DNA of 64,000 bases from Flavisolibacter longurius (GTDB taxonomy: Bacteria; Bacteroidota; Bacteroidia; Chitinophagales; Chitinophagaceae), in the NCBI GenBank assembly GCA_014163555.1, contig JACJGO010000020.1, forward strand, positions 1 to 64,000, given 5' to 3'. Position 1 is the first letter of the stretch; each line of letters begins with the position of its first letter. Positions 1 to 64,000 of this stretch are shown in pieces. The translations under genes were made by a program, and so were the position numbers. The notes under the pieces were generated by a model. It did no database searches, was not told the origin of the DNA, and saw nothing but the letters and a program-made list of their open reading frames with translations.

Positions 1-127
1 GTAAAACAACCGGGTGTAGTCCTTCTTCAGGTGGTCAACTTCGAGCGAAATGGGGTGGTCAGTTTGGAGCGAAACGCTATGGTCAGCTTCCAACGAAATC
101 AAGTGGTCAGTTTAAGCGGATTTTCCA
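1..127. mobile_element. End of an IS21-like insertion sequence
   Basis: No transposase gene lies inside the window, so this is only one end of an element that continues to the left. Seen: four direct repeats built on GGTGGTCAGTTTNNAGCGAAA at an exact 24-bp spacing, and a terminal CA at 126-127 directly before sequence that still reads as HsdM. Known: IS21-family (istA/istB) elements carry several internal repeats near their ends for transposase binding and finish in CA, and Bacteroidota members commonly have TGGTCAGTTT-type repeats. Inferred: the element inserted in the 3' part of hsdM. Position 1-30 may be the end of istB or spacer; too short to tell. Confidence 0.7.
30..120. repeat. Four 24-bp-spaced terminal repeats
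   Basis: The GGTC core occurs at 33-36, 57-60, 81-84 and 105-108, exactly 24 bp apart. Each copy reads (G)TGGTCARYTT followed by a purine-rich part ending in GCGAAA, ACGAAA or GCGGA. The fixed spacing is more than two helical turns and fits multiple binding sites of an IS21 transposase. Array length and the lack of unique spacers exclude a CRISPR. Confidence 0.8.
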
Positions 128-1797
128 GTTTGCAAGAGATCTTCTGAAATCTGGTGTATTAGCTTTTTCGGTTTTACTCCTACATCGATGCCTTTAAGAA
201 TTGGAACGGTTTTATTTTTCCAGGTATCAAAAACCTTGTTTACTTTTTTACTGTAGGCTGTAAACTCGGGATAGGAGAAGATTGTCTTTTTTACTTCGTC
301 TTTATGAATTTTCAAAGCACTATAGCCCTTCCGTTGGTGGGGCTGAAACAATACATCTTTCAACGTTGGATAAACATCCCAATAAGATTGCAGTGCTTCA
401 ATGTCAACATTTGGAATACCACCTAAAAGATGCGCTGAAATATCCTGAATATCTTCAGGCTCCTGGCTGTCTATGTATCGAGGAATATTGAGATTATAAT
501 CTTTAGCTTCAATTTCCTGCAGAGGAACAATCCGGCTGTACTTTGGTATTTCAAGCTGCTTATTGAAAACGTCTACTATCTTATGAATGTCCTGATCCCG
601 CAAACGGTTTTTATTGCCATCCTTTACAAAACCTTTGCTTGCATCAATCATAAAGACAGCTTTGCGATTGGTTGCATTTTCCTTATCCAGTACAATAAGA
701 CAAGCTGGAATACCGGTTCCGTAAAACAGGTTAGCAGGCAAACTGATAATGCCCTTTATATAACCTCTAATTAAAAGGCTTTTTCTTATTTCTGCCTCGG
801 CATTGCCTCTGAATAATACTCCATGCGGCAAAATGATGGCACCTTTTCCATTACGTTTTAAACAGCGAAGGATGTGGAGTAAAAAAGCATAATCGCCGTT
901 CTTGGTCGGCGGGATGCCATAGTCCTGGAAACGGCGGTAAGTATCCTCAACCGCATCTACACCATTACTCCAGTTTTTGGAGGAGAATGGCGGATTGGCA
1001 ACGACAAAATCGAATGTCTTAAATCCTTCCTTATCATCTTCATAAGGATCGGAAAGAGTACTATTGCCATTGCTTTTGATTTTAGCAGTAGGGCAATTGT
1101 GCAATACCATATTCATTCTTGCCAATGCAGCAGTCGCCACATCCTTTTCCTGACCATAAATAGAAACTGGCTTCTCGGCTTCGTCTGCTACTTTTAACAA
1201 CAAAGAACCCGAACCGCAGGTAGGATCATAAATAGTAGTATTTGCAGTTGTATTGGAACTGTTGATGCCGATAATTTTTGCAATAACCCGGCTTACTTCA
1301 GAAGGTGTATAAAACTGACCTTTGCTTTTACCACTTTCAGTTGCAAAGTGACGCATCAGGTATTCATAGGCATCGCCTAAAATATCATCACCTTCAGCTT
1401 TATTCTTACTGAAATTCAACTCAGGGTTTTCAAAGATGGCAATCAGGTTAGTTAGCCTTTTTACCATTTCCGGTCCGCTACCTAACTTCTCTGAGTTGTT
1501 GAAATCAACATCAATGTTGCCTAAGGACTTGTTAGCTTCTGCAATTTTTGCAATAATCTTTTTATTAATATCATCCCCGATAGTTGTCTTGCCTTTTAGT
1601 GCAACCATATCCTGGAAACTTGCTCCTTGCGGTACAGTTATAGGAGCATAAGGAACACCGGCATATTTATCACTAATGTACTTTATAAATAACATTACCA
1701 ATACGTAGTCCTTGTACTGGCTTGCATCCATACCGCCACGCAGTTCATCGCAGCTTGCCCATAGAGAGGAATAGAGTTCTGATTTTTTGATAGCCAT
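112..1797 (-). CDS. hsdM: Type I restriction-modification methyltransferase HsdM, 3'-truncated by an IS
   Basis: N6-adenine methyltransferase subunit of a type I restriction-modification system. The N-terminal HsdM helical domain (about residues 8-140) is followed by the methylase domain with motif I DPTCGSGS (about 190-198) and catalytic motif IV NPPF (about 267-270). Family knowledge: long HsdM proteins of this type continue after SEDLL with a conserved stretch ending near a YDVYQ-like motif. Here the reading frame leaves the gene at the IS boundary and the last residues (about GKSA) and the stop come from the IS end repeat. So the 561-aa product lacks a C-terminal part. HsdS and HsdR are not in the window. 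Whether the methylase still works without the tail is unknown; the catalytic domain is intact. Confidence 0.88.
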   Translation of the reverse strand: MAIKKSELYSSLWASCDELRGGMDASQYKDYVLVMLFIKYISDKYAGVPYAPITVPQGASFQDMVALKGKTTIGDDINKKIIAKIAEANKSLGNIDVDFNNSEKLGSGPEMVKRLTNLIAIFENPELNFSKNKAEGDDILGDAYEYLMRHFATESGKSKGQFYTPSEVSRVIAKIIGINSSNTTANTTIYDPTCGSGSLLLKVADEAEKPVSIYGQEKDVATAALARMNMVLHNCPTAKIKSNGNSTLSDPYEDDKEGFKTFDFVVANPPFSSKNWSNGVDAVEDTYRRFQDYGIPPTKNGDYAFLLHILRCLKRNGKGAIILPHGVLFRGNAEAEIRKSLLIRGYIKGIISLPANLFYGTGIPACLIVLDKENATNRKAVFMIDASKGFVKDGNKNRLRDQDIHKIVDVFNKQLEIPKYSRIVPLQEIEAKDYNLNIPRYIDSQEPEDIQDISAHLLGGIPNVDIEALQSYWDVYPTLKDVLFQPHQRKGYSALKIHKDEVKKTIFSYPEFTAYSKKVNKVFDTWKNKTVPILKGIDVGVKPKKLIHQISEDLLQTGKSA

Positions 1798-1916
1798 TTT
1801 AATTTTTAGAGTTTGGTTTTAGTAGAAAGCCAGATATATGGTTAAGCAGGCTCTGGATAAAAGTTTGAAAATAACAAATGAATCACAAAATTGAAAGTAT
1901 GTAAATAGTATGCAAA

Positions 1917-1950
1917 TAAAAAAAGGCTACAAGCTTTGAGGCTTATAACC
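1917..1950 (-). terminator. Intrinsic terminator of the tRNA gene
   Basis: On the minus strand a 10-bp stem (arms 1941-1950 and 1925-1934, two G-U pairs, 6-nt loop) is followed by a run of seven T. It lies 14 nt after the tRNA 3' end and separates it from hsdM. Confidence 0.8.
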
Positions 1951-1964
1951 CTTTGATTCTGAAG

Positions 1965-2038
1965 TGGATCCTGAGGGACTTGAACCCCCGGCCCTCTGAT
2001 TATGAGTCAGACGCTCTAACCAACTGAGCTAAGGATCC
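1965..2038 (-). tRNA. tRNA-Met (CAU)
   Basis: Cloverleaf of 74 nt. The 7-bp acceptor stem is perfect (GGATCCT with AGGATCC), the D-loop region reads AGCTCAGTTGGTTAGAGC, the anticodon loop is CTCATAA with anticodon CAT, and the T-arm contains GGTTCAAGTCC. The discriminator base is A and no CCA is encoded, as usual in Bacteroidota. A tRNA-Ile2 with a lysidine-modified CAU anticodon cannot be excluded by anticodon alone. A TAnnTTTG-like box (TATTTTTG, minus strand, 2069-2062) lies about 23 nt upstream. Confidence 0.95.
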
Positions 2039-2082
2039 GGTGCAAAAAATTTTGCGGAGGGCAAAAATAAGGAAAACCCCCA

Positions 2083-2349
2083 TCAATCTTTCACTTCTTC
2101 AAAATCGATATAGTCACCATGTGGTTGCTGCTTTTTGGAAGAGGACTGCTGCTGTTGTTGCTGATAGGCGGCCGACTGTTGTTGGTGCTGTTCCTGCATC
2201 CGCTCCTGCATATCCCGGAAGTTCTTCTTTACCTGTTTGGTTGTTTTGTATACCGGGATGATGAAATTCACCAGCAGTTTGTACAGTACATAAACGAGAA
2301 ACGCATAAAAAAGAAAACTTAAAATCATAGGTTTCAAAGGTACAATCAT
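2083..2349 (-). CDS. Small membrane protein, DUF4834-like
   Basis: About 88 residues. One hydrophobic N-terminal segment (about residues 8-30, LSFLFYAFLVYVLYKLLVNF) is followed by a basic amphipathic stretch and a Gln-rich, charged C-terminus. This layout resembles the Bacteroidota family DUF4834, whose function is unknown. I take ATG at 2349 as the start. An upstream TTG at 2361 and an inner ATG at 2328 are alternatives. It lies between tRNA-Met and rimP and is divergent from rimP, so the two genes share an upstream region. Confidence 0.7.
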   Translation of the reverse strand: MIVPLKPMILSFLFYAFLVYVLYKLLVNFIIPVYKTTKQVKKNFRDMQERMQEQHQQQSAAYQQQQQQSSSKKQQPHGDYIDFEEVKD

Positions 2350-2367
2350 CGTTCCAGCCAATTTGAA

Positions 2368-2400
2368 TTTGGAATGTATTTAACGTTTAGCTTACCTTTG
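2368..2400 (+). promoter_or_regulatory. Promoter of the rimP-nusA-infB operon
   Basis: TTTG at 2368-2371 and TACCTTTG at 2393-2400 with a 21-bp spacer match the Bacteroidota primary sigma consensus (-33 TTTG, -7 TAnnTTTG). The predicted start of transcription is near 2403, leaving a leader of about 50 nt before rimP. Confidence 0.7.
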
Positions 2401-2418
2401 CCCTGGCAAAAGAAAATC

Positions 2419-2451
2419 AGAAGGGAACGACAGACGTTCCCTTCTTCTTTT
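2419..2451 (+). promoter_or_regulatory. Terminator-like hairpin in the rimP leader (possible attenuator)
   Basis: A perfect 11-bp stem (AGAAGGGAACG at 2419-2429, CGTTCCCTTCT at 2435-2445) with loop ACAGA is followed by TTCTTTT. It sits between the promoter and the rimP start codon, 11 nt before the ATG. It could end transcription early or hide the ribosome binding site. Confidence 0.65.
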
Positions 2452-2456
2452 AGGTT

Positions 2457-2927
2457 ATGCAAACAGAAACAATTATTGAGGCACTTGAGCAAAAAATGGC
2501 TGGCCTCCTGGAGGAGCATCCTTCTCATTTTTTAGTGGAAATTCGCATTAAGCCCACAAACAACATCAAGGTTTTCATTGATGCAGACGAAGGCATTATG
2601 CTTTCTACGCTGATCGATTACAACCGGAAACTGTACAAGCAGATCGAGGAGAGCGGTATGTTCCCCGGTGATGACTTCTCCCTGGAGGTTTCCTCACCCG
2701 GGCTGGACGAACCCCTGAAAAAGCAGCGGCAGTACAAGAAAAATGTTGGCCGTTACGTGCAAATTACCAAACAGGATGGCGCCGTATTGGAAGGAAAATT
2801 GCTGGAAGCAACCGAAGATGGCGTGCTGGTGGAAACCGAAACCGGCAAAGGCAGAAAAAAAGAAATTAAACAGGAAACGGTGATCTTCACCGATATAAAA
2901 ACAACAAAAATTCAAGTAAAGTTTTGA
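2457..2927 (+). CDS. rimP: Ribosome maturation factor RimP
   Basis: Needed for late assembly of the 30S ribosomal subunit in the cytoplasm. The 156-aa length matches the family. The N-terminal RimP alpha/beta domain includes VFIDADEGIMLSTLIDYNR and the SSPGLDEPLK signature (about residues 80-89), followed by a small C-terminal Sm-like beta domain. First gene of rimP-nusA-infB, the conserved bacterial order. The ATG at 2457 follows a weak AGG. The stop codon lies 3 nt before a word-repeat element that fills the gap to nusA. Confidence 0.95.
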   Translation: MQTETIIEALEQKMAGLLEEHPSHFLVEIRIKPTNNIKVFIDADEGIMLSTLIDYNRKLYKQIEESGMFPGDDFSLEVSSPGLDEPLKKQRQYKKNVGRYVQITKQDGAVLEGKLLEATEDGVLVETETGKGRKKEIKQETVIFTDIKTTKIQVKF

Positions 2928-2930
2928 GAA

Positions 2931-3011
2931 CAGCTACGAGTTGTCAGCTTTGAGCGGCGAGCCTTTACCGGTTTCTTTTCGCTCACAGCGTATAGCTCAA
3001 CGCTCACAGCT
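2931..3011. repeat. Word-type inverted repeat between rimP and nusA
   Basis: The left arm (2931-2962) has words of the form AGCTNNGAG; the right arm (2980-3011) has GCTCACAGC, TAGCTCAAC and GCTCACAGCT. The reverse complement of the right arm lines up with the left arm at AGCT..GAG...T.AGCT....GC...GAGC. The element starts right after the rimP stop and ends 14 nt before the nusA start. The transcript could form an imperfect hairpin inside the operon. Confidence 0.6.
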
Positions 3012-3025
3012 AAAAAAACAAAGCT

Positions 3026-4273
3026 ATGGCCAGTATCAACCTGATAGAGGCATTCCAGGAGTTTAAGGATGCCGAAAACATTGACCGTCCCACACTGATG
3101 CGTGTGGTGGAAGACGTATTTAAAACGCTTATCCGTAAAAAGTACGGCAGTGATGAAACCTTTGACGTCATTGTAAACGCCGAAAAAGGTGACCTGGAAA
3201 TCTTCCGTCGCCGCAATATTGTAGACGACGACGATGTGTACAATACGCTGGAAGAAATAGAAGTGAGCGAAGCCCGGAAAATTTCGCCGGACTATGAGGT
3301 AGGCGAGGAACTCTACGAAGAAGTAAACCTGGAGGATTTTGGCCGCCGGGCTATCCTGGCTGCCAAGCAAACCCTGGCCAGCCGTATCTCTGATCTGAAG
3401 AAAAACGTTCTGGCTAAAAAATATGGCGACCGGATCGGCGAGATCATCTCGGCCGAGGTTTACCAGGTATGGAAAAAAGAGATTCTGCTGCTGGACGAAG
3501 AAGGAAATGAGCTGATCCTTCCCAAAAGCGAACAGATCCCGCAGGACTATTTCAAAAAGGGTGAGAATACCCGCGCTGTGGTGAAGAAGGTAGATATGAA
3601 AAATAATACGCCGGTAATCATACTTTCCCGTACTTCGCCTGATTTTCTGGCAAAGCTTTTGGAAATAGAAGTGCCGGAGATTTTTGACGGCCTTATTGTT
3701 ATCAAGAAGATTGTTCGTGAACCGGGTGAAAGAGCAAAAGTAGCTGTAGAATCGTACGACGACCGCATTGACCCGGTAGGCGCCTGTGTGGGTATGAAAG
3801 GTAGCCGTATTCACGGAATTGTTCGTGAGCTGAAGAACGAGAACATTGACGTTATTAATTATACCAACAATATCCAGCTCCTGATCCAGCGTTCATTGAC
3901 ACCAGCTAAGATTACCACGATGGAACTCGATACGGAAGCCCGGCACGCCAGCGTGTACCTGCGTCCCGACCAGGTTTCCCTGGCCATTGGTCGCCGTGGC
4001 GTAAACATCAAGCTGGCTTGCGAATTGACAGGCTATAACATTGATGTATACCGCGACAACGAAGGTGAAGTGGAAGAATTTGATATCGACCTGGAAGAAT
4101 TCAGCGACGAAATAGAAGGCTGGGTGATTGACGAGCTGAAGCGCATTGGTTGCGACACGGCCCGTAGTGTGCTGGACCTGACGCCGGAAGAACTGGAGCG
4201 CCGTACCGACCTTGAAAAAGAAACTATCGCTGAAGTACGCAAAGTGCTGAAGGCGGAATTTGAAAAAGAATAA
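3026..4273 (+). CDS. nusA: Transcription termination/antitermination factor NusA
   Basis: Binds RNA polymerase and nascent RNA and modulates pausing, termination and antitermination. The 415 residues contain the N-terminal polymerase-binding domain (about 1-125), the S1 domain (about 130-200), then KH1 and KH2. The motifs DPVGACVGMKGSRI (about 250) and LAIGRRGVNIKLA (about 318) are the two KH GXXG-type signatures. The C-terminus ends in a helix-hairpin-helix-like acidic segment, with no second acidic repeat as in E. coli. Second gene of the operon, flanked on both sides by word-type inverted repeats. The family is known to autoregulate its own operon in E. coli; here that is only a possibility, based on the leader hairpin. 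Confidence 0.96.
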   Translation: MASINLIEAFQEFKDAENIDRPTLMRVVEDVFKTLIRKKYGSDETFDVIVNAEKGDLEIFRRRNIVDDDDVYNTLEEIEVSEARKISPDYEVGEELYEEVNLEDFGRRAILAAKQTLASRISDLKKNVLAKKYGDRIGEIISAEVYQVWKKEILLLDEEGNELILPKSEQIPQDYFKKGENTRAVVKKVDMKNNTPVIILSRTSPDFLAKLLEIEVPEIFDGLIVIKKIVREPGERAKVAVESYDDRIDPVGACVGMKGSRIHGIVRELKNENIDVINYTNNIQLLIQRSLTPAKITTMELDTEARHASVYLRPDQVSLAIGRRGVNIKLACELTGYNIDVYRDNEGEVEEFDIDLEEFSDEIEGWVIDELKRIGCDTARSVLDLTPEELERRTDLEKETIAEVRKVLKAEFEKE

Positions 4274-4275
4274 AG

Positions 4276-4365
4276 TACGTGAGACGTTAAACGTCAAGCG
4301 TGAAACTGGGGTCTACGACAGCACGAAGTAACCCAAGTTTCACGTTTCACGCTTGACGTTTGACT
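4276..4365. repeat. Word-type inverted repeat between nusA and infB
   Basis: Two 18-bp perfectly complementary arms, AAACGTCAAGCGTGAAAC at 4289-4306 and its reverse complement at 4344-4361, sit inside longer imperfect arms built from CGTGAAAC/CGTCAAG words. The stop codon of nusA is 2 nt upstream. The same vocabulary recurs at 26264-26421. Confidence 0.8.
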
Positions 4366-4396
4366 ATGGATAAACGACGTTATTTAAAAACACTTA

Positions 4397-7354
4397 ATGG
4401 CAGAAACGACAACAACACCAAGGTTAATGGCAGCCGCCAAGGAATTCAACATCGGGAAGGACACCCTAGTTGATTTTTTGGTGGGCAAAGGGTTTAATAA
4501 AGACGACCTGAAGCCGACCGCAAAGCTAACCGAAGACATGTACAGGGCTTTGCAGAACGAGTTTCAGAGCGACAAAGTGGCCAAATTAAAGGCCGTTCAG
4601 ATTGACCTGCCCAAAGGCGCCGTTGGTGAAGCAAAAAAGAAGCGGGACGAAGAAGAAGTGCTGCGCTTTCGCAAGGAAGAGAAAAAAACGGCACCGAAAG
4701 AAACCCCTGCTCCTCCACAGGAGGAAGAGCCGCAACCTGCTCCTGTTCAGGAGGAAGTAGCGCCTATCCCGGCACCTGAGCCCGAACCGGAACCTGCTGC
4801 GCCGGAAGAAAAGCCTGCAGATGTGTCACCGCCGGCCGAGCCTGAAGTGGTGAAACCCGATACGCCGGAAATTGAAGGCCCCAAGGTGATTGGTAAAGTG
4901 GACCTGTCGGCGATCGACTCCTCTACCCGCCCGAAAAAAGGCATTAAAAAAGCCAAGGAAGCAGAGGAGCCACAGCCTGCGCCTGCTGCTGAAACCGAAC
5001 AACCTGTTGAGGAACCTGTACTGCCTATAGAGGAACTGCCGGCTTCCGTTGTGGAGGCTGTTGCAGAAACCAATGTTATTGACCTACCGGAAACCAAAGA
5101 AGACGAACCTGTCATCGAAAACATCAAAGCGGAAAAATTGGAAGGCCCGAAGATTTTAGGTAAGATAGAGTTGCCGGTAGATAGTGATACCCGACCCAAA
5201 CAACTGGATGAAAAGCGCAAGCGCAAGCGCATTCCCATCGAGAAAAAAGGCCCGACGGCTTTCCGCGAAGGTGGACAGCAAGCTGGCGCCCAGCAGGGAA
5301 GCACCGGACAGGGTGGTGGTGGCCGTTTTACACCGCAGAAAAACGTGGGAGGACAGCAAGGGGGCGCCAACCGCGGACAAGGCGGTGGCGGACGATTCTC
5401 TCCACAACGCCGGGGCGATAACCGCGGTCCCCGCGAAGACCGCCAGATCGACGAAAAAGAAATTCAACGGAAAATACAGGAAACGCAAGCCAAGCTTTCG
5501 GGTGGTGGCGGCAGAGGCAACAAACGTACTGCCAAGCGCCGCGACCGCAGAGCTGAAATGGCCGAAGGCGCAGAAGGAATTGACAACAAGCTGCAGGTAA
5601 CCGAATTTATTTCGGTGAGTGAGCTGGCCAACCTCATGGACGTTTCGTTTGCCGAAGTAATCAGCAAGTGTATGAGCCTGGGCATCATGGTGTCCATCAA
5701 CCAGCGCCTTGATGCGGAAGTAATTGAACTGGTAGCCTCCGAGTTTGGTTTCGATGTGGAGTTCATCGACATGGAAAAGCAACTGGAGATGGAAGAGGAA
5801 GAGGTAGAGGATGATGCCGACAGCCTGCAACCGCGTTCGCCCATCGTTACTATCATGGGTCACGTTGACCACGGTAAAACCTCTTTGCTTGATTACATCC
5901 GGAAAGCCAACGTGGTAGCCGGTGAAGCAGGTGGTATCACCCAGCATATTGGCGCCTACCAGGTGAACCTGCCCAACGGCAAAGACATTACCTTCTTGGA
6001 TACGCCGGGTCACGAAGCGTTTACCGCCATGCGTGCCCGTGGTGCCAAGATCACCGATATTGCCGTGATTGTGATAGCCGCCGATGATGCCATCATGCCG
6101 CAAACCCGTGAGGCTATCAGCCACGCACAGGCTGCCAACGTTCCGATGATCTTTGCCATCAACAAGATTGATAAAGACGGTGCCAATCCGCAAAAGATAT
6201 ACGAGCAACTGGCCGGTATGAACATCCTGGTGGAAGCCTGGGGTGGTAAGTTCCAAAGCCAAGAGCTTTCGGCCAAACAGGGACTCAACGTTGACCTGTT
6301 GCTGGAAAAAATTCTGCTGGAAGCCGAACTGCTGGAGCTGAAAGCCAACCCGGACAGGGAAGCCACCGGTTCTATTATTGAGGCTACACTGGACAAAGGC
6401 CGTGGTTATGTGGCTACCATCCTTGTACAGAACGGTAGCTTACACGCTGGTGACCTGGTAGTATCGGGTCAGCATTATGGCCGCGTAAAAGCCATGATGA
6501 ACGAACGGAACAAGCGTGTTGACCAGGCAGGTCCTTCTACACCTGTGTTGATTCTTGGTTTGAACGGTGCGCCGCAAGCGGGTGAAACCTTCCGTGTGTA
6601 TGCCGATGAAGGCGAAGCCAAAGACATTGCCAACCGCCGTGCACAGATTCTGCGTGAGCAGGGTATGCGTGCCAAGAAACACATTACGCTGGATGAAATT
6701 GGTCGTCGTTTGGCCCTGGGTAACTTTAAGGAGCTGAAGGTGATCATCAAAGGTGACGTGGATGGTTCGGTAGAAGCCCTGAGTGACTCCTTGCAAAAAC
6801 TTTCCACACAGGAAATCCTCGTTAGCGTCATTCATAAAGGTGTAGGTCAGATCAATGAAAGTGACGTGGTGCTGGCCGAAGCTTCGGATGCGATCGTGAT
6901 TGGCTTTAACGTGCGTCCTTCACTGCAGGCGAACCGCCTGGCCGAAAACGCCGGCATCCAGATCAAAACCTACTCCATCATTTACACCGCGATCGATGAG
7001 ATCCGCAGTGCGATGGAAGGGATGCTGGAACCGAAAGTGCAGGAGAAGATCATTGGTAACGTGGAGATCAAAGAGGTGTTCAAGTTTGACAAGGCTACCG
7101 TTGCCGGTTGCCAGGTGATTGAAGGGCGCATCAAGCGTGACAGCAAGATCCGCCTGATCCGCGACGGTATCGTCGTGTATCCGACCGGTGAAGGGCAAAG
7201 CGCCGAACTGGGCTCACTGAAGCGTTACAAGGACGATGCGAAGGAAGTGCTCATGGGTATGGAGTGTGGTTTGACTGTGAAGAACTACACCGACATCAAA
7301 GTGGGCGACATCATCGAAGCGTACGAAGAAGAAGAAGTAAAACGGACGTTGTAA
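4397..7354 (+). CDS. infB: Translation initiation factor IF-2
   Basis: GTPase that places initiator tRNA on the 30S subunit and promotes subunit joining. The 985 residues comprise an N-terminal IF2_N domain (about 1-55), a long Pro/Glu-rich linker, a Gly/Arg/Gln-rich stretch (about 290-380), then the G domain with GHVDHGKT (about 488-495), DTPGHE and NKID, and the C-terminal beta-barrel and tRNA-binding domains. The linker contains a motif twice: [10 protein letters not shown]...STRPK (about 160-182) and [17 protein letters not shown] (about 249-268). Last gene of the operon and followed by a strong terminator. Confidence 0.97.
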
Positions 7355-7385
7355 GCCCCCACCTAACCTCCCCCAACAGGGGAGG
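7355..7385. repeat. C/G-rich hairpin repeat directly after infB
   Basis: Directly after the infB stop a C-rich stretch ends in CCTCCCC (7367-7373), loop CCAACA-like, and GGGGAGG (7379-7385). Sequences of this CCCC-TAAC-CCCC-AAA-GGGG kind are common between genes in Bacteroidota as far as I recall; I know no function. It precedes the true terminator by 40 nt. Confidence 0.5.
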
Positions 7386-7424
7386 AACAGCCAAGGCACA
7401 GACCCTGCTTTTGCATGATATAAC

Positions 7425-7467
7425 AAAGCCTCAGGCAATCGATTTGTCTGAGGCTTTTTCTTTTTTG
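7425..7467 (+). terminator. Intrinsic terminator of the infB operon
   Basis: A stem of about 12 bp with one G-U pair (arms 7428-7438 and 7444-7454), a 5-nt loop TCGAT, and a T-rich tail TTTTTCTTTTTT. A-rich sequence on the left side may allow function in both directions. Confidence 0.88.
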
Positions 7468-7634
7468 TAACCACCGGGAGATTAACGATTGAACTTCTGT
7501 TGCGTCGCACACGTCGGCGTTCAGAACAGGTTTGTACAAAAAGGTTTCTCGCAGAGGCGCGGTGTATGCGGAGTAAAAAAACCTCAGCGCTCCCTGCGCT
7601 TCAGCATGAAATCATGGATAAAGAAAGTCTCGGT

Positions 7635-9188
7635 TCAAGCAGGCTTTTGTGCAGGGCCAATTCCGCCTTGAGGAGTAGGAGTGCCAAAATACTTTCCAAC
7701 ATAGGGCAGCCGTTGCAATTCTTTCCGCTCTACCAAACCAATAAACCAGGCGAAAATGAAAAAAAGTACAGCGCCAAAGGCCCCATTGAACCAGGCATTC
7801 AGCCCGATTAGTTCAAACAAAGAATGGATCCCATAAAGCATCACACAAATAACAATATAGGCCACCAGTTTTTTCCAGGCATACGGCACCCGGTAATTTT
7901 TCTGTCCCCACACAAATGAAATGACCATCATGCTTCCATAGCAAAAGAAGGTAGCCCAGGCGCAGGCATAATAACCAAAATAAGGAATCAGCAGTGCATT
8001 GATGCCAAGCGTAATGGCAGCACCGATCAGGGTGATGTAAGCACCTGCTATGGTTTTATTGGAAAGTTTGTACCAGATAGAGAGGTTGTAATAAATACCG
8101 AGGAACATGTTGGCCAGCAGCAAAATTGGAACTATGCCCAGGCCCTGCCAGTAAACCGGGTTAGAGATAAAATACTTCCAGACATCGAGGAAAAGCACCA
8201 CGGCAAGGAACATGAAGCAAACCGTAATGACAAAAAACTTCATTACCCGTGCATAGATGCGTTGCGGTTGCTGCCCTTGTGCTGCCGAAAAAAAGAAGGG
8301 CTCTGCTGCCATGCGAAAGGCCTGCACGGAAAGGGTAATCAACATCGAGAGTTTGTAACAGGCACTGTAGATGGCCACTTCAACCTTGGCTTCGTTTCCA
8401 TTGGCCACCGGTGCCAGTTTGTTAAGCATAATCCGGTCGAAGGTTTCATTGATCATGCCTGCAAAGCCGGCAAGAATCAGCGGCGCCGAATAAACAATGA
8501 TCTCTTTCCAAAGCTTTGCATTGAACTGCAGGCGAAAGGAGAAAAACTCTTTGGAGAGAAAGAGCAGCGTAAAAAAAGCTTGCAGCAGGTTGGCCAAAAG
8601 AATATAGCCAACGCCAAAGCTTTTGTCGTACCAAACACCAATAAAACCGTCAGGATCTTTTTCCTGGATGACCGGGCAAACCGATAGAAAAAAGATCGTT
8701 AGCCCGATATTGATCACAATGCCGGCAATGCGAATAGCGGCAAACTTGCGGGGCTTGCCCTCGTACCGCAACTTGGCGAAGGCCAGCGCTGCCAGGGCGT
8801 CCAGGGCAATGATAAAAGCTGCCATGGTGAGGTATTCCGGGCGGTTAGCGATGCCCAGCAGGTCGGCCAGCGGCTGCCTGAACAAAAGCAGGATAGCTGT
8901 AAACAAAACCGTGCTGCCCAGGAGCGAAAGCGTAGCGGTGCTGTACACTTCTTTTTCGTCTTCTGCCGTTTTTGAAAAACGGAAATAGGCTGTTTCCAGT
9001 CCATAAGTAAACAGGATGTTCAGGAAAGGGATGGCCGCATAGATAAGGCTCATCTCACCATAAAACGTTTCCCGCAACACACTGGCGTTAGTAAGATAGG
9101 GAGTAAGAAGATAGTTTAAAAAGCGGGCAGCAATCGATGAAACGCCATACCACAATGTCTGACCTGCTAATTTCTTTATGCCGCTCAA
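7635..9188 (-). CDS. Polysaccharide biosynthesis / lipid-linked oligosaccharide flippase-like protein (MATE/Wzx type)
   Basis: Inner-membrane protein of 517 residues with about 12-14 hydrophobic segments spread along its length, the pattern of the MOP (Wzx/MurJ-like) exporter superfamily. The start KKLAGQTLWYGVSSIAARFLNYLLTPYLT is the typical first transmembrane region of this group. The likely role is flipping a lipid-linked sugar across the membrane; the substrate cannot be read from sequence. No glycan cluster surrounds it. The start codon is TTG (9186-9188), with no in-frame ATG nearby. The C-terminal end QGGIGPAQKPA is low-complexity. Confidence 0.82.
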   Translation of the reverse strand: MSGIKKLAGQTLWYGVSSIAARFLNYLLTPYLTNASVLRETFYGEMSLIYAAIPFLNILFTYGLETAYFRFSKTAEDEKEVYSTATLSLLGSTVLFTAILLLFRQPLADLLGIANRPEYLTMAAFIIALDALAALAFAKLRYEGKPRKFAAIRIAGIVINIGLTIFFLSVCPVIQEKDPDGFIGVWYDKSFGVGYILLANLLQAFFTLLFLSKEFFSFRLQFNAKLWKEIIVYSAPLILAGFAGMINETFDRIMLNKLAPVANGNEAKVEVAIYSACYKLSMLITLSVQAFRMAAEPFFFSAAQGQQPQRIYARVMKFFVITVCFMFLAVVLFLDVWKYFISNPVYWQGLGIVPILLLANMFLGIYYNLSIWYKLSNKTIAGAYITLIGAAITLGINALLIPYFGYYACAWATFFCYGSMMVISFVWGQKNYRVPYAWKKLVAYIVICVMLYGIHSLFELIGLNAWFNGAFGAVLFFIFAWFIGLVERKELQRLPYVGKYFGTPTPQGGIGPAQKPA

Positions 9189-9226
9189 CGAGAATGATTT
9201 TTTATAAAGTGAACAAATTTATGGAA

Positions 9227-9372
9227 TAGCAAGTAGTGAGTAGTAAATAGCGAGCTGGGTTTTAGCACTGGAAACAAATCTTTTCACTTTCTTCCTGAAA
9301 TTGCAAGAAGAGAACTCTCAGGAAATCGGAACTGAATGGCTACTCTTCACTCGCTATCCACTACTCGCTATT
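9227..9372. repeat. Word-type inverted repeat between the flippase and mauG-like genes
   Basis: The left arm (9227-9255) reads GAATAGCAAGTAGTGAGTAG and similar words; the right arm (9338-9372) carries complementary words (CTCGCTATCC, CTACTCGCTATT). The first 14 positions of the arms match with one difference. The TAG stop of the MauG-like gene is part of the word GAATAGCGAG at the element's right edge. The same vocabulary recurs at 41994-42149. Confidence 0.7.
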
Positions 9373-10426
9373 CTCTCCATTTCGGGTTGTTTAAAAACGC
9401 TGTATCGGAAAGTGTGCGAATAAAAGCCACGATCTGGTCTTCTTCCGCATTGGTCAGTTGAATACCATTGGTAAGAAGTGGGTCCAGTGTAGTACTGCCG
9501 TTCACGCCAAAACGATAGTGTTGCAGCATCATGCGAAAAAAGCTCAGTCGCCCATCGTGGGTGTAGTACGACGTGAACTCAGCATTACGCAGGGATGGCA
9601 CCCGGAACTTCAGTGAATCGGCACGATTACCGGTAACCAGCATGCGGCCGTAATCTTTTAAAAACGGATCTACTTCAATGCCAACATTACGGTAGCTGAA
9701 ATCAGTAAAAAGCGGTTCGGTATGACAAGTGCCACATTTAGTTTGGAACACCGCATATCCGGCGGCTTCCTGTGCTGTAAACTGTGCTTCGCCCCGTTGT
9801 ACCTTATCGTATTTCGAATCGGCTGATACAAGGCTGAGCACATACTGGTCCAGTGCTTTGTAAATCCGTTCTTCCGTGACTTTTCCATCGCCAAAGGCAT
9901 CACGAAACAGGATGCGGTATTCTTCATGACGAAGTTTCTCAATCACCTTCGTCATACGTTCTCCCATCTCGGTTGGACTCCTAAAATGCTGCCGGTACAC
10001 CTCGTGCAGACTATTGGCGCTGCCGTCCTGGTTGAACTCGCGGTACCAGGCCATGTTGAAAATACCCGGTGCATTACGCAGTGTATGGGTGTTGTTCACA
10101 CCGTGACTACGGTCATGCTCAAACGTGGTGAATGCCGCCAGCGGCTGGTGACAGGAGCCGCAGGAAACATGTCCGTCAACAGAAAGGTGATGATCGAAAA
10201 AGAGCCTTTTGCCCAGACGAAAGCCTTCTTCTGTCAACGGGTTATTTGCAAAATTGTAAACGGGTTGGGGAAAGCCATCGGGAATAGTAAAAGTGCGAGG
10301 GGTGGAGTCAGCGATGTCCCGTTTGCGGCAACCATCCAACAGCAAGGACCCCACGGTCACAAACAACACAAAGAGTAATATTACAAAACGGGATTTCAAC
10401 AGGATTGTTTGCTCTAATGTAAGCAC
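9368..10426 (-). CDS. Di-heme cytochrome c peroxidase / MauG-family lipoprotein
   Basis: Periplasmic di-heme enzyme that reduces hydrogen peroxide, or a MauG-like oxidase. Two heme-binding motifs are seen: CGSCH (C89, C92, H93) and CGTCH (C231, C234, H235). An N-terminal hydrophobic segment ends in LLLDGC (C33), a lipobox-like site, so it is probably membrane-anchored. Length 352 fits the family. GTG at 10426 is used here; a TTG at 10399 would give a more typical signal peptide. The two functions (peroxidase versus protein-modifying MauG) cannot be told apart without partner genes, and none are adjacent. Its stop codon lies in the neighbouring word-repeat element. Confidence 0.88.
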   Translation of the reverse strand: MLTLEQTILLKSRFVILLFVLFVTVGSLLLDGCRKRDIADSTPRTFTIPDGFPQPVYNFANNPLTEEGFRLGKRLFFDHHLSVDGHVSCGSCHQPLAAFTTFEHDRSHGVNNTHTLRNAPGIFNMAWYREFNQDGSANSLHEVYRQHFRSPTEMGERMTKVIEKLRHEEYRILFRDAFGDGKVTEERIYKALDQYVLSLVSADSKYDKVQRGEAQFTAQEAAGYAVFQTKCGTCHTEPLFTDFSYRNVGIEVDPFLKDYGRMLVTGNRADSLKFRVPSLRNAEFTSYYTHDGRLSFFRMMLQHYRFGVNGSTTLDPLLTNGIQLTNAEEDQIVAFIRTLSDTAFLNNPKWRE

Positions 10427-10446
10427 AGAACCGAAAGACTTGCCTG

Positions 10447-10848
10447 TTAAAAATCACCTGGCTTGAACTTTTTTCTTCCCTGCTTGACTTCTGCATTGCG
10501 TTTTTTGGACTCTACCCGTTTTTCTCTTACGGCTTTGGGTACCCGAGTAGCAATCCGGGCTTTTTTCCGGTGCAGGGCCTGTTGCACCAGTTCATGAATC
10601 TTTCTGATGGCTTCTTCTTTGTTGGCCAATTGTGTGCGATGGATTTGTGCTTTCACTACCAGGCTGCCTTCGCTGTTGATGCGGTTGGAAAGTTTTTCAC
10701 GGACGGTTGCCTTTTGATCTTCCGTTAAGATTTGCGATTCGTCAATGTTGAAGTAGGCGATCACCGCCGTTTCCACCTTGTTTACGTTTTGTCCACCCTT
10801 GCCGCCGCTGCGGGTGGTTTGTAATTTTATTTCAGAAGAAAAATCCAT
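10447..10848 (-). CDS. arfB: Peptidyl-tRNA hydrolase ArfB (YaeJ family)
   Basis: Release-factor-like hydrolase that frees stalled ribosomes by cleaving peptidyl-tRNA. The GGQ motif is seen in TTRSGGKGGQNVNK (G18-G19-Q20), followed by the small RF1-type domain and a strongly basic C-terminal tail (KKARIATRVPKAVREKRVESKKR), which in ArfB binds the mRNA channel. It lacks the codon-recognition domains of RF1/RF2. I use ATG at 10848 rather than an upstream TTG at 10872, because the GGQ motif then lies at the usual distance from the N-terminus. Divergent from dtd with a hairpin-forming element between them. Confidence 0.93.
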   Translation of the reverse strand: MDFSSEIKLQTTRSGGKGGQNVNKVETAVIAYFNIDESQILTEDQKATVREKLSNRINSEGSLVVKAQIHRTQLANKEEAIRKIHELVQQALHRKKARIATRVPKAVREKRVESKKRNAEVKQGRKKFKPGDF

Positions 10849-10867
10849 GAATAATTGAAAGTGAAAA

Positions 10868-10917
10868 TTCAAAAGTAAAAAATTATGCCCTGGTGTTTTT
10901 GAGTTTTTACTTTTGAA
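10868..10917. repeat. Inverted repeat in the arfB/dtd divergent gap
   Basis: TTCAAAAGTAAAAA (10868-10881) and its exact reverse complement (10904-10917) form a 14-bp stem with a 22-nt loop. It occupies almost all of the 73-bp gap between two divergent start codons, so it may overlap both promoters. The same AT-rich vocabulary appears at 54157-54312. Confidence 0.75.
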
Positions 10918-10921
10918 AAAT

Positions 10922-11374
10922 ATGAGAGCCGTTATTCAACGTGTCAGTAAAGCCAGTGTTACCGTAGAGGAAAAAATCAGAGGCGAAATTGGAGCCGGGA
11001 TGCTGGTATTACTCGGTATTGAAGATGCCGATGGCGAAGAAGACATTCGCTGGCTGAGCGGAAAGATTGTGAACCTGCGCATCTTCAACGATGAAAATGG
11101 CGTCATGAATCGTTCCATACTGGAATTGGATGGTGATATCTTACTCGTCAGCCAATTTACCCTGCATGCCTCCACTAAAAAAGGCAATCGTCCCAGTTAT
11201 ATTCGTGCCAGCAAACCAGAAATAGCCAATCCGTTGTATGAAAAGATGATTGGGCAACTGGAAGCGGATCTTGGTAAAAAAATAGCCACCGGCATTTTTG
11301 GTGCCGATATGAAAGTGGAATTGTTGAACGATGGCCCGGTTACGATTATGATGGATACCAAAAACAAAGAGTAA
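10922..11374 (+). CDS. dtd: D-aminoacyl-tRNA deacylase
   Basis: Removes D-amino acids (and glycine from tRNA-Ala) wrongly loaded on tRNAs. The protein has 150 residues, the family's usual length. Seen: the SQFTLHAST motif (about 77-85) and the C-terminal DGPVTIMMDT segment, which together form the active site between the two subunits of the dimer. The start is ATG at 10922 (MRAVIQRV, typical of the family), not the TTG at 10913. It converges with the DinB-like gene with only 11 bp between the stops. Confidence 0.96.
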   Translation: MRAVIQRVSKASVTVEEKIRGEIGAGMLVLLGIEDADGEEDIRWLSGKIVNLRIFNDENGVMNRSILELDGDILLVSQFTLHASTKKGNRPSYIRASKPEIANPLYEKMIGQLEADLGKKIATGIFGADMKVELLNDGPVTIMMDTKNKE

Positions 11375-11385
11375 TGGATAAAGCC

Positions 11386-11865
11386 TTACGCTTTGTTTCG
11401 GATTTGTTTGGCGATATAAGCTATCTGTCCCAGGTGATAAATATCGTGCTGGATAACACCGTTAATGAGCTTGCGGTTATTGTAGTCGCGTTCCCGAACG
11501 TTTTGCTCCAACGCAGCATCATCGAGCTGCTGCAAAACGCCAAGCAATGCCGTTTGCGCTTCTTCCAGCTTTTGCAACCCTTCCTGCCAAAGAGCCTTGT
11601 TGCTATGGTCCAGTTCCCGCCAGTCCTGCGATTCAAAGTAGTCCAGGTTTTCGGGTGCATTGGCTTGTAGCCGGTTTACGGCAAACGCCTTCCAAGTGTA
11701 CATGTGCCACACCAGTTGCAGGATGCTATGTTGCCCATTCAGTTTGATGAAAGCCATCTTCTCATCTACTTCACCCAGCAGTAATCTGCCAGCCCGGCCA
11801 AACCAGGGATCGCCTTCCCAAGTTTCTTTTAGCTGGTTTTTGTATTGCTCTATTTCTTGTTTCAT
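11386..11865 (-). CDS. DinB-family protein
   Basis: A 159-residue four-helix-bundle protein of the DinB/YfiT-like superfamily, metal-binding proteins that often act as thiol-dependent transferases. Seen: the putative metal ligands in NGQHSILQLVWHMYTWK (first and second helices) and HDIYHLGQIAYI near the C-terminus. The substrate is unknown. No partner gene is visible; it lies between dtd and carB on the minus strand. Confidence 0.85.
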   Translation of the reverse strand: MKQEIEQYKNQLKETWEGDPWFGRAGRLLLGEVDEKMAFIKLNGQHSILQLVWHMYTWKAFAVNRLQANAPENLDYFESQDWRELDHSNKALWQEGLQKLEEAQTALLGVLQQLDDAALEQNVRERDYNNRKLINGVIQHDIYHLGQIAYIAKQIRNKA

Positions 11866-11880
11866 ACACTAAAAATAAAA

Positions 11881-11934
11881 AAGTCAGAATTCAAAATGTA
11901 AGCTGTATTGCGTTATCATTTTGAATTCTGACTT
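11881..11934. repeat. 18-bp inverted repeat upstream of the DinB-like gene
   Basis: AAGTCAGAATTCAAAATG (11881-11898) and its exact reverse complement (11917-11934) surround an 18-nt loop. It begins 15 bp before the DinB-like start codon, between it and the carB stop. Another word stretch of a different kind (TTGCCAATTGCCAGTTGC, about 11983-12000) follows, next to the carB stop and without a complementary arm. Confidence 0.85.
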
Positions 11935-12016
11935 GTCGTTTATAAAGAAACGATTATTCCTGTTTTAATGGTTTTTATCACTTTGCCAATTGCCAGTTGC
12001 TAATTGACCATTGGGC

Positions 12017-14839
12017 TTATTTACTTAGGTACATACTCCGGTCTTTGTACAACTGCCGGAAGTAAGGATCACGCAGGTCTTTGATAAAGCGGATCGCTTC
12101 ACCCGTGCTTTTCATTTCAGGCCCAAGCTCTTTGTTCACATTCGGGAATTTGTTGAACGAAAACACCGGTTCTTTGATGGCAAAACCCTGGAGCTTTTTC
12201 TCAAACGTAAAGTCGGTCAGCTTGTTCACGCCCATCATTACCCGGGTGGCAATATTCAGGTAAGGAATGTTGTAAGCTTTGGCAATAAACGGTGTTGTCC
12301 GCGATGCCCTTGGGTTAGCCTCGATCACGTAAACCTTTCCATCTTTAATGGCAAACTGAATGTTGATCAGGCCTTTGATGTTGAGTGCTCTTGCAATCTT
12401 CTCCGCATAGTATTCCATGGTAGTAACGGTAAGCGGTGGCAGGTTGAAGGCAGGCAGCACCGCATTGCTGTCGCCGCTGTGAATACCGGCCGGCTCAATG
12501 TGCTCCATCACACCCATCACATGAAAATTCTCACCGTCGTAGATCGCATCGATCTCGGCTTCTTGGCAGCGGTCAAGGAAATGGTCGATGAGGATCTTGT
12601 TTCCGGGAATATGTTTCAGCAGGGAAATCACTGCTTTTTCTACTTCTTCATCGTTGATCACAATGCGCATGCGCTGACCCCCGAGTACATAACTGGGGCG
12701 AACCAAAACTGGGTAACCCACACGGTTAGCCACTTCAATGGCTTCATCAACAGTGAAGGCCGTGCCGTAATTCGGATAGGGAATCTGCAGCTCTTTCAGC
12801 ATGTCGCTGAAGCGGCCGCGGTCTTCGGCAATGTCCATATTGTCGTACGACGTGCCAATGATCCTGATGCCTTTTTCGTGAAGTCGTTCTGCAAGCTTTA
12901 AAGCGGTTTGTCCGCCCAGCTGCACAATCACACCTTCCGGTTTTTCATGTTCAATGATCTCCCACAGGTGCTCCCAGAAAACGGGCTCGAAATAAAGCTT
13001 ATCGGCAATGTCAAAATCCGTAGAAACCGTTTCGGGGTTACAGTTTACCATGATGGCTTCATAACCGCATTCTTTAATAGCTAACAAGCCGTGTACGCAG
13101 CAGTAGTCGAACTCAATGCCCTGGCCAATACGGTTTGGCCCTGAGCCCAGCACAATGATTTTCTTTTTGTCAGTTACCTTGCTTTCGTTTGTATGGCCTT
13201 CTTCAAACGTGGAGTAGAAATAAGGGGTTTTGGCTTCAAATTCGGCGCTGCAGGTATCTACCATTTTAAATACCCGTGTAATGCCTTCTGCTTTGCGCTT
13301 TTCATACACTTCTTCGTCGGTGGTATCGCCCAGGATCCGGGAGATCTGCTCATCACTGAAGCCATGCGCTTTGGCCTGCTTCAACAGGTCTAGCGGCAGG
13401 TCGGCGATGCCGTATTTTTCCAGTTCTTTTTCGATGTTAACGATCTTCTGGATCTCATAAAGGAACCAGCGGTCGATCCCGGTTGACTTGGCAATGGTGT
13501 TCACACTCACACCCAACATCAGGGCATCTTTCAACCGGAAGATGCGGTCCCATTTTGGGGTTTTGATGTAATCCTGCAGTTCTTCGGCCTTCATGGCGCT
13601 TTTGCCATAATATCCCAGGCCAATGGCATTGTTCTCCAGGCTCTGACAGGCTTTCTGCACCGCTTCGGTAAAGCTGCGGCCAATGCCCATCACTTCACCC
13701 ACACTTTTCATTTGCAGGCCCAGTGTATCATTGGCGCCTTTGAATTTATCGAAATTCCAGCGGGGGATTTTTACAATCACATAGTCCAGCGCCGGCTCAA
13801 AATAAGCCGACGTGGTTTGCACGATCGGGTTCTTCAGTTCATCCAGTGTATAGCCGATGGCCAGTTTCGCGGCAATCTTGGCAATAGGGTAGCCTGTTGC
13901 TTTGGAGGCCAGTGCCGAGGAACGGCTTACCCGGGGGTTGATCTCGATGGCAATAATTTCTTCCGTTTCGGGATTGAGCGAAAACTGCACGTTACAACCG
14001 CCGGCAAAATTGCCAAGGTCACGCATCATCATAATAGCGGTGTCCCGCATCAACTGGAATGCCGTATCGCTCAGGGTCATGGCCGGTGCTACCGTAATGG
14101 AATCGCCGGTATGCACACCCATCGGGTCGAAGTTCTCCACGGTACAAATGATCACGACGTTGTCGTTGGCATCCCGCAGCAGTTCCAGCTCAAATTCTTT
14201 CCAGCCCAGTACCGCTTTTTCTACCAACACTTCATGGATGGGAGAGGCCTGCAAACCACGCTGCAGGGCTTCATCCAGGTCGTCGGCATCATGCACAAAA
14301 CCACCACCGGTACCACCCAGGGTAAACGAAGGACGGATCACCAGAGGAAAGCCAATCTGTTGCGCAAACTCTTTTCCTTCCAGGAAGGAGTTGGCCGTGC
14401 GTGCCGGCGCCACCGGTACACCCAGTTGGATCATCCACTGCCGGAATTTTTCACGGTCTTCGGCTTTGTCAATGGCTTTAATGTCTACACCAATCAACCT
14501 GACACCATATTGTTCCCAGATACCCAGGTCTTCAGCTTCTTTTGCCAGATTGAGGGCTGTTTGTCCGCCCATAGTTGGCAGCACGGCATCGATCTCGTTT
14601 TCTTTTAAGATCTGCTCAATGCTTTCTACATTCAATGGCAGCAGGTACACACGGTCGGCCATCATCGGGTCGGTCATGATGGTGGCGGGGTTGCTGTTGA
14701 TCAGCACCACTTTAATGCCTTCCTCGCGTAGACTGCGGGCTGCCTGCGAACCGGAATAGTCAAATTCGGCCGCCTGGCCAATAATGATGGGACCTGAACC
14801 AATAATGAGGATTGTTTTGATGGAGTTGTCTTTCGGCAT
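12017..14839 (-). CDS. carB: Carbamoyl-phosphate synthase large subunit without the MGS domain
   Basis: Makes carbamoyl phosphate from bicarbonate, ammonia and two ATP for pyrimidine and arginine synthesis. The 940 residues include both ATP-grasp halves: the first with IGSGPIIIGQAAEFDYSG at the N-terminus and the second starting near GSGPNRIGQGIEFDYC (about residue 567), with the oligomerization region between. The protein ends at RDPYFRQLYKDRSMYLSK. The usual length is about 1070, and the missing part corresponds to the C-terminal MGS domain that binds UMP, IMP and ornithine. carA is not adjacent. The gene has its own promoter, leader hairpin and a word-type inverted repeat upstream. Confidence 0.97.
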   Translation of the reverse strand: MPKDNSIKTILIIGSGPIIIGQAAEFDYSGSQAARSLREEGIKVVLINSNPATIMTDPMMADRVYLLPLNVESIEQILKENEIDAVLPTMGGQTALNLAKEAEDLGIWEQYGVRLIGVDIKAIDKAEDREKFRQWMIQLGVPVAPARTANSFLEGKEFAQQIGFPLVIRPSFTLGGTGGGFVHDADDLDEALQRGLQASPIHEVLVEKAVLGWKEFELELLRDANDNVVIICTVENFDPMGVHTGDSITVAPAMTLSDTAFQLMRDTAIMMMRDLGNFAGGCNVQFSLNPETEEIIAIEINPRVSRSSALASKATGYPIAKIAAKLAIGYTLDELKNPIVQTTSAYFEPALDYVIVKIPRWNFDKFKGANDTLGLQMKSVGEVMGIGRSFTEAVQKACQSLENNAIGLGYYGKSAMKAEELQDYIKTPKWDRIFRLKDALMLGVSVNTIAKSTGIDRWFLYEIQKIVNIEKELEKYGIADLPLDLLKQAKAHGFSDEQISRILGDTTDEEVYEKRKAEGITRVFKMVDTCSAEFEAKTPYFYSTFEEGHTNESKVTDKKKIIVLGSGPNRIGQGIEFDYCCVHGLLAIKECGYEAIMVNCNPETVSTDFDIADKLYFEPVFWEHLWEIIEHEKPEGVIVQLGGQTALKLAERLHEKGIRIIGTSYDNMDIAEDRGRFSDMLKELQIPYPNYGTAFTVDEAIEVANRVGYPVLVRPSYVLGGQRMRIVINDEEVEKAVISLLKHIPGNKILIDHFLDRCQEAEIDAIYDGENFHVMGVMEHIEPAGIHSGDSNAVLPAFNLPPLTVTTMEYYAEKIARALNIKGLINIQFAIKDGKVYVIEANPRASRTTPFIAKAYNIPYLNIATRVMMGVNKLTDFTFEKKLQGFAIKEPVFSFNKFPNVNKELGPEMKSTGEAIRFIKDLRDPYFRQLYKDRSMYLSK

Positions 14840-14850
14840 TTGCTTTATAT

Positions 14851-14940
14851 AAGTTTACACGTTCACAAGTTTACGCGTTCACGAGTTTGTTTGACTGCCA
14901 CGACAACTCGTGAACAAGTGAACTTGTAAACTCGTGAACT
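14851..14940. repeat. Word-type inverted repeat upstream of carB (8-nt words)
   Basis: The left arm (14851-14890) is a tandem of 8-nt words GTTTACAC, GTTCACAA, GTTTACGC, GTTCACGA. The right arm (14903-14940) is the reverse complement of a similar tandem with different word endings. Over 36 aligned positions the arms differ at 7, nearly all at the variable word positions. It lies in the leader of carB, ending 11 bp before the start codon. A shorter copy of the vocabulary occurs at about 26308-26342. Confidence 0.85.
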
Positions 14941-14956
14941 GCTTTGTTGTGGGCAC

Positions 14957-14980
14957 AAAAAAACCGGGTTTATGCCCGGG
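14957..14980 (-). promoter_or_regulatory. Hairpin plus T-run in the carB leader
   Basis: On the minus strand CCGGG, loop CATAAA, CCCGG, then TTTTTTT. It lies only a few nt downstream of a perfect -7 box (14991-14984) and about 120 nt before carB, so it would be read at the very start of the carB transcript. It could be an attenuator. Confidence 0.6.
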
Positions 14981-14983
14981 GTG

Positions 14984-14991
14984 CAAAAGTA
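14984..14991 (-). promoter_or_regulatory. Probable carB promoter (-7 box)
   Basis: TACTTTTG on the minus strand matches TAnnTTTG exactly. I see no clear TTTG at -33. It lies between the terminator of the preceding small gene and the carB leader hairpin. Confidence 0.5.
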
Positions 14992-15037
14992 AGTGAATTG
15001 AAGATTGCTGAACGGTTAATTTTTAGCAAGGGCAGGC

Positions 15038-15065
15038 ATAAAAAAAGAGCTGCCGGTGCAGCCCT
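15038..15065 (-). terminator. Terminator after the 75-aa small protein gene
   Basis: Minus strand: AGGGCTGC, loop ACCG, GCAGCTCT (8 bp with one G-U), then TTTTTTTAT. It ends the small-protein transcription unit before the carB promoter. Confidence 0.85.
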
Positions 15066-15087
15066 TTACTTTCTTTTCCTAGGTTAG

Positions 15088-15315
15088 TTACCCGCCATAG
15101 GTCACATCATTGGCAACGGTGCTGATGTGGGCATCCGGCGACGAACCATTACGGCCCCATTTGTTTTTCAGGCTGTCAAGATTATCTGTCACGGTGCGTT
15201 TGCCTTTATCCACAAGGTTTTTTCTTTCCTCCGGGCTCATTTTGGACAGTTTATACAATCCATAAGCAGCCGCACCTGCCAGCAGCAGGGAGCCTATACT
15301 TGTTTTTCTTGCCAT
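15088..15315 (-). CDS. Small YtxH-like membrane protein (75 aa)
   Basis: Function unknown. A short hydrophobic N-terminal segment (IGSLLLAGAAAYGLYKL, about 7-23) is followed by MSPEERKNLVDKGKRTVTDN and a polar tail. The first half resembles the neighbouring 126-aa protein (LLGAAAAFGAYKYMNMSDEEKEKL), so the two are probably related by duplication. This layout, one membrane segment plus a charged helix, is like YtxH-type general-stress proteins; that link is an inference. Both genes are likely co-transcribed (31-bp gap) and end in a terminator at 15038. Confidence 0.75.
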   Translation of the reverse strand: MARKTSIGSLLLAGAAAYGLYKLSKMSPEERKNLVDKGKRTVTDNLDSLKNKWGRNGSSPDAHISTVANDVTYGG

Positions 15316-15346
15316 AACAATACTTGTTTATAGTGATAAAATAACG

Positions 15347-15727
15347 TTACAGGTTTGTGTTATACGTAGCCGGGTTGTCGCCAGTACCTGTGCTACCAGT
15401 TGTGCCTGCACCTGCTGTCGCAGAAGCCGGTGTACCGGTGCTTTCCGCATGCGATTTGCCACCGCTGAAAAGGTTATTGAAAAACTCTTCTACCTTGGGC
15501 ATGTGCTCTTTAAATGTATCCGTGCCCTTGGTTTTGAGTTCATTAAAATAATCCATGGCCTTGTCTTCTGCCGACACTGCCTGATCTTTCAGTTTGTTGG
15601 CTTTATCTTTTAGGGACGCAGCCAGCTTTTCCTTTTCTTCATCGGACATGTTCATGTATTTGTAGGCGCCAAAAGCGGCAGCGGCTCCCAGCAGGAACGT
15701 TGCCCATTGCTTATTATTAACATTCAT
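15347..15727 (-). CDS. YtxH-like membrane protein (126 aa)
   Basis: Function unknown. Seen: a hydrophobic segment (ATFLLGAAAAFGAYKYM, about 9-25), a charged helical region rich in Lys/Asp/Glu (about 27-85) with coiled-coil character, and a Ser/Gly/Thr/Ala-rich C-terminus (about 90-126). Paralog of the next gene downstream. Divergent from the M23 peptidase gene. A stress-related role like that of YtxH proteins is only an inference. Confidence 0.75.
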   Translation of the reverse strand: MNVNNKQWATFLLGAAAAFGAYKYMNMSDEEKEKLAASLKDKANKLKDQAVSAEDKAMDYFNELKTKGTDTFKEHMPKVEEFFNNLFSGGKSHAESTGTPASATAGAGTTGSTGTGDNPATYNTNL

Positions 15728-15837
15728 AAAAAAAGTTTTTTTTGTTCAGTTGGTTTATCCTCTACCAATTTTGTGCCCACTCCTAAAAAGGTTGGAATGG
15801 AGATTGAACACCTAGCGGTTTTGTAAATGTTGACAGG

Positions 15838-17508
15838 ATGATTAAATTTTTTCTCTCATTTGTATTCTCGGTTTCTCTCTTTTTGTCAGTAACTGCGCAA
15901 AACTATCCACAGGGATATTTTCGTCATCCTCTCGCTATCAAGATGGAATTGGTGGCCAATTTTGGTGAAATACGTACCAATCACTGGCACATGGGGTTGG
16001 ATATTCGCACCCAGCAGCGGGAAAACCTGCCGGTGTATGCTGCTGCGGAAGGCTATGTTTCCCGTGTGCTGGTGGAGCCAGGTGGTTTTGGGCAGGCCAT
16101 TTACATCACCCACCCCAATGGCTATACGACTTTGTATGCGCATATGAACGGATTTTTCCCGGCCTTGCAGGAATATGTGCTGACGCAACAATATGCGCAG
16201 GAAACCTGGCATATCAACCTGACGCTTTCTCCTGGCCAGTTTCCGCTGGCAAAAGGCGACTATATTGGCCTAAGTGGAAATACGGGTGGATCGGCCGGCC
16301 CGCATGTGCATTTTGAAATCCGTGATACCAAAACCGAAAACGTACTAAATCCGCTCCTGTTTAAATTCCCGATACCGGATGCGGTGCCACCGTCCGTTAC
16401 CCGGCTGGCCATGTACGACCGCAATAGGAGCACTTACATGCAATCGCCACAACTGTTAAATCTGGCCACTGTCAGGAATAGGGGAATCAAAGTAGGCGCT
16501 AACAAAATCAGTTTTGCCATCGGCGCTACCGATCGTTTCAGTGGCTCTAATAACCCGAACGGTGTGTATGCTGCAAAAATTTCGGTGGATGGAAAGCCCG
16601 TTTCTTCGTTTACACATGATAATATCAGCTATCCTGATTCCCGTTATATCAATGCGCAAATCGACTATCCGTATGATGCCCGGGGCGGCGCTTCGCTGCA
16701 ACACCTGACGCCGTTGCCGGGCGCCACCAACGTAGCGTACAACACGTATGGTGGCGATGGCATTATTCACCTGCAGGATAACGAGCCGCATCCGGTAGTA
16801 ATTGAAGTGCAGGACGCAGCGCTGAACACCACCCGCATTTCCTTTACCATTCAGTACGATGGCTCCCTGACGCCGGCTGCAACTAATAATGCTACGGAAA
16901 TGTTTTTGCCGAACCAGATCAATGTTTTTGAGCGGGATGATTTTCAACTGGTGACAACCGAACGCACGATGTACGATGCGATCAATGTCAGCTTTAATGC
17001 GTCAAATAACGGAGCAGCCGGTTCGGTATCGCCTGTTTACAGCATTTTAAGCAGTGCCATCCCGGCGCACGATTCGGTCACGGTTCGCATCAGACCATCG
17101 GCTGCCATTGCGGAAGAGGACAGGGATAGAATCGTGATCAAAAATGTGGTGGGTACCCGAACCTATTTGCAGAAAGCCACCTGGCAGCGGGGCTATCTCA
17201 CGGCAAAGTTTCGCCAGTTTGGAACCTACCAGGCGTTCATTGACAGGGAGCCGCCCACCATCAACGCAGTGCCAGCCAGCCTCGCGGGTGTCAGGCGGAT
17301 CGTGTTCACACCCAAGGATAATTTTAATGTGATCAAACGATTTCGTGCTGAGGTGAATGGACAATGGTTGCGCTTCACCAATGATAAAGGCAAAACCTGG
17401 ATCTACACCGTTGATGATAAATTCCCCAAAGGCGAAAGCCAGTTAAAGGTGCGGATGGAAGATGAAGCGGGGAATGTGACAGAAAAGATTTGGAATGTGC
17501 GGAGATGA
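15838..17508 (+). CDS. Secreted M23-family metallopeptidase
   Basis: Signal peptide (about residues 1-20, ending SVTAQ) followed directly by an LytM/M23 domain. Zinc ligands are seen in NHWHMGLDIR (about residues 48-57) and GPHVHFEIRD (about 155-164). Family members cut peptide crosslinks in peptidoglycan. After about residue 180 comes a long beta-rich region with no catalytic motif I recognise, probably Ig-like or beta-sandwich domains. Length is 556. The protein is probably periplasmic or attached to the outer membrane. No adjacent cell-division genes point to a specific step. Confidence 0.9.
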   Translation: MIKFFLSFVFSVSLFLSVTAQNYPQGYFRHPLAIKMELVANFGEIRTNHWHMGLDIRTQQRENLPVYAAAEGYVSRVLVEPGGFGQAIYITHPNGYTTLYAHMNGFFPALQEYVLTQQYAQETWHINLTLSPGQFPLAKGDYIGLSGNTGGSAGPHVHFEIRDTKTENVLNPLLFKFPIPDAVPPSVTRLAMYDRNRSTYMQSPQLLNLATVRNRGIKVGANKISFAIGATDRFSGSNNPNGVYAAKISVDGKPVSSFTHDNISYPDSRYINAQIDYPYDARGGASLQHLTPLPGATNVAYNTYGGDGIIHLQDNEPHPVVIEVQDAALNTTRISFTIQYDGSLTPAATNNATEMFLPNQINVFERDDFQLVTTERTMYDAINVSFNASNNGAAGSVSPVYSILSSAIPAHDSVTVRIRPSAAIAEEDRDRIVIKNVVGTRTYLQKATWQRGYLTAKFRQFGTYQAFIDREPPTINAVPASLAGVRRIVFTPKDNFNVIKRFRAEVNGQWLRFTNDKGKTWIYTVDDKFPKGESQLKVRMEDEAGNVTEKIWNVRR

Positions 17509-17511
17509 TAG

Positions 17512-17593
17512 GCTTATATGCAGATATGCGGATGTGAAAGAATAGGAGAGGTAAGGAATTACTAACTACAAACTACAAACGACAAACTATAAA
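17512..17593. repeat. Word stretches between the M23 peptidase and bcp
   Basis: Two vocabularies stand side by side: ATATGCAGATATGCGGATGTG-type words (about 17517-17537) right after the stop codon, and AACTACAAACTACAAACGAC words (about 17565-17590) just before the bcp start. No complementary arm of either is present. The first is shared with the 58523-58630 element. Confidence 0.5.
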
Positions 17594-18055
17594 ATGGCTA
17601 CGCATTTACAGGAAGGACAAAAGGCGCCGGCATTTAGTGGCAAAGACCAGAATGGTAACACCATTTCACTGGCAGATTTGAAAGGACAAAAGGTGGTACT
17701 TTATTTTTACCCCGAAGACGATACGCCTACCTGCACAGTGCAGGCCTGCAATCTGCGGGATAATTATGCGCTGTTAAAACAAAACGGATTTACCGTGATT
17801 GGCGTCAGCCCGGATGATGAAGCCAAGCACCAGAAGTTTCGGGAGAAATTCAGCCTGCCCTTTACACTGGTAGCCGATCCGAAACACAAGATCATTGAAA
17901 AATACGGCGTATGGGGTGAGAAAAACATGTACGGCCGAAAGTACATGGGACTGAACCGCACTACGTTTGTGATTGACGAAAAAGGCGTAATAAAAAAGAT
18001 TTTCCTCCGGCCTAAAAACAAGGCACATGCGGAGGAGATAGTGAAAGCAGGATAA
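17594..18055 (+). CDS. bcp: Thioredoxin-dependent thiol peroxidase (Bcp/PrxQ)
   Basis: Peroxiredoxin that reduces hydroperoxides. The 153-aa length fits the family. The catalytic region YFYPEDDTPTCTVQAC has peroxidatic Cys47 and resolving Cys52, five residues apart as in atypical two-Cys PrxQ enzymes. The usual TPGCT is TPTCT here. The cytoplasmic location follows from the absence of a signal peptide. Converges with birA; the gap is filled by a word-type repeat. Confidence 0.95.
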   Translation: MATHLQEGQKAPAFSGKDQNGNTISLADLKGQKVVLYFYPEDDTPTCTVQACNLRDNYALLKQNGFTVIGVSPDDEAKHQKFREKFSLPFTLVADPKHKIIEKYGVWGEKNMYGRKYMGLNRTTFVIDEKGVIKKIFLRPKNKAHAEEIVKAG

Positions 18056-18057
18056 TA

Positions 18058-18162
18058 AATATTGGATAGTAGATAGTAGAATATTAAGATCGGACACATC
18101 ACAAATGATTGTTTGAGCCTGCTATCAAAATATCCAATATCTAAATTTCTACTATCATTCTC
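18058..18162. repeat. Word-type inverted repeat between bcp and birA
   Basis: The left part (18058-18085) has ATATTGGATA and GATAGTAGAA; the right part (18122-18160) has their reverse complements but in scrambled order. It starts right after the bcp stop and ends exactly at the birA stop, filling the convergent gap. Confidence 0.65.
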
Positions 18163-18909
18163 TCAAACCCACTCCAGTTCACCCACACCAAACCGTTCTT
18201 CGGTGGCGTGCTGCACTACGATTTCGCCCAGCGAGGAAACATCTTTAATGACCGCATCAAAAACACGGCTGCCATGTTTCAGGCGAACCTGCTGGTTAAG
18301 TTTATAGAGGTGCTGGCGATAAAGTTCTTTTACTTCCAGCGGCAATTTGTGCATCAGTTCATAGGACTGACTTAAGTGATTGCAGAGCTCTTTTGCCAGG
18401 TCAACCGGAGAATAATCTTTTCCTGTGATCTGTTTCAATGAAACGGCTTTGTGATCAAGCGAGGGAAACTTTGTTTGATTGATGTTGAGGCCAATGCCGA
18501 TAATTGCTGCCTTCCATTCGCTCCCCTGTACAACGTTTTCAATTAGAATGCCTCCTGCCTTTCTGTCACGCCAATACAGGTCGTTAGGCCATTTAACTTT
18601 TGTTTCGGAACCGACATAGCTGCTAAAGAACCGGTGCACACCAATCGCTGTTGCCATGCTTAGCAAAAACGCCTGCGATAGTGCCAGTCCCGGCGGTTGC
18701 AGAATCACACTCAGGGCAATGTTCTGGCCGGGTTCTCCCTGCCACTTCCGATGCCGCTGCCCCTTGCCTTTTGTTTGGTGATGAGCAAACACGGCTGTAC
18801 CGCTTTGTGCCATACCCGCATGTGCCAACCCGGTGGCATAGTTGTTGGTACTTTCAACCTGCGGCAGTTCGATAAAAGGTGTTCCGACGGGAAAAAAAGA
18901 AGGGACCAA
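18163..18909 (-). CDS. birA: Biotin-[acetyl-CoA-carboxylase] ligase
   Basis: Attaches biotin to the carboxyl-carrier protein of acetyl-CoA carboxylase. Seen: the biotinyl-AMP loop GKGQRHRKW (about 48-56; the classic form is GRGRxGRxW), KWPND (106-110) and KAGGIL (117-122). The N-terminal helix-turn-helix of E. coli BirA is absent, so this is a ligase only, not a repressor. The start is TTG at 18907-18909; no ATG is available before VGTPFIEL. Divergent from rsfS. Confidence 0.93.
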   Translation of the reverse strand: MVPSFFPVGTPFIELPQVESTNNYATGLAHAGMAQSGTAVFAHHQTKGKGQRHRKWQGEPGQNIALSVILQPPGLALSQAFLLSMATAIGVHRFFSSYVGSETKVKWPNDLYWRDRKAGGILIENVVQGSEWKAAIIGIGLNINQTKFPSLDHKAVSLKQITGKDYSPVDLAKELCNHLSQSYELMHKLPLEVKELYRQHLYKLNQQVRLKHGSRVFDAVIKDVSSLGEIVVQHATEERFGVGELEWV

Positions 18910-18991
18910 AGGCGCTAATTTTGAGCAAAGAAAAGAGGTCTTTTCTTACCTTGGCAACTGCACGAATTTTTTGACAAAAAAAAATAAGTAT

Positions 18992-19393
18992 TTGGAACCA
19001 TTAGATGTATTGGCGAAACGGAAGAAATCACCAGCCCGGTTAACAAAAGCATCCAAAATTTACAAAACCATCATTAGGGCTATCCAGGATAAAAAAGGCG
19101 AGAACATTGTATCGCTGGACCTGCGCAAAATTCCCGAAGCAGTGGCCGACTTTTTTATTATTTGCGAAGCCAGCAACCAGCCCCAGATCAGGGCCATATC
19201 TGATTCCGTAGAGGAAGACGTAAAGAAAGCCGTGGGCGAAATTCCGTACCGGCACGAAGGAAAACAGAATCTTCAGTGGGTGCTGATCGATTATGTGAAC
19301 ATCGTAGTGCACATTATGTCTTCGGAATCCCGTAAGTTTTACAAACTGGAGGAAATGTGGAGCGATGCCCCGCTGGAAGAACACAAGTCATAG
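18992..19393 (+). CDS. rsfS: Ribosomal silencing factor RsfS
   Basis: Binds protein L14 of the large ribosomal subunit and blocks subunit joining during starvation. Conserved region: KGENIVSLDLRKIPEAVADFFIICEA and VLIDYVNIVVHIMSSESRKFYKLEEMW. I take a TTG at 18992 as the start (133 residues), which fits the family. The open frame extends upstream to an ATG at 18842 that would overlap birA by 68 bp, which is unlikely. First gene of the rsfS-ftsH-LUD cluster typical of Bacteroidota. Confidence 0.9.
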   Translation: MEPLDVLAKRKKSPARLTKASKIYKTIIRAIQDKKGENIVSLDLRKIPEAVADFFIICEASNQPQIRAISDSVEEDVKKAVGEIPYRHEGKQNLQWVLIDYVNIVVHIMSSESRKFYKLEEMWSDAPLEEHKS

Positions 19394-19477
19394 CGGGCTG
19401 TTTTGTTAAAACGAAATGTTACAACGGCCAATTCCGCCAAAAATTCATTACTTGCACAGTTTACAATAAAAGAAGAA

Positions 19478-21550
19478 ATGTCACAAGAGCCATATAAGAA
19501 CGACAAAAAAAGAGCCCTGCCGAAGTTCAACCGTCCTTCGGGAGACAGCGACAACAACTCGCCACGCAAAGGTCCGCGCTTCAGTTTCTACTGGGTGTAC
19601 GCCATCATCTTTGCGGTGCTGATCGGTTTTCAGCTGTTTGGTTCTTTTAATCCCAACGCTACGCAGATTTCGCAAAACCAGTTTGAAGACATGATCCGTC
19701 GCGGCGAGGTGAGTGAATACACGATCATCTCTAACCGCAACATGGTAAAAGTTAACCTCGACAGGAACAGGCTGAGTGATACCACCCGAAATGTGATTGG
19801 CAAAGGCGCCACCACGGGCACAGAGCCGTTGGTTGCCACCTTTAAAGTTGCTTCCGTAGAATCGTTCAAAGACGACATGCGGGAGTTTTACCGCGATAAT
19901 CCGCAACTGGAACGGGTAACGGAAAGAGCCGAAGCGGAAAGCAACTGGTTTACACCGATCCTACAAACGATCCTTCCTTTCCTGCTGCTGATTGGTATCT
20001 GGATACTGCTGATGCGTAAAATGAGCGGCGGAGCAACCGGTGGCGGTGGTCCCGGTGGTATTTTCAACATTGGAAAATCAAAGGCTACCCTGTTTGATAA
20101 AGGCACAAGAGTGAACATCACCTTTGCCGATGTGGCCGGTTTGGATGAAGCGAAAGTGGAAGTGATGGAGATTGTTGATTTCCTTCGCAACCCGAAAAAA
20201 TATACTTCCCTCGGTGGTAAGATTCCCAAAGGAGCGCTGCTGGTTGGCCCTCCCGGTACGGGTAAAACCCTCCTGGCGAAAGCCATGGCCGGTGAAGCCC
20301 AGGTGCCTTTCTTCAGCCTGAGCGGCTCTGATTTTGTGGAGATGTTTGTGGGTGTAGGTGCCAGCCGTGTTCGCGACCTGTTTAAGCAGGCCCGTGAAAA
20401 AGCGCCTTGCGTCATTTTTATCGATGAAATTGATGCCATTGGCCGGGCCCGTGGAAAGAACATGATGATGAGCAACGACGAGCGGGAAAGCACCCTGAAC
20501 CAGTTGCTGGTGGAAATGGATGGTTTCGGTACCGATACCGGCATTATCGTTCTGGCAGCCACCAACCGTCCGGATGTGTTGGACTCAGCGCTCTTGCGTC
20601 CCGGTCGTTTCGACCGCCAGATCTCTATCGACAAACCAGATGTGAAAGGTCGTGAAGCGATCTTTAAAGTACACCTGAAACCCATTAAGGTTTCAGAGCA
20701 AGTGGATATCCATCGTCTTGCCGAACAAACGCCTGGTTTTGCTGGTGCTGACATTGCCAATGTGTGTAACGAAGCGGCCCTGATTGCAGCCCGCAAAGGT
20801 AAAAACGCGGTAGATATGAGCGATTTCCAGGATGCGGTAGACCGTGTAATTGGTGGCCTGGAGAAAAAGAACAAGATCATTTCTCCGGAAGAAAAAAAGA
20901 TCATTGCCTACCACGAGGCCGGTCACGCTATTTGTGGATGGTTCCTGGAGCATGCTTACCCGCTACTGAAGGTAACGATCGTGCCCCGTGGTACGGCTGC
21001 ACTGGGCTATGCCCAATACACGCCGAAAGAACAATATCTCTATAATACCGACCAGTTGCAGGACCAGATTTGTATGACGCTGGGTGGACGGGCATCTGAA
21101 GAAATCTTCTTTGGAAAGATTTCCACCGGTGCACAAAATGACCTGCAGCAGATCACCCGCATTGCAACCGCTATGGTAACGGTGTACGGTATGAGCACCA
21201 AGGTGGGGAATATCAGTTATTACGATCCGCAGGCCGAAAACCAATTCAGCAAACCGTATTCGGAAGAGACGGCGAAGATGATAGACGAAGAGGTGCGCCG
21301 CATGATCGACGAATCCTATACAAGAACGCTTAACCTGCTACGGGAAAAGAAAACCGAAGTGGAAAAGCTGGCGGAAGAGTTGCTGGAAAAAGAAGTTCTT
21401 TTCCAGAGTGATGTAGAAGCCCTGATCGGGCCACGGCCGTACGAAGAAAGAAAACATCTGGAAAATGGTATCGACAGTCATTCCGAAGGTGGCATTAGCG
21501 AAGGTGTTCCGCCGTTTGACCCGAATGTTACCAATCAACACCCAAGCTGA
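19478..21550 (+). CDS. ftsH: ATP-dependent zinc metalloprotease FtsH
   Basis: Membrane-anchored AAA+ protease for quality control of membrane and regulatory proteins. Two transmembrane segments (about 36-55 and 155-178) flank a periplasmic domain. Then come Walker A GPPGTGKT (about 257-264), Walker B IFIDEID (about 311-317), the second region of homology ending LRPGRFDRQ, and the zinc site HEAGH (about 478-482). The start is ATG 19478, preceded by AAAAGAAGAA; an in-frame ATG at 19403 is upstream. After the usual end near RPYEERKHL there is an extra tail of about 29 residues ([10 protein letters not shown]...), possibly from non-coding repeat sequence. Confidence 0.97.
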
Positions 21551-21556
21551 TTGTAG

Positions 21557-22180
21557 ATGAGTAAAGGAAAGCAGAGCATTTTGCAAAAAATACGCATGGC
21601 GTTGGCAACACCAACGCCATTGCCTTTTCCGCAGGCTGAGGGCACCGAAAATCCCGTTCAGCCGCCGGCCCAGGATCTTGTGGTAGAATTTGCCGAGCAG
21701 TTCTCGGCTTTGCAGGGCAAGTTTATTTTTTGTCTGGATAAAGCGGAATTACAGCAAGGACTGGAAAAGCTTTTTTACCAGCACCAGTGGACAAAAATTT
21801 ATTGTACAGAGCCAGGCCTGCAGGGCTTTTTGCCGGCTAATAGTCTGTACGATGACATTGCCACCTGTGAGGCCTCCGTTACCACCTGCGAAGCCCTTGT
21901 GGCCCGGACAGGGAGTCTTCTCCTGAGTTCTGCGCAACAGGGCCGTATTCCCAGCGTATATGCACCGGTGCATGTTTGCGTAGCCTTCACGTCGCAACTG
22001 GTGTATGATATCAAAGACGGTCTGCAGCGCCTGAAAGAAAAATATGGCGATGCCATTCCATCAATGATCACCCTGGCAACAGGTCCCAGCCGAACGGCGG
22101 ATATTGAAAAAACACTGGTGGTAGGTGTGCATGGTCCGAAGGAAGTGTATTGTTTTGTGGTCGACGATCAGTCGCAATAG
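21557..22180 (+). CDS. LUD-domain (LutC-like) protein
   Basis: Belongs to the LUD family whose LutC members take part in lactate oxidation. Seen: the C-terminal signature GPSRTADIEKTLVVGVHGPKE (about 177-197). No LutA or LutB gene is adjacent. In Bacteroidota this gene commonly follows rsfS-ftsH, so its role may not be lactate metabolism. It starts 6 bp after the ftsH stop and is probably in the same operon. 207 residues. Confidence 0.85.
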   Translation: MSKGKQSILQKIRMALATPTPLPFPQAEGTENPVQPPAQDLVVEFAEQFSALQGKFIFCLDKAELQQGLEKLFYQHQWTKIYCTEPGLQGFLPANSLYDDIATCEASVTTCEALVARTGSLLLSSAQQGRIPSVYAPVHVCVAFTSQLVYDIKDGLQRLKEKYGDAIPSMITLATGPSRTADIEKTLVVGVHGPKEVYCFVVDDQSQ

Positions 22181-22190
22181 AAAACCATCC

Positions 22191-22976
22191 ATGCAATTGC
22201 CACCTGACAAAAAAATCTACTTTCTTTCTGACTTTCACCTGGGTATACCCAATGCTGAAGAAAGTCTTAAGCGGGAAAAGCTTATTGTAAAATTTTTGGA
22301 TGAAATCAAAAACGATGCTTTCGCCATTTTCCTGGTTGGTGATATGTTTGATTTTTGGTTTGAATACCGAAAAGTAGTGCCGAGAGGCTATGTACGGCTG
22401 CTTGGCAAGTTGGCCGAATTAAGCGATGCCGGTATACAACTCCATTTTTTCGTAGGCAACCATGACATGTGGATGAAGGATTATTTCCACCAGGAATTGG
22501 GTATGCCGGTATATTTTAATCCGAAAGAATTCACCTTTAATCATTGCAGCTTTTACATTGGGCATGGTGATGGCCTGGGCCCCGGCGACAAAGGCTACAA
22601 AGCCATGAAAAAGGTTTTTCGCAACCCGGTTTGCCAGTGGTTGTTTGGATTGTTACCACCTGCCATTGGCATTGGTACAGCCAATTATTTCAGCCAGAAA
22701 AGCAAGGATGCACAAAAGATTAAAGAAGAAACATTTTTGGGAGAAGAAAAAGAATGGCTGCTGATCTACAGCCGTGAATTGCTGCAAAAAGAAAAATATA
22801 ACTTTTTTGTCTTTGGCCATAGACACCTGCCTATTGATTATCGTCTATCTTCTGAAAGCCGTTACATTAATCTCGGTGAATGGATCAATTTTCAAACTTA
22901 TGCCGTGTTTGATGGTAAGGATCTTGTACTGAAATCTTATACCGGTAAGGACGCAAAAATTTATCGCAAGGCGTGA
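22191..22976 (+). CDS. lpxH: UDP-2,3-diacylglucosamine hydrolase-like phosphoesterase
   Basis: Calcineurin-type metallophosphoesterase of lipid A synthesis; it removes UMP from UDP-diacylglucosamine. Motifs in order: SDFHLG (D14, H16), GDMFDFW (about 47-53), GNHD (about 86-89), GHGDGLGPGDKGYK and GHRHLP. The start ATG 22191 lies 10 bp after the LUD stop; a longer frame from 22125 would overlap that gene. About 261 residues. The last codon overlaps the next gene by 4 nt. Confidence 0.92.
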   Translation: MQLPPDKKIYFLSDFHLGIPNAEESLKREKLIVKFLDEIKNDAFAIFLVGDMFDFWFEYRKVVPRGYVRLLGKLAELSDAGIQLHFFVGNHDMWMKDYFHQELGMPVYFNPKEFTFNHCSFYIGHGDGLGPGDKGYKAMKKVFRNPVCQWLFGLLPPAIGIGTANYFSQKSKDAQKIKEETFLGEEKEWLLIYSRELLQKEKYNFFVFGHRHLPIDYRLSSESRYINLGEWINFQTYAVFDGKDLVLKSYTGKDAKIYRKA

Positions 22977-23782
22977 AGCAAGTTTTCTCCATATTGTCGC
23001 TGTTTTTAGCAACGCTTTGTTTTGCGCAAAACGATCTGTCTTTTCAACTGCTGCGAACCTATCAGGGAGATATTGCCAATGTAGCCCTCGACAACCTGGA
23101 TAATCTTTATGTGGTTTCTTCTTCCGGACAGGTAAAAAAGTTTAGTAACCGGGGCGATTCGATGGGAGTCTTCAACGGCGTGCGGGCATACGGAAAACTG
23201 CATGCGCTTGATGTGACCAACCCGCTGAAGCCTTTGCTTTTTTACAAGGATTTTTCCACTGTGGTTATTCTCGATCGTCTTCTTTCCAATCGCAGCAGTC
23301 TTGACCTGCGCCGCTACAATGTGCTGCAGCCAACTGCGATTGCACTTTCATACGACAATAAAATCTGGGTGTTTGACCAGTTTGACAACAAATTGAAAAA
23401 GCTGGACGAAGGAGGTAACCTGCTGTTGCAGACTAGTGATTTTCGCCAGTTATTCAATCAAACTATTTCCCCGCAAAAAATCATTGATGACAATGGTTTG
23501 CTGTACCTGGCCGACAGTACGCAGGGCATTTTTGTTTTTGACAATTACGGCACCTTTAAGCGTAAGATTCCGTTGCAGCATTGGCAAAGCTTTGATTTAT
23601 GGGAAGGCAGGTTAATTGGCTTGCGCCCAAACGGCATTGTATTGTATAATGCCACTACGCTGGCAGAAAAAGTGCACCCGTTTTCGGCTTCCTTTCAACC
23701 CTACCTGAACAGCTTTACCTATCGTAACCGCTTTCTTACCTTTTCCAGCGATACGCTGCGCATTTACCAGATAGGCAATTAA
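22973..23782 (+). CDS. Secreted protein with beta-propeller-like repeats, function unknown
   Basis: Signal peptide (MKQVFSILSLFLATLCFAQ) and then repeated blade-like segments of the type VALDNLDNLYVVSSSGQVKKFS, IALSYDNKIWVFDQFDNKLKKLD and IIDDNGLLYLADSTQGIFVFDNYG. That pattern suggests an NHL/SMP-30-type propeller. I do not recognise a named family. GTG start at 22973 in a 4-nt overlap with the lpxH stop, so translation is probably coupled. The lpxH neighbour hints at an envelope role; that is only inference. Confidence 0.75.
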   Translation: MKQVFSILSLFLATLCFAQNDLSFQLLRTYQGDIANVALDNLDNLYVVSSSGQVKKFSNRGDSMGVFNGVRAYGKLHALDVTNPLKPLLFYKDFSTVVILDRLLSNRSSLDLRRYNVLQPTAIALSYDNKIWVFDQFDNKLKKLDEGGNLLLQTSDFRQLFNQTISPQKIIDDNGLLYLADSTQGIFVFDNYGTFKRKIPLQHWQSFDLWEGRLIGLRPNGIVLYNATTLAEKVHPFSASFQPYLNSFTYRNRFLTFSSDTLRIYQIGN

Positions 23783-23818
23783 AGCGATTCCCTAATTTTA
23801 TCGCAAATAGAGCTGTGA

Positions 23819-24907
23819 ATGAACCAAATTATTTGGGGTAATACGGTAGAAAATTACCTGTGGACTTTTGGCGTTATCTTGTTTGTACTCTTGCTGAACC
23901 GGTTTATTTCGAAACATTTTGCGCGGCTGATTTTTAAGTTTTTTCCAAAGCGGTTGAAATCTTATGATCCGCAAAAATTCACCGACCTGATTGTTTACCC
24001 GCTGGGCACTTTTCTGGTTATTACGGTATCCATTGTGGCGTTTTACCGCCTAAATTATCCGTCGGCACTGACCTTTACCTTGTATAAATACACCTTGCAC
24101 GATGTGCTGCTGTCCCTTGCCATTGCCGTGCAGGTGCTGGCCTTTACCTGGCTGCTGCTGCGCATCATTGATTTTATTGCCAGCATACTGGAACGAAAAG
24201 CAGATGAAACCCCGTCGCCTGGCGATAACCAGTTGATTGTTTTTTTCCGCGATTTTATCAAGGTGATTATTGCTGCCATCGGTATTCTTCTGATGCTAAA
24301 CCAGGCGTTTGGTTATGATATTTCATCCCTGCTTACGGGCCTTAGCATCGTCGGTGCGGCACTGGCACTGGCTTTCCGCGAAAGCCTGGAAAACCTGATT
24401 GCATCATTTGTTATCTTTTTCGATCGGCCCTTTCAGGCTGGTGATTTTGTAAAGGTGCAGAGTGTGGCTGGTGTGGTAGAGAGGGTAGGCCTGCGCAGTA
24501 CAAGGGTTCGTACAGCCGATAAATCTTATGTAACCGTTCCGAATAAACAAATGGTGGACAGTATCCTGGACAACGTTTCCAAACGTTCACAGATTCGCGG
24601 CGCCATTGACCTTCATCTGCACCTGCAGACGCCAACAGCTAAGATCAACGAGCTGCTCACCGAGGTTCGGTCGTTTCTTTCCACGATTCCTGAAATACAA
24701 ACACAAACCGTTTTGTTCAACGACATTCGCCTGCAGGCTTATGTAGTTTTTATTGAATTTTTTACGCCGCCCATTCCCTGGCCGCAATTCACGGCCATCA
24801 AGGAGCGCATCAATTTTCACATCCTTCAAACCATGGATAGACTGGAAATTAAAGTTGCCGCCGAAGGAAAAGACCTGGCATTTCCCCTAGGCAACACGCA
24901 GTCCTGA
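23819..24907 (+). CDS. Mechanosensitive ion channel, MscS family
   Basis: Opens under membrane tension to release solutes. 362 residues: several N-terminal transmembrane segments (about 12-32, 55-77, 92-118 and 145-165), then the pore-lining TM3 region with GLSIVGAALALAFRESLENLIASF (about 178-201), then the MscS beta domain (FDRPFQAGDFVKV, about 205-217) and a C-terminal alpha/beta domain. The -7-like sequence TAATTTTA lies about 26 nt before the start. Word repeat directly after the stop. Confidence 0.93.
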   Translation: MNQIIWGNTVENYLWTFGVILFVLLLNRFISKHFARLIFKFFPKRLKSYDPQKFTDLIVYPLGTFLVITVSIVAFYRLNYPSALTFTLYKYTLHDVLLSLAIAVQVLAFTWLLLRIIDFIASILERKADETPSPGDNQLIVFFRDFIKVIIAAIGILLMLNQAFGYDISSLLTGLSIVGAALALAFRESLENLIASFVIFFDRPFQAGDFVKVQSVAGVVERVGLRSTRVRTADKSYVTVPNKQMVDSILDNVSKRSQIRGAIDLHLHLQTPTAKINELLTEVRSFLSTIPEIQTQTVLFNDIRLQAYVVFIEFFTPPIPWPQFTAIKERINFHILQTMDRLEIKVAAEGKDLAFPLGNTQS

Positions 24908-24945
24908 GGCCAATTGGCAATGGACAATATGCAATAGGCAAAACC
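24908..24945. repeat. Single-arm word stretch after mscS
   Basis: CAATTGGCAATGGACAATAT and further CAATAGGCAA words begin directly after the mscS stop. No complementary arm lies in the 54-bp convergent gap. The same vocabulary occurs beside the carB stop (about 11983-12015). Confidence 0.45.
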
Positions 24946-24961
24946 GAATTTTGAATTAGCC

Positions 24962-25483
24962 TTATTTACCAGCAGAGATAATGTTGGCCACTTCTCTTTC
25001 GGGCATACCCATACGACCATATTCTACCACACGGCCAATTTCTTTGCCATTCTTCAGCACAATAATGGTGGGCACAAGGGTCACGTTAAAAGTTTCGGTA
25101 AGATTGAACAGGGACTTTTTATCGCGGTCTACACCAATCATTGTAATGTGGTTGGCCGGTATGCCGGCTGCATCAGCTGTGAGCAGGAAGTTGGGCATCA
25201 GGTGTTTTGTGTCGTCGCACCAGGTACCGCCGAACACCAGAAAGCTGAGACTGTCTTTAGCTGCCGCATATTTTTTAACGGCATCGGCATTAGGTGTAAA
25301 GCTTTTTTTAGCCTGGCTGTACCAGCTAAATGCTGTATCGCCGGCCAGTTCGTTCAGGGTGAAAATGCCTTTCAGCACCTTGCTGTTGTTTTCCTTGTCG
25401 CGGCTGATCTCCAACGAAGAAGGCTGCGCCATTACGGCAAAAGAAGCTACCAGGGCTATTAAAAGTGAAAAAAGTTTTTTCAT
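24962..25483 (-). CDS. Secreted thioredoxin-like protein with a single active-site Cys
   Basis: Signal peptide (MKKLFSLLIALVASFAVMAQ) and a thioredoxin fold (about 75-170). The usual WCxxC is TWCDDTKHLMP, so only Cys89 is present, and it is the only Cys of the mature protein. The cis-Pro loop LVPTIIVLKNGKEIGRV is intact. A lone Cys allows mixed disulfides or thiol transfer but not a classic two-Cys disulfide cycle. 173 residues. Confidence 0.85.
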   Translation of the reverse strand: MKKLFSLLIALVASFAVMAQPSSLEISRDKENNSKVLKGIFTLNELAGDTAFSWYSQAKKSFTPNADAVKKYAAAKDSLSFLVFGGTWCDDTKHLMPNFLLTADAAGIPANHITMIGVDRDKKSLFNLTETFNVTLVPTIIVLKNGKEIGRVVEYGRMGMPEREVANIISAGK

Positions 25484-25556
25484 AGATGCTGTTATCCTTC
25501 AAATATAAATGGGAAAAAAAACTCTGGTGTTAAAAAGAGATTAAACACGCAGGCTT

Positions 25557-25753
25557 AAACACGGATTTTTACGCAGATTACACGAATTGGAGTTCTTTCG
25601 TACGGTCATTCTTTCTGCTGGTGCAGGCGTGTGTATAGTTGTAGCGATACCGCCAACATTCTGCATTTCGTTTCAGCCCCTTGTCAAAACCTTGAAGGGA
25701 AAGTCAAATTATAGTAAACAAAATCCGTGTAATCTGCGTAAAAATTCGTGTTT
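25557..25753. repeat. 32-bp inverted repeat before the merR stop
   Basis: Arms at 25557-25588 and 25722-25753 are complementary at 30 of 32 positions around a loop of 133 nt. Both differences are T/C changes that keep a G-U pair in one strand or the other. The words contain TTTACGCAGATTACACG. The TAA stop of the MerR-type gene lies in the right arm. The 133-nt loop shows no ORF or terminator I trust. Confidence 0.85.
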
Positions 25754-26243
25754 AAAGGTTGGCTTTCAGCTCCAGCAAAAACCCTCGGATTTTTTGCAGC
25801 GACTGGATCATATCGTGCTTGTCTTTTACCTTTTTGTTTTGCTTCAGGTAATCTTTGGCGCCTTCGATGGTAAACTTGCGCCGGCGCAATAGGTCGTGTA
25901 TCAACACGAGGTTCTGAATGTCGGTGGGTTTAAAAAAGCGGTCGCCTTTGCGGTTTTTGCGGGGCTGCAAAATGTCGAATTCTTTTTCCCAACTACGGAT
26001 CAGCGAAACGTTTACTTTAAACATCGTGGCCACTTCACCAATGGAGTAATAGGCTTTCTGAAACAGGATCTCATCTTCGGGAATTTCGATCGGATCTTCC
26101 GGTTCCGTGTCTTTCAGCTTTTTTCGTCCCCGGGTAGATTTGGGCTTTTGCGGCGGCTGTACAGGCTGGCCCGAAAGAAATTCCTTCGGCTCCTTGTCTT
26201 CCGGGAAAAAATCAAACAGTATTTGCGGTAATTCCTTTGCCAT
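25752..26243 (-). CDS. MerR-family transcriptional regulator
   Basis: DNA-binding protein of 163 residues. A basic, Pro-rich N-terminus (about 1-60) is followed by the MerR winged helix-turn-helix YSIGEVATMFKVNVSLIRSWEKEFD (about 66-90), wing region and a basic C-terminal helical part (about 120-160). There is no Cys-based metal-binding motif or clear ligand domain, so the signal is unknown. MerR proteins of this kind are frequent in Bacteroidota. Confidence 0.9.
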   Translation of the reverse strand: MAKELPQILFDFFPEDKEPKEFLSGQPVQPPQKPKSTRGRKKLKDTEPEDPIEIPEDEILFQKAYYSIGEVATMFKVNVSLIRSWEKEFDILQPRKNRKGDRFFKPTDIQNLVLIHDLLRRRKFTIEGAKDYLKQNKKVKDKHDMIQSLQKIRGFLLELKANL

Positions 26244-26263
26244 AGCCCCTCACAAAGGTAAGG

Positions 26264-26421
26264 ACGTGAACGGTCAAACGTGAAAAGTGAAACGAAAGGG
26301 TTTACAAGTTCACGGGTTCACTTGTTCACAAGTTAAACAGCCCATATAAGCTATCGCAAGAAAAATGGAAAATAAAATGATACTACATTTTCACTTCTCA
26401 CGTCTCACGCTTGACGTGCCT
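26264..26421. repeat. Nested word-type repeat between MerR gene and next gene
   Basis: Outer arms: 26264-26293 with CAAACGTGAAAAGTGAAAC, and 26388-26421 with the reverse complement of ACGTCAAGCGTGAG-type words. Inside lies a separate run of 8-nt words GTTCACGG, GTTCACTT, GTTCACAA (about 26317-26340). The outer vocabulary equals that between nusA and infB, and the inner equals that upstream of carB. Confidence 0.75.
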
Positions 26422-26777
26422 CATTGCTTGCTTGCCCACACTTCTGCGGTAAGTCCCAGTTCGCCATTTTGTTCGGTTGGAAACACAATGGCCGGTTTAT
26501 TATTGTTAAGAATCACTTTTGTGTAGGCACCTTTTAAAGGGCCAGAAGTAAAGAAGATACGCTGTGCCGCCACGCTGAACTTGTATTCGCCAACATCGCT
26601 TCCATTGCTCATTTTGTAGCGATTGTCGTCCAGGATAATCACATCGCCACGTTCCCATTTTTTGGCGGCGTTCTTAAATTTTGTTTCGTATTTGCCAGAT
26701 GCGATTGCAGAGACCTGCTGTGATTTTGCAGCCACAGCAAAACAAACGAGGAACACTATGAGTAGATAAGGCTTCAT
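26421..26777 (-). CDS. Small secreted protein, function unknown
   Basis: About 118 residues from ATG 26777. A signal peptide (about 1-20, ending AAKSQQ) is followed by a compact beta-rich domain with KYETKFKNAAKKWERGDVIILDDNRYKM and FFTSGPLKGAYTKV. I recognise no family. The stop codon TGA directly abuts the word-repeat element. Same strand as the amidase upstream but with a 70-bp gap. Confidence 0.72.
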   Translation of the reverse strand: MKPYLLIVFLVCFAVAAKSQQVSAIASGKYETKFKNAAKKWERGDVIILDDNRYKMSNGSDVGEYKFSVAAQRIFFTSGPLKGAYTKVILNNNKPAIVFPTEQNGELGLTAEVWASKQ

Positions 26778-26846
26778 AGGCAACATTTTAAAGTACGGTA
26801 CTGTAAAATACAGAATTAATTGTAAACAACAAGAGTGCCATGCTTT

Positions 26847-27665
26847 CTATTCGTATTTGCGGTAAAGCGTGTACAGTACTTTCCGGTCGCCTTCCGTCAT
26901 TACAGCATTTTTGTCCTGCTGCAAATATTTGCGTTTAAAGGCCTGTATGGCTGCGCTTGAATCCTTGATATCATAGCCAATGATCCGCAGGGCCTGCAGA
27001 TGATTAAAGTTTTGCGGTACTGTCACATTCGTTGTATCGCTCCACCAGAGTCCGTACCCGGCATCGGCCAGTTTTTTCCAGGGAAAATGTACGTTGGGGT
27101 CCACCTTTCGTGTAGGTGCAATGTCGTAATGCCCGATAAAATTGGCAGCTGGAATGCCGTAGGCCCGCTTCAGATTGCCAAGTAATTGCAGCAGGCTGTT
27201 GATCTGTTGATCACTAAAAGGGTCGAAGCCGTTGTTGTCGATCTCTATGCCAATAGAAGATGAGTTGAGGTCGGTATTACTGCCCCACCTTCCTACGCCG
27301 CCGTGCCAGGCACGCAGGTAATCGTTCAGCATATGATGCAGGGCCCCATCCTTGCAAATCACATAATGGGCACTTACCTGCGTTCGGGTGAGGGTAAAGG
27401 TTTTGAGGGTTTGCTCGCAACTGTTTTGTGCCGTGTGATGAATCACCACAAAATTGGGTTTGCGCATGTTAAAGTTGGTAGTTCCAACCCAGGAAGTAAT
27501 TACCTGCGGCATTGAATCGGGCGGTGGCGTCTGGCGGAGAATTTTAGCGTATTCCTTTACCTGTTTTTTGTGTTGTTTATTGGTGGCGGTATAGGGGCCT
27601 CGGTTGCAATTGTAGAAAACAACCATCAAAAAAAGAGCAATAAAACAAAGGGAGAAAAATCGCAT
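26847..27665 (-). CDS. N-acetylmuramoyl-L-alanine amidase (amidase_2, AmpD-like), exported
   Basis: Zinc amidase that cuts the bond between MurNAc and the peptide stem. The start MRFFSLCF (27665) gives an N-terminal hydrophobic stretch and a Cys at about 20 (VVFYNC); an upstream start at 27710 is possible. Motifs: FVVIHHTA (His76), the substrate-facing HYVICKDG, and GHYDIAPTRKVDPN near residue 183 carrying the second His and the catalytic Lys/Asp. 273 residues. Likely periplasmic, in cell-wall recycling or remodelling. Confidence 0.9.
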   Translation of the reverse strand: MRFFSLCFIALFLMVVFYNCNRGPYTATNKQHKKQVKEYAKILRQTPPPDSMPQVITSWVGTTNFNMRKPNFVVIHHTAQNSCEQTLKTFTLTRTQVSAHYVICKDGALHHMLNDYLRAWHGGVGRWGSNTDLNSSSIGIEIDNNGFDPFSDQQINSLLQLLGNLKRAYGIPAANFIGHYDIAPTRKVDPNVHFPWKKLADAGYGLWWSDTTNVTVPQNFNHLQALRIIGYDIKDSSAAIQAFKRKYLQQDKNAVMTEGDRKVLYTLYRKYE

Positions 27666-27792
27666 AGCCGGGTTGTTGAAGGGACAAAATACCAAAGATA
27701 GCTTTTGCATCCACAGAAAAAAGAAAGCGGGTCACTGGTTTGGTTTTTGTGCTCCCAGCAGGATTGTTTAACAACAGTAAAAATGAAATACT

Positions 27793-28380
27793 ATGGCTAG
27801 AGATGTGAAAGGAAAAAAAGTGGCAATTCTCACGGAGAATGGATTTGAAGAAGTAGAACTGACCAGCCCGATGAATGCACTGGAAGCGGCCGGCGTGGAT
27901 GTGCATGTAATTTCTCCGCAGAAGGACAAAGTAAAGGCTTGGAACAGCGAGAACTGGGGCATTGAAGTACCGGTGGATAAACTGTTGGATGAGGCCAACC
28001 CGGAGGACTATGATATGTTGCTCCTTCCCGGTGGCGTAATGAACCCTGATACCTTGCGTACAAACAAAAAAGCAGTGGCTTTTGCCCAGCATTTTTTGGA
28101 GCAGGGCAAGCCACTGGCAGCCATCTGTCATGGCCCGCAAACTCTAATTGAGACCGGTATGCTGGATGGCAGAACCATGACCTCTTACCCTTCCCTGCAA
28201 ACAGACCTGAAGAATGCAGGCGTGAATTGGGTGGATAAGGAAGTGGTGGTGGACAATGGTCTTGTGACTTCCCGCAAGCCCGATGACCTGGACGCTTTCA
28301 ACAAGAAAATGATTGAAGAATTGGGCGAAGGACAACATGCTACGACAGGGCAGTTCACGCATCACGATAAAAAGTTCTAA
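27793..28380 (+). CDS. DJ-1/PfpI-family protein (class I glutamine amidotransferase fold)
   Basis: 195 residues. The nucleophile elbow is AAICHGPQ with Cys112 and His113; an acidic residue for the triad (about Glu18-20, NGFEEVEL) is present. PfpI/YhbO-like members are reported as proteases, deglycases or stress proteins; the activity here is not shown by sequence. The start ATG 27793 is clear. Single gene with a strong terminator. Confidence 0.9.
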   Translation: MARDVKGKKVAILTENGFEEVELTSPMNALEAAGVDVHVISPQKDKVKAWNSENWGIEVPVDKLLDEANPEDYDMLLLPGGVMNPDTLRTNKKAVAFAQHFLEQGKPLAAICHGPQTLIETGMLDGRTMTSYPSLQTDLKNAGVNWVDKEVVVDNGLVTSRKPDDLDAFNKKMIEELGEGQHATTGQFTHHDKKF

Positions 28381-28388
28381 ACAAAAAG

Positions 28389-28416
28389 GCCATCCGCCTC
28401 AGGCGGATGGCTCTTT
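28389..28416 (+). terminator. Terminator after the PfpI-family gene
   Basis: A 10-bp perfect stem (GCCATCCGCC with GGCGGATGGC) with a 3-nt loop TCA, flanked by A and T runs, begins 8 nt after the stop codon. Confidence 0.88.
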
Positions 28417-28473
28417 GTCAACAACGAACAACGTGAAAATACTGACTAACCCAGCGTATTTTCTTTCGGCAAA

Positions 28474-28492
28474 ATACTAAATAATTTAGTAT
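28474..28492. promoter_or_regulatory. 19-bp palindrome upstream of the Nei-like gene
   Basis: ATACTAAATAATTTAGTAT is a perfect palindrome around a central A. It is flanked by direct CGGCAAA sequences (28466-28472 and 28494-28500) and ends 27 bp before the Nei-like start codon. A dimeric repressor or activator could bind here. Confidence 0.55.
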
Positions 28493-28519
28493 CCGGCAAA
28501 CAATTCTCAACCTCTCACT

Positions 28520-29251
28520 ATGTCAGAAGGTCCCTCGCTAATCTTATTTCGGGAAGAACTGCTTTGCCTGGTAGGACAGAAGATCAAAGCCGTCAGCGGC
28601 AGTTCCAAAATCGATCAACAGCGGCTCCTTGGAAAAAAGATCAACACCATCAAAACCTGGGGCAAGCATATGCTCTGGTACTTTGATGACTTTACCATTC
28701 GTATTCATTTCCTGATGTTTGGTACCTATTACATCAATTCGGAAAAAGACAGGGTACCGCGGCTAACTCTTGAATTTGAAAAAGTTTACCTGAATCTTTA
28801 CGCCTGTGCGGTAAAAATGCTGGATGATGATCCCGAGGCAACCTACGACTGGCCGGCTGATGTTTTATCGCCGCTTTGGGATGAAAAGAAAGCGAGACAG
28901 AAATTAAAGCAGTTGCCGGAAATGATGGTAACGGATGCCTTGCTCAATCGGGATATTTTTTCGGGTGTAGGAAATATCATTAAAAACGAAGTGCTGCACA
29001 TAATTGAAGTACATCCTGAAACTAAAATTGGTGATCTTCCTCCGCGAAAACTAACCCAATTGGTTCGGGAAGCATCGGCTTACAGCTACCAGTTTTTACA
29101 ATGGAAACGCGAAGGTGTGCTGCGAAAAAACTGGGCGGTGCACAAGAAAAAAACATGTCCCCGCGACGGAACGCTCATCGCAAAAGAACACCTGGGAACG
29201 ACAAACCGTCGCACATTCTACTGTCCTTCCTGTCAAAAAAAGTATGGGTAA
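28520..29251 (+). CDS. Fpg/Nei-family DNA glycosylase with Ser2 in place of catalytic Pro2
   Basis: Base-excision repair enzyme family that removes oxidised bases and nicks DNA. Seen: the start MSEGPS, where family members have MPEGPS; the catalytic N-terminal Pro is a Ser (TCA codon) while Glu3 is kept. Further: the helix-two-turn-helix region LLNRDIFSGVGNIIKNEVL (about 141-159) and a C-terminal zinc finger CPRD...FYCPSC in which the second Cys of the first pair is Asp216. 243 residues. The Pro change predicts loss or alteration of lyase chemistry; a sequencing error is possible. Confidence 0.88.
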   Translation: MSEGPSLILFREELLCLVGQKIKAVSGSSKIDQQRLLGKKINTIKTWGKHMLWYFDDFTIRIHFLMFGTYYINSEKDRVPRLTLEFEKVYLNLYACAVKMLDDDPEATYDWPADVLSPLWDEKKARQKLKQLPEMMVTDALLNRDIFSGVGNIIKNEVLHIIEVHPETKIGDLPPRKLTQLVREASAYSYQFLQWKREGVLRKNWAVHKKKTCPRDGTLIAKEHLGTTNRRTFYCPSCQKKYG

Positions 29252-29356
29252 ACGCACAGCTTTCTATTTTTCTGCTTTCATTCTGAACAAGGAGAAACCT
29301 GAGTTTTATCAGTTGCCTGGACGGCGCCAGGAAGTAGTTTTGGCGAAAAATGTTTT

Positions 29357-29803
29357 ATGTGCTCTTATAAACGCAAAACATGGCAGGAGAAAATGACCGA
29401 TGGTCGCCAGCCGCATGTTGAAATTGCCAACAAGGGTTTCGCCGGTATTGCACCCGGGCAGAAAATGCTGATCCCAACACCAAAGCTAATTGATGCTTAT
29501 ATCCGCCAGATTCCTGAAGGGAAGGAGGTGAATAGCCAAACACTGCGAAAAGACCTGGCTCTTGAAAACGGTGCCGAAGTAACCTGCCCGCTTACGACCG
29601 GCATTTTTCTGCGGATTGTAGCTGAAGCCGCCCAGGAGGCGTATGAGAAAGGAACACCAGCCGAAAAAATAACCCCGTTCTGGCGGGTGATTGATGAAAA
29701 ATCGCCCATTGCAAAGAAGCTCACGTTTGGAACGCAATTCTTAAAAGCACAACGCAAAAAAGAAGCAATTGGTGAGTGGTCAGTGGTGAATGGTGAGTTG
29801 TGA
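29357..29803 (+). CDS. MGMT/ATL-like domain protein lacking the reactive Cys
   Basis: 148 residues. The central part IPEGKEVNSQTLRKDLALENGAEVTC (about 51-76) and PFWRVID (about 117-123) recall the DNA-binding domain of O6-methylguanine methyltransferases (IPxGKV..T...LA, PCHRV). The alkyl-acceptor Cys is replaced: PCHR corresponds to PFWR. So it may be a non-catalytic alkyltransferase-like sensor; that is inference from motif similarity. The start is uncertain (ATG 29357, or 29393). The last residues (about GEWSVVNGEL) and the stop come from a word repeat. Convergent with pheS. Confidence 0.65.
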   Translation: MCSYKRKTWQEKMTDGRQPHVEIANKGFAGIAPGQKMLIPTPKLIDAYIRQIPEGKEVNSQTLRKDLALENGAEVTCPLTTGIFLRIVAEAAQEAYEKGTPAEKITPFWRVIDEKSPIAKKLTFGTQFLKAQRKKEAIGEWSVVNGEL

Positions 29804-29836
29804 GTGATTTCCTTTATTCACCATTCACCACCTGAT
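29772..29836. repeat. Word-type inverted repeat at the MGMT-like / pheS convergence
   Basis: Core arms GTGGTGAATGGTGA at 29783-29796 and the reverse complement at 29818-29831, with further words GGTGAGTGGTCAGT on the left. The left arm lies inside the 3' end of the MGMT-like gene and provides its stop codon. Confidence 0.85.
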
Positions 29837-29837
29837 T

Positions 29838-30869
29838 TTAGACCGCTCCTTTGAACTGTCGTAAAAACCGGATATCATTTTCACTGAAGAGGCGAATATC
29901 ATTGACATCATACATCAGGAGGGCTGGTCTTTCGATGCCCATCCCAAAGGCAAAGCCCGTGTATTTGGTAGAATCGATGCCGCAGTTTTCCAGTACGGCC
30001 GGATGCACCATGCCACAGCCCAGTATCTCCACCCAGCCGGTTTGCTTGCAAATACGGCAGCCTTTTCCACCACAGATAAAGCAACTGATATCCATTTCGG
30101 CGCTGGGTTCAGTAAATGGAAAATAGGAGGGGCGGAAACGCACTTTCACATCCTTGCCAAACATCTCCTTCACAAAAAAGTAAAGCGTTTGTTTCAGGTC
30201 GGCAAACGAAACATTTTCATCAATGTACAGCCCTTCCACCTGGTGGAAAAAGCAGTGCGAACGGGCAGAGACGGTTTCGTTGCGGTACACCCGTCCCGGG
30301 CAAATAATGCGGATGGGCAGTGCCCCTTTTTTCATTTCCCGGATCTGGATGTTGCTGGTATGCGTACGCAGTAGCCAGTCGGGGTTTTGGTGAATGTAAA
30401 AGGTGTCCTGCATATCTCTCGCCGGGTGGTTATCAGGAAGATTGAGTGCAGTAAAGTTGTGCCAGTCGTCTTCAATTTCAGGCCCATCGGCAACGGAAAA
30501 ACCAAGACGCTGGAAGATGGAAATAATACGGTTGCGCATGAGCGTTATCGGGTGCCGCGAACCCAATTCCACGGGGTCGCCGGGAAGGCTCAAATCCATC
30601 GATTGCGTAGCAGACTGCTGACCATTTTCCGTTGATGCTTTTGCATTTTCATACTTGGCTTCGGCAAACTGCTTGAACTCATTCATCAACTGGCCCGCTT
30701 CTTTTTTGCGGTCGGCCGGCACATTTTTCATTTCACCAAACAGCGATTTCAAAATGCCCTTTGTTCCCAGAAATTTAATCCGGTATTCTTCCAGTTGCTG
30801 TGGGTTGGCAATCTCGTACCCTTCAATTTCCTTGCGGTACGCATCTAGTTGCTGCATCAATCCTTCCAT
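29838..30869 (-). CDS. pheS: Phenylalanine-tRNA ligase alpha subunit
   Basis: Class II aminoacyl-tRNA synthetase catalytic subunit charging tRNA-Phe. 343 residues: N-terminal coiled coil (about 1-85), then the catalytic domain with motif 2 (about 195-220, PGRVYRNETVSARSHCFFHQVEG) and motif 3 (GFAFGMGIERPALLMYDVNDIR, about 303-324). pheT is not adjacent, as is common in Bacteroidota. The start ATG 30869 is followed by MEGLMQQLDAYRKEIEGYEI. Confidence 0.97.
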   Translation of the reverse strand: MEGLMQQLDAYRKEIEGYEIANPQQLEEYRIKFLGTKGILKSLFGEMKNVPADRKKEAGQLMNEFKQFAEAKYENAKASTENGQQSATQSMDLSLPGDPVELGSRHPITLMRNRIISIFQRLGFSVADGPEIEDDWHNFTALNLPDNHPARDMQDTFYIHQNPDWLLRTHTSNIQIREMKKGALPIRIICPGRVYRNETVSARSHCFFHQVEGLYIDENVSFADLKQTLYFFVKEMFGKDVKVRFRPSYFPFTEPSAEMDISCFICGGKGCRICKQTGWVEILGCGMVHPAVLENCGIDSTKYTGFAFGMGIERPALLMYDVNDIRLFSENDIRFLRQFKGAV

Positions 30870-30881
30870 GCGGGCAAAGAT

Positions 30882-31026
30882 AGGAGGAGTCGGAATTCAG
30901 GGGCCAGAATTCAGGAGAGTAAGCAGTATTGCAGTTAGCTGTATGCAGTGGGTGGGAATCCGCATCTTATCATGCTTATTCCTCATTGCTGCCCTCCTGA
31001 CTCCTGAATTCTGGCTCCTGTCTCCT
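30882..31026. repeat. Word-type inverted repeat between pheS and the M16 operon
   Basis: 15-bp perfect core arms GCCAGAATTCAGGAG (30903-30917) and its reverse complement (31001-31015) within longer arms of GAATTCAGGAG words. Between them is another word set (CAGTATTGCAGTTAGCTG). It lies between divergent genes. Confidence 0.8.
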
Positions 31027-31057
31027 TCTTTGTATGCACATAATGCCTGTTAGTATC

Positions 31058-31084
31058 GGTTATTCCACCAATGGTGGAATAACC
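31058..31084. promoter_or_regulatory. 27-bp palindrome upstream of the M16 operon
   Basis: A perfect 12-bp stem GGTTATTCCACC with its reverse complement and a 3-nt centre AAT. It has no T-run, so it is not a normal terminator, and ends 61 bp before the M16 start. It could be an operator or a leader hairpin. Confidence 0.5.
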
Positions 31085-31145
31085 ATGCAACCAAAATCGC
31101 TGTTCGGCATTCTTTACGGATATTGCAGCACCAAAAAATAAATGC

Positions 31146-32480
31146 ATGAAAAAGTGGATACTCCTCTTTTCGGCCGGTGTGCTCCTGAGCACCGCATCCA
31201 ATGCGCAAGACCGGAAGATAGCCTTTGAGAAATACACCCTGCCAAACGGCCTGAAAGTGATCCTGCACCAGGATAATTCGGCCCCGGTTGTAGCCGTAAC
31301 AACCCTGTACCATGTGGGTTCGAAAAACGAAGACACCGCCCGTACCGGTTTTGCCCACTTCTTTGAGCACCTGCTCTTCGAAGGTTCGGAGAACATCAAG
31401 CGGGGCGAGTTTATGAAATATGTAAACGACGCCGGGGGAAACCTGAACGCCAACACATCGCAGGACCGGACTTTTTACTATGAATTGCTTCCGTCGAATC
31501 AACTGAAGCTGGGTCTTTGGCTGGAAAGCGAACGCATGATGCACGCCAAGATCGACCAGGTGGGAGTGAACACCCAACGGGAAGTGGTAAAAGAAGAAAA
31601 GCGCCAGCGGATGGACAACCAGCCCTATGGCAGCATCCTGACCGAAACCCTGAAGCGTGCCTACAAAGTGCATCCTTACCGCTGGGCGCCTATCGGCAGC
31701 ATGGATCACCTGAACGCCGCCAAGTTGGACGAGTTCATTGATTTTTACAAGACCTTTTATGTTCCCAATAATGCGGTGCTTTCTATTGCCGGTGATTTCA
31801 ATATTGCGGAGACAAAGAAACTGATCGAGCAATATTTTGGCCCGATCCCAAAAGGCACCAAACCCATTCCCCGTCCGAACGTAACTGAGCCAGCGCTGGG
31901 TGGTGAGGTTCGTGCCACCGTGGAAGACAACATTCAACTCCCGGCCGTTATCCAGGCCTACCGGGCACCCAAGCAGGGCAGCGATGAATACTATGCCTTC
32001 AACATGCTGTCGTCTATTTTGTCGGGTGGTCCTTCCAGCCGCATGAACAAGGTGCTTGTGGATCAAAAACAATTGGCCGTAGCGGCACAATCGCTGCCGT
32101 TCTTTAACGAAGATGCCGGTCTGTTTATCAACTTTGCCGTTGCCAACATGGGTATAAAGCCTGATGTGCTGGAAGCAAGCATCGACAGCGTGGTAAACGA
32201 CCTGAAAGTAAAGATGGTTTCAGAAGAAGAATTCCAGAAAGTAAAGAACCAGATTGAAACCCAGTTTGTATCCAGCAATGCCACCATGGCCGGTATTGCC
32301 GAAAGCCTGGCCAACTACGAAGTGTATTTTGGCGATGCCAACCTGATCAACACAGAGCTGGCCCGTTACCAGAAAGTAACCCGCCAGGACCTGCTGAACG
32401 TAGCCAAAAAATATCTGAACAAAGACAACCGCGTGGTTTTGCACTATGTGCAGAAAGGAAAAGCCGGCGGTGCGTTTTAA
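31146..32480 (+). CDS. M16-family zinc peptidase, active subunit
   Basis: Secreted insulinase-type peptidase. A signal peptide (about 1-20, ending ASNAQ) is followed by the inverted zinc motif HFFEH (71-75; HxxEH), with a distal Glu in REVVKEEKR. 444 residues fit the two-domain M16B size. The next gene encodes a partner without this motif, the usual active/inactive pair of M16B heterodimers in bacteria. The peptide substrate is unknown. First of a two-gene operon (26-bp gap). Confidence 0.92.
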   Translation: MKKWILLFSAGVLLSTASNAQDRKIAFEKYTLPNGLKVILHQDNSAPVVAVTTLYHVGSKNEDTARTGFAHFFEHLLFEGSENIKRGEFMKYVNDAGGNLNANTSQDRTFYYELLPSNQLKLGLWLESERMMHAKIDQVGVNTQREVVKEEKRQRMDNQPYGSILTETLKRAYKVHPYRWAPIGSMDHLNAAKLDEFIDFYKTFYVPNNAVLSIAGDFNIAETKKLIEQYFGPIPKGTKPIPRPNVTEPALGGEVRATVEDNIQLPAVIQAYRAPKQGSDEYYAFNMLSSILSGGPSSRMNKVLVDQKQLAVAAQSLPFFNEDAGLFINFAVANMGIKPDVLEASIDSVVNDLKVKMVSEEEFQKVKNQIETQFVSSNATMAGIAESLANYEVYFGDANLINTELARYQKVTRQDLLNVAKKYLNKDNRVVLHYVQKGKAGGAF

Positions 32481-32506
32481 GTTAACCTGAATCCCAAAAA
32501 TTAGCA

Positions 32507-34570
32507 ATGAAAAAAGTTTTTATAGCCTTTTTAGCCCTGATGCCAACCGTACTGATGGCACAGATCGACAGGAGCAAAGCCCCGCAGCCGGGCCCTGCTC
32601 CGGAAATTAAGATTGGCCAGCCGGCAACATACACTTTGCCCAACGGCCTGAAAGTTTTTGTTGTGCAGAATACCAAGCTGCCCCGGGTTTCGGCCACGTT
32701 GACTTTTAACATGGATGGCATTGTGGAAGGCGATAAAGCCGGCCTTACTTCCATGGGTGGCGAACTGCTGCGCCGCGGTACAGCCAAAATGAACAAAGCG
32801 CAATTGGACCAAGCTGTTGACATGCTTGGTGGCAACCTCAATACATCGGCCACCAGTGCTTCGGCCTCTTCGCTGAAGCGGAATTTCCCGAAACTGTTTG
32901 CGCTGATGAGTGATGTGGTGCTCCGTCCTTCTTTCCCGGCAGCAGAATTGGAAAAAATCCGCAAGCAAAGTTTGTCGGGTCTGCAGGCGGCAAAAGACAA
33001 TCCCAACGCCATTGCGCAAAACGTTGTTAACCGTCTGACCTACGGCAAAGACCATCCTTATGGCGATATCGAAACAGAAGAAACCATCAGCAATGTAAAG
33101 CTGGAGGATATCAAGAACTATTTCTCCACGTATTGGAAGCCGAACAATGCATTCCTGGTTTTTGTGGGTGACATTGCCCCGGCCGAGGCGCAAAAATTAG
33201 CCACGCAATATTTGGGTGCCTGGAAGAGCGGCGAAGTGCCCAAGCCAACGTATCAGATGCCGCAGCCTCCGGCAAAAACATACATCGCCCTGGTTGATCG
33301 TCCTTCCAGTGTACAAAGCGTTATCACCTTTGCCGCACCGGTGCCCCTGAAGCCTGGAACACCGGATGTGATTCCTGCTTCCGTAATGAACAACATCCTG
33401 GGCGCCGGTTCTACCAGCCGCCTGTTTATGAACCTGCGGGAGAAATATGGCTTTACCTACGGCGCATATTCCAACCTGAGCTCCGACCGTTTGGTAGGAT
33501 CGTTCACTGCCAGCGCTTCCGTTCGTAATGAAAAAACAGACAGCGCTGTTGGACAGTTTCTGCACGAGTTCAACCGCATCCGCACCGAAGAACTCTCGGC
33601 ACAGGAAGTGGCCAATATGAAAAACTATCTCAGCGGTTCTTTTGCCCGTTCGCTGGAAAGCCCGGGAACCATTGCCAACTTCGCCCTGAACATTGCCCGG
33701 TACAACCTGCCGGCCGATTATTATCAGAACTACCTGAAGAACCTGGCTGCCACCACGCCGCAATTGGTGCAGGGTGTTGCTAAAAAATATGTGCTGCCGG
33801 AAAATATGCACGTGGTGATCGTTGGCAATGCTAAAGAGATTGCAAATGGTCTGAAGCAGTACGGCGACGTAAAATACTTTAATGTATACGGACAGGAAGT
33901 GGCTGCGCCAACAGTAAAAGCAGTTGATGCCTCTGTAACACCTGAAAGCGTTTTGCAAAAGGCAGCCAACGCGTATGGTGATGCCGCCGCCATTGCAGCC
34001 GTGAAAGATGTCATGATATCCGGCACGGCCAACATACAGGGTATGACGATTAACGTGGTTACCAAGCAGGTGTTTCCTTCGGCATATTCAGAAGAAGTGA
34101 GTATGCAGGGCCAGGTGCTGGAAAAAAAGCTGGTGAAAGACGGCAAGTTTATGGTTCAGGCGCAAGGCCAGCAGAAAGAAGCCAATGAAAAGCAAAAAGA
34201 GGAAATGATGGAAACGCTTGCCTTTATTGCGGAGAAGTATATGCTGAATACAAAGGGCTATACGTTTGCTTTAAAAGGCATTGAGACGGTAGAAGGTAAA
34301 GATGCCTACGCTATTGCCATCAAAACCCCGGCGAAACGAGAGTACACGAACTATTATGATGTAACCAGTGGCTTACTGGTAAAGAAAGTGGCTCAGCAGG
34401 AAACACCGCAGGGCAACATCACCATAACCACACTGATAAGCGGCTACAAACCCGTGAACGGTATTCAGTTTCCCACGAAAGTGGTGAATGACCTGGGTAT
34501 GATGAAGCTCGAGGTTACATTCAACGATGTGAAAATAAACAGCGGCTTAAAAGCCGAAGACATAAAGTAA
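32507..34570 (+). CDS. M16-family partner subunit, HxxEH absent, with C-terminal extension
   Basis: Signal peptide (about 1-18), then the M16 fold (TLPNGLKVFVVQNTKLPRV) in which the zinc motif is replaced by LTSMGGELLRRGT, so it is expected to be inactive and to complement the previous subunit. 687 residues: beyond about 480 the protein has an additional beta-rich domain (SAYSEEVSMQGQVLEKKLVKDGKFMVQ...) similar to outer-membrane lipoprotein-sorting-type folds. That extension is unusual; its role is unknown. The gene ends in a terminator. Confidence 0.9.
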   Translation: MKKVFIAFLALMPTVLMAQIDRSKAPQPGPAPEIKIGQPATYTLPNGLKVFVVQNTKLPRVSATLTFNMDGIVEGDKAGLTSMGGELLRRGTAKMNKAQLDQAVDMLGGNLNTSATSASASSLKRNFPKLFALMSDVVLRPSFPAAELEKIRKQSLSGLQAAKDNPNAIAQNVVNRLTYGKDHPYGDIETEETISNVKLEDIKNYFSTYWKPNNAFLVFVGDIAPAEAQKLATQYLGAWKSGEVPKPTYQMPQPPAKTYIALVDRPSSVQSVITFAAPVPLKPGTPDVIPASVMNNILGAGSTSRLFMNLREKYGFTYGAYSNLSSDRLVGSFTASASVRNEKTDSAVGQFLHEFNRIRTEELSAQEVANMKNYLSGSFARSLESPGTIANFALNIARYNLPADYYQNYLKNLAATTPQLVQGVAKKYVLPENMHVVIVGNAKEIANGLKQYGDVKYFNVYGQEVAAPTVKAVDASVTPESVLQKAANAYGDAAAIAAVKDVMISGTANIQGMTINVVTKQVFPSAYSEEVSMQGQVLEKKLVKDGKFMVQAQGQQKEANEKQKEEMMETLAFIAEKYMLNTKGYTFALKGIETVEGKDAYAIAIKTPAKREYTNYYDVTSGLLVKKVAQQETPQGNITITTLISGYKPVNGIQFPTKVVNDLGMMKLEVTFNDVKINSGLKAEDIK

Positions 34571-34587
34571 GGCTTGCCGTTACCTTT

Positions 34588-34627
34588 AAAAAATTGCCAT
34601 TGTTGAAAGACAGTGGCAATTTTTTTT
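34588..34627 (+). terminator. Terminator of the M16 operon
   Basis: A stem of 14 pairs (arms 34591-34604 and 34609-34622, two G-U pairs) with a GAAA loop, followed by T8. Confidence 0.88.
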
Positions 34628-34652
34628 AGAACAAGTCTCCATTCTAAAAAAG

Positions 34653-34684
34653 AAACCCCTGACTGTTTATGCGGTCAGGGGTTT
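34653..34684 (-). terminator. Terminator of adk
   Basis: Stem AACCCCTGAC with its reverse complement, 10-nt loop, flanked by an A-rich left side, giving T-rich TTTCTTTTTT on the minus strand. It probably works on both strands in this convergent gap. Confidence 0.85.
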
Positions 34685-34713
34685 TGTATAAATGAGAATA
34701 ATCGCCGGTTACA

Positions 34714-35301
34714 TTACGCTGCTACTTCCTTTTTTTTTTCGATGCAGGCACTTAGCTTTTGAAAGATGTCATCCACAGAACCTTCTCCGGGAATGCTTTC
34801 AAATTTGTCCTGTTCGGCGTAGTAGTCAGCCACGGGTTCCGTTTCGGCCTTGTACACCGAAAAACGCTTGCGGATCACGGCTTCATCCGTATCATCGCTG
34901 CGACCGGATGTTTTGCCCCGCTCCAGCAGGCGGCGTACCAGTTCATCTTCGGTAACCTCCAAGGCTACTACTTTGTGAATCGCTGTTTTTTTCAGTGCCA
35001 GTAATTTATCGAGGGCTTCGGCCTGTGCAATGGTGCGGGGAAAGCCGTCGAAGAGAAAACCTTTGGCATCCGGATGTTTTTCCAGGCAGGAATCGATCAT
35101 GCCAATCACTACTTCGTCGGGAACCAGTTGGCCCTTGTCCATAAAGTTTTTGGCTTCCAGACCCAGCGGCGTTTTCTCGCTGATCTCCTGGCGAAGCAAA
35201 TTGCCGGTAGATAAGTGAATCAGACCAAAACGTTCAACAATTTTTTCAGATTGCGTGCCTTTGCCGCTGCCCGGAGGGCCAAATAAGATCAAATTAAACA
35301 T
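34714..35301 (-). CDS. adk: Adenylate kinase
   Basis: Balances AMP, ADP and ATP. 195 residues from ATG 35301 (MFNLILFGPPGSGKGT). The P-loop is GPPGSGKGT (8-16), the AMP-binding signature FLFDGFPRT (about 80-88), and the LID region is short (SGRSDDTDEA), without zinc-binding Cys residues. The longer open frame upstream to 35466 has no family similarity. Divergent from msrB. Confidence 0.96.
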   Translation of the reverse strand: MFNLILFGPPGSGKGTQSEKIVERFGLIHLSTGNLLRQEISEKTPLGLEAKNFMDKGQLVPDEVVIGMIDSCLEKHPDAKGFLFDGFPRTIAQAEALDKLLALKKTAIHKVVALEVTEDELVRRLLERGKTSGRSDDTDEAVIRKRFSVYKAETEPVADYYAEQDKFESIPGEGSVDDIFQKLSACIEKKKEVAA

Positions 35302-35511
35302 GTTGCGTACAAACCTTAGGCAACAAATATAGGGGAAAAGGGCTGAATAGCCGGCAGTTCGCCGTCCATAGTTCTTCGCTAATATTACCCTATTTACTGT
35401 TTGGATTTCCGCATAAAAAGTGGCGGCTTTGAACTTTGAACTATCGACTATAGACTTTCTTTTCACGTTTCCTTGTCAAACCAAAGCTCCCGATTCATCG
35501 TAACTTTAAGT

Positions 35512-36069
35512 ATGAAACGATTTGCGCTTTTGTTGCCGTTGGCTTTTTTCTTGCAGTTCTGCACCTATTCACAATCAACTACTAAAACAAATGATATGGA
35601 TTCGTTGAAGAAAAATAATCCGGTGTACTCCAACACCGATACCAGTAAAGTAAACCTGAGCGAGGAGGAGTGGAAAAATCTGTTGCCGGCCGATGTATAC
35701 CACATTGCCCGGCAGAAAGGCACGGAGCGGCCCTGGACCTCGCCTTTCGAAACCCTGAAAGACAAGGGGACTTATTATTGTGCGGCCTGTGGCAATGCAC
35801 TTTTTGTAAGCGACACCAAGTTTGAGAGCGGCTGTGGCTGGCCTTCATTTTACCAACCCATTAGCAAAGGCTCTGTCATTTACGAACCTGATAACACCCA
35901 TGGCATGCAGCGTACCGAAGTGATGTGCGGCCGTTGCAAATCGCACCTGGGCCATGTGTTTGAAGACGGACCACCGCCTACAGGATTACGCTATTGCATC
36001 AACGGTGTTGTGCTGGATTTTAAAAAGGCGCAGGAAGCCGAAAAGAATTACAAGAAGTCAGAACCGTGA
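35512..36069 (+). CDS. msrB: Peptide-methionine (R)-S-oxide reductase, exported
   Basis: Repairs oxidised methionine in proteins. 185 residues from ATG 35512 with a hydrophobic N-terminus ending FFLQFCTYSQS, so likely exported. Zinc sites are CAAC and CGRC, and the catalytic Cys is in RYCINGVVL; the substrate motif ESGCGWPSF is intact. The predicted start is preceded by TAACTTTA, a weak -7-like box. Its thioredoxin-type partner is not adjacent. Confidence 0.93.
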   Translation: MKRFALLLPLAFFLQFCTYSQSTTKTNDMDSLKKNNPVYSNTDTSKVNLSEEEWKNLLPADVYHIARQKGTERPWTSPFETLKDKGTYYCAACGNALFVSDTKFESGCGWPSFYQPISKGSVIYEPDNTHGMQRTEVMCGRCKSHLGHVFEDGPPPTGLRYCINGVVLDFKKAQEAEKNYKKSEP

Positions 36070-36100
36070 TTTATTGGATTGTTAGGATAAAGAAGATCAT

Positions 36101-36138
36101 AAAAAAAGAGTCGTTCATAAGTGAACGACTCTTTTTTT
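36101..36138. terminator. Bidirectional terminator between msrB and dus
   Basis: A perfect 17-bp stem (36101-36117 with 36122-36138), loop TAAG, with seven A on the left and seven T on the right, so it functions in both directions. Confidence 0.92.
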
Positions 36139-36193
36139 ATAAGGAAGTTGTCAAGTGCTCCAGGTTCATCTTTACGGGTATTTACTGGTCCCC

Positions 36194-37249
36194 TTAATCT
36201 TTGTTCAGCTTACAAAAGCCCGGGCCCGCCATCATGGCGTCCATGTCAACCGTGCGGGGAATGAATTCAAACCCGCTGTACTGCCGTTCAATCTCATCCA
36301 AAACAGGATCGATTTCTTCGATACCCGGAAGCGTTACCAGTTTTGCCCTGTATTCGCGGATGTTGGGAAGTCCGCGCAAATAGTTGCTGTAGTGGCGGCG
36401 CATTTCATAAATGCCGGCTTTGGGCCCTTTCCACTCAACCGAACGATAAAGGTGCTGGCGAATAACGGCCACACGCTGCTGCACGGTAGGTGGTGGCAGG
36501 TGTTCGCCGGTTTTGATATAATGCTTGATCTCGTTAAAGATCCAAGGATAGCCAATCGCGGCACGGCCGATCATAATACCATCCACACCATACCTGCTTT
36601 TGTATTCCACCGCTTTTTCCGGCGAATCAATATCGCCGTTGCCAAAGATGGGAATCTGGATACGGGAATTGTTCTTTACCCGGGCGATGGGCTCCCAGTT
36701 GGCCACGCCTTTGTACAACTGGCAACGGGTACGGCCGTGAATCGACAGCGCTTTGATGCCTACATCCTGGAGGCGTTCCGCCACTTCTTCAATGTTGATA
36801 GTGGCATCATCCCACCCCAGCCTTGTTTTGACGGTTACCGGAAGCGAGGTAGAATTCACAACGGCTTTGGTTAACCGCACCATCAGGTCAATGTCTTTCA
36901 GCACAGCAGCGCCTGCACCTTTGGTCACTACTTTTTTTACGGGGCAGCCAAAGTTTATATCCAGCAGATCAGGATTTACCGTATCCACAATCTTTGCGCT
37001 GAGTGCCATCGCTTCTTCATCCCCACCAAAGATTTGAATGCCTACGGGCCGTTCGCTGTCGAAGATTTCCAGCTTCTGCCGGCTTTTGATGGCATCACGA
37101 ATCAGGCCTTCACTGCTGATGAATTCTGTATACAGCAGGTCGGCACCGGCCGCTTTGCAAACGGCACGAAAAGGGGGATCACTCACATCTTCCATCGGTG
37201 CCAGCAGCAACGGAAAATTGGGAAGTTGTATGTTGTCTATTTTTACCAA
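36194..37249 (-). CDS. dusB: tRNA-dihydrouridine synthase
   Basis: FMN enzyme reducing uridine to dihydrouridine in tRNA D-loops. A TIM barrel of 351 residues: LAPMEDVSDPPFRAVC at the start, catalytic Cys102 in NFGCPVKKVVTKGAGAA, FMN-binding VDGIMIGRAAIGYPWIF (about 225-241), and a C-terminal helical tRNA-binding region. Assignment to the DusB subgroup is from overall resemblance. Converges with msrB. Confidence 0.93.
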   Translation of the reverse strand: MVKIDNIQLPNFPLLLAPMEDVSDPPFRAVCKAAGADLLYTEFISSEGLIRDAIKSRQKLEIFDSERPVGIQIFGGDEEAMALSAKIVDTVNPDLLDINFGCPVKKVVTKGAGAAVLKDIDLMVRLTKAVVNSTSLPVTVKTRLGWDDATINIEEVAERLQDVGIKALSIHGRTRCQLYKGVANWEPIARVKNNSRIQIPIFGNGDIDSPEKAVEYKSRYGVDGIMIGRAAIGYPWIFNEIKHYIKTGEHLPPPTVQQRVAVIRQHLYRSVEWKGPKAGIYEMRRHYSNYLRGLPNIREYRAKLVTLPGIEEIDPVLDEIERQYSGFEFIPRTVDMDAMMAGPGFCKLNKD

Positions 37250-37324
37250 TGGAATGATGATTACAGGCTTATCTTGCGGCCAAACGTTAAAACCGCAAAA
37301 TTAGCCCACAGAAAGGAAGTCACT

Positions 37325-38287
37325 ATGCAAACATATCTTAAAACCAGACCGGCATGGATTCAACTGCTTTTGTTTCTGGGATTAGCCTTTGGTCTTTTTA
37401 CGATCGCTGTCATGATTGGCGCACCTATTCTTTCCAACATGACGGGTATAAATATGTTTGCCATACAGGACAGCAAAAACTTTGAACAAACCAATCCCGG
37501 GCTGCTAACCTACATGCGAGGCATGATCCTGCTGCAGTTCCTGTTTTTGTTCACCATTCCTACCTTGCTGTTTGCTTATTTCTCCGATCCCAAACCTGGC
37601 GAATACCTTGGCTTGAAATCACCGCATCCATCCCTTTACTGGATATTGGGACTCTTATTGATCATTGTTGCTTATCCGTTTGTCGAATTCATTGGTTTCC
37701 TGAATCAAAAGATCCCGGTGGGGGAGTCAACGGAGCGGTGGATGAAGAGCATGGAAGAAGAAGCGGGCCGGCAGATCCGGTTTATGTTGCGGGAACGTTC
37801 GGTGGGTGAACTATTCAAAAACCTGGTCTTTATTTCGCTGTTTGCCGGCATCGGCGAGGAGTTGTTTTTTCGCGGCATCCTGCAACGGATTTTTATCCGC
37901 ATGACGCAAAATCCCTGGATGGGCATTGTGCTGACAGCGGCGATTTTCTCCGGTATTCACTTTCAGTTCTATGGCTTTTTCCCTCGTTTTCTCCTGGGCA
38001 TTTTGCTGGGTGCTATTTACTGGTACAGCGGCAGCTTGTGGACCGCAATCCTGGCGCACTTTCTTTATGATGCCGTCATTATCCTGGTTGTATACTTTAA
38101 CCCGCAGTTGCTGGCTAATCCCGAAGCTACTATTATTCAGGGGCAAACGGTACAGTTGCTGATTGGGGCGGTGGTAAGCTTAGGATTGACACTGCTGTTG
38201 CTGCGGTACATGAAAAGGCGTTCAAAAACCAGCTACCAGGAAGTGTACAAAGATGATTTCAGCAAACCGGATCAATTCAGTTTTTAG
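37325..38287 (+). CDS. CPBP-family (CAAX prenyl protease-like) intramembrane metalloprotease
   Basis: Membrane protein of about 320 residues with 7-8 hydrophobic segments. The Abi/CPBP motifs are seen: EELFFRG (about 178-184), GIHFQF (His about 212) and HFLYDA (His about 246). Substrate unknown. The start ATG 37325 is preceded by a good Shine-Dalgarno sequence GAAAGGAAG; the upstream open frame is antisense to dusB. cdsA follows after 2 bp, so the genes are likely co-transcribed. Confidence 0.9.
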   Translation: MQTYLKTRPAWIQLLLFLGLAFGLFTIAVMIGAPILSNMTGINMFAIQDSKNFEQTNPGLLTYMRGMILLQFLFLFTIPTLLFAYFSDPKPGEYLGLKSPHPSLYWILGLLLIIVAYPFVEFIGFLNQKIPVGESTERWMKSMEEEAGRQIRFMLRERSVGELFKNLVFISLFAGIGEELFFRGILQRIFIRMTQNPWMGIVLTAAIFSGIHFQFYGFFPRFLLGILLGAIYWYSGSLWTAILAHFLYDAVIILVVYFNPQLLANPEATIIQGQTVQLLIGAVVSLGLTLLLLRYMKRRSKTSYQEVYKDDFSKPDQFSF

Positions 38288-38289
38288 CT

Positions 38290-39150
38290 ATGGCACTGAA
38301 CGTACAAACATTTAAAACAAGAGCCCTTACCGCCGTCATTTTTGTAGCGGTGATGATGGTGGGGCTGTTGTGGAATGAAACTTCTTTTTTTGTACTGTTT
38401 TCCCTTGTGCATTTTGGTGCCTGGGCTGAATACCAGAAACTGGTGGAAAGCTTTAACCCCGACTACAAAAAGATCATCCCGGTTCACCGCTATGGAATAA
38501 TCCTGGCCGGCTGGTGCCTTATGCTGGTATTTACCAACAACCGTATCTGGTACAATCTTTCTGAAATTGGCTTTTGGGCAGGATTGGGCCTGCTGATCAT
38601 TATTCCCCTGGCTATCCTTTTTGAAGCAAAGGGCATGCTGGTCAAAAACATGGCCTATTCGGCTTTTGGCGCCATTTATATCTCGCTGGCGCTGTCCCTG
38701 CTGATTGGCATTCGGATGCTGTACGGTGTAGAATCGGAAGGTCGTGGCGACTTTGGAAAATACATTGCGCTGACACTTGTTTTTTCGATCTGGATCAATG
38801 ATACCATGGCCTATATTGTGGGCTCGTTTATCGGCAAAACGCCGTTTTCTAAAATATCACCCAAAAAAACCTGGGAAGGAACAGTCGGCGGCGCTATCCT
38901 TTGTGTGGTGGTGATGGCGTTTGTAGGAAAAGCCATTGGCTTAAGTTATGTGGATGCGGCCTGTATCGCGGCCCTGGCTGCCATTGCAGGAACCCTTGGC
39001 GACCTTTTTGAAAGCAAGTTGAAACGCATGGCCGGTGTGAAGGACAGCGGCAGCTTTATGCCGGGGCATGGCGGCTTTTTGGATCGCTTTGATTCGCTTT
39101 TGTTTGCCGCTGTTGTCGTATGGTTTTATATGGTGATTTTTATGCGTTAG
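38290..39150 (+). CDS. cdsA: Phosphatidate cytidylyltransferase
   Basis: Makes CDP-diacylglycerol, the precursor of phospholipids. 286 residues, about 7-8 membrane segments. The C-terminal signature SKLKRMAGVKDSGSFMPGHGG...DRFDS (about 240-265) matches the family. Starts 2 bp after the CPBP gene. Confidence 0.96.
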   Translation: MALNVQTFKTRALTAVIFVAVMMVGLLWNETSFFVLFSLVHFGAWAEYQKLVESFNPDYKKIIPVHRYGIILAGWCLMLVFTNNRIWYNLSEIGFWAGLGLLIIIPLAILFEAKGMLVKNMAYSAFGAIYISLALSLLIGIRMLYGVESEGRGDFGKYIALTLVFSIWINDTMAYIVGSFIGKTPFSKISPKKTWEGTVGGAILCVVVMAFVGKAIGLSYVDAACIAALAAIAGTLGDLFESKLKRMAGVKDSGSFMPGHGGFLDRFDSLLFAAVVVWFYMVIFMR

Positions 39151-39204
39151 CTTGCCTGAACCCACAGGCATATGATTTTCTCCCCACTCAAAAGTTATCC
39201 GTGT

Positions 39205-39216
39205 CGTAGTACTACG
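39205..39216. promoter_or_regulatory. Palindrome CGTAGTACTACG
   Basis: A perfect 12-bp palindrome lies about 96 bp upstream of the membrane-protein gene, with the related sequence TTAGTACGCA about 14 bp downstream. It could bind a regulator; nothing more can be said. Confidence 0.35.
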
Positions 39217-39311
39217 CATATGTGTGCGGTTAGTACGCAATTTTTCGCAGAAGGTTTGAAATCAGCCAATCGAAAGTTTATTTTGTCCTGTATCCTAAAT
39301 TTATCCATCCT

Positions 39312-40001
39312 ATGATACCGAATAGTTTATTTGGAATCACCACTATCGCCTGCTTTACACTACCCATTTTTATCATCCTGTATTTCCGGCTGTATAAACA
39401 TGTAAGCCTGATTGCCCTGATGGTGTATTATGCCCTGATCATCCTGCATTGTCTGAGCAGCAATACGGTTCCGCCGGCGCCGGACCTGCAAAACACCTTG
39501 GAGGTGCTGTTCAATTACATTGAGATTCCGCTGATGCTTTCGGCCCTGCTCTTTTTCTGCCCGGCCAAGCAAAAGCGACAAAAAATTCATTTTATCATCG
39601 GTTTTTTCCTGGCTTACGAAGTGCTGATTGCTACTTTTCATGGCCTTTCGGCTGCGGCCAGTTTCTACGTGATGGTTCCGGGCCTGCTGGTAGTTGTTTC
39701 GTATTCGCTTTTCCTTTTTCTGCGGCAGGTGCGCTTTACGGTTGCACACGGAAAAAACTGGGGACGGGTGCTGATGCTGGGATCCCTGTTATTCTCGTAC
39801 AGTTGTTACCTGTTTATGTTCTATGCGTATTTCTTCCAGCAGCAAAGCAATGTGGCTGGTATCTATTCCGTGCATTTTTATTCTTCCGCCATCGCCGCCG
39901 TATTAATGAGCGCCGGTCTTTACCTGATGCGGAACCGCATCCGTGATCTGCAGGAGTTGAAAGTAACAAGAAGAGAATTGCAGATGGTATTTGGAGGATA
40001 A
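39312..40001 (+). CDS. Membrane protein with about seven transmembrane segments, function unknown
   Basis: 229 residues, almost entirely hydrophobic segments with short loops (about 7-29, 33-50, 65-85, 93-115, 120-140, 155-175, 185-205) and a basic C-terminal tail RNRIRDLQELKVTRRELQMVFGG. The 7TM layout recalls sensor-type membrane domains (for instance 7TM regions of histidine kinases), but no catalytic domain is attached. No family recognised. Confidence 0.7.
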   Translation: MIPNSLFGITTIACFTLPIFIILYFRLYKHVSLIALMVYYALIILHCLSSNTVPPAPDLQNTLEVLFNYIEIPLMLSALLFFCPAKQKRQKIHFIIGFFLAYEVLIATFHGLSAAASFYVMVPGLLVVVSYSLFLFLRQVRFTVAHGKNWGRVLMLGSLLFSYSCYLFMFYAYFFQQQSNVAGIYSVHFYSSAIAAVLMSAGLYLMRNRIRDLQELKVTRRELQMVFGG

Positions 40002-40004
40002 TCG

Positions 40005-40199
40005 GATGGTGGGTGGCAGATGATGGATGACAGTAAAACGATACGCAACGTTTCTTCTTTTTCCAATAAAAAAGCTGGTTTCTTGTCAAACCAGCTTTTT
40101 TATTGTATTCCTTTTCAGGATGAGAGACAGCTGACAAAAACAGAAGTTTACCCCTTCCAATCATCCAAAAAACGGAAGGCTCCTGTCATCCGCCATCTA
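40005..40199. repeat. Word repeat flanking a terminator between the 7TM gene and acyl-CoA dehydrogenase
   Basis: The left arm GATGATGGATGACAG (40019-40033) and the right arm at 40183-40197 (reverse complement GATGGCGGATGACAG) enclose an ordinary terminator at 40068-40101. The right arm abuts the stop of the acyl-CoA dehydrogenase gene. Confidence 0.65.
40068..40101. terminator. Bidirectional terminator
   Basis: A 14-bp perfect stem AAAAAAGCTGGTTT with its reverse complement, loop CTTGTC, for two convergent genes. Confidence 0.92.
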
Positions 40200-41975
40200 C
40201 AAAGCATATCTGTCTTCATTGATCAGGTGGGCCGCAATGCGCCGGCGGGCTTCTTTGGAATTGAACGGCTGCGCTTTGGTAAAGCGGCGCAATCCCATCA
40301 GGATCATGCGTTGCTCATCGCCTTCGGCAAAGGCATTTATGGCGTCTTTCCCGTTCTTTAAAATACGGTCGGCTGCATCGTACAGGAAGCAATTCAACAT
40401 GTCTTTGTAAACACCAGTGTCGCCTTTTTCGGAAAGCTTCATGACCCGTAGCAACAGGCTTTCGGCCACAAAGGTGTCAATGCTCATGTCGGCAATGTTG
40501 AGCAAAATTTCCTGCTCGTTCTGCAACTGCATCATCAGCTTTTGTGCGGCTGCACCGGCGGTTAGCAACACGGCTTTTTTAAAGCCTTCCACCAGCTTAC
40601 GCTCCTGTGCAAACGGTGTTTCATCTTCTTCACCAAAATCCGGAATGCTCATCAACTCACCCTGCACTTTCATGGCAGCACCCATCATATTCAGCCGTCC
40701 CTGCATGGCCCGTTTCAGGGTCATGTCCACTGTCAGCAACCGGTTGATTTCGTTGGTGCCTTCATAAATCCGGTTGATGCGGCTATCGCGGTAGGCACGG
40801 GAAATATTGTATTCGGCGCTGTAGCCGTTTCCACCATGAATCTGTACTCCTTCATCCACTACATAATCCAGGATCTCGCTTCCGTACACTTTTAAGATCG
40901 CACATTCAATGGCATATTCTTCTGCGGCACCCAGCAAGGCTTCGTTAAAGGGTTTGCCTTCCTGCATCAGTTCATGTTCGCGGTCAGCGATCCATTTGGC
41001 CGTGCGGTACAGTGCTGTTTCGGCAGCAAAGGTGCGAATGGCCATTTCGGCCAGCTTGTACTGGATGGCGCCAAAGTTGGCAATGGGTGTTTTGAACTGC
41101 TCTCTTGTCTTTGCATATTGAAGCGAAGTCGTTGTGGCATATTTGGCACCACCTACGGTAGCAGCGCACAACTTCAGGCGACCGATGTTCAAAATATTGA
41201 AGGCGATCTTATGTCCTTTGCCAATCTCGCCCAATACGTTTTCAACCGGTACCTTACAATCCTGGAAATAAAGTTGAACTGTCGAAGATCCTTTGATCCC
41301 CATCTTATCTTCTTCGGGACCGTTGCTGAATCCTTCAAATCCTCTTTCCACAATAAAGGCGGTGAACTTGTCGCCATCGACTTTGGCAAACACAGTGTAC
41401 ACATCGGCAAAACCGCCGTTGGTGATCCATACTTTCTGCCCGTTCAGGAGATAATATTTTCCATCCTCGCTCAGTTTGGCCGTGGTCTTTGCACCCAGTG
41501 CATCGGAGCCGCTGTTGGGTTCCGTCAGGCCATAGGCGCCAGCCCATTCGCCGCTGATCAATTTTGGAATGTATTTCTGCTTTTGTTCTTCGGTGCCAAA
41601 GTATAAAATGGGCAGCGTACCAATACCGGTGTGCGCCGAAATGGCTACCGAAAACGAGTGACCGGCGCCCAGGTATTCGCTGACAATGGTAGAGGTCACA
41701 AAATCTTTTCCCAGCCCGCCGTATTCTTCCGGGAAAGCTACGGCCAGCATACCTTGCTCACCGGATTGCTGCAGCAACGACCGCATATAACCGGGTTCCA
41801 TTTTATCCATCCGCTCTACGTTCGGCAACACTTCGGTGCGCAGAAACTGGTCGCACATGTCACGGATCATAGTTTGCTCTTCACTGAATTCTTCGGGAAT
41901 AAACGTTTCCTCGGGGCTGCTGCTTTTAACCAGCCATTCGCCGCCCTTGAGGGTTGTGTTGATGGTAGCTTCCAT
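40197..41975 (-). CDS. Acyl-CoA dehydrogenase
   Basis: FAD enzyme oxidising acyl-CoA to trans-2-enoyl-CoA in fatty acid degradation. 592 residues: N-terminal domain (about 25-140), middle domain with YGLTEPNSGSDA (about 150-161) and VWITNGGFADVY, C-terminal helical domain with EGVQIHGGNGYSAEYNISRAYRDSRINRIYEGTNEI (about 368-403; the catalytic acid is expected in this region) and an extra C-terminal part of about 170 residues, as in VLCAD-like proteins. Upstream MarR-type gene could regulate it; inferred from position only. Confidence 0.95.
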   Translation of the reverse strand: MEATINTTLKGGEWLVKSSSPEETFIPEEFSEEQTMIRDMCDQFLRTEVLPNVERMDKMEPGYMRSLLQQSGEQGMLAVAFPEEYGGLGKDFVTSTIVSEYLGAGHSFSVAISAHTGIGTLPILYFGTEEQKQKYIPKLISGEWAGAYGLTEPNSGSDALGAKTTAKLSEDGKYYLLNGQKVWITNGGFADVYTVFAKVDGDKFTAFIVERGFEGFSNGPEEDKMGIKGSSTVQLYFQDCKVPVENVLGEIGKGHKIAFNILNIGRLKLCAATVGGAKYATTTSLQYAKTREQFKTPIANFGAIQYKLAEMAIRTFAAETALYRTAKWIADREHELMQEGKPFNEALLGAAEEYAIECAILKVYGSEILDYVVDEGVQIHGGNGYSAEYNISRAYRDSRINRIYEGTNEINRLLTVDMTLKRAMQGRLNMMGAAMKVQGELMSIPDFGEEDETPFAQERKLVEGFKKAVLLTAGAAAQKLMMQLQNEQEILLNIADMSIDTFVAESLLLRVMKLSEKGDTGVYKDMLNCFLYDAADRILKNGKDAINAFAEGDEQRMILMGLRRFTKAQPFNSKEARRRIAAHLINEDRYAL

Positions 41976-41993
41976 GGTAAAAGTTTTAAGAAA

Positions 41994-42149
41994 AGCGAGT
42001 GGTAAGTAGTTTATAGCAAGCCGCCACTACGCTTTTGGGTTATTACTGTTTAAAAATTTTCTATCGATTGGCATGCAAAAGGATGACCTGAGTTTAAGTA
42101 GTGCAAACTGCATTTAGGAGCTACTCGCAACTAACTACTCACTATTTAC
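41994..42149. repeat. Word-type inverted repeat at the marR 3' end
   Basis: Left 41994-42020 (GAGTGGTAAGTAGTTTATAG words), right 42120-42149 (complement of GAGTAGTTAGTTGCGAGTAG words). The MarR gene's last codons AGT AAA TAG lie in the right arm. Same vocabulary as at 9227-9372. Confidence 0.65.
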
Positions 42150-42585
42150 TCAAATTATCATACACTTTCTGCAGCACTTCCTTGCACATTTCCACTTGTT
42201 CCTGCGGTACACCGGCCAGGGCTTCGTTCAAGGTTTCTTCGGCCAGTTGCATCGTTAAGCTTTCCAGCGATTCGGCGCCTTTAGTCAGGAACACCTTGTT
42301 GATCCGGCGGTCTTTTCCATCGGGCACCCGCTTCACCAGCGAAAGCTTTTCGAGGTTGTCCACCAGCCGCGTAATGCTCGGTTTGTCGCGAAATGTGGCG
42401 CTGCACAATTCCTGCTGGCTCATGCCGTCGGCCTTCCACAGATGATACAACACACTCCATTGTTCGATGGTGAGGTGTACCCCGGCGTTGTTAAACTTTT
42501 TCTGCAGGCGTCGGGCAATGGCTGTTGAGGCTTTGCCCGTAATAAAACTGTATAGCTCTCCTTTTTTAAAGTGAGTCAGTATCAT
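42142..42585 (-). CDS. MarR-family transcriptional regulator
   Basis: 147 residues from ATG 42585 (MILTHFKKGELYSF); a longer frame reaches 42648. The winged helix-turn-helix is seen in TIEQWSVLYHLWKADGMSQQELCSATFRDKPSITRLVDNLEKLSLVKRV.PDGKDRR (about 40-95). MarR dimers usually repress genes until a small ligand binds; here the ligand is unknown. The acyl-CoA dehydrogenase gene lies downstream on the same strand after 166 bp. Confidence 0.92.
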   Translation of the reverse strand: MILTHFKKGELYSFITGKASTAIARRLQKKFNNAGVHLTIEQWSVLYHLWKADGMSQQELCSATFRDKPSITRLVDNLEKLSLVKRVPDGKDRRINKVFLTKGAESLESLTMQLAEETLNEALAGVPQEQVEMCKEVLQKVYDNLSK

Positions 42586-42687
42586 ATGGTTGTTTATGCA
42601 ACTACTTAAAAATACAATTCCTTTTGAATTCGCAAAATATTTTTTCAAAAAAATCCTGCCGTTGTAAAAAGAGTAGTTTTGAGCCGC

Positions 42688-43848
42688 ATGACACTAGTTG
42701 CCGTTTCCGTTGTGATTTTAGGATTGTATGCTCTCCTGATCCGTTTTTATTACCGGCAATGGAAGCGGCTGAAACCTTTTCAATCTTCCTCACTGCCGAC
42801 AGTACGTGTGTCCGTCATAGTGGCCGCCCGCAATGAAGAAAAAGCCTTGCCCTCCTTGTTACAGGACCTGCAGCGTCAGGACTACCCTACAGCGCTGTTA
42901 GAAGTCATTATTGTAGACGATTTTTCCACGGATAACACGGCAGCGCTTGGTAGGAATATGGGGAAGAATTACCGGATGATACAACCTGAATGCTTACCCG
43001 AAAATTCATCCAAGAAAACGGCTATTGCCACTGGGGTAGCCGCCGCCCAAAATGAATTGATCCTGGTGACGGATGCCGATTGCCGTGTGGGCAAAAGTTG
43101 GGTATCCACCCATGCTGCCTTTTACAACCAAACCAGGGCTTCTTTCATTGCCGCACCGGTGCGCTACACCTATCAATCCTCGCTTCTGCAGGTATTGCAA
43201 ACGCTGGATTTTATCACACTTCAGGGCATTACTGCCGCCAGCGTATCGGCCAATTTTGGTATGATGTGCAACGGGGCTAATCTGGCCTATACCAAAAAAG
43301 CATTTGAGGATGTCAGGGGGTTTGAAAACATTGACAACATTCCTACTGGCGACGACATGCTGCTGATGCAAAAGATCTGGAAAAGGGAACCGGGAATGAT
43401 AGCCTATCTCAAAAGCAAAGGCGCCATTGTTTCGACGGCGGCTGTGCAAACCTGGCGGGAGTTTATTATGCAGCGCCGGCGCTGGGCTAGCAAAACCTTA
43501 GTGTACGAAGACAAGCGACTTATAGCGGTATTGGGATTTGTGTTGCTGCTCAACCTGGCCCCGTTTGTGTTGCTGGTGGCCGGTTTTTTTGAGCCAACCG
43601 CTTTTCTTTTCCTGTTTCTTTATTTGCTGTTGAAAGGAGTGATCGAGTGGCCGTTTGTGGCATCGGTGGCCCGTTTTTACGGCGAACAAAAACTGATGCG
43701 TTATTTCCTGCTGCTGCAGCCCCTGCATGTTGTTTACACCGTGTTTGTGGGCATCAGCAGCCAGTTTGGAACGTATACGTGGAAGGGGAGAAAAGCTTCT
43801 CCAAACCCTTCCGGAGAAAAAGCCCCGCTGGAGATGGGAGCAGGTTAG
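42688..43848 (+). CDS. Family 2 glycosyltransferase, membrane-bound
   Basis: Processive-type GT2 enzyme, 386 residues. A single N-terminal membrane helix (about 1-22) is followed by the GT-A domain VSVIVAARNEEKALPSLL (about 42-59), VDDFSTDN, TDADC (metal-binding DxD) and QRRRW near 265 (acceptor/processivity motif), then three C-terminal membrane helices. The acceptor is unknown. The last residues (about ASPNPSGEKAPLEMGAG) are encoded by a hairpin-forming repeat, so the tail is probably not part of the ancestral protein. ATG 42688 chosen over TTG 42679. Confidence 0.9.
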   Translation: MTLVAVSVVILGLYALLIRFYYRQWKRLKPFQSSSLPTVRVSVIVAARNEEKALPSLLQDLQRQDYPTALLEVIIVDDFSTDNTAALGRNMGKNYRMIQPECLPENSSKKTAIATGVAAAQNELILVTDADCRVGKSWVSTHAAFYNQTRASFIAAPVRYTYQSSLLQVLQTLDFITLQGITAASVSANFGMMCNGANLAYTKKAFEDVRGFENIDNIPTGDDMLLMQKIWKREPGMIAYLKSKGAIVSTAAVQTWREFIMQRRRWASKTLVYEDKRLIAVLGFVLLLNLAPFVLLVAGFFEPTAFLFLFLYLLLKGVIEWPFVASVARFYGEQKLMRYFLLLQPLHVVYTVFVGISSQFGTYTWKGRKASPNPSGEKAPLEMGAG

Positions 43849-43897
43849 AACTTTGTTAACCCTTTTTGGCTTGCCCTATTGGTTAGGACAGAAAGGC

Positions 43898-43905
43898 TAT
43901 TTTTG
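43898..43905 (+). promoter_or_regulatory. Probable -7 box before the SurA-like gene
   Basis: TATTTTTG fits TAnnTTTG, 14 bp before ATG 43920. The leader would be about 12 nt. No certain -33 box. Confidence 0.45.
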
Positions 43906-43919
43906 AGGACATTCGAATT

Positions 43920-45287
43920 ATGAAAAAAGTACTTTTTCTTTTTGCTGCTGTTACTACCGCTGCAACGGTGTTTGCCCAACCCAAAAAAATGGTGGCTGAT
44001 AAAATCATTGCCGTGGTAGGCGACAGGATCATCCTGCAATCCGATATTACCAACTCCATTGCCGATGCCAAACGTAACGGCAACCCGGTTCCTGAAAACG
44101 CCGAATGTGCTATTCTTGACCAAGCCTTGGTTTCCAAAGTGCTGATGATGCAGGCCATCAAGGATTCGCTCCCGGTAACTGACGACGAAGTGGAAGCTGA
44201 CCTGGATCTGCGGGTACGGGAATTTATCCGTGTTTACGGCAGCAAGGAAGCCCTTGAAACCATGGCGGGCAAAACCATCTACCAGATTAAGGACGATGCC
44301 CGTGAGTCGGTAAAGGAAAGCAAGCTGGCGCAAGCCATGCAACGCAAGATCGTTGACAATGTGAAAGTGACACCAGCCGAAGTAAAAGCGTATTTCGACA
44401 GGGTTCCGCAGGATTCGCTTCCCTTCTTTGAAGCTGAATACCAGATCGGGCAGATCATTCTTTTTCCAAAGGCTACCCGTGACATGGAAACTTATGTGGT
44501 GGGTGAGCTTTCCAACTATAAGCGCCAGGTAGAAAATGGTACGACTACGTTTGAGTCGCTGGCAAAACGCTATTCCGAAGACCCGGGTTCAAAAGATCGG
44601 GGGGGACAATACCAGATCAGCCGAGCCGACAAAAGCTGGGACCCTGCGTTTGTAGCCGCCGCTTTCCGACTGAAAGAAGGCCAGGTTTCTAATCCCTTTA
44701 AATCAAAATTTGGTTACCACATTGTGCAACTGGTAGAGCGGAATGGTGATGAAGCGCTGGTGCGTCATATTCTTCGTGTACCGCCTGTTAATGATGAAGA
44801 GATTGTAGAATCAACGCAGAAAATGGATTCGATTCGCAATATGCTGGTCAAAGGCACCATGGATTTTAATACGGCTGCCGGTAAGTTCAGCGATGATGAG
44901 CAAGCCAAGTTTGCCGGTCCTTACCTGCTCAACCGCTCCGGCGAAACAAGGGTGACAATTGATGAAATGGATAAAAGCATTGTTGCCATACTGGACCAAT
45001 TGAAAGTGGGCGATTATTCCCAACCCATTCCGTTTACGGATGAACGCACCCAGAAAAAAGGTGTTCGCCTGATTTACCTGAAAGAAAAATCAGAGCCACA
45101 CCGCCTCAATCTTCGCGATGATTACAACCGGATTGCCACAGCAGCTTTGGAAGAAAAAAAGTTCAAGGCTCTTGACAAATGGCTGACCGAGAATATGAAT
45201 GCGCAATACATTATGCTGGATACGGACGCAACCTGTCCGCAACTGAATAAGTGGGCAGAAGCTGCCAAAGCTTACGCAGCCAATTAA
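43920..45287 (+). CDS. SurA-like periplasmic peptidyl-prolyl isomerase
   Basis: Chaperone-type PPIase for outer-membrane proteins. 455 residues: signal peptide (about 1-20, TVFAQ), a SurA N-terminal domain (KIIAVVGDRIILQSDITNSI, about 26-45), a first parvulin (PpiC) domain (about 170-275, ending with LKEGQVSNPFKSKFGYHIVQLVER), and a second weaker parvulin-like domain (about 280-400). Confidence 0.93.
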   Translation: MKKVLFLFAAVTTAATVFAQPKKMVADKIIAVVGDRIILQSDITNSIADAKRNGNPVPENAECAILDQALVSKVLMMQAIKDSLPVTDDEVEADLDLRVREFIRVYGSKEALETMAGKTIYQIKDDARESVKESKLAQAMQRKIVDNVKVTPAEVKAYFDRVPQDSLPFFEAEYQIGQIILFPKATRDMETYVVGELSNYKRQVENGTTTFESLAKRYSEDPGSKDRGGQYQISRADKSWDPAFVAAAFRLKEGQVSNPFKSKFGYHIVQLVERNGDEALVRHILRVPPVNDEEIVESTQKMDSIRNMLVKGTMDFNTAAGKFSDDEQAKFAGPYLLNRSGETRVTIDEMDKSIVAILDQLKVGDYSQPIPFTDERTQKKGVRLIYLKEKSEPHRLNLRDDYNRIATAALEEKKFKALDKWLTENMNAQYIMLDTDATCPQLNKWAEAAKAYAAN

Positions 45288-45310
45288 GCCGGCAAAAAAT
45301 CATATATCGG

Positions 45311-45360
45311 AAGGATTTCCTGCTGATGATCAATATCATAGCGGAAATCCTTTCTTTTTT
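45311..45360 (+). terminator. Terminator after the SurA-like gene
   Basis: A stem with AAGGATTTCC (45311-45320) and its complement (45343-45352), inner partly paired region, followed by TTTCTTTTTT. Confidence 0.85.
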
Positions 45361-45414
45361 GGTGCCAAACAACTACTTTAGTCATTCTTTTATCCTCTAT
45401 TATGCCTAATCTCC

Positions 45415-47265
45415 ATGAAAACCAGCACGGCTGAAACTTCTTTTACCCGCTATGATGAGCTGTTATTTCAGAACGTTTCTGAGATCATTGTCATTACAGA
45501 TCTGCAATTTCTTGTTCAGGCATGGAACAAGGCCGCTGAAAATGCCTATGGCATTTCGGCCTGTGAAGCGATAGGCAAACGGATGCAGGACCTGTTGCAG
45601 TTTCAGTTTTTTGATACCACACAGCAAGAAGCCATGGACGAATTACGTCGGCATCGGGTGTGGAAGGGTAAAATTTCTTATACCAACAAGAGTGGAGAAA
45701 CCTATTATTTACTGCAAACGGTTAAATATATTTATGACCACAATAACCAAGCGGTTGGCATTCTGGCGCTGGGGCACGACATCACTGCCCGGCAGCGGGC
45801 AGAGGACCGATTGGTAAAAAGCGAACAGTTTTACCGCACACTTATTGCCGACTCGCTTGACCTGACAATGCTTTTAAACGCCTCCGGTGAAATTATTTTT
45901 TCTACGCCGGCCATCAAGCGTATTCTGGGTTACAATGTAGAGGATGTCTTGCAGACCAATGCCTTTCAATACATACATCCCGAAGACCTGGGATGGGCGC
46001 TGCAGTCCTTTGAACGGGAGGTAGAGGAGAATCCGGAGATTAAATTCATTGTGGTGCGCATCCAGAAGAAAACAGGAGAATGGCTCTGGTGCATGGTTCG
46101 TGGCAACAATATGCTTGATAATCCGGCCATTAATGCCGTAGTTCTGTACATCCATGACGATACGCCGCGAAAACTGGCTACGGAGGCCTTACAGGAAAGC
46201 GAGAAGCGGTTTCGCCACCTGATCCGGGATCTGCAGATTGGTGTTTTGCTGCAAAATGCAGATGGCAGCATTGAAATGACCAACAATGCCATGTGCCGTT
46301 TATTTGATGTCAGTGAAAGTTCTTTGCTGGGCGGAAAAATATGGGAGATTTATACAGATGTTACCCACGAAGACGGCCGGCGGTTTTCGCAGAAGGAAAG
46401 ACCTTCTTTTAAAGCCATTCAAACAAAGTCTTTAGTTAAAGATGTGGTGATGGGGGTATGGCAACCGAAAAAACAGGAACGCATCTGGATTCTTATCAGT
46501 GCCGACCCGATTTTGGATGAGGCCAGCAACGTTAAACGGGTTGTCTGCTCTTTTATTGATATAACCGAACGCAAAAAGCTGGAGCGGAAAAGCTTTGCCG
46601 AAAAGATGGCACACCAGCGCCAACTGGCACAGGCTACTATCGATGGACAAGAGCAGGAACGCCTTGAGATTGGGAAGGAACTGCACGACAACATTGGGCA
46701 GCAATTAACTACCACTAAACTTTTCCTGGACCTGGCCAAGACCACAGCCGACGAAACCACGCAGGTTATGCTTGACAGGGCACTGCGCAATGTAGCGGAT
46801 TTGATCAACGAAGTTAGGTCGATGTCGCGGTCGCTGGTGCCGCCAACTCTAAAGGATCTTGGGTTTATTGATTCGGTGAACGATTTAATTGAATCGGTGC
46901 GCTGTGCCCAAGCTATTGCGGTAGAACTGGATTATTTTGACTTTGACGAGGATAAAATTCCGGAGAACCAAAAGCTGGCGCTTTACCGCATTGTACAGGA
47001 ACAGTTGAACAACATTATCAAACATGCCCGTGCCCGGCACGTCTCCATCATTCTGCGCCTGACAGAGCACAATGTGTTGCTTCAGATCAAAGACGACGGA
47101 ATTGGTTTTGAACTGGAAAAGGTAAAGCGGGGCTTGGGACTGAGCAATATTCATAACCGCGCCGAACTCTTTGGTGGCAAAGCTCTTTTTACATCTTCGC
47201 CCGACAATGGCTGCGAAGTGAACGTTTGCCTGCCACATGCTGCCGGCGTAACGGTAATCGGATAA
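45415..47265 (+). CDS. PAS-domain sensor histidine kinase (HisKA_3 / NarX type)
   Basis: Cytoplasmic kinase of 616 residues without transmembrane segments. Three PAS domains (about 12-130, 135-255, 262-385; each starts with a helix like DELLFQNVSEIIVITDLQF) are followed by the HisKA_3 dimerisation region with EIGKELHDNIGQQL (phospho-acceptor about His424) and a HATPase_c domain (YRIVQEQLNNIIKHARARHV, then DDGIGFELEKVKRGLGLSNI). No response regulator is adjacent, so it is an orphan. The signal is unknown. Confidence 0.93.
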   Translation: MKTSTAETSFTRYDELLFQNVSEIIVITDLQFLVQAWNKAAENAYGISACEAIGKRMQDLLQFQFFDTTQQEAMDELRRHRVWKGKISYTNKSGETYYLLQTVKYIYDHNNQAVGILALGHDITARQRAEDRLVKSEQFYRTLIADSLDLTMLLNASGEIIFSTPAIKRILGYNVEDVLQTNAFQYIHPEDLGWALQSFEREVEENPEIKFIVVRIQKKTGEWLWCMVRGNNMLDNPAINAVVLYIHDDTPRKLATEALQESEKRFRHLIRDLQIGVLLQNADGSIEMTNNAMCRLFDVSESSLLGGKIWEIYTDVTHEDGRRFSQKERPSFKAIQTKSLVKDVVMGVWQPKKQERIWILISADPILDEASNVKRVVCSFIDITERKKLERKSFAEKMAHQRQLAQATIDGQEQERLEIGKELHDNIGQQLTTTKLFLDLAKTTADETTQVMLDRALRNVADLINEVRSMSRSLVPPTLKDLGFIDSVNDLIESVRCAQAIAVELDYFDFDEDKIPENQKLALYRIVQEQLNNIIKHARARHVSIILRLTEHNVLLQIKDDGIGFELEKVKRGLGLSNIHNRAELFGGKALFTSSPDNGCEVNVCLPHAAGVTVIG

Positions 47266-47470
47266 AATTAATTTTTGCAGGGAAGATGGTGAGCCGGAAT
47301 ACCTAAAAGAAATTTTTTCAGGGTTAGATTGTTGTTCAGGAAGAAAAGCGATGCAAATCGATAACCTTTGGCCAATATCCCAATATCTTACTATCGCATT
47401 ATTTCCCGCCTTTCCTCCTTTCCTGCTACCAACCAATCACCTTCTAACATTTCGCTAAAGCAGATTACCC

Positions 47471-47478
47471 TAATTTTG
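47471..47478 (+). promoter_or_regulatory. Probable -7 box before the PurF-like gene
   Basis: TAATTTTG fits TAnnTTTG and lies 8 bp before ATG 47487, so the mRNA leader would be only a few nt. Confidence 0.5.
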
Positions 47479-47486
47479 CCCACTTC

Positions 47487-49334
47487 ATGAGCGACGCTAT
47501 CAAACACGAATGTGGCCTTGCCTTTTTACGGCTCCGCAAATCATTTGCACACTACCAACAAAAATATGGATCGGTACTCTGGGGGTTGAACAAGATGTAC
47601 CTGCTGATGGAAAAGCAGCACAACCGCGGCCAGGATGGTGCGGGTGTGGCCTCTGTCAAACTGGCTGTGGAACCCGGTTATCCCTTTCTTTCCCGTATCC
47701 GCAGCAATGAATCGCAGCCTATTGCCGATATCTTTAAAAAAATTGGCGAGGAGTTCAACGAGCTGCAAAAGTTCAATGTGGACATTGCCCAGTATCCCGG
47801 ATTAATGAAAGGACATCTTTCGTTTTTGGGCGAGCTTTTACTGGGGCACCTGCGGTATGGAACGCAGGGCCGCAACAGTGTCGATTTTTGCCATCCTTTT
47901 ATCAAGCGTCACACCATACCGGCACGCAACCTGGCGCTGGCCGGAAACTTTAACCTGGTAAACACCGATGAACTTTTTGAAAGCATCGGCATGCAGCCCG
48001 GTAATTTTCAAAAACAAAGCGATCTGGCTGCTATGATGGAAGTGCTTCACCATTTCCTGGTGAAAGAAGATGAAGCGGCTCCGCAGCAACTGGACATTGT
48101 TTCGGTACTAAAGAAAACAGTGCCACTGTTTGATGGCGGTTTTCATGTGGGTGGCCTTACCGGCAACGGTATTGGTTTTGTTTTTCGCGATGCACACGGC
48201 ATTCGTCCCTCTTACTATTTTATCGATGAAGATGTGGTGGTAGCTGCATCGGAACGGGCAGCCATTCGCACTACATTCAACGTAGGTGAAAACGAAGTGC
48301 AGGAACTAATGCCCGGGCAGGCACTGATTGTGTACGAGAACGGCGAGGTGCAGATAGAGCAGATCGTGGAACCAAAGGAGCGAAGAGCTTGTTCGTTTGA
48401 ACGGATTTATTTTTCCCGTGGCTCGGATGAAAAAATTTACCGCGAACGGTCGCAACTCGGTTATAACCTGAGCAAGCAGGTACTGGAAGCTATCAATTTT
48501 GACCTGAAGAATACCATCTTTTCATTTATTCCCAACACAGCCGAAGTAGCCTTTTACGGCCTTACCAAAGGCTGCGAAGATTACCTGAACAAGATCAAGC
48601 TTGAACGCATTCTTTCCTGGGGGAATCAAGTGGACCCGGTGAAACTGGAGGAAATGATCCAGCGCCGTGTACGCATGGAAAAAATTGCCATCAAGGATGT
48701 AAAGATGCGCACCTTTATTACGCAGGATGTAAGCCGAAATGAGATGGTGCAGCACGTGTACGACATTACGTATGGGACGGTGCGCAAAGGAGAGGATACG
48801 CTGGTGGTGATTGATGATTCCATTGTTCGTGGCACCACGCTGCGGGAAAGTATCATTCGCATGCTGGCCCGCCTGGAACCCAAACGCATCATCATTGTTT
48901 CTTCCGCACCGCAAATTCGTTACCCCGATTGTTATGGCATTGACATGAGCAAGATGGGTGATTTTATTGCCTTCAACGCTGCTGTGGAATTGCTGAAAGA
49001 AAGAGGAAAAGAAGATCTTTTGAAATCATTGTACGATCAGTGTAAAGTGCTGCATGAAAACAATGAGCTGCATACGGTGAATGTGGTGAAGCAGTTGTAT
49101 AAATCCTTTACCAACGACGAGATCACAGCGAAGATTGCAGCGCTCATTACACCTAAGGATCTGCCCATACCCGTTGACGTGATTTACCAGACCATTGAAT
49201 CCTTGCATGCAGCCTGTCCCAGTAATTTGGGCGATTGGTACTTCACCGGAAATTATCCCACACCAGGCGGCAACCGCGTGGTGAACAAAGCCTTTATGAA
49301 TTATATGGAAGGCCGCAACGAAAGGGGCTATTGA
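47487..49334 (+). CDS. PurF-like amidophosphoribosyltransferase paralog
   Basis: Class II glutamine amidotransferase plus phosphoribosyltransferase. 615 residues, longer than PurF (about 470-505). The N-terminal MSDAIKHECGLAFL places Cys9 internally, whereas PurF's catalytic Cys is at the mature N-terminus. The PRPP-binding motif VVIDDSIVRGTT (about 440-451) is intact. This longer paralog is common in Bacteroidota beside true PurF. Whether it forms phosphoribosylamine is not proven. Confidence 0.85.
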   Translation: MSDAIKHECGLAFLRLRKSFAHYQQKYGSVLWGLNKMYLLMEKQHNRGQDGAGVASVKLAVEPGYPFLSRIRSNESQPIADIFKKIGEEFNELQKFNVDIAQYPGLMKGHLSFLGELLLGHLRYGTQGRNSVDFCHPFIKRHTIPARNLALAGNFNLVNTDELFESIGMQPGNFQKQSDLAAMMEVLHHFLVKEDEAAPQQLDIVSVLKKTVPLFDGGFHVGGLTGNGIGFVFRDAHGIRPSYYFIDEDVVVAASERAAIRTTFNVGENEVQELMPGQALIVYENGEVQIEQIVEPKERRACSFERIYFSRGSDEKIYRERSQLGYNLSKQVLEAINFDLKNTIFSFIPNTAEVAFYGLTKGCEDYLNKIKLERILSWGNQVDPVKLEEMIQRRVRMEKIAIKDVKMRTFITQDVSRNEMVQHVYDITYGTVRKGEDTLVVIDDSIVRGTTLRESIIRMLARLEPKRIIIVSSAPQIRYPDCYGIDMSKMGDFIAFNAAVELLKERGKEDLLKSLYDQCKVLHENNELHTVNVVKQLYKSFTNDEITAKIAALITPKDLPIPVDVIYQTIESLHAACPSNLGDWYFTGNYPTPGGNRVVNKAFMNYMEGRNERGY

Positions 49335-49359
49335 GTGTTTAGGAAAAGAAAGTTGTATA

Positions 49360-49390
49360 AACGTTGGCCCTTATGCCAGCGTTTTTCTTT
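49360..49390 (+). terminator. Terminator after the PurF-like gene
   Basis: Stem AACGTTGGC with GCCAGCGTT (one G-U), loop of 6, then TTTTTCTTTT. Confidence 0.85.
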
Positions 49391-49648
49391 TGGCCTGTTC
49401 ATCATTCAGAATACAACTGAAAAACTCTGAATGCGGTTTCTAATGCTTTTCTAATTTCTGTAAGCCTCGTGTTAAAAACAGGCGGGAAAAGGGCTGGCTT
49501 TCCAGTTCTTTCTGTTCTACTTTGTGCCATTGGTCTTCTGTTCTGCAGGTCTCGTCTTCTTTCACATGCTTTTAATGACTAGTTTCGGCCGATTGTTTTA
49601 ATTTGTAGTAGATATTCCGCCACTAAAAAGATTGCTTTATTTATTGAC
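49391..49648. other. Gap with no gene recognised
   Basis: About 258 bp upstream of the GH3/beta-lactamase gene. No ORF, tRNA or word repeat seen; moderately AT-rich. It may hold the promoter of the downstream gene; a TAATTTG sequence lies near 49598. Confidence 0.4.
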
Positions 49649-52552
49649 ATGAAGAAGTTTGTATTTGTTGTTACCTGTCTCTTGCTTTATGGTTCTTTTG
49701 TTCAGTATAGCCGTCGTTCGCCTGCCGATGAATGGGTAGATGATGTATTCAAATCGCTTTCGAAAGAAGAGAAGATCGCCCAGCTGATGGTGATTCGTGC
49801 CCATAGCAACCTGGGGCCAGACCATGTGCAGAAAGTCAGCGAACTGATTCAGAAATACAATGTAGGCTCTCTTTGTTTTTTCCAGGGCGGACCGGTGAGG
49901 CAGGCCAATCTTACCAACTATTATCAATCCATTGCCAAAACGCCCTTGCTGGTGACCATTGATGGAGAATGGGGTCTGGGCATGCGTCTCGATAGTGTCA
50001 CCAAATATCCCTACCAATTAACACTGGGTGCTCTTTCCAATGAAAAATTGGTATACGATATGGGTATCGCTGTTGGCGAACAGATGAAACGGATAGGCGT
50101 ACACGTAAATTATGCGCCGGTAGTAGACATCAACAACAATCCTGCAAACCCGGTGATTGGTTATCGCTCCTTTGGCGAAGACAAGGGAAAAGTGGCTAAC
50201 CTGGGTGTGGCCTATGCCAAAGGCATGCAGGATGCGGGCATTATGGCCTGCGCCAAACATTTTCCCGGCCATGGCGATGTGGCGGTGGACTCCCATTACG
50301 ACCTGCCGGTGATCAACAAAAGCAAGGAAAGCCTGGATACCCTGGAGCTTTATCCCTTTAAAAAATTATTTGAAGCCGGCGTGGGCAGCGCCATGATTGC
50401 TCACCTTGCCATTCCGGCCATTGATAACCGCACCAACCGGCCTACTTCGCTTTCTGTTTATAATGTAACAAATCTCCTGCGTGAGGAAATGGGTTACGAT
50501 GGCCTGACCTTTACCGATGCGCTGGAGATGAAAGGTGTTGCCAAATTTTTTGGCGGTGGTGAAGCGGCTGTGGAAGCACTGATCGCCGGTAACGACATGC
50601 TTTGCCTGCCCGAAAGTGTGCCGGCCACCATCGATGCAGTAAAAAAAGCCATCAAGGAAAAGCGCTTAAGCTGGGATGATATCGATAAAAAAGTACGCCG
50701 TGTGCTGCACGCCAAGTATAGTCTTGGATTGAACAAACCGCAGGTTATCGATACTACTAACCTGCTGGATGACCTGAACAAAAACACCGAAAGCATTCGC
50801 CAGAAAGTAGCCGCCAATGTGATTACGGTGATGCGTAACACAGCGGGCCTGCTGCCGTTTGTGGCTGGCGAACGCACTGCCTATGTTGGCCTGGGTACAA
50901 CAATGCTCAACACCTTTGGCAATCGCCTGGCAACCGATTTCAAGGCTGATACATTTTTGCTGGATTATAAGGCAAACGCCGATCAAGCCAATATCATTGT
51001 GAATGCGATTAAGGGCAATTATGACAGGGTGGTGATTGGCCTTCATAATTATGCTCCCCGTCCTGCCAACAACTACGGCATTTCAAAGGCAGCCATAGAT
51101 CTTATCAATAACCTGCAGGATCAAAATGCACTGACCTTTGTGTTTGGGAATGTTTATGCTGCGCAAAACTTCTGCAATGCCACAACACTGGTAGCGATGT
51201 ATGAAGATGATGCTGCTTTTCATAACGCTGCTGCCGACTTTTTACAAGGTGGATTGGCTGCAAAAGGTACGCTGCCGGTAACGGTTTGCGATGTACGGTA
51301 TGGCACCGGCATTGCGCTGAATACATTTATGCCGGTGGGTGATTCACCTGAGTGGAAACCGGTTGATGCTATTGTAGAAGAAGGCCTCGTAAAAAAGGCA
51401 TATCCCGGTGCCGTGGTGCTGGCTGTGCAGAATGGTGTGATCAAATACCACAAAGCCTTTGGCCGGTATGAATTCGATTCTACCTCGAAACCCGTTTCCC
51501 TGGAAAGCATTTATGACCTGGCTTCGGTAACTAAAATTTCAGCGACTACAGTTGCTTTGATGAAGTTGTATGAAGAAGGAAAGCTTGACCTCCACAAAAC
51601 GCTGGGCGATTACCTTCCCATCACAGTTGGTACCGATAAAGCACAGCTGCTGATCAAGGATGTGTTGTTGCACCGTGCGGGTCTCAATCCGTATATTTCT
51701 TTTTATCGCGAAACAATTGACCAGGCAACCGGTGCACCTTCCAATGCCATTTACCGGTCCGCTGCCGATACACTGTATTCTATTCCGGTTGCCAACAATG
51801 TTTGGTTGCGCCGCGACTGGAACGACACCATGATGAAACGCATTGTAGACAGCAAACTGGGGCCACACGGCAAGTATGTTTACAGCGACAACGATTTTAT
51901 TCTCCTTGGAAAGGTGATTGAAGCTATCTCAGGGCTGACGTTGGACCAATACCTCCAGAAAACATTTTACCGTCCGATGGGCATGGCCACCACTTCCTTC
52001 CAACCCTGGAAGCGGTTTGTACAGGCAGGTATTGTTCCTACCGAAAATGAAAAATATTTCCGCCGGCAAATGCTGCAGGGATATGTGCACGATGAAGGTG
52101 CAGCCATGTTTGGCGGTATCTCAGGGCACGCAGGCTTGTTCTCCAATGCCTACGATCTTTCGATGCTGTACCAGATGCTCCTGAACGGCGGCACGTTTAA
52201 CGGTGATCGGTACCTGCAACCGGAAACCATCAAATTATTTACAGCCTATGGCGCTAACGACAGTCGCAGGGGGCTGGGTTTTGATAAGCCCGAAAAAGAT
52301 AACGCCTCCCGTAAAGAGCCGTATCCTTCTGCCCTGGCTTCATCGGAAACCTTTGGGCATACCGGTTTTACCGGTACCTGTGTTTGGGTAGATCCCAAAG
52401 CTGATCTGGTGTATATATTCCTTTCGAACCGGGTGTACAACACACGGGCAAACAACTTGCTGGGACAGTTGAATATTCGCGGCCGCATACAGGACGCCAT
52501 CTACAAAGCGCTGGAAGAAGAGCAGAAAATAAAAATGACGGCGAAGTTTTAA
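49649..52552 (+). CDS. GH3 glycoside hydrolase fused to beta-lactamase-family serine hydrolase
   Basis: Exported 967-residue protein with a short N-terminal signal segment. Residues about 30-360 form a GH3 beta-N-acetylglucosaminidase-like domain with KHFPGHGDVAVDSHYDLP (about 203-220). A GH3 C-terminal domain follows. Residues about 560-960 form a class C beta-lactamase-type domain with SVTK (Ser626, Lys629) and a YSDND motif (about 750). Known in Bacteroidota; probably acts on peptidoglycan or its fragments. It ends in a bidirectional terminator. Confidence 0.92.
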   Translation: MKKFVFVVTCLLLYGSFVQYSRRSPADEWVDDVFKSLSKEEKIAQLMVIRAHSNLGPDHVQKVSELIQKYNVGSLCFFQGGPVRQANLTNYYQSIAKTPLLVTIDGEWGLGMRLDSVTKYPYQLTLGALSNEKLVYDMGIAVGEQMKRIGVHVNYAPVVDINNNPANPVIGYRSFGEDKGKVANLGVAYAKGMQDAGIMACAKHFPGHGDVAVDSHYDLPVINKSKESLDTLELYPFKKLFEAGVGSAMIAHLAIPAIDNRTNRPTSLSVYNVTNLLREEMGYDGLTFTDALEMKGVAKFFGGGEAAVEALIAGNDMLCLPESVPATIDAVKKAIKEKRLSWDDIDKKVRRVLHAKYSLGLNKPQVIDTTNLLDDLNKNTESIRQKVAANVITVMRNTAGLLPFVAGERTAYVGLGTTMLNTFGNRLATDFKADTFLLDYKANADQANIIVNAIKGNYDRVVIGLHNYAPRPANNYGISKAAIDLINNLQDQNALTFVFGNVYAAQNFCNATTLVAMYEDDAAFHNAAADFLQGGLAAKGTLPVTVCDVRYGTGIALNTFMPVGDSPEWKPVDAIVEEGLVKKAYPGAVVLAVQNGVIKYHKAFGRYEFDSTSKPVSLESIYDLASVTKISATTVALMKLYEEGKLDLHKTLGDYLPITVGTDKAQLLIKDVLLHRAGLNPYISFYRETIDQATGAPSNAIYRSAADTLYSIPVANNVWLRRDWNDTMMKRIVDSKLGPHGKYVYSDNDFILLGKVIEAISGLTLDQYLQKTFYRPMGMATTSFQPWKRFVQAGIVPTENEKYFRRQMLQGYVHDEGAAMFGGISGHAGLFSNAYDLSMLYQMLLNGGTFNGDRYLQPETIKLFTAYGANDSRRGLGFDKPEKDNASRKEPYPSALASSETFGHTGFTGTCVWVDPKADLVYIFLSNRVYNTRANNLLGQLNIRGRIQDAIYKALEEEQKIKMTAKF

Positions 52553-52578
52553 GCGTTTTCTGGATATAAGAATAGTGA

Positions 52579-52610
52579 CGAAAAAAGTGGCCCGAGAGCC
52601 ACTTTTTTCG
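52579..52610. terminator. Bidirectional terminator
   Basis: A 13-bp perfect stem CGAAAAAAGTGGC with its complement, 6-nt loop, for the convergent GH3 and ricT genes. Confidence 0.9.
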
Positions 52611-52632
52611 TTTATCAACCGTTCAAATTAAT

Positions 52633-54096
52633 TTACTCCGCCGGCTTTTGATTGTCTTTGTTACCACCATGCTGCGGACGCTGTTGCTGCTGGCCACCTT
52701 CCGGCCGCTGTTGGGGTCTTCCGCCTTGTGGACGCTGCCCGCCGCCTTGCGGCTTTTGCTGGTTCTGGCCACTGTTGCTGCGTTGCTGCACATTACCGGG
52801 CTTTGGTTGTTGTCCGCCTGGTTGTTGCCGCTGCTGCTGCCCACCGCCCTGCTGTTGCCGTTGTGGGGGTTGCGTTTGGCCCGGTCCTTTTTTCTGAACG
52901 GGAAGATTGTTTGGTTTTCCTCCCTGCGTATTGCCGGGTGCCGGTAGCTTGTTCCCTCTCGACTGCTGGCCCTGGCGCTGTTCACGGCCTTTGTCGCGGC
53001 GTTTTTTGTCGGCTTTCTCCAGGCTCCGTAAGCTGATATGGCCCACCACATCCACAAATTCCGGTTCCACTTCTTTCACCTTGCTGGATACCACTTCCAC
53101 CGCTTCCAGTTCATCCGGAACAGTTCCCTGCATATTCAGGGATTTAATTTTACGTACCCGTTCGATGGTAAGCGGGTATTGCTTGTTGCTTTGCGGCAGC
53201 ACATACCACATCAGGTTTTTAAAGATGTCCTTTTTGATAAGCGTAGCCGTACCCCTGGTTACCTGCAGCATATCAGCATTCTCCGGAAAGCCCTGTAAGG
53301 CATCGAGATAGGTATCCAGTTCGTAGTTCAAACAGCATTTCAGCCGGCCGCACTGTCCACTTAGTTTGGTTTGATTGATGGACAAATTCTGATAACGGGC
53401 TGCTGCCGTATTAACCGATTTAAAATCGGTCAGCCAGGTGGCGCAGCAAAGCTCACGGCCGCAGGAACCAATTCCACCCACTTTACCGCTTTCCTGGCGG
53501 GCACCAATTTGCCGCATTTCCACCTTTACGCGGAACTCAGAGGCGAAAATCTTGATCATTTCGCGGAAGTCCACCCGGTCGTCAGCAATGTAATAAAACG
53601 TTGCTTTTTTGCCGTCGGCCTGGAATTCCACCTCACTCATCTTCATGTTCAGATTCAGCTGCCGGGCAATGGCGCGGCTGCGAATGAGGGCTTCGGCTTC
53701 ACGGGCTTTGTTGGTGCGCCAAAGGTCCAGGTCACGGTCGGTGGCCCGGCGCAAAATCTTTTTCATTTCCGGCGCCATTTCGTTGACGCCGCGTTTTTTT
53801 AGCTGTAAGCGTACCAGTTCACCGGTCAGTGAAACTTCGCCCACATCAAAACCGCTGACACCTTCTACGGAGATCAGGTCTCCTTTTTCCAGTTGGTGCA
53901 GCATTGAATTGCGATAAAACTCTTTCCGGCTGCCTTGGCTAAAGCTGACCTCCACTACGCGGCAGGTATCAGCATCGTTAATTGGTAAATTGCGCAGCCA
54001 ATCGTATGTATTCATCCGGTTACAACCGCCGGTACTGCATCCGCCATTGCTTTTGCATCCATTGGGTTTACCCGTGCCACAAGAACCACATCCCAT
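52633..54096 (-). CDS. ricT: PSP1-domain protein RicT-like
   Basis: In Firmicutes RicT (YaaT) forms a complex involved in RNA processing and carries iron-sulfur-type Cys residues. 487 residues: a Cys-rich start (C3, C6, C14, C20, C25), PSP1 domain (about 60-280) with GSCGRELCCATWL (about 206-218) and GQCGRLKCCLNYE (about 242-254), then a low-complexity Gln/Pro/Gly-rich tail (about 360-487). The preceding gene on this strand is holB, the same neighbour as in Firmicutes. The tail is expected to be disordered. Confidence 0.88.
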   Translation of the reverse strand: MGCGSCGTGKPNGCKSNGGCSTGGCNRMNTYDWLRNLPINDADTCRVVEVSFSQGSRKEFYRNSMLHQLEKGDLISVEGVSGFDVGEVSLTGELVRLQLKKRGVNEMAPEMKKILRRATDRDLDLWRTNKAREAEALIRSRAIARQLNLNMKMSEVEFQADGKKATFYYIADDRVDFREMIKIFASEFRVKVEMRQIGARQESGKVGGIGSCGRELCCATWLTDFKSVNTAAARYQNLSINQTKLSGQCGRLKCCLNYELDTYLDALQGFPENADMLQVTRGTATLIKKDIFKNLMWYVLPQSNKQYPLTIERVRKIKSLNMQGTVPDELEAVEVVSSKVKEVEPEFVDVVGHISLRSLEKADKKRRDKGREQRQGQQSRGNKLPAPGNTQGGKPNNLPVQKKGPGQTQPPQRQQQGGGQQQRQQPGGQQPKPGNVQQRSNSGQNQQKPQGGGQRPQGGRPQQRPEGGQQQQRPQHGGNKDNQKPAE

Positions 54097-54156
54097 GCTA
54101 TCTCTAAAATTTATTCAGTTAATAATAGAGGTAATGGGCAGAAAGGAGAAGGGAAA

Positions 54157-54312
54157 GTCAGGGTAAGTCAAAAGTCAAAAGGTACCGTTCAAAACCTTTG
54201 GAACATACGCTTTTCATATAGGTTTACAGGCGAAACAAACAACACCCGTTTCAGTAAAATGCCATTGCACCAGGGTGCTGCTTTTTACGTTTTACTTTTG
54301 AGTTTTACTTAT
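54157..54312. repeat. Word-type inverted repeat in the ricT/holB gap
   Basis: The left words GTAAGTCAAAAGTCAAAAGG (54164-54183) are loosely complementary to the right words TTTTTACGTTTTACTTTTGA (54283-54302). The vocabulary is like that at 10868-10917. Between the arms nothing else is recognised. Arms are weaker than elsewhere. Confidence 0.5.
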
Positions 54313-54402
54313 TTATACTGAGTATAGAATAACTTTCAATTCCTTCTTCACAATGCCGATAACCTCGGATATATATTGATCCTCTTTCGAGGGAATAAGC
54401 AA
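54313..54402 (-). other. Short open frame, possible gene remnant
   Basis: A 29-codon frame (TTG at 54402, sense reading about LLIPSKEDQYISEVIGIVKK) runs from within the gap after holB and ends at 54313. It continues upstream as an open frame across the holB stop region. Its regular hydrophobic pattern looks like real protein, but no start or family is recognised. Confidence 0.25.
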
Positions 54403-54440
54403 ATATAATTTTTTTAGGTTAGCGACATCAAATTGGTTTC

Positions 54441-55661
54441 TTAGACCGAAACCACCACCCCGTTTTTAACAATGTGGAAGAGCTTGATGGTCAGTGCATG
54501 AAAGAGGATTTTGGCGTTGGCATTGCGTTCAATGTAGTAGGAGGCTTTGTCCAGTTCTTCGGCAATGGCTTCTTTTTGCTCTACCGAAATCTGCTTGTTT
54601 AGTTTTAAAGCAAAATCCCGTTCGCCGGTGGACATGGCTTCCAGAAGGCTTTCCTGCAGCGTGCCGGAACTGATCTGAAGACGCAGCGCCTGTTCCAGCA
54701 GGTGAATAAAATAGCGCAGAAACTGTTTTTGCGCCTCGCGGCCCAGGCGGGCAAGTTCTTCAATCACTTTTACCTGTGCGGCCGGACCGGTACGTAAGAT
54801 GGCATTGAGCCATTCCCGCAGCAGGTTAAAATAATCTTCACCGGCATGCTGTAACAGTTGCAGCGCTTCGCGGTAGTTGCCCTCACAGGCATTGGCAATC
54901 AGCTTGGCCTGGTCGGGGCCAATGCCGGCTTTTGCGGCAAGCGTTGTTTGCACGTCTTCTGGCTGCAGGGCGGGAATCTTTACCAATTGGCAGCGGGAAA
55001 GAATGGTGTTGAGAATAGCGCCTTCATTTTCGGCCACCAAAATGAACAAGGTGTCTGCCGGCGGTTCTTCAATCAGCTTCAGCAGCTTGTTGCCTTCTTT
55101 TCCCAGGTACTCCGGCATCCAGAGTACCAGGATCTTGTACCCGCTTTCAAAGCTTTTAAGATTGAGTTTTCGGAGAATGTCATTGCATTCCTGTGCCGTA
55201 ATATTTCCCTGCTTGTTTTCGGCACCAATAAACTGCAGCCAGTCGTACACATTGCCATAAGGCAGTTGCTGGATAAATTCCCGCCATTCTGTGATGTAAT
55301 CGGTGCTCAAAGGAGGAGACCCTGCCTTTTTTGTTATCACTGGGTAGGAATAATGAATATCCGGGTGCACCATGCCGGCAGCCTTTTGAAAGGAGGCTTG
55401 TTTTTGCATCCAGGCATCCGCTTCTGCCGGAGTAGCTGGCAGCTTTACTTCTACCGGTTCGCCAAAAAGGGATGCTTCCGCAGAGGCACCGGAGGCAGTG
55501 GGCAGCAGGGAAACATAATTGGCAAAAGCAAATGCCAGCGGCAAAGCCCCGCTACCTTCTTTGCCTAAAAAAAGAAGGGCATGGCTGATGCGGTTGTGCC
55601 GGACCATTTCTACCAGGTGTTGCTTTACTTCCTGCTGACCAATAACATCGTTGAATAACAT
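54441..55661 (-). CDS. holB: DNA polymerase III subunit delta-prime-like protein
   Basis: Clamp-loader subunit. 406 residues. The N-terminal AAA+ domain starts MLFNDVIGQQEVKQHLVEMV and has RISHALLFLGKEGSGALPLA, where the Walker A Lys-Ser/Thr is missing, as is known for non-ATPase delta-prime subunits. The sensor region ILNTILSRCQLVKIPAL is present (SRC motif about 219-221). C-terminal helical domain. ricT follows downstream on the same strand. Confidence 0.92.
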   Translation of the reverse strand: MLFNDVIGQQEVKQHLVEMVRHNRISHALLFLGKEGSGALPLAFAFANYVSLLPTASGASAEASLFGEPVEVKLPATPAEADAWMQKQASFQKAAGMVHPDIHYSYPVITKKAGSPPLSTDYITEWREFIQQLPYGNVYDWLQFIGAENKQGNITAQECNDILRKLNLKSFESGYKILVLWMPEYLGKEGNKLLKLIEEPPADTLFILVAENEGAILNTILSRCQLVKIPALQPEDVQTTLAAKAGIGPDQAKLIANACEGNYREALQLLQHAGEDYFNLLREWLNAILRTGPAAQVKVIEELARLGREAQKQFLRYFIHLLEQALRLQISSGTLQESLLEAMSTGERDFALKLNKQISVEQKEAIAEELDKASYYIERNANAKILFHALTIKLFHIVKNGVVVSV

Positions 55662-55709
55662 CGTCTGAACCGGGATTTATAGGATTTGTAGGATGCTTGA
55701 AATTAAAGA

Positions 55710-55737
55710 AGGCCGTCCGCCAACTGGCGGACGGCCT
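55710..55737 (-). terminator. Terminator after the glutathione peroxidase gene
   Basis: A perfect 12-bp stem AGGCCGTCCGCC with its complement and loop of 4, followed on the minus strand by T-rich sequence. It is flanked by a pair of words (GGATTTATAGGATTTGTAGG at about 55675-55694 and complementary words at 55741-55768). Confidence 0.8.
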
Positions 55738-55787
55738 CAAATATCCTGATAAATCCATTACATCCCACCTATCGGGGTTTAGACAAT

Positions 55788-56309
55788 TTAATTCAGGTGA
55801 ACCGTGATTTCTTCGCTCAGCGGGCTCACTTTGCTTGGAAATACTTTTACCAGTTTACCTTTTTCATCCACCAGGAACTTAGTGAAATTCCATTTTACCA
55901 CCGGGTCGGGAGTGCCCATTTTTTTGGCTTCCGCCGTCAGGTATTTGAAAAGTTCATGGGCATCGTCGCCTGTCACCGAAACTTTTTCCGCCATCGGGAA
56001 GGTAACGCCGTAATTTTTTTTGCAGAAAGCACCGATTTCTTCATTGCTACCGGGCTCCTGATCATTAAAATTATTGGCCGGGAAACCAACGATCACCAGT
56101 TTGTTCTGGTACTTTTCATAAAGCTTTTGCAGGTCGGCATATTGTGGCGTGTATCCGCATTTGGATGCTGTATTTACCACCAGCACTTTTTTGCCTTTAA
56201 ACTTTGCGAAATCGATTTCCTTCCCGTCAAGACCAGTCACTTTAAAATCATAAAAGGAAGCACCTGATAGCATAATCGAAAGAATTGAAGCGAGAATAAG
56301 GGTTTTCAT
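55788..56309 (-). CDS. Glutathione-peroxidase-family thiol peroxidase
   Basis: 173 residues with an N-terminal signal segment (about 1-18). The peroxidatic Cys51 lies in NTASKCGYTPQY (other bacterial members also use Cys, not selenocysteine). Further motifs: VGFPANNFNDQEPG (about 75-88) and VVKWNFTKFLV (about 137-147, with the catalytic Trp-Asn). Such bacterial enzymes mostly use thioredoxin, which is inference here. Confidence 0.93.
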   Translation of the reverse strand: MKTLILASILSIMLSGASFYDFKVTGLDGKEIDFAKFKGKKVLVVNTASKCGYTPQYADLQKLYEKYQNKLVIVGFPANNFNDQEPGSNEEIGAFCKKNYGVTFPMAEKVSVTGDDAHELFKYLTAEAKKMGTPDPVVKWNFTKFLVDEKGKLVKVFPSKVSPLSEEITVHLN

Positions 56310-56392
56310 GAAATAAATTTTTATTCGTTAGCTGTATAACAGTATAAAGATAAGTTGGTTGAATGGTGGACGAATTCAAATCTTTTTTAAAA

Positions 56393-57799
56393 TTAAGGCC
56401 GCCATTCGTATGCACCCAGGTCCGGGGCCGATCCGGCAGGCCGGGGTTTCCCGTCAAGATCCCATTGCACACCGGCAGCGGTGCCGGCATTGATGGCGGG
56501 TGATCCTTCTTTGGGCCGGAAATTATAAAAACGTTCTGCCGTGTTGATGCTGTCAAAAAGCGGTTCGCCGGTGACGGCGCCATTGATGGTGGCACCTGCC
56601 GGAGCCGTTTGCATCCGCCATAAGACGTTATCAAAAAGTACGGAATAGCTGGTGTTTCCCTGCTTTAGCGTCACCACTTCATCCTTGACAAACCCATTTT
56701 CTTCACCCCAGAAAATACAGTTGCGGAAGGTAGCGGAAAGATCGTTTACGGTAATGCTATTGCTTTGGGTGATGAAATTTGTAAGCAGCAGCACCGGGTC
56801 TTTATGTTGCACAAAACTGTTGGAAAAAGAAGCAAAGGTGCAGTGCGTAAACTGGTAGTTGCCACCAAGTGCCAGAACGGTATTCTTGCTGCAATTGGAG
56901 ATAAGCAGGTTACGGGCCGTAATGCTGGTATTGATGCCCAGCAGGCCGGCATCGTACGCATTGTCAATGATGGTTTCGTTCAGCGTAAGCTTTGTGCCTG
57001 ATGTTGCGGGGTTGGTAACGACAATGCCCTGGTAAGCGTTTTTGATAATGGCATAGTTCAGCACATTGGATTTGCTGCTGCCGGTAAAAAACAGTCCGGG
57101 GTAAGAAGCTGGAAAATCGCGGTAAGGTAGATCCAGCCTGTCGCCGGTAAACACCACTCTTGTGCTGTCGTAATGTTCACCATTCACCTGCAACGAGCCG
57201 TGAACAACAAAGGGGGCATCGGCATGCATGTACACCTTACAGCCTTTGTTGATGATTAGGGATGCTGTGGTATCTACGGTAAGGCCGCCGAGGATCACAT
57301 ATGGCAGATCGTTGTTCCAGGTTTGCTGCCCGGTGATGGTATGGTTTCGTAAGAAGTGTGCATTCTTTCCAAAGGCTTCTAACTGTACCCAGTTGCTGTT
57401 GCCATTGTAAGAAATTTCAATACTGTCTCTTACTACAAAGGGCAGGTTTTGCGCTGTAGGATTGATGCTGACCGTAACAAAAACATAGATGCTGTCGTTG
57501 CCCGGCACTTCAACGTTGGCAATCTGCGGGCCCGGTACGCCGTCGGCATTGATGCGGAAAGGAGAGGAGCCGCCACCACCCAGCCGAACCGAAGAAAGGC
57601 GAACGCCGTCTTTGTTGTTGTTGATGATTTTTACTACCTGCGAAACCGAACCTGCCGTGGTAAACAACGTATCAAAATGAAGGGTATCTACGCTGGGCTG
57701 AAGCAGGGCACTGCTGTCAGACGTAAAGGATTCTTTCCGGCATGAAAAGAAAAAAAGGAGCAGTGCAGCCAGGCAGAGAAGGTTTTTCAACAGGTTCAT
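56393..57799 (-). CDS. Lipoprotein with right-handed beta-helix-like region
   Basis: 468 residues from ATG 57799. The N-terminal LAALLLFFFSC (Cys20) is a lipobox-like signal, so it is probably an outer-membrane lipoprotein. From about residue 170 there are repeating short beta segments (VVTNPATSGTKLTLNETIIDNAYDAGL and ISNCSKNTVLALGGNYQFTHCTFASF) characteristic of parallel beta-helix proteins. Near the end, LDGKPRPAGSAPDLGAYEWRP. Substrate or ligand unknown. The longer frame to 57835 overlaps comF. Confidence 0.82.
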   Translation of the reverse strand: MNLLKNLLCLAALLLFFFSCRKESFTSDSSALLQPSVDTLHFDTLFTTAGSVSQVVKIINNNKDGVRLSSVRLGGGGSSPFRINADGVPGPQIANVEVPGNDSIYVFVTVSINPTAQNLPFVVRDSIEISYNGNSNWVQLEAFGKNAHFLRNHTITGQQTWNNDLPYVILGGLTVDTTASLIINKGCKVYMHADAPFVVHGSLQVNGEHYDSTRVVFTGDRLDLPYRDFPASYPGLFFTGSSKSNVLNYAIIKNAYQGIVVTNPATSGTKLTLNETIIDNAYDAGLLGINTSITARNLLISNCSKNTVLALGGNYQFTHCTFASFSNSFVQHKDPVLLLTNFITQSNSITVNDLSATFRNCIFWGEENGFVKDEVVTLKQGNTSYSVLFDNVLWRMQTAPAGATINGAVTGEPLFDSINTAERFYNFRPKEGSPAINAGTAAGVQWDLDGKPRPAGSAPDLGAYEWRP

Positions 57800-57816
57800 A
57801 CGGGGATAAAAATACA

Positions 57817-58518
57817 TCAGTGACTCGAAAAACAAAGTGTGGCCACGCTCAGTTTTACATTGTCGGCTTGCAACAGCACCGCGCCGCAGGCTTCCAGCGT
57901 AGCGCCGGTTGTGATAACATCGTCCACCAACAGAAGGTGCTTTTGTTCAATGGCAGACGGATTTTTTAGCTCAAACCGTCCTTCCATATTCAGCCAGCGT
58001 TCTACACGGTTTTTCTTTGTCTGGCTCTCGGTATGTGTGGTTCTGATGACGGCATCCTGCAAAACCGGTTTTTGCAAAACAGAAGCTATGCCTTCGCATA
58101 AAACGGTTGCCTGGTTATACCCCCGCTTGCGTTCTTTGGCCGGAAACAAGGGAAGCGGGATTAAGGCATCCACATACCGAAACCGGTTGGAGGCAGTCAG
58201 TGCATGTCCCATCAGTCTTCCCAGGTAAAGTCCTACCTCTTTGTTGCCCCTGTATTTCAACTGGTGCATCAGGTGCTGCATCATTGATCCTTTGGTAAAA
58301 TAGTATTGTGCGGTAGCTGATGTAAGTGGCAACCGGCCCCAATAGATTTTTTCCACCGGATTGTTGGGATAAAGATGAAACTCGGTTTTGGGCAATGCGG
58401 CCAGGCAACGAAGGCAAAGATGATGATCGGCTTCCAGCACATCGGTTCCGCAGGTTTCACATACATGCGGAAACAGGAAGTGCAGCATTGATTCCTTTAT
58501 GGCGTTAAGCAGCAGCAT
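57817..58518 (-). CDS. comF: ComF-family phosphoribosyltransferase-like protein
   Basis: 233 residues. An N-terminal zinc site with CETC (C20, C23) and CLRC (C35, C38) is followed by a phosphoribosyltransferase domain with LLVDDVITTGATLEACG (about 192-208). ComF is needed for DNA uptake in competent bacteria, by an uncertain mechanism. Its start is separated from radA by a word-type repeat. Confidence 0.92.
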   Translation of the reverse strand: MLLLNAIKESMLHFLFPHVCETCGTDVLEADHHLCLRCLAALPKTEFHLYPNNPVEKIYWGRLPLTSATAQYYFTKGSMMQHLMHQLKYRGNKEVGLYLGRLMGHALTASNRFRYVDALIPLPLFPAKERKRGYNQATVLCEGIASVLQKPVLQDAVIRTTHTESQTKKNRVERWLNMEGRFELKNPSAIEQKHLLLVDDVITTGATLEACGAVLLQADNVKLSVATLCFSSH

Positions 58519-58522
58519 GGTT

Positions 58523-58630
58523 AATATGCGGATATGCAGATGTGCGAATCTGCGAATAATAGCTTCACTAATTTAATTGAATTTCTTCATCCGCACATCC
58601 CCAAATTCGCATATCCTCTTATCGCATCTC
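58523..58630. repeat. Word-type inverted repeat between radA and comF
   Basis: Left 58523-58557 (ATATGCGGATATGCAGATGTG and GCGAATCTGCGAAT) and right 58588-58630 (complement of GGATATGCGAATTTGGGGATG). The right arm starts at the TGA of radA. The whole gap between these two same-strand genes is the element. Confidence 0.75.
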
Positions 58631-60005
58631 AAAACAAGTGGCGATAGACTTCTTCTACCTTGCTTAGCATTACCACCTCTATATTGAACTTATGTTTACT
58701 TAACCCTTTTTGGTTGTACTTGGAAACAATGATCTTACTGAAGCCCAGTTTCTCCGCTTCGGCAATGCGTTGCTCAATGCGGTTCACGGCTCGTATCTCA
58801 CCACTCAAACCTACTTCACCTGCAAAACAAATGTCATGCGGCACCGGCACATCTTCGTAGGAAGACAACAGGGCTACCAGCACGGCCAGGTCAATGGATG
58901 GATCTTCAACTTTCAGTCCGCCGGCCAAGTTGAGAAAAACATCTTTTACTCCGAAATGAAAGCCGCCACGTTTTTCCAGCACGGCCAATAACAACTGAAG
59001 GCGCCTGGTATCAAAGCCGCTCACCGTTCGTTGTGGTGTACCGTAAACTGATTGTGTGACCAGGGCCTGCACTTCAATCAATAAGGGCCGCTGGCCTTCG
59101 ATGGTGGCGGCAATGGCCACACCGCCCAGCGATTCTTCTTTTTGTGTCAGCAAAATCTCGCTTGGGTTCAGCACGGGGTTCATGCCGTTGTCGTTCATCT
59201 GGTAGATGCCCAATTCAGCCGTACTGCCAAAGCGGTTTTTCAGTGTACGCAAAATGCGATAGGCATAGTGGCGATCACCTTCAAACTGCAACACGGTATC
59301 CACCATATGCTCTAAAAGTTTGGGACCTGCAATGGCGCCTTCTTTGGTGATGTGACCAATTAAAAATACCGGTGTATTGGTTTCTTTAGCGAACTGCTGA
59401 AACTCCGCGGCGCATTCCCGGATTTGGGATACGCTTCCTGGTGAGGATTCCACAAAGGATGATTCGAGGGTTTGAATGGAATCAACGATGATCAGTTGCG
59501 GCTTTAGTTTTTTTATTTCCTGGAAGATGATGTTGGTGGATGTTTCCGTGAGCAGGTAGAAATTTTCGTTCTGCATGTTCAGCCGGTCGGCACGCATCTT
59601 AATCTGCTGCTCACTTTCTTCACCGCTTACATATAAAGTAGTAATGCCTTTTAGTTGCAGTCCCATTTGCAGAAACAAGGTTGACTTTCCGATACCTGGC
59701 TCGCCGGCTACCAGCACAATGCTACCAGGTACAATGCCACCACCCAATACACGATTCAGTTCTGCATCGGATGATAACAAGCGTGGTGATTCTTTTGTTT
59801 CAACTTCGTTTAAGTGACGGGTTCTTTTGGTAGTGTCTTTATCAATATAAGAAGTCCAGTCGTTGTTGCTCCCTTTCTTGGTGTCTTTTTGAATGAGTTC
59901 TTCTACGAATGTATTCCACTGTTGACATCCCGGGCATTTGCCTAACCATTTTGCACTTTCATAGCCACAGTTCTGACAGAAGTAAGCTGTTTTTACTTTC
60001 GACAT
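58629..60005 (-). CDS. radA: DNA repair protein RadA (Sms)
   Basis: RecA-related branch-migration ATPase. 458 residues: zinc finger C10-x2-C13...C24-x2-C27, Walker A GEPGIGKST (101-109), RadA-specific KNRFGST (about 255-261), and a C-terminal Lon-like domain. ComF follows downstream on the same strand. Confidence 0.97.
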   Translation of the reverse strand: MSKVKTAYFCQNCGYESAKWLGKCPGCQQWNTFVEELIQKDTKKGSNNDWTSYIDKDTTKRTRHLNEVETKESPRLLSSDAELNRVLGGGIVPGSIVLVAGEPGIGKSTLFLQMGLQLKGITTLYVSGEESEQQIKMRADRLNMQNENFYLLTETSTNIIFQEIKKLKPQLIIVDSIQTLESSFVESSPGSVSQIRECAAEFQQFAKETNTPVFLIGHITKEGAIAGPKLLEHMVDTVLQFEGDRHYAYRILRTLKNRFGSTAELGIYQMNDNGMNPVLNPSEILLTQKEESLGGVAIAATIEGQRPLLIEVQALVTQSVYGTPQRTVSGFDTRRLQLLLAVLEKRGGFHFGVKDVFLNLAGGLKVEDPSIDLAVLVALLSSYEDVPVPHDICFAGEVGLSGEIRAVNRIEQRIAEAEKLGFSKIIVSKYNQKGLSKHKFNIEVVMLSKVEEVYRHLF

Positions 60006-60084
60006 AGCACGAATTTAACCTTGTTAGAGATGAAAATTGTTTTCGGATATGCAGTTGGGAGAGGAGAATTCGGAAAGGAAAAAT

Positions 60085-60122
60085 TGTAGTAAAAAGGGCT
60101 GATCTTTCGACCAACCCTTTTA
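60085..60122 (-). terminator. Intrinsic terminator on the minus strand upstream of radA
   Basis: Read on the minus strand: GGGTTGGTC, loop GAAA, GATCAGCCC (two G-U pairs), then TTTTTAC. It lies 80-120 nt upstream of the radA start codon, so it would end a transcript arriving from the AT-rich gap, or attenuate radA. Confidence 0.7.
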
Positions 60123-60125
60123 CTT

Positions 60126-60400
60126 ACTAACCCATTAAATTCTGACACTAAATTACAATTCTGCGTCACTTTACAAAATATTTTTTTGGCGATGTGAATA
60201 ACTTTTTGTGAATTTTATATAAAGCCAATGCCCAATTATGCCTTTATAAAATGCTATAAACTAATTACTTACAAAATTTTAAAAAAACACATTAAAAAAA
60301 TACATACTGATAAACTGTCAGATAAATTATGTTTTTCCAGACCAAAACTGACAAAAGGTTAAACCTGCCTGACGGGAACGCTTTTTTCAGATTTTGGACA
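60126..60400. other. AT-rich gap with a consensus DnaA box
   Basis: About 275 bp with long A and T runs and no ORF. TGTGAATAA at 60193-60201 is TTATTCACA on the other strand, which matches TTATNCACA; a weaker copy TGTGAATTT lies at 60207-60215 in the same orientation. It contrasts with neighbouring coding DNA. It could be an origin-like region, a long promoter, or an unannotated RNA; unresolved. Confidence 0.4.
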
Positions 60401-60408
60401 TAGTTTTG
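60401..60408 (+). promoter_or_regulatory. Probable -7 box before the YugP-like gene
   Basis: TAGTTTTG fits TAnnTTTG, about 29 bp before ATG 60437. Confidence 0.5.
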
Positions 60409-60436
60409 AGGTAATAAAACAAAAAAAGGAGAGACG

Positions 60437-61129
60437 ATGACGCCATCCATAATGATAGTTTCTTTAATTTTTATCGGTATCAGTATGCTTGTTTCGATGA
60501 TACTGAAGAGCCGGTTTGCTGCCTACAGCAAAATTCCACTTTCGGCCCGGCTGACCGGTAAAGAAGTGGCGGAGAGAATGTTACAGGAGAACGGAATTTA
60601 TGATGTAAAGGTAGTTTCTGTGGAAGGTTTCCTCTCTGATCACTATAATCCAGCCAATAAAACCATCAACCTGAGCCCTGAGGTTTACAATAATTACAGT
60701 GTATCGGCCGCTGCTGTGGCTGCTCACGAAACCGGTCACGCCATTCAGCATGCCACGGCCTATGCCTGGCTCAGCCTCCGCAGTAAGCTGGTTCCCGCTG
60801 TGCAAGTAAGCTCTACCGTAGTCAACTGGGTGCTCCTGATTGGTGTGTTTATGGCCGCTTCCGGCAATTCAACCCTGCTTTTGGTGGGTATTGTACTGTT
60901 TGCGCTTTCGGTAATTTTTTCGCTGATAACGCTGCCGGTAGAATTTGACGCCAGCCGCCGTGCATTGGCTTGGCTTAACCGGACCAATGTTACCAACTCG
61001 CAGGAGTATCCAAAGGCAAAAGACGCCCTGAAGTGGGCCGCTATGACCTATGTGGTGGCAGCGCTGGCAGCCGTGGTTACCCTGTTGCAATATGTAATGA
61101 TTTACATGGGCGGCAGAGACCGGGAGTAA
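60437..61129 (+). CDS. Membrane zinc metallopeptidase, YugP-like
   Basis: 230 residues. Zinc site HETGH (97-101). About four hydrophobic segments: residues 1-20, and three in the second half. The region SAAAVAAHETGHAIQHATAY and TLPVEFDASRRALAWL match the family known as YugP-like (zinc metallopeptidase, membrane type). Substrate unknown. Unusually strong Shine-Dalgarno AAGGAGAG 4-10 nt before the start, rare in Bacteroidota. Confidence 0.9.
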   Translation: MTPSIMIVSLIFIGISMLVSMILKSRFAAYSKIPLSARLTGKEVAERMLQENGIYDVKVVSVEGFLSDHYNPANKTINLSPEVYNNYSVSAAAVAAHETGHAIQHATAYAWLSLRSKLVPAVQVSSTVVNWVLLIGVFMAASGNSTLLLVGIVLFALSVIFSLITLPVEFDASRRALAWLNRTNVTNSQEYPKAKDALKWAAMTYVVAALAAVVTLLQYVMIYMGGRDRE

Positions 61130-61149
61130 GCTTCCAACGAATTGTAAGA

Positions 61150-61187
61150 AAAAGGCATCCGTAATTGTTGGATGCTTTTTTTATGTT
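61150..61187 (+). terminator. Terminator after the YugP-like gene
   Basis: Stem GGCATCC/GGATGC(T) with a 9-nt loop, followed by T7. Confidence 0.8.
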
Positions 61188-61310
61188 TTTATAGGAAGCA
61201 ATGAAACAAAGCACTTCCCTTTATCTTGACTTTCAATTGCGAAAGATGTGGGTAAGATAAAGCTTAGGGAACACGAGTACTGCGGCAGCTACTTCATCCT
61301 CGGTGAGAAC

Positions 61311-61360
61311 ATTTATAAAGAAGCCCGTTCACACTTCTGTGAACGGGCTTCTTTATAAAT
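61311..61360. terminator. Bidirectional terminator with a 23-bp perfect stem
   Basis: Arms 61311-61333 and 61338-61360 are perfectly complementary with loop CTTC. It ends susD transcription on the minus strand and may back up the YugP-like terminator on the plus strand. Confidence 0.9.
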
Positions 61361-61381
61361 TTGGATTAACGAAACCTGCGG

Positions 61382-62821
61382 TTAATAACCGGGATTCTGT
61401 ACCAAGTTAGGATTGACTTTAATTTCATTGAACGGAATCGGGAAGATCCATCCCCTAGAATCCGCATCGATGGTACACCTTTCTGCACGGGAGCTGCCAT
61501 TGACGCCGCACTCCGTACGGACAATGGTTTTGGTAGTCCGGCGCAGGTCAAACCAGCGGTGACCTTCACCCAGCAATTCTACCCGGCGTTGTAGCGAGAC
61601 AGCATCTAACAGGGCAGTCCCGGATTCGGAACCGGCGGCCACATTCCGTGCTGTGCGCAGGGCATTCAGGTCGGCCAGGGCTGTAGCATCACTGCTTTTT
61701 GCTTTGGCTTCGGCACGCATCAGCATCATTTCGCCGGCACGGAAAACTTTAAAGCTTCTGATGCCGGGATATTTCCAAAGCAAGGTGCGGTTAACATTGC
61801 CGACACCGGCCCTGTTGAACCGAACAACTCCCTGATCGACATAGGCACCGCCCTGGGTTTGTAATATTTCGGTCATCGCCGCAGTGATGCGGTAACCGGC
61901 ATTGCTGCCACCGATGGCACCACCAGGGGTTAACGTGTTGTCAGACGGAATCTGCCATATTACTTCTTTGGAAGGCGCCGCTTCACTGGCTGCCGCAAAC
62001 GAACTAACAAAATCACTGGCTGTGCCCAGCGGATTTTTCTGCAGGACAACCGAGGCATCCTTGATCACATCATTCCACTGCGAAGCATAATAATTTACCC
62101 GGGCCCGTATGGCATACACCACAACGCTGTCAATAAAATAGCGGGAGGTATTGCCGGTGGTATTACCGCCTTCCCGGAAGGAAACCAGGGCATCATTCAG
62201 GTCTTTCAGGATGGCATCATAGTTTTCCTTTACCGTATTGCGGGCCGGAAGGTTGGCAAACGGCTTTTGCGGATCAAAGGTTTTAACATACGGTACACCC
62301 AGTTCCGCTGAGTTGCGGTCAAAGTTCACAGCAAAATAGCGCATCAGGTCAAAGTGAGCCTGGGCTCTGATCGCCAGGGCCTGTGCCCGAATGCGTTTGG
62401 CTTCTGCTGCGGTGGCACCCGATTCGTAGTTGCCGACAAACGCTAACAGGTTGTTGACACGGGAAATGATTTCGTAAGGCTGGATAAACGCTGCCTGAAC
62501 GTTGTTATAGTCCGATGCATAGATCATTTCTGACATTGTGCTCCAATTTCCCAGGCTTTCCAGCGACTCCACAAAATCATCGCCCATTAGTTCGGGCAGG
62601 GCACTCCAGGCACTGGCATTGCCGGAAGCAGCCGGGTTGTGGTAATAGCGGTTGCTTTGAAAACCATCATAAGCACCACGCAAGGCATTTTGTACATCGT
62701 CTATTGTTTTTAATGCGGTTAATGATGTATCGGGAGTGGTCTCGAGACTTTTCGTACAAGCCAGCAGCCCTGTAGCAAAAAAGGCGAGAAGAAAAGAGGT
62801 TGTTTTTACAAACGATTTCAT
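61382..62821 (-). CDS. SusD/RagB-family nutrient-uptake outer-membrane lipoprotein
   Basis: Cell-surface binding protein that works with a SusC TonB-dependent transporter. 479 residues: signal peptide with lipobox GLLACT (Cys22), N-terminal SusD-like TPR helices (about 25-250) and the RagB/SusD C-terminal domain with ending FPIPFNEIKVNPNLVQNPGY, a typical SusD end. The genes are ordered susC then susD on the minus strand with a 21-bp gap. No glycoside hydrolase or sensor follows inside the window, so the substrate is unknown. Confidence 0.95.
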   Translation of the reverse strand: MKSFVKTTSFLLAFFATGLLACTKSLETTPDTSLTALKTIDDVQNALRGAYDGFQSNRYYHNPAASGNASAWSALPELMGDDFVESLESLGNWSTMSEMIYASDYNNVQAAFIQPYEIISRVNNLLAFVGNYESGATAAEAKRIRAQALAIRAQAHFDLMRYFAVNFDRNSAELGVPYVKTFDPQKPFANLPARNTVKENYDAILKDLNDALVSFREGGNTTGNTSRYFIDSVVVYAIRARVNYYASQWNDVIKDASVVLQKNPLGTASDFVSSFAAASEAAPSKEVIWQIPSDNTLTPGGAIGGSNAGYRITAAMTEILQTQGGAYVDQGVVRFNRAGVGNVNRTLLWKYPGIRSFKVFRAGEMMLMRAEAKAKSSDATALADLNALRTARNVAAGSESGTALLDAVSLQRRVELLGEGHRWFDLRRTTKTIVRTECGVNGSSRAERCTIDADSRGWIFPIPFNEIKVNPNLVQNPGY

Positions 62822-62842
62822 AGTGAATGTTTATGCTTAAGA

Positions 62843-64000
62843 TCAGAAACTAAGATTGATACCAAATGTGATGTTCCGTAAAACAGGGTACTGTGCACCG
62901 GTAACGGCAGCGTTGGCGCCATTGCCATCAATGTCGGAAACAGAAGAGACTTCTGGATCCCAACCCTGGAAATTGTGCCAGGTGTATAGGTTTTGTCCTT
63001 GTGCAAAGACCCGAAGGCCCTGAAGTTTCAGGCGGTTGAGCACTTGCTTTGGCAGTCTGTATGAAAGCATCACATTGCGCAGGCGCACATAATCACCTTT
63101 TTCCAGGAAGCGTGTGGTTTGCCCTTGTGTGGCTTCATCGATACGTGGAAAATCAGTGATTTGTCCCGGAGTTTTCCAGGCCTGTAAAGCATTTCTGGAA
63201 TAACCGGAGGTGGTGAATTGGTTAAACTCTACGTTGTAACGGCCCCCGTTATAAATATAATTGCCATGGTTAAAAACAAAAAAGGCCGACAGTTCCAATC
63301 CTTTCCAGGCAAACGTGTTGGTTAAGCCGGCGTTGTGGGGCGCATCGCTAGGACCCAATACTACCAAATCGTTGGCATCATATACTTCTGTAATGGTTTT
63401 TCCGTCCGCTTTCAGGTATTGCGAGTTTCCGTTTTCCGGGTTCACACCGGCAAATTGCACCAGGTAAAAGCTGTTCAACGGGTTTCCTACCTGCAAGGCC
63501 TGGAAACTTCTATACAGTTGAAAATCCTGGTTGTCCGGCAGCGATTTAACGGTGTTTTTGTTATAGGCATAATTGGCGTCAACCGTCCACCGGAAGTCCT
63601 TCAGGTTCAAAACACGGAAAGAAAAGTTCAGCTCAATGCCTTTGTTTTCCATGCTTCCGATATTGGCCAGGATGGTACCGTTACCACCGCTGGTCGCCGG
63701 AATGGTTGGCTGGAAATAAAGTCCTTTCGTTAAGCTGTTGTAGAGCTCCACCGTACCGCGGATGCGGTTTTTGAACAACGCAAATTCAACACCTGCATTT
63801 ACGGTTCTGCGGCGCTCCCAGGTAAGATCGACATTGCCAAGGCGATTGATCAGAAGTGTGCCTTGTCCGCCATAGGTGCCACGGGTATATTGCTGAACAT
63901 ACGGAAACTCGCCAATGCCCTGCTGATTACCCACTGAACCATAACTGGCTTTCAGCTTCAGATAATTGATCGCTTTTACATTGAAAAAGCCTTCTTCAGA
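62843..64000 (-). CDS. SusC/RagA-family TonB-linked outer-membrane protein, C-terminal part
   Basis: The gene runs off the right edge; its reading frame stays open to position 64000. About 385 residues of the beta-barrel are present, with SusC motifs YLKLKASYGSVGNQ near the window edge, the strand region RRTVNAGVEFALFKNRIRGTVELYNSLTKGLYF and the typical end PVLRNITFGINLSF. The plug domain and TonB box lie outside. Partner of the susD gene immediately downstream. Confidence 0.95.
   Translation of the reverse strand, partial: SEEGFFNVKAINYLKLKASYGSVGNQQGIGEFPYVQQYTRGTYGGQGTLLINRLGNVDLTWERRRTVNAGVEFALFKNRIRGTVELYNSLTKGLYFQPTIPATSGGNGTILANIGSMENKGIELNFSFRVLNLKDFRWTVDANYAYNKNTVKSLPDNQDFQLYRSFQALQVGNPLNSFYLVQFAGVNPENGNSQYLKADGKTITEVYDANDLVVLGPSDAPHNAGLTNTFAWKGLELSAFFVFNHGNYIYNGGRYNVEFNQFTTSGYSRNALQAWKTPGQITDFPRIDEATQGQTTRFLEKGDYVRLRNVMLSYRLPKQVLNRLKLQGLRVFAQGQNLYTWHNFQGWDPEVSSVSDIDGNGANAAVTGAQYPVLRNITFGINLSF

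What the first reader, a model, noticed from the sequence alone, without database searches (positions are those of the whole stretch)
2931..58630. Family of locus-specific word repeats with complementary arms at gene 3' ends
Seen directly: at least fifteen gaps (2931-3011, 4276-4365, 9227-9372, 10868-10917, 11881-11934, 14851-14940, 17512-17593, 18058-18162, 24908-24945, 25557-25753, 26264-26421, 29772-29836, 30882-31026, 40005-40199, 41994-42149, 54157-54312, 58523-58630) carry short words repeated with variation. In most of them the second half is the reverse complement of the first. Words differ between loci, but the two arms inside one locus match each other. Ordinary insertion of a fixed repeat would give the same sequence everywhere. 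So an inference is that the arms are kept complementary within each locus, for example by template switching or hairpin-directed correction. Possible roles are 3'-end mRNA stabilisation, transcription termination, or a structure read by a nuclease. I know no named family for it.
Basis: partly seen in the sequence, partly recalled or inferred. Interest (0 to 1): 0.82.

Follow-up and report, generated by a model that had tools for sequence, protein, structure and literature searches.

The report
Mirrored seven-letter word repeats between genes
Many gaps between genes in this bacterium hold short seven- or eight-letter DNA words repeated in two mirror-image runs; the same layout, nearly always pointing inward, turns up in distant bacteria, and the papers found describe it only piecemeal.

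Summary
Of the 17 listed gaps, 13 have arm complementarity beyond dinucleotide shuffles and 11 have a 7/8-nt repeat (both p<=0.01). In six genomes of the genus 99 of 673 gaps hold such an element. The same layout occurs in Acidobacteria, Cyanobacteria, Chloroflexi, Alphaproteobacteria and predicted viral contigs; in 51 of 53 cases the word points inward.

The inferred mechanism, arms kept complementary by template switching or hairpin-directed correction, gets little support. Shuffling unit order in one arm lowers complementarity only from 17.7 to 15.8, so the arms are mainly two arrays of one word. Whole elements and single arms are dispersed in trans, three of four words tested are confined to some species, and word changes at orthologous gaps are about as frequent as independent gain and loss predicts (3 against about 2.5).

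Best reading: several families of REP/MITE-like repeats built of short word arrays. Mobiliser and function are unknown. Partial precedents exist (Geobacter, Xanthomonas). The inward polarity is unexplained and the most interesting part.

The parts
2931..3011 (.). inverted word arrays, GAGCGGC/GCTCACA type, rimP-nusA gap
   Evidence: arm p<0.005, lag p 0.035; 9 of 17 genomes of the genus have both signals at p<=0.04 here
4276..4365 (.). inverted heptad arrays GTSARAC-like, nusA-infB gap
   Evidence: arm 21 vs 7.8 shuffled, lag 18/21; G009 has octad GTTCACAA instead
9227..9372 (.). inverted heptad arrays AGTAGTR/GAGTAGY
   Evidence: same words in G009
10868..10917 (.). inverted array TTCAAAAGTAAAAA, divergent gap
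11881..11934 (.). inverted array AAGTCAGAATTCAAAATG; G009 has a plain terminator-like hairpin here (by eye)
14851..14940 (.). inverted octad arrays GTTYACRN
   Evidence: lag 8; family counts
17512..17593 (.). two different arrays (ATGCRGAT; ACAAACTAC): no complementarity
   Evidence: arm p 0.92, lag 19/21
18058..18162 (.). inverted arrays ATAGTAG/ATATTGG; different words in G009
24908..24945 (.). single array RGCAATW-like, no second arm
   Evidence: arm p 0.26, lag p<0.005
25557..25753 (.). strong inverted repeat (arm score 28) around a long loop, no 7/8-nt period; also in G009
26264..26421 (.). composite element: GTSARAC arms, internal GTTYACRN octads, shared core; member of a dispersed family
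29772..29836 (.). inverted heptad arrays GTSARTG; overlaps the end of the gene call 29357-29803
30882..31026 (.). inverted heptad arrays GAATTCAG/GGAGTCA, divergent gap; different words in G009
40005..40199 (.). arms GATGACAG-like around an ordinary terminator-like hairpin; G009 has GTSARAC arms
   Evidence: best stem may be the inner hairpin
41994..42149 (.). arrays GAGTRGT-like on both sides, stem not above shuffles; same words in G009
54157..54312 (.). arrays GTMAAAA-like on both sides
   Evidence: arm p 0.025, lag p<0.005
58523..58630 (.). inverted octad arrays RTGCRRAT; same words in G009

Best explanation
These are several co-existing families of small non-coding intergenic repeats, working like REP or MITE elements, whose body is a tandem array of a degenerate 7- or 8-nt word. 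Usually two arrays of one word flank a loop, each with the word pointing inward. Shown: copies of whole elements and of single arms at unrelated gaps of one genome; perfect tandem expansions; word repertoires that differ between congeners; matching mainly at the level of the word; near absence from coding DNA. Consistent with the data: independent gain and loss at orthologous gaps. Inferred: new elements arrive or are rebuilt as one-word units, arrays then drift by slippage and recombination between arrays, and selection removes insertions in genes, leaving them packed behind stop codons. There the RNA can fold into a hairpin that may protect or insulate 3' ends, but no function is shown. The enzyme that spreads them is unknown.
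For: Composite family: 13 further copies covering at least 120 of 176 bases at 68-81% identity in G000, with a similar loop core by eye. Exact 25-mer arm at 20 loci in G017, stacked with other word arrays, only 2 of 20 with an inverted partner within 300 nt. Repertoire: MGCTNCA 90 matches in G017, 0-6 in each of 17 others; GTTYACRN in 7 of 18 genomes; GTSARAC in 8 of 18; GTSARTG is wider, 16 of 18. Perfect expansions: 18 GTCAAAC units (G009:C9:16878), 22 GTCAATG units (G007:C14:4273), more than 20 copies of a 16-bp dimer (G017:C1:1854733). Period 7 (74), 8 (22), 9 (3) among 99 elements. Unit-order test. Arrays with 17 of 21 matches at lag 7/8: 2 in 556 kb coding, 36 in 120 kb of gaps. Elements in ++ and +- gaps begin a median 6 nt after the stop, 53 of 61 within 30 nt, against 23 nt and 51 of 87 for non-word hairpins. 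Convergent 26/112, tandem 62/452, divergent 11/109. Orthologs: 10 of 13 co-occupied G000/G009 gaps keep the word, 3 differ (my judgement from the scores), about 2.5 expected by chance co-occupancy.
Against: No target-site duplication, mobiliser or precise empty site was found. Y1 transposase neighbourhoods carried word arrays in 3 of 18, and genome G002 (given as 100% complete) has no Y1_Tnp hit yet 12 GTSARTG matches. Unit order is nearly independent for MGCTNCA (89 identical pairs vs 69 expected, p=0.03) and the octad (16 vs 12, p=0.2), which copy-and-decay alone does not predict. The fixed inward polarity is not explained. Placement away from promoters is weak: convergent exceeds divergent (p=0.011), but tandem does not exceed divergent by the joint criterion (p=0.35).
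Confidence: 0.55

Rival explanations
1. Arms are kept complementary in place by template switching or hairpin-directed correction.
For: Arms keep or change their word together at co-occupied orthologous loci (a biased comparison). A modest excess of ordered matching. Two loops looked similar while arms differed (gap 2928 G000/G006; 18056), by eye only.
Against: Unit-permuted arms are nearly as complementary. In the clearly different-word loci the loop scores are close to those of shuffled loops. Different-word loci are no more frequent than chance re-occupancy predicts.
Confidence: 0.1
2. De novo RNA hairpins held by selection (3'-end stability or insulation of neighbouring genes), with 7/8-nt periodicity arising from polymerase slippage.
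For: Position just behind stop codons, low MFE in 12 of 17, co-occurrence at orthologous gaps (odds ratio 5.8, p=8e-4), period signal in 13 of 17 genomes at rimP-nusA, perfect tandem expansions.
Against: Does not explain exact shared arms at unrelated loci, differing repertoires or inward polarity in other phyla. Co-occurrence is also expected from plain inheritance, and by the joint threshold rimP-nusA is occupied in 6 of 17 genomes, not clearly above the 27 of 107 G000 gaps.
Confidence: 0.2
3. Paired binding sites of DNA- or RNA-binding proteins (IHF/HU-like, as proposed for Geobacter metallireducens).
For: Degenerate words with fixed core positions (GTSARTG, GTSARAC, MGCTNCA); precedent of paired octa/heptamer sites on opposite strands (PMC2700814, passages read).
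Against: Many unrelated words in one genome, differing between congeners, would need many proteins.
Confidence: 0.08
4. Intrinsic or bidirectional terminators.
For: Highest share in convergent gaps; at 11881 G009 has a plain terminator-like hairpin where G000 has a word hairpin.
Against: Detector hits (loop 3-9 nt plus T-run) are as frequent in convergent word gaps as in others (13/26 vs 48/86, p=0.66) and rarer in tandem word gaps (7/62 vs 104/390). Long-looped stems were outside the detector. Present inside the rimP-nusA-infB cluster.
Confidence: 0.07

Closest known systems
Paired 'global regulator' sites of Geobacter metallireducens, classes 1-3 (PMC2700814; passages and legends read; figures and supplements not seen)
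   Same: Tandem octa- or heptanucleotide repeats in two copies on opposite strands, spacing variable in classes 1 and 2, several word classes in one genome; the proBA gap holds a different conserved sequence in G. sulfurreducens. Class 3 consensus MTYCTGA resembles the GAATTCAG word here (my comparison).
   Different: The passages give 24, 21 and 8 pairs per class; here tens of matches per word and more words per genome. The passages read give no account of polarity, dispersal of arms, or other phyla for classes 1-3.
GGGAATC heptamer repeats of Xanthomonas and GGGGAYT of Nostoc (PMC4692102; passages read)
   Same: Heptamer arrays often within 50 bp of stop codons, rare between divergent genes, 70 and 75 convergent pairs on opposite strands in two Xanthomonas genomes; length and sequence variation between species.
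   Different: One word family per genome was studied, interpreted as G-quadruplex forming; most words here lack G-tracts. Few pairs in Nostoc.
TAACTGA direct repeats of Beggiatoaceae (PMC4679880; abstract, introduction, Bacteroidetes section and passages read)
   Same: Heptamer arrays shared by distant phyla including Cyanobacteria and Bacteroidetes; horizontal spread suspected.
   Different: Direct repeats mostly before start codons, one inverted case in the main genome.
REP/REPIN elements with RAYT transposases (PMC3733652, passages; others from listing only)
   Same: Multi-copy extragenic palindromes, several families in some genomes.
   Different: REPs are 20-40 bp palindromes tagged GTAG or CGTC, often near RAYT genes; here arrays of words and no clear RAYT link.

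Membership tests
REP/REPIN (RAYT-mobilised) | multi-copy extragenic palindrome | tested here: met
REP/REPIN (RAYT-mobilised) | short fixed palindrome with GTAG or CGTC tag | not tested
   No tag scan was run; the bodies seen are 7/8-nt arrays, not one fixed sequence.
REP/REPIN (RAYT-mobilised) | association with a RAYT (Y1) transposase | tested here: inconclusive
   Word arrays in 3 of 18 stretches of about 2 kb around Y1_Tnp matches, no background rate taken; G002 lacks a Y1_Tnp hit but has 12 word matches.
MITE | inverted ends with copies at unrelated loci | tested here: met
   composite family
MITE | target-site duplication and autonomous partner | tested here: inconclusive
   No precise empty site seen by eye among 25 presence/absence gaps; a partner was not searched for beyond Y1_Tnp.
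Intrinsic terminator | short-looped stem followed by T-tract | tested here: not met
   tandem word gaps 7/62, near the shuffled rates 0.118 and 0.123; convergent word gaps 13/26 do hold terminators, as other convergent gaps do (48/86)
Paired tandem hepta/octamer sites (Geobacter, Xanthomonas) | two tandem 7/8-nt arrays on opposite strands, variable spacing | tested here: met
Paired tandem hepta/octamer sites (Geobacter, Xanthomonas) | same word consensus | tested here: inconclusive
   By eye only: GGGAATC is not among the elements printed; GAATTCAG resembles Geobacter class 3. No scan was run.
Rfam families | match above gathering score | tested here: not met
   only a tRNA in the window

The most novel reading that the evidence does not exclude
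An unrecognised, phylum-crossing process lays mostly G-rich 7/8-nt words inward from both sides of a gap, assembling each arm from a small vocabulary of interchangeable units. It would be an enzyme-templated terminal-addition or copying activity with a slow-changing genome-specific template, which would explain near-independent unit order, one word on both sides, differing repertoires and fixed inward polarity together.
Probability: 0.12. Interest if true: 0.92.

Novelty: new variant of a known kind. Interest (0 to 1): 0.62.

Why it matters
If the pattern is one phenomenon, a sizeable share of the intergenic space of some environmental bacteria is made by an undescribed repeat-spreading process. 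The inward polarity across phyla and predicted viral contigs is a sharp, testable rule that any mechanism must explain. It also warns annotators that intergenic hairpins in such genomes are not by themselves evidence of terminators or conserved RNAs.

Tried and rejected
Hairpin correction as the main cause: set aside on the unit-permutation test, which still leaves a modest ordered excess. Loop conserved while arms change: looked real by eye at 2928 and 18056, but loop scores of the different-word loci 4274 and 40882 (G009) and 7391, 10612, 80294 and 117434 (G006) lie close to shuffles or had loops too short to score, so dropped; 2928 was not in that table's co-occupied set. Terminators. Y1 transposase link: no clear support. 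Excess occupancy at rimP-nusA: 9 of 17 by p-values but 6 of 17 by the joint threshold, so not claimed. Plasmid search with the rimP-nusA region: no match. Rfam: only the tRNA. RepRanger paper (PMC12306157, passages): nothing on word arrays in the passages. Controls with caveats: the reversed-read control is not independent, since GTGAGTG reads the same backwards (this also explains equal control counts for some genomes; 10 control matches for MGCTNCA in G009 are unexplained); the complement control is 2 of 80 in genome loci but 16 of 80 in viral loci, probably because an inverted array half-matches it. Counts are not all independent: one search used all 90 and all 36 listed windows (some overlap within one array); one search used windows I picked from the printed lists, roughly one per array (42 for G009, whose list was cut, and 31 of 40 for G000). 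Rows dropped: gaps under 40 or over 320 bp, under 40 or over 400 bp.
Full report
Setting. The window is part of a 5.66-Mb genome in 58 contigs with 17 held congeners. The main contig of congener G016 has the same length as a Cnuella takakiae record (5,585,063 bases), so the family is probably Chitinophagaceae (Bacteroidota; inference). The first listed gaps are rimP-nusA and nusA-infB; these gene names are my reading of the sequence, and no family search was run on those three proteins.

Observation. Each of the 17 stretches was compared with 200 dinucleotide shuffles: complementarity p<=0.01 in 13, word repeat p<=0.01 in 11, MFE z<-2.5 in 12. Four stretches lack convincing arms at that level (17512, 24908, 41994, 54157). 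In 325 gaps of 40-400 bp from about 685 kb, arm score >=16 occurs in 11.1% against 0.4% of shuffles: convergent 23.6%, tandem 7.5% (++) and 13.1% (--), divergent 2.0% against 0.8%. Palindromic gaps show autocorrelation peaks at 7, 14 and 21 nt and at 8 and 16 nt; coding DNA lacks those at 7, 8, 14 and 16 (21 is a multiple of its period of 3).

Anatomy. With a joint threshold (arm >=11, lag >=15 of 21), 99 of 673 gaps of 40-320 bp in six genomes of the genus hold an element: ++ 35/251, -- 27/201, convergent 26/112, divergent 11/109; period 7 in 74, 8 in 22, 9 in 3. Convergent exceeds divergent (p=0.011); tandem does not by this criterion (62/452 vs 11/109, p=0.35). Some of the 99 are ordinary hairpins beside an array. 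Dense 7/8-nt repeats are nearly confined to gaps: at 17 of 21 matches, 2 in 556 kb of called genes against 36 in 120 kb of gaps. In ++ and +- gaps the 5' arm starts a median 6 nt behind the called stop codon (53 of 61 within 30 nt), against 23 nt for hairpins without words (51 of 87). Some elements enclose an ordinary terminator (C11:106238 and 40005).

Arms are not copies. If one arm were copied from the other, the order of its unit variants would be mirrored. Permuting the units of one arm and rescoring the gap lowers complementarity only from 17.65 to 15.85 over 84 elements, with 10 of 84 at p<=0.05 and 35 at p>=0.5. A cruder arm-only version gives 17.2 to 14.3 over 90, 12 at p<0.05 and 67 below p 0.5. 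So the sides share a word first of all, with a modest excess of order.

Polarity. In most word families the word points toward the gap centre: 75 family-loci in, 14 away, over 15 patterns (one without loci) named after their usual orientation: GTSARTG 19:1, octad GTTYACRN 12:2, MGCTNCA 6:0, GTSARAC 15:6, GATATTGG 5:2, RGCAATW 1:2. Independently of any naming, the 5' arm has G>C in 71 and C>G in 19 of 99 elements (9 ties), against 69 and 65 of 148 control hairpins (14 ties; p=4e-5 without ties).

Other bacteria. A partner array of >=16/21 within 300 nt was found in 21 of 80 (complement control 2), on the inward side in 19. By title 11 of the 21 are outside Bacteroidota (5 Acidobacteria, 2 Chloroflexi, 2 Cyanobacteria, 2 Alphaproteobacteria), all inward; the two outward ones are Bacteroidales. 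In viral contigs (scan also capped, 80 loci held) 32 have a partner, from 30 contigs, all 32 inward, but the complement control is 16 of 80. For GTSARAC in viral contigs 2 of 18, both inward. Within Bacteroidota the pattern is patchy: 20 of 395 genomes. Gap surveys without a word query, in four of the eight genomes opened, all of which hold the pattern: Pyrinomonadaceae 3 of 51 gaps (0.0 expected; one of the three is the locus that led to this genome), Fischerella 6 of 25 (0.6), Bauldia 2 of 37 (0.8, so chance), Mesorhizobium 0 of 29. The first two use several different words.

Evolution. Between G000 and G009, 107 comparable gaps: 13 with an element in both, 14 only in G000, 11 only in G009, 69 in neither (odds ratio 5.8, p=8e-4). 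In 10 of the 13 I judge the word the same, with loops alike in some; in 3 (4274, 18056, C4:40882) both arms differ. After setting aside the 10, chance co-occupancy predicts 17 x 14 / 97 = 2.5. Against G006 (57 gaps; 11 in both) 6 keep the word, 4 differ (one of them, C4:80294, hardly a word element) and 1 is unclear; chance predicts about 2.2. So no switching mechanism is needed. At rimP-nusA 9 of 17 genomes have both arm and lag signals (p<=0.04 each) and 13 of 17 the lag signal, with several unrelated words, but only 6 of 17 pass the joint threshold.

Spread. A composite element (GTSARAC arms, octads, a core like AACTATCG) has 13 further copies over at least 120 of 176 bases at 68-81% identity in G000 and more in G009. 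In G017 one exact 25-mer arm is found at 20 loci, stacked with other words and often followed by a shared terminator module; 2 of 20 have an inverted partner within 300 nt, and of 14 with a called upstream gene 9 lie in its sense direction. Repertoires differ between congeners for three of four words; GTSARTG is in 16 of 18. Perfect expansions of 18 to more than 20 units show slippage or unequal exchange. Unit order is partly canonical (GTSARAC in G017, 205 identical pairs vs 118; GTSARTG in G009, 88 vs 62) and nearly free in others (MGCTNCA 89 vs 69, octad 16 vs 12). Both copying of arrays and reshuffling of units seem to go on.

Function. Word elements rarely coincide with detectable terminators in tandem gaps. 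A hairpin at the mRNA 3' end remains possible but is untested. Tolerance in gaps behind stop codons would suffice to explain most of the placement.

Literature. Eight searches of an open-access library found precedents in Geobacter metallireducens (several words), Xanthomonas/Nostoc and Beggiatoaceae (one word each), but no listed paper that treats multi-word inward-pointing arrays as one class. Subscription papers are mostly not held; the 2007 survey of long simple repeats was seen only as cited in PMC4679880.

Noticed in passing
L028:3547-3827 (G000 C4:43547-43827); similar ends at C2:37919 and C2:79440: A dispersed element of about 280 bp with G/C-rich inverted ends of about 34 nt and an internal terminator; many matches in G009, and a sub-part repeated in G005. 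Window 7355-7400 looks related by eye.
   Followed up: partly
G017 loci L245-L264: A shared terminator module (AAAGCACTCC...GGAGTGCTTTT) follows the word arrays at many of these loci; L250 and L253 share a block of about 250 bp.
   Followed up: no
G000 contigs C1, C3 against C4 and C11: Word elements are unevenly spread: 17 of 72 gaps in C4 and 12 of 68 in C11, but 3 of 56 in C1 and 4 of 50 in C3.
   Followed up: no
C11:114781-114914 and its G009 ortholog: The outermost unit next to the downstream gene is kept while the rest of the array changed from an octad to a related heptad word, suggesting partial array replacement.
   Followed up: no
window 112-1797: Type I restriction-modification M subunit (hsdM) at the window start.
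   Followed up: no
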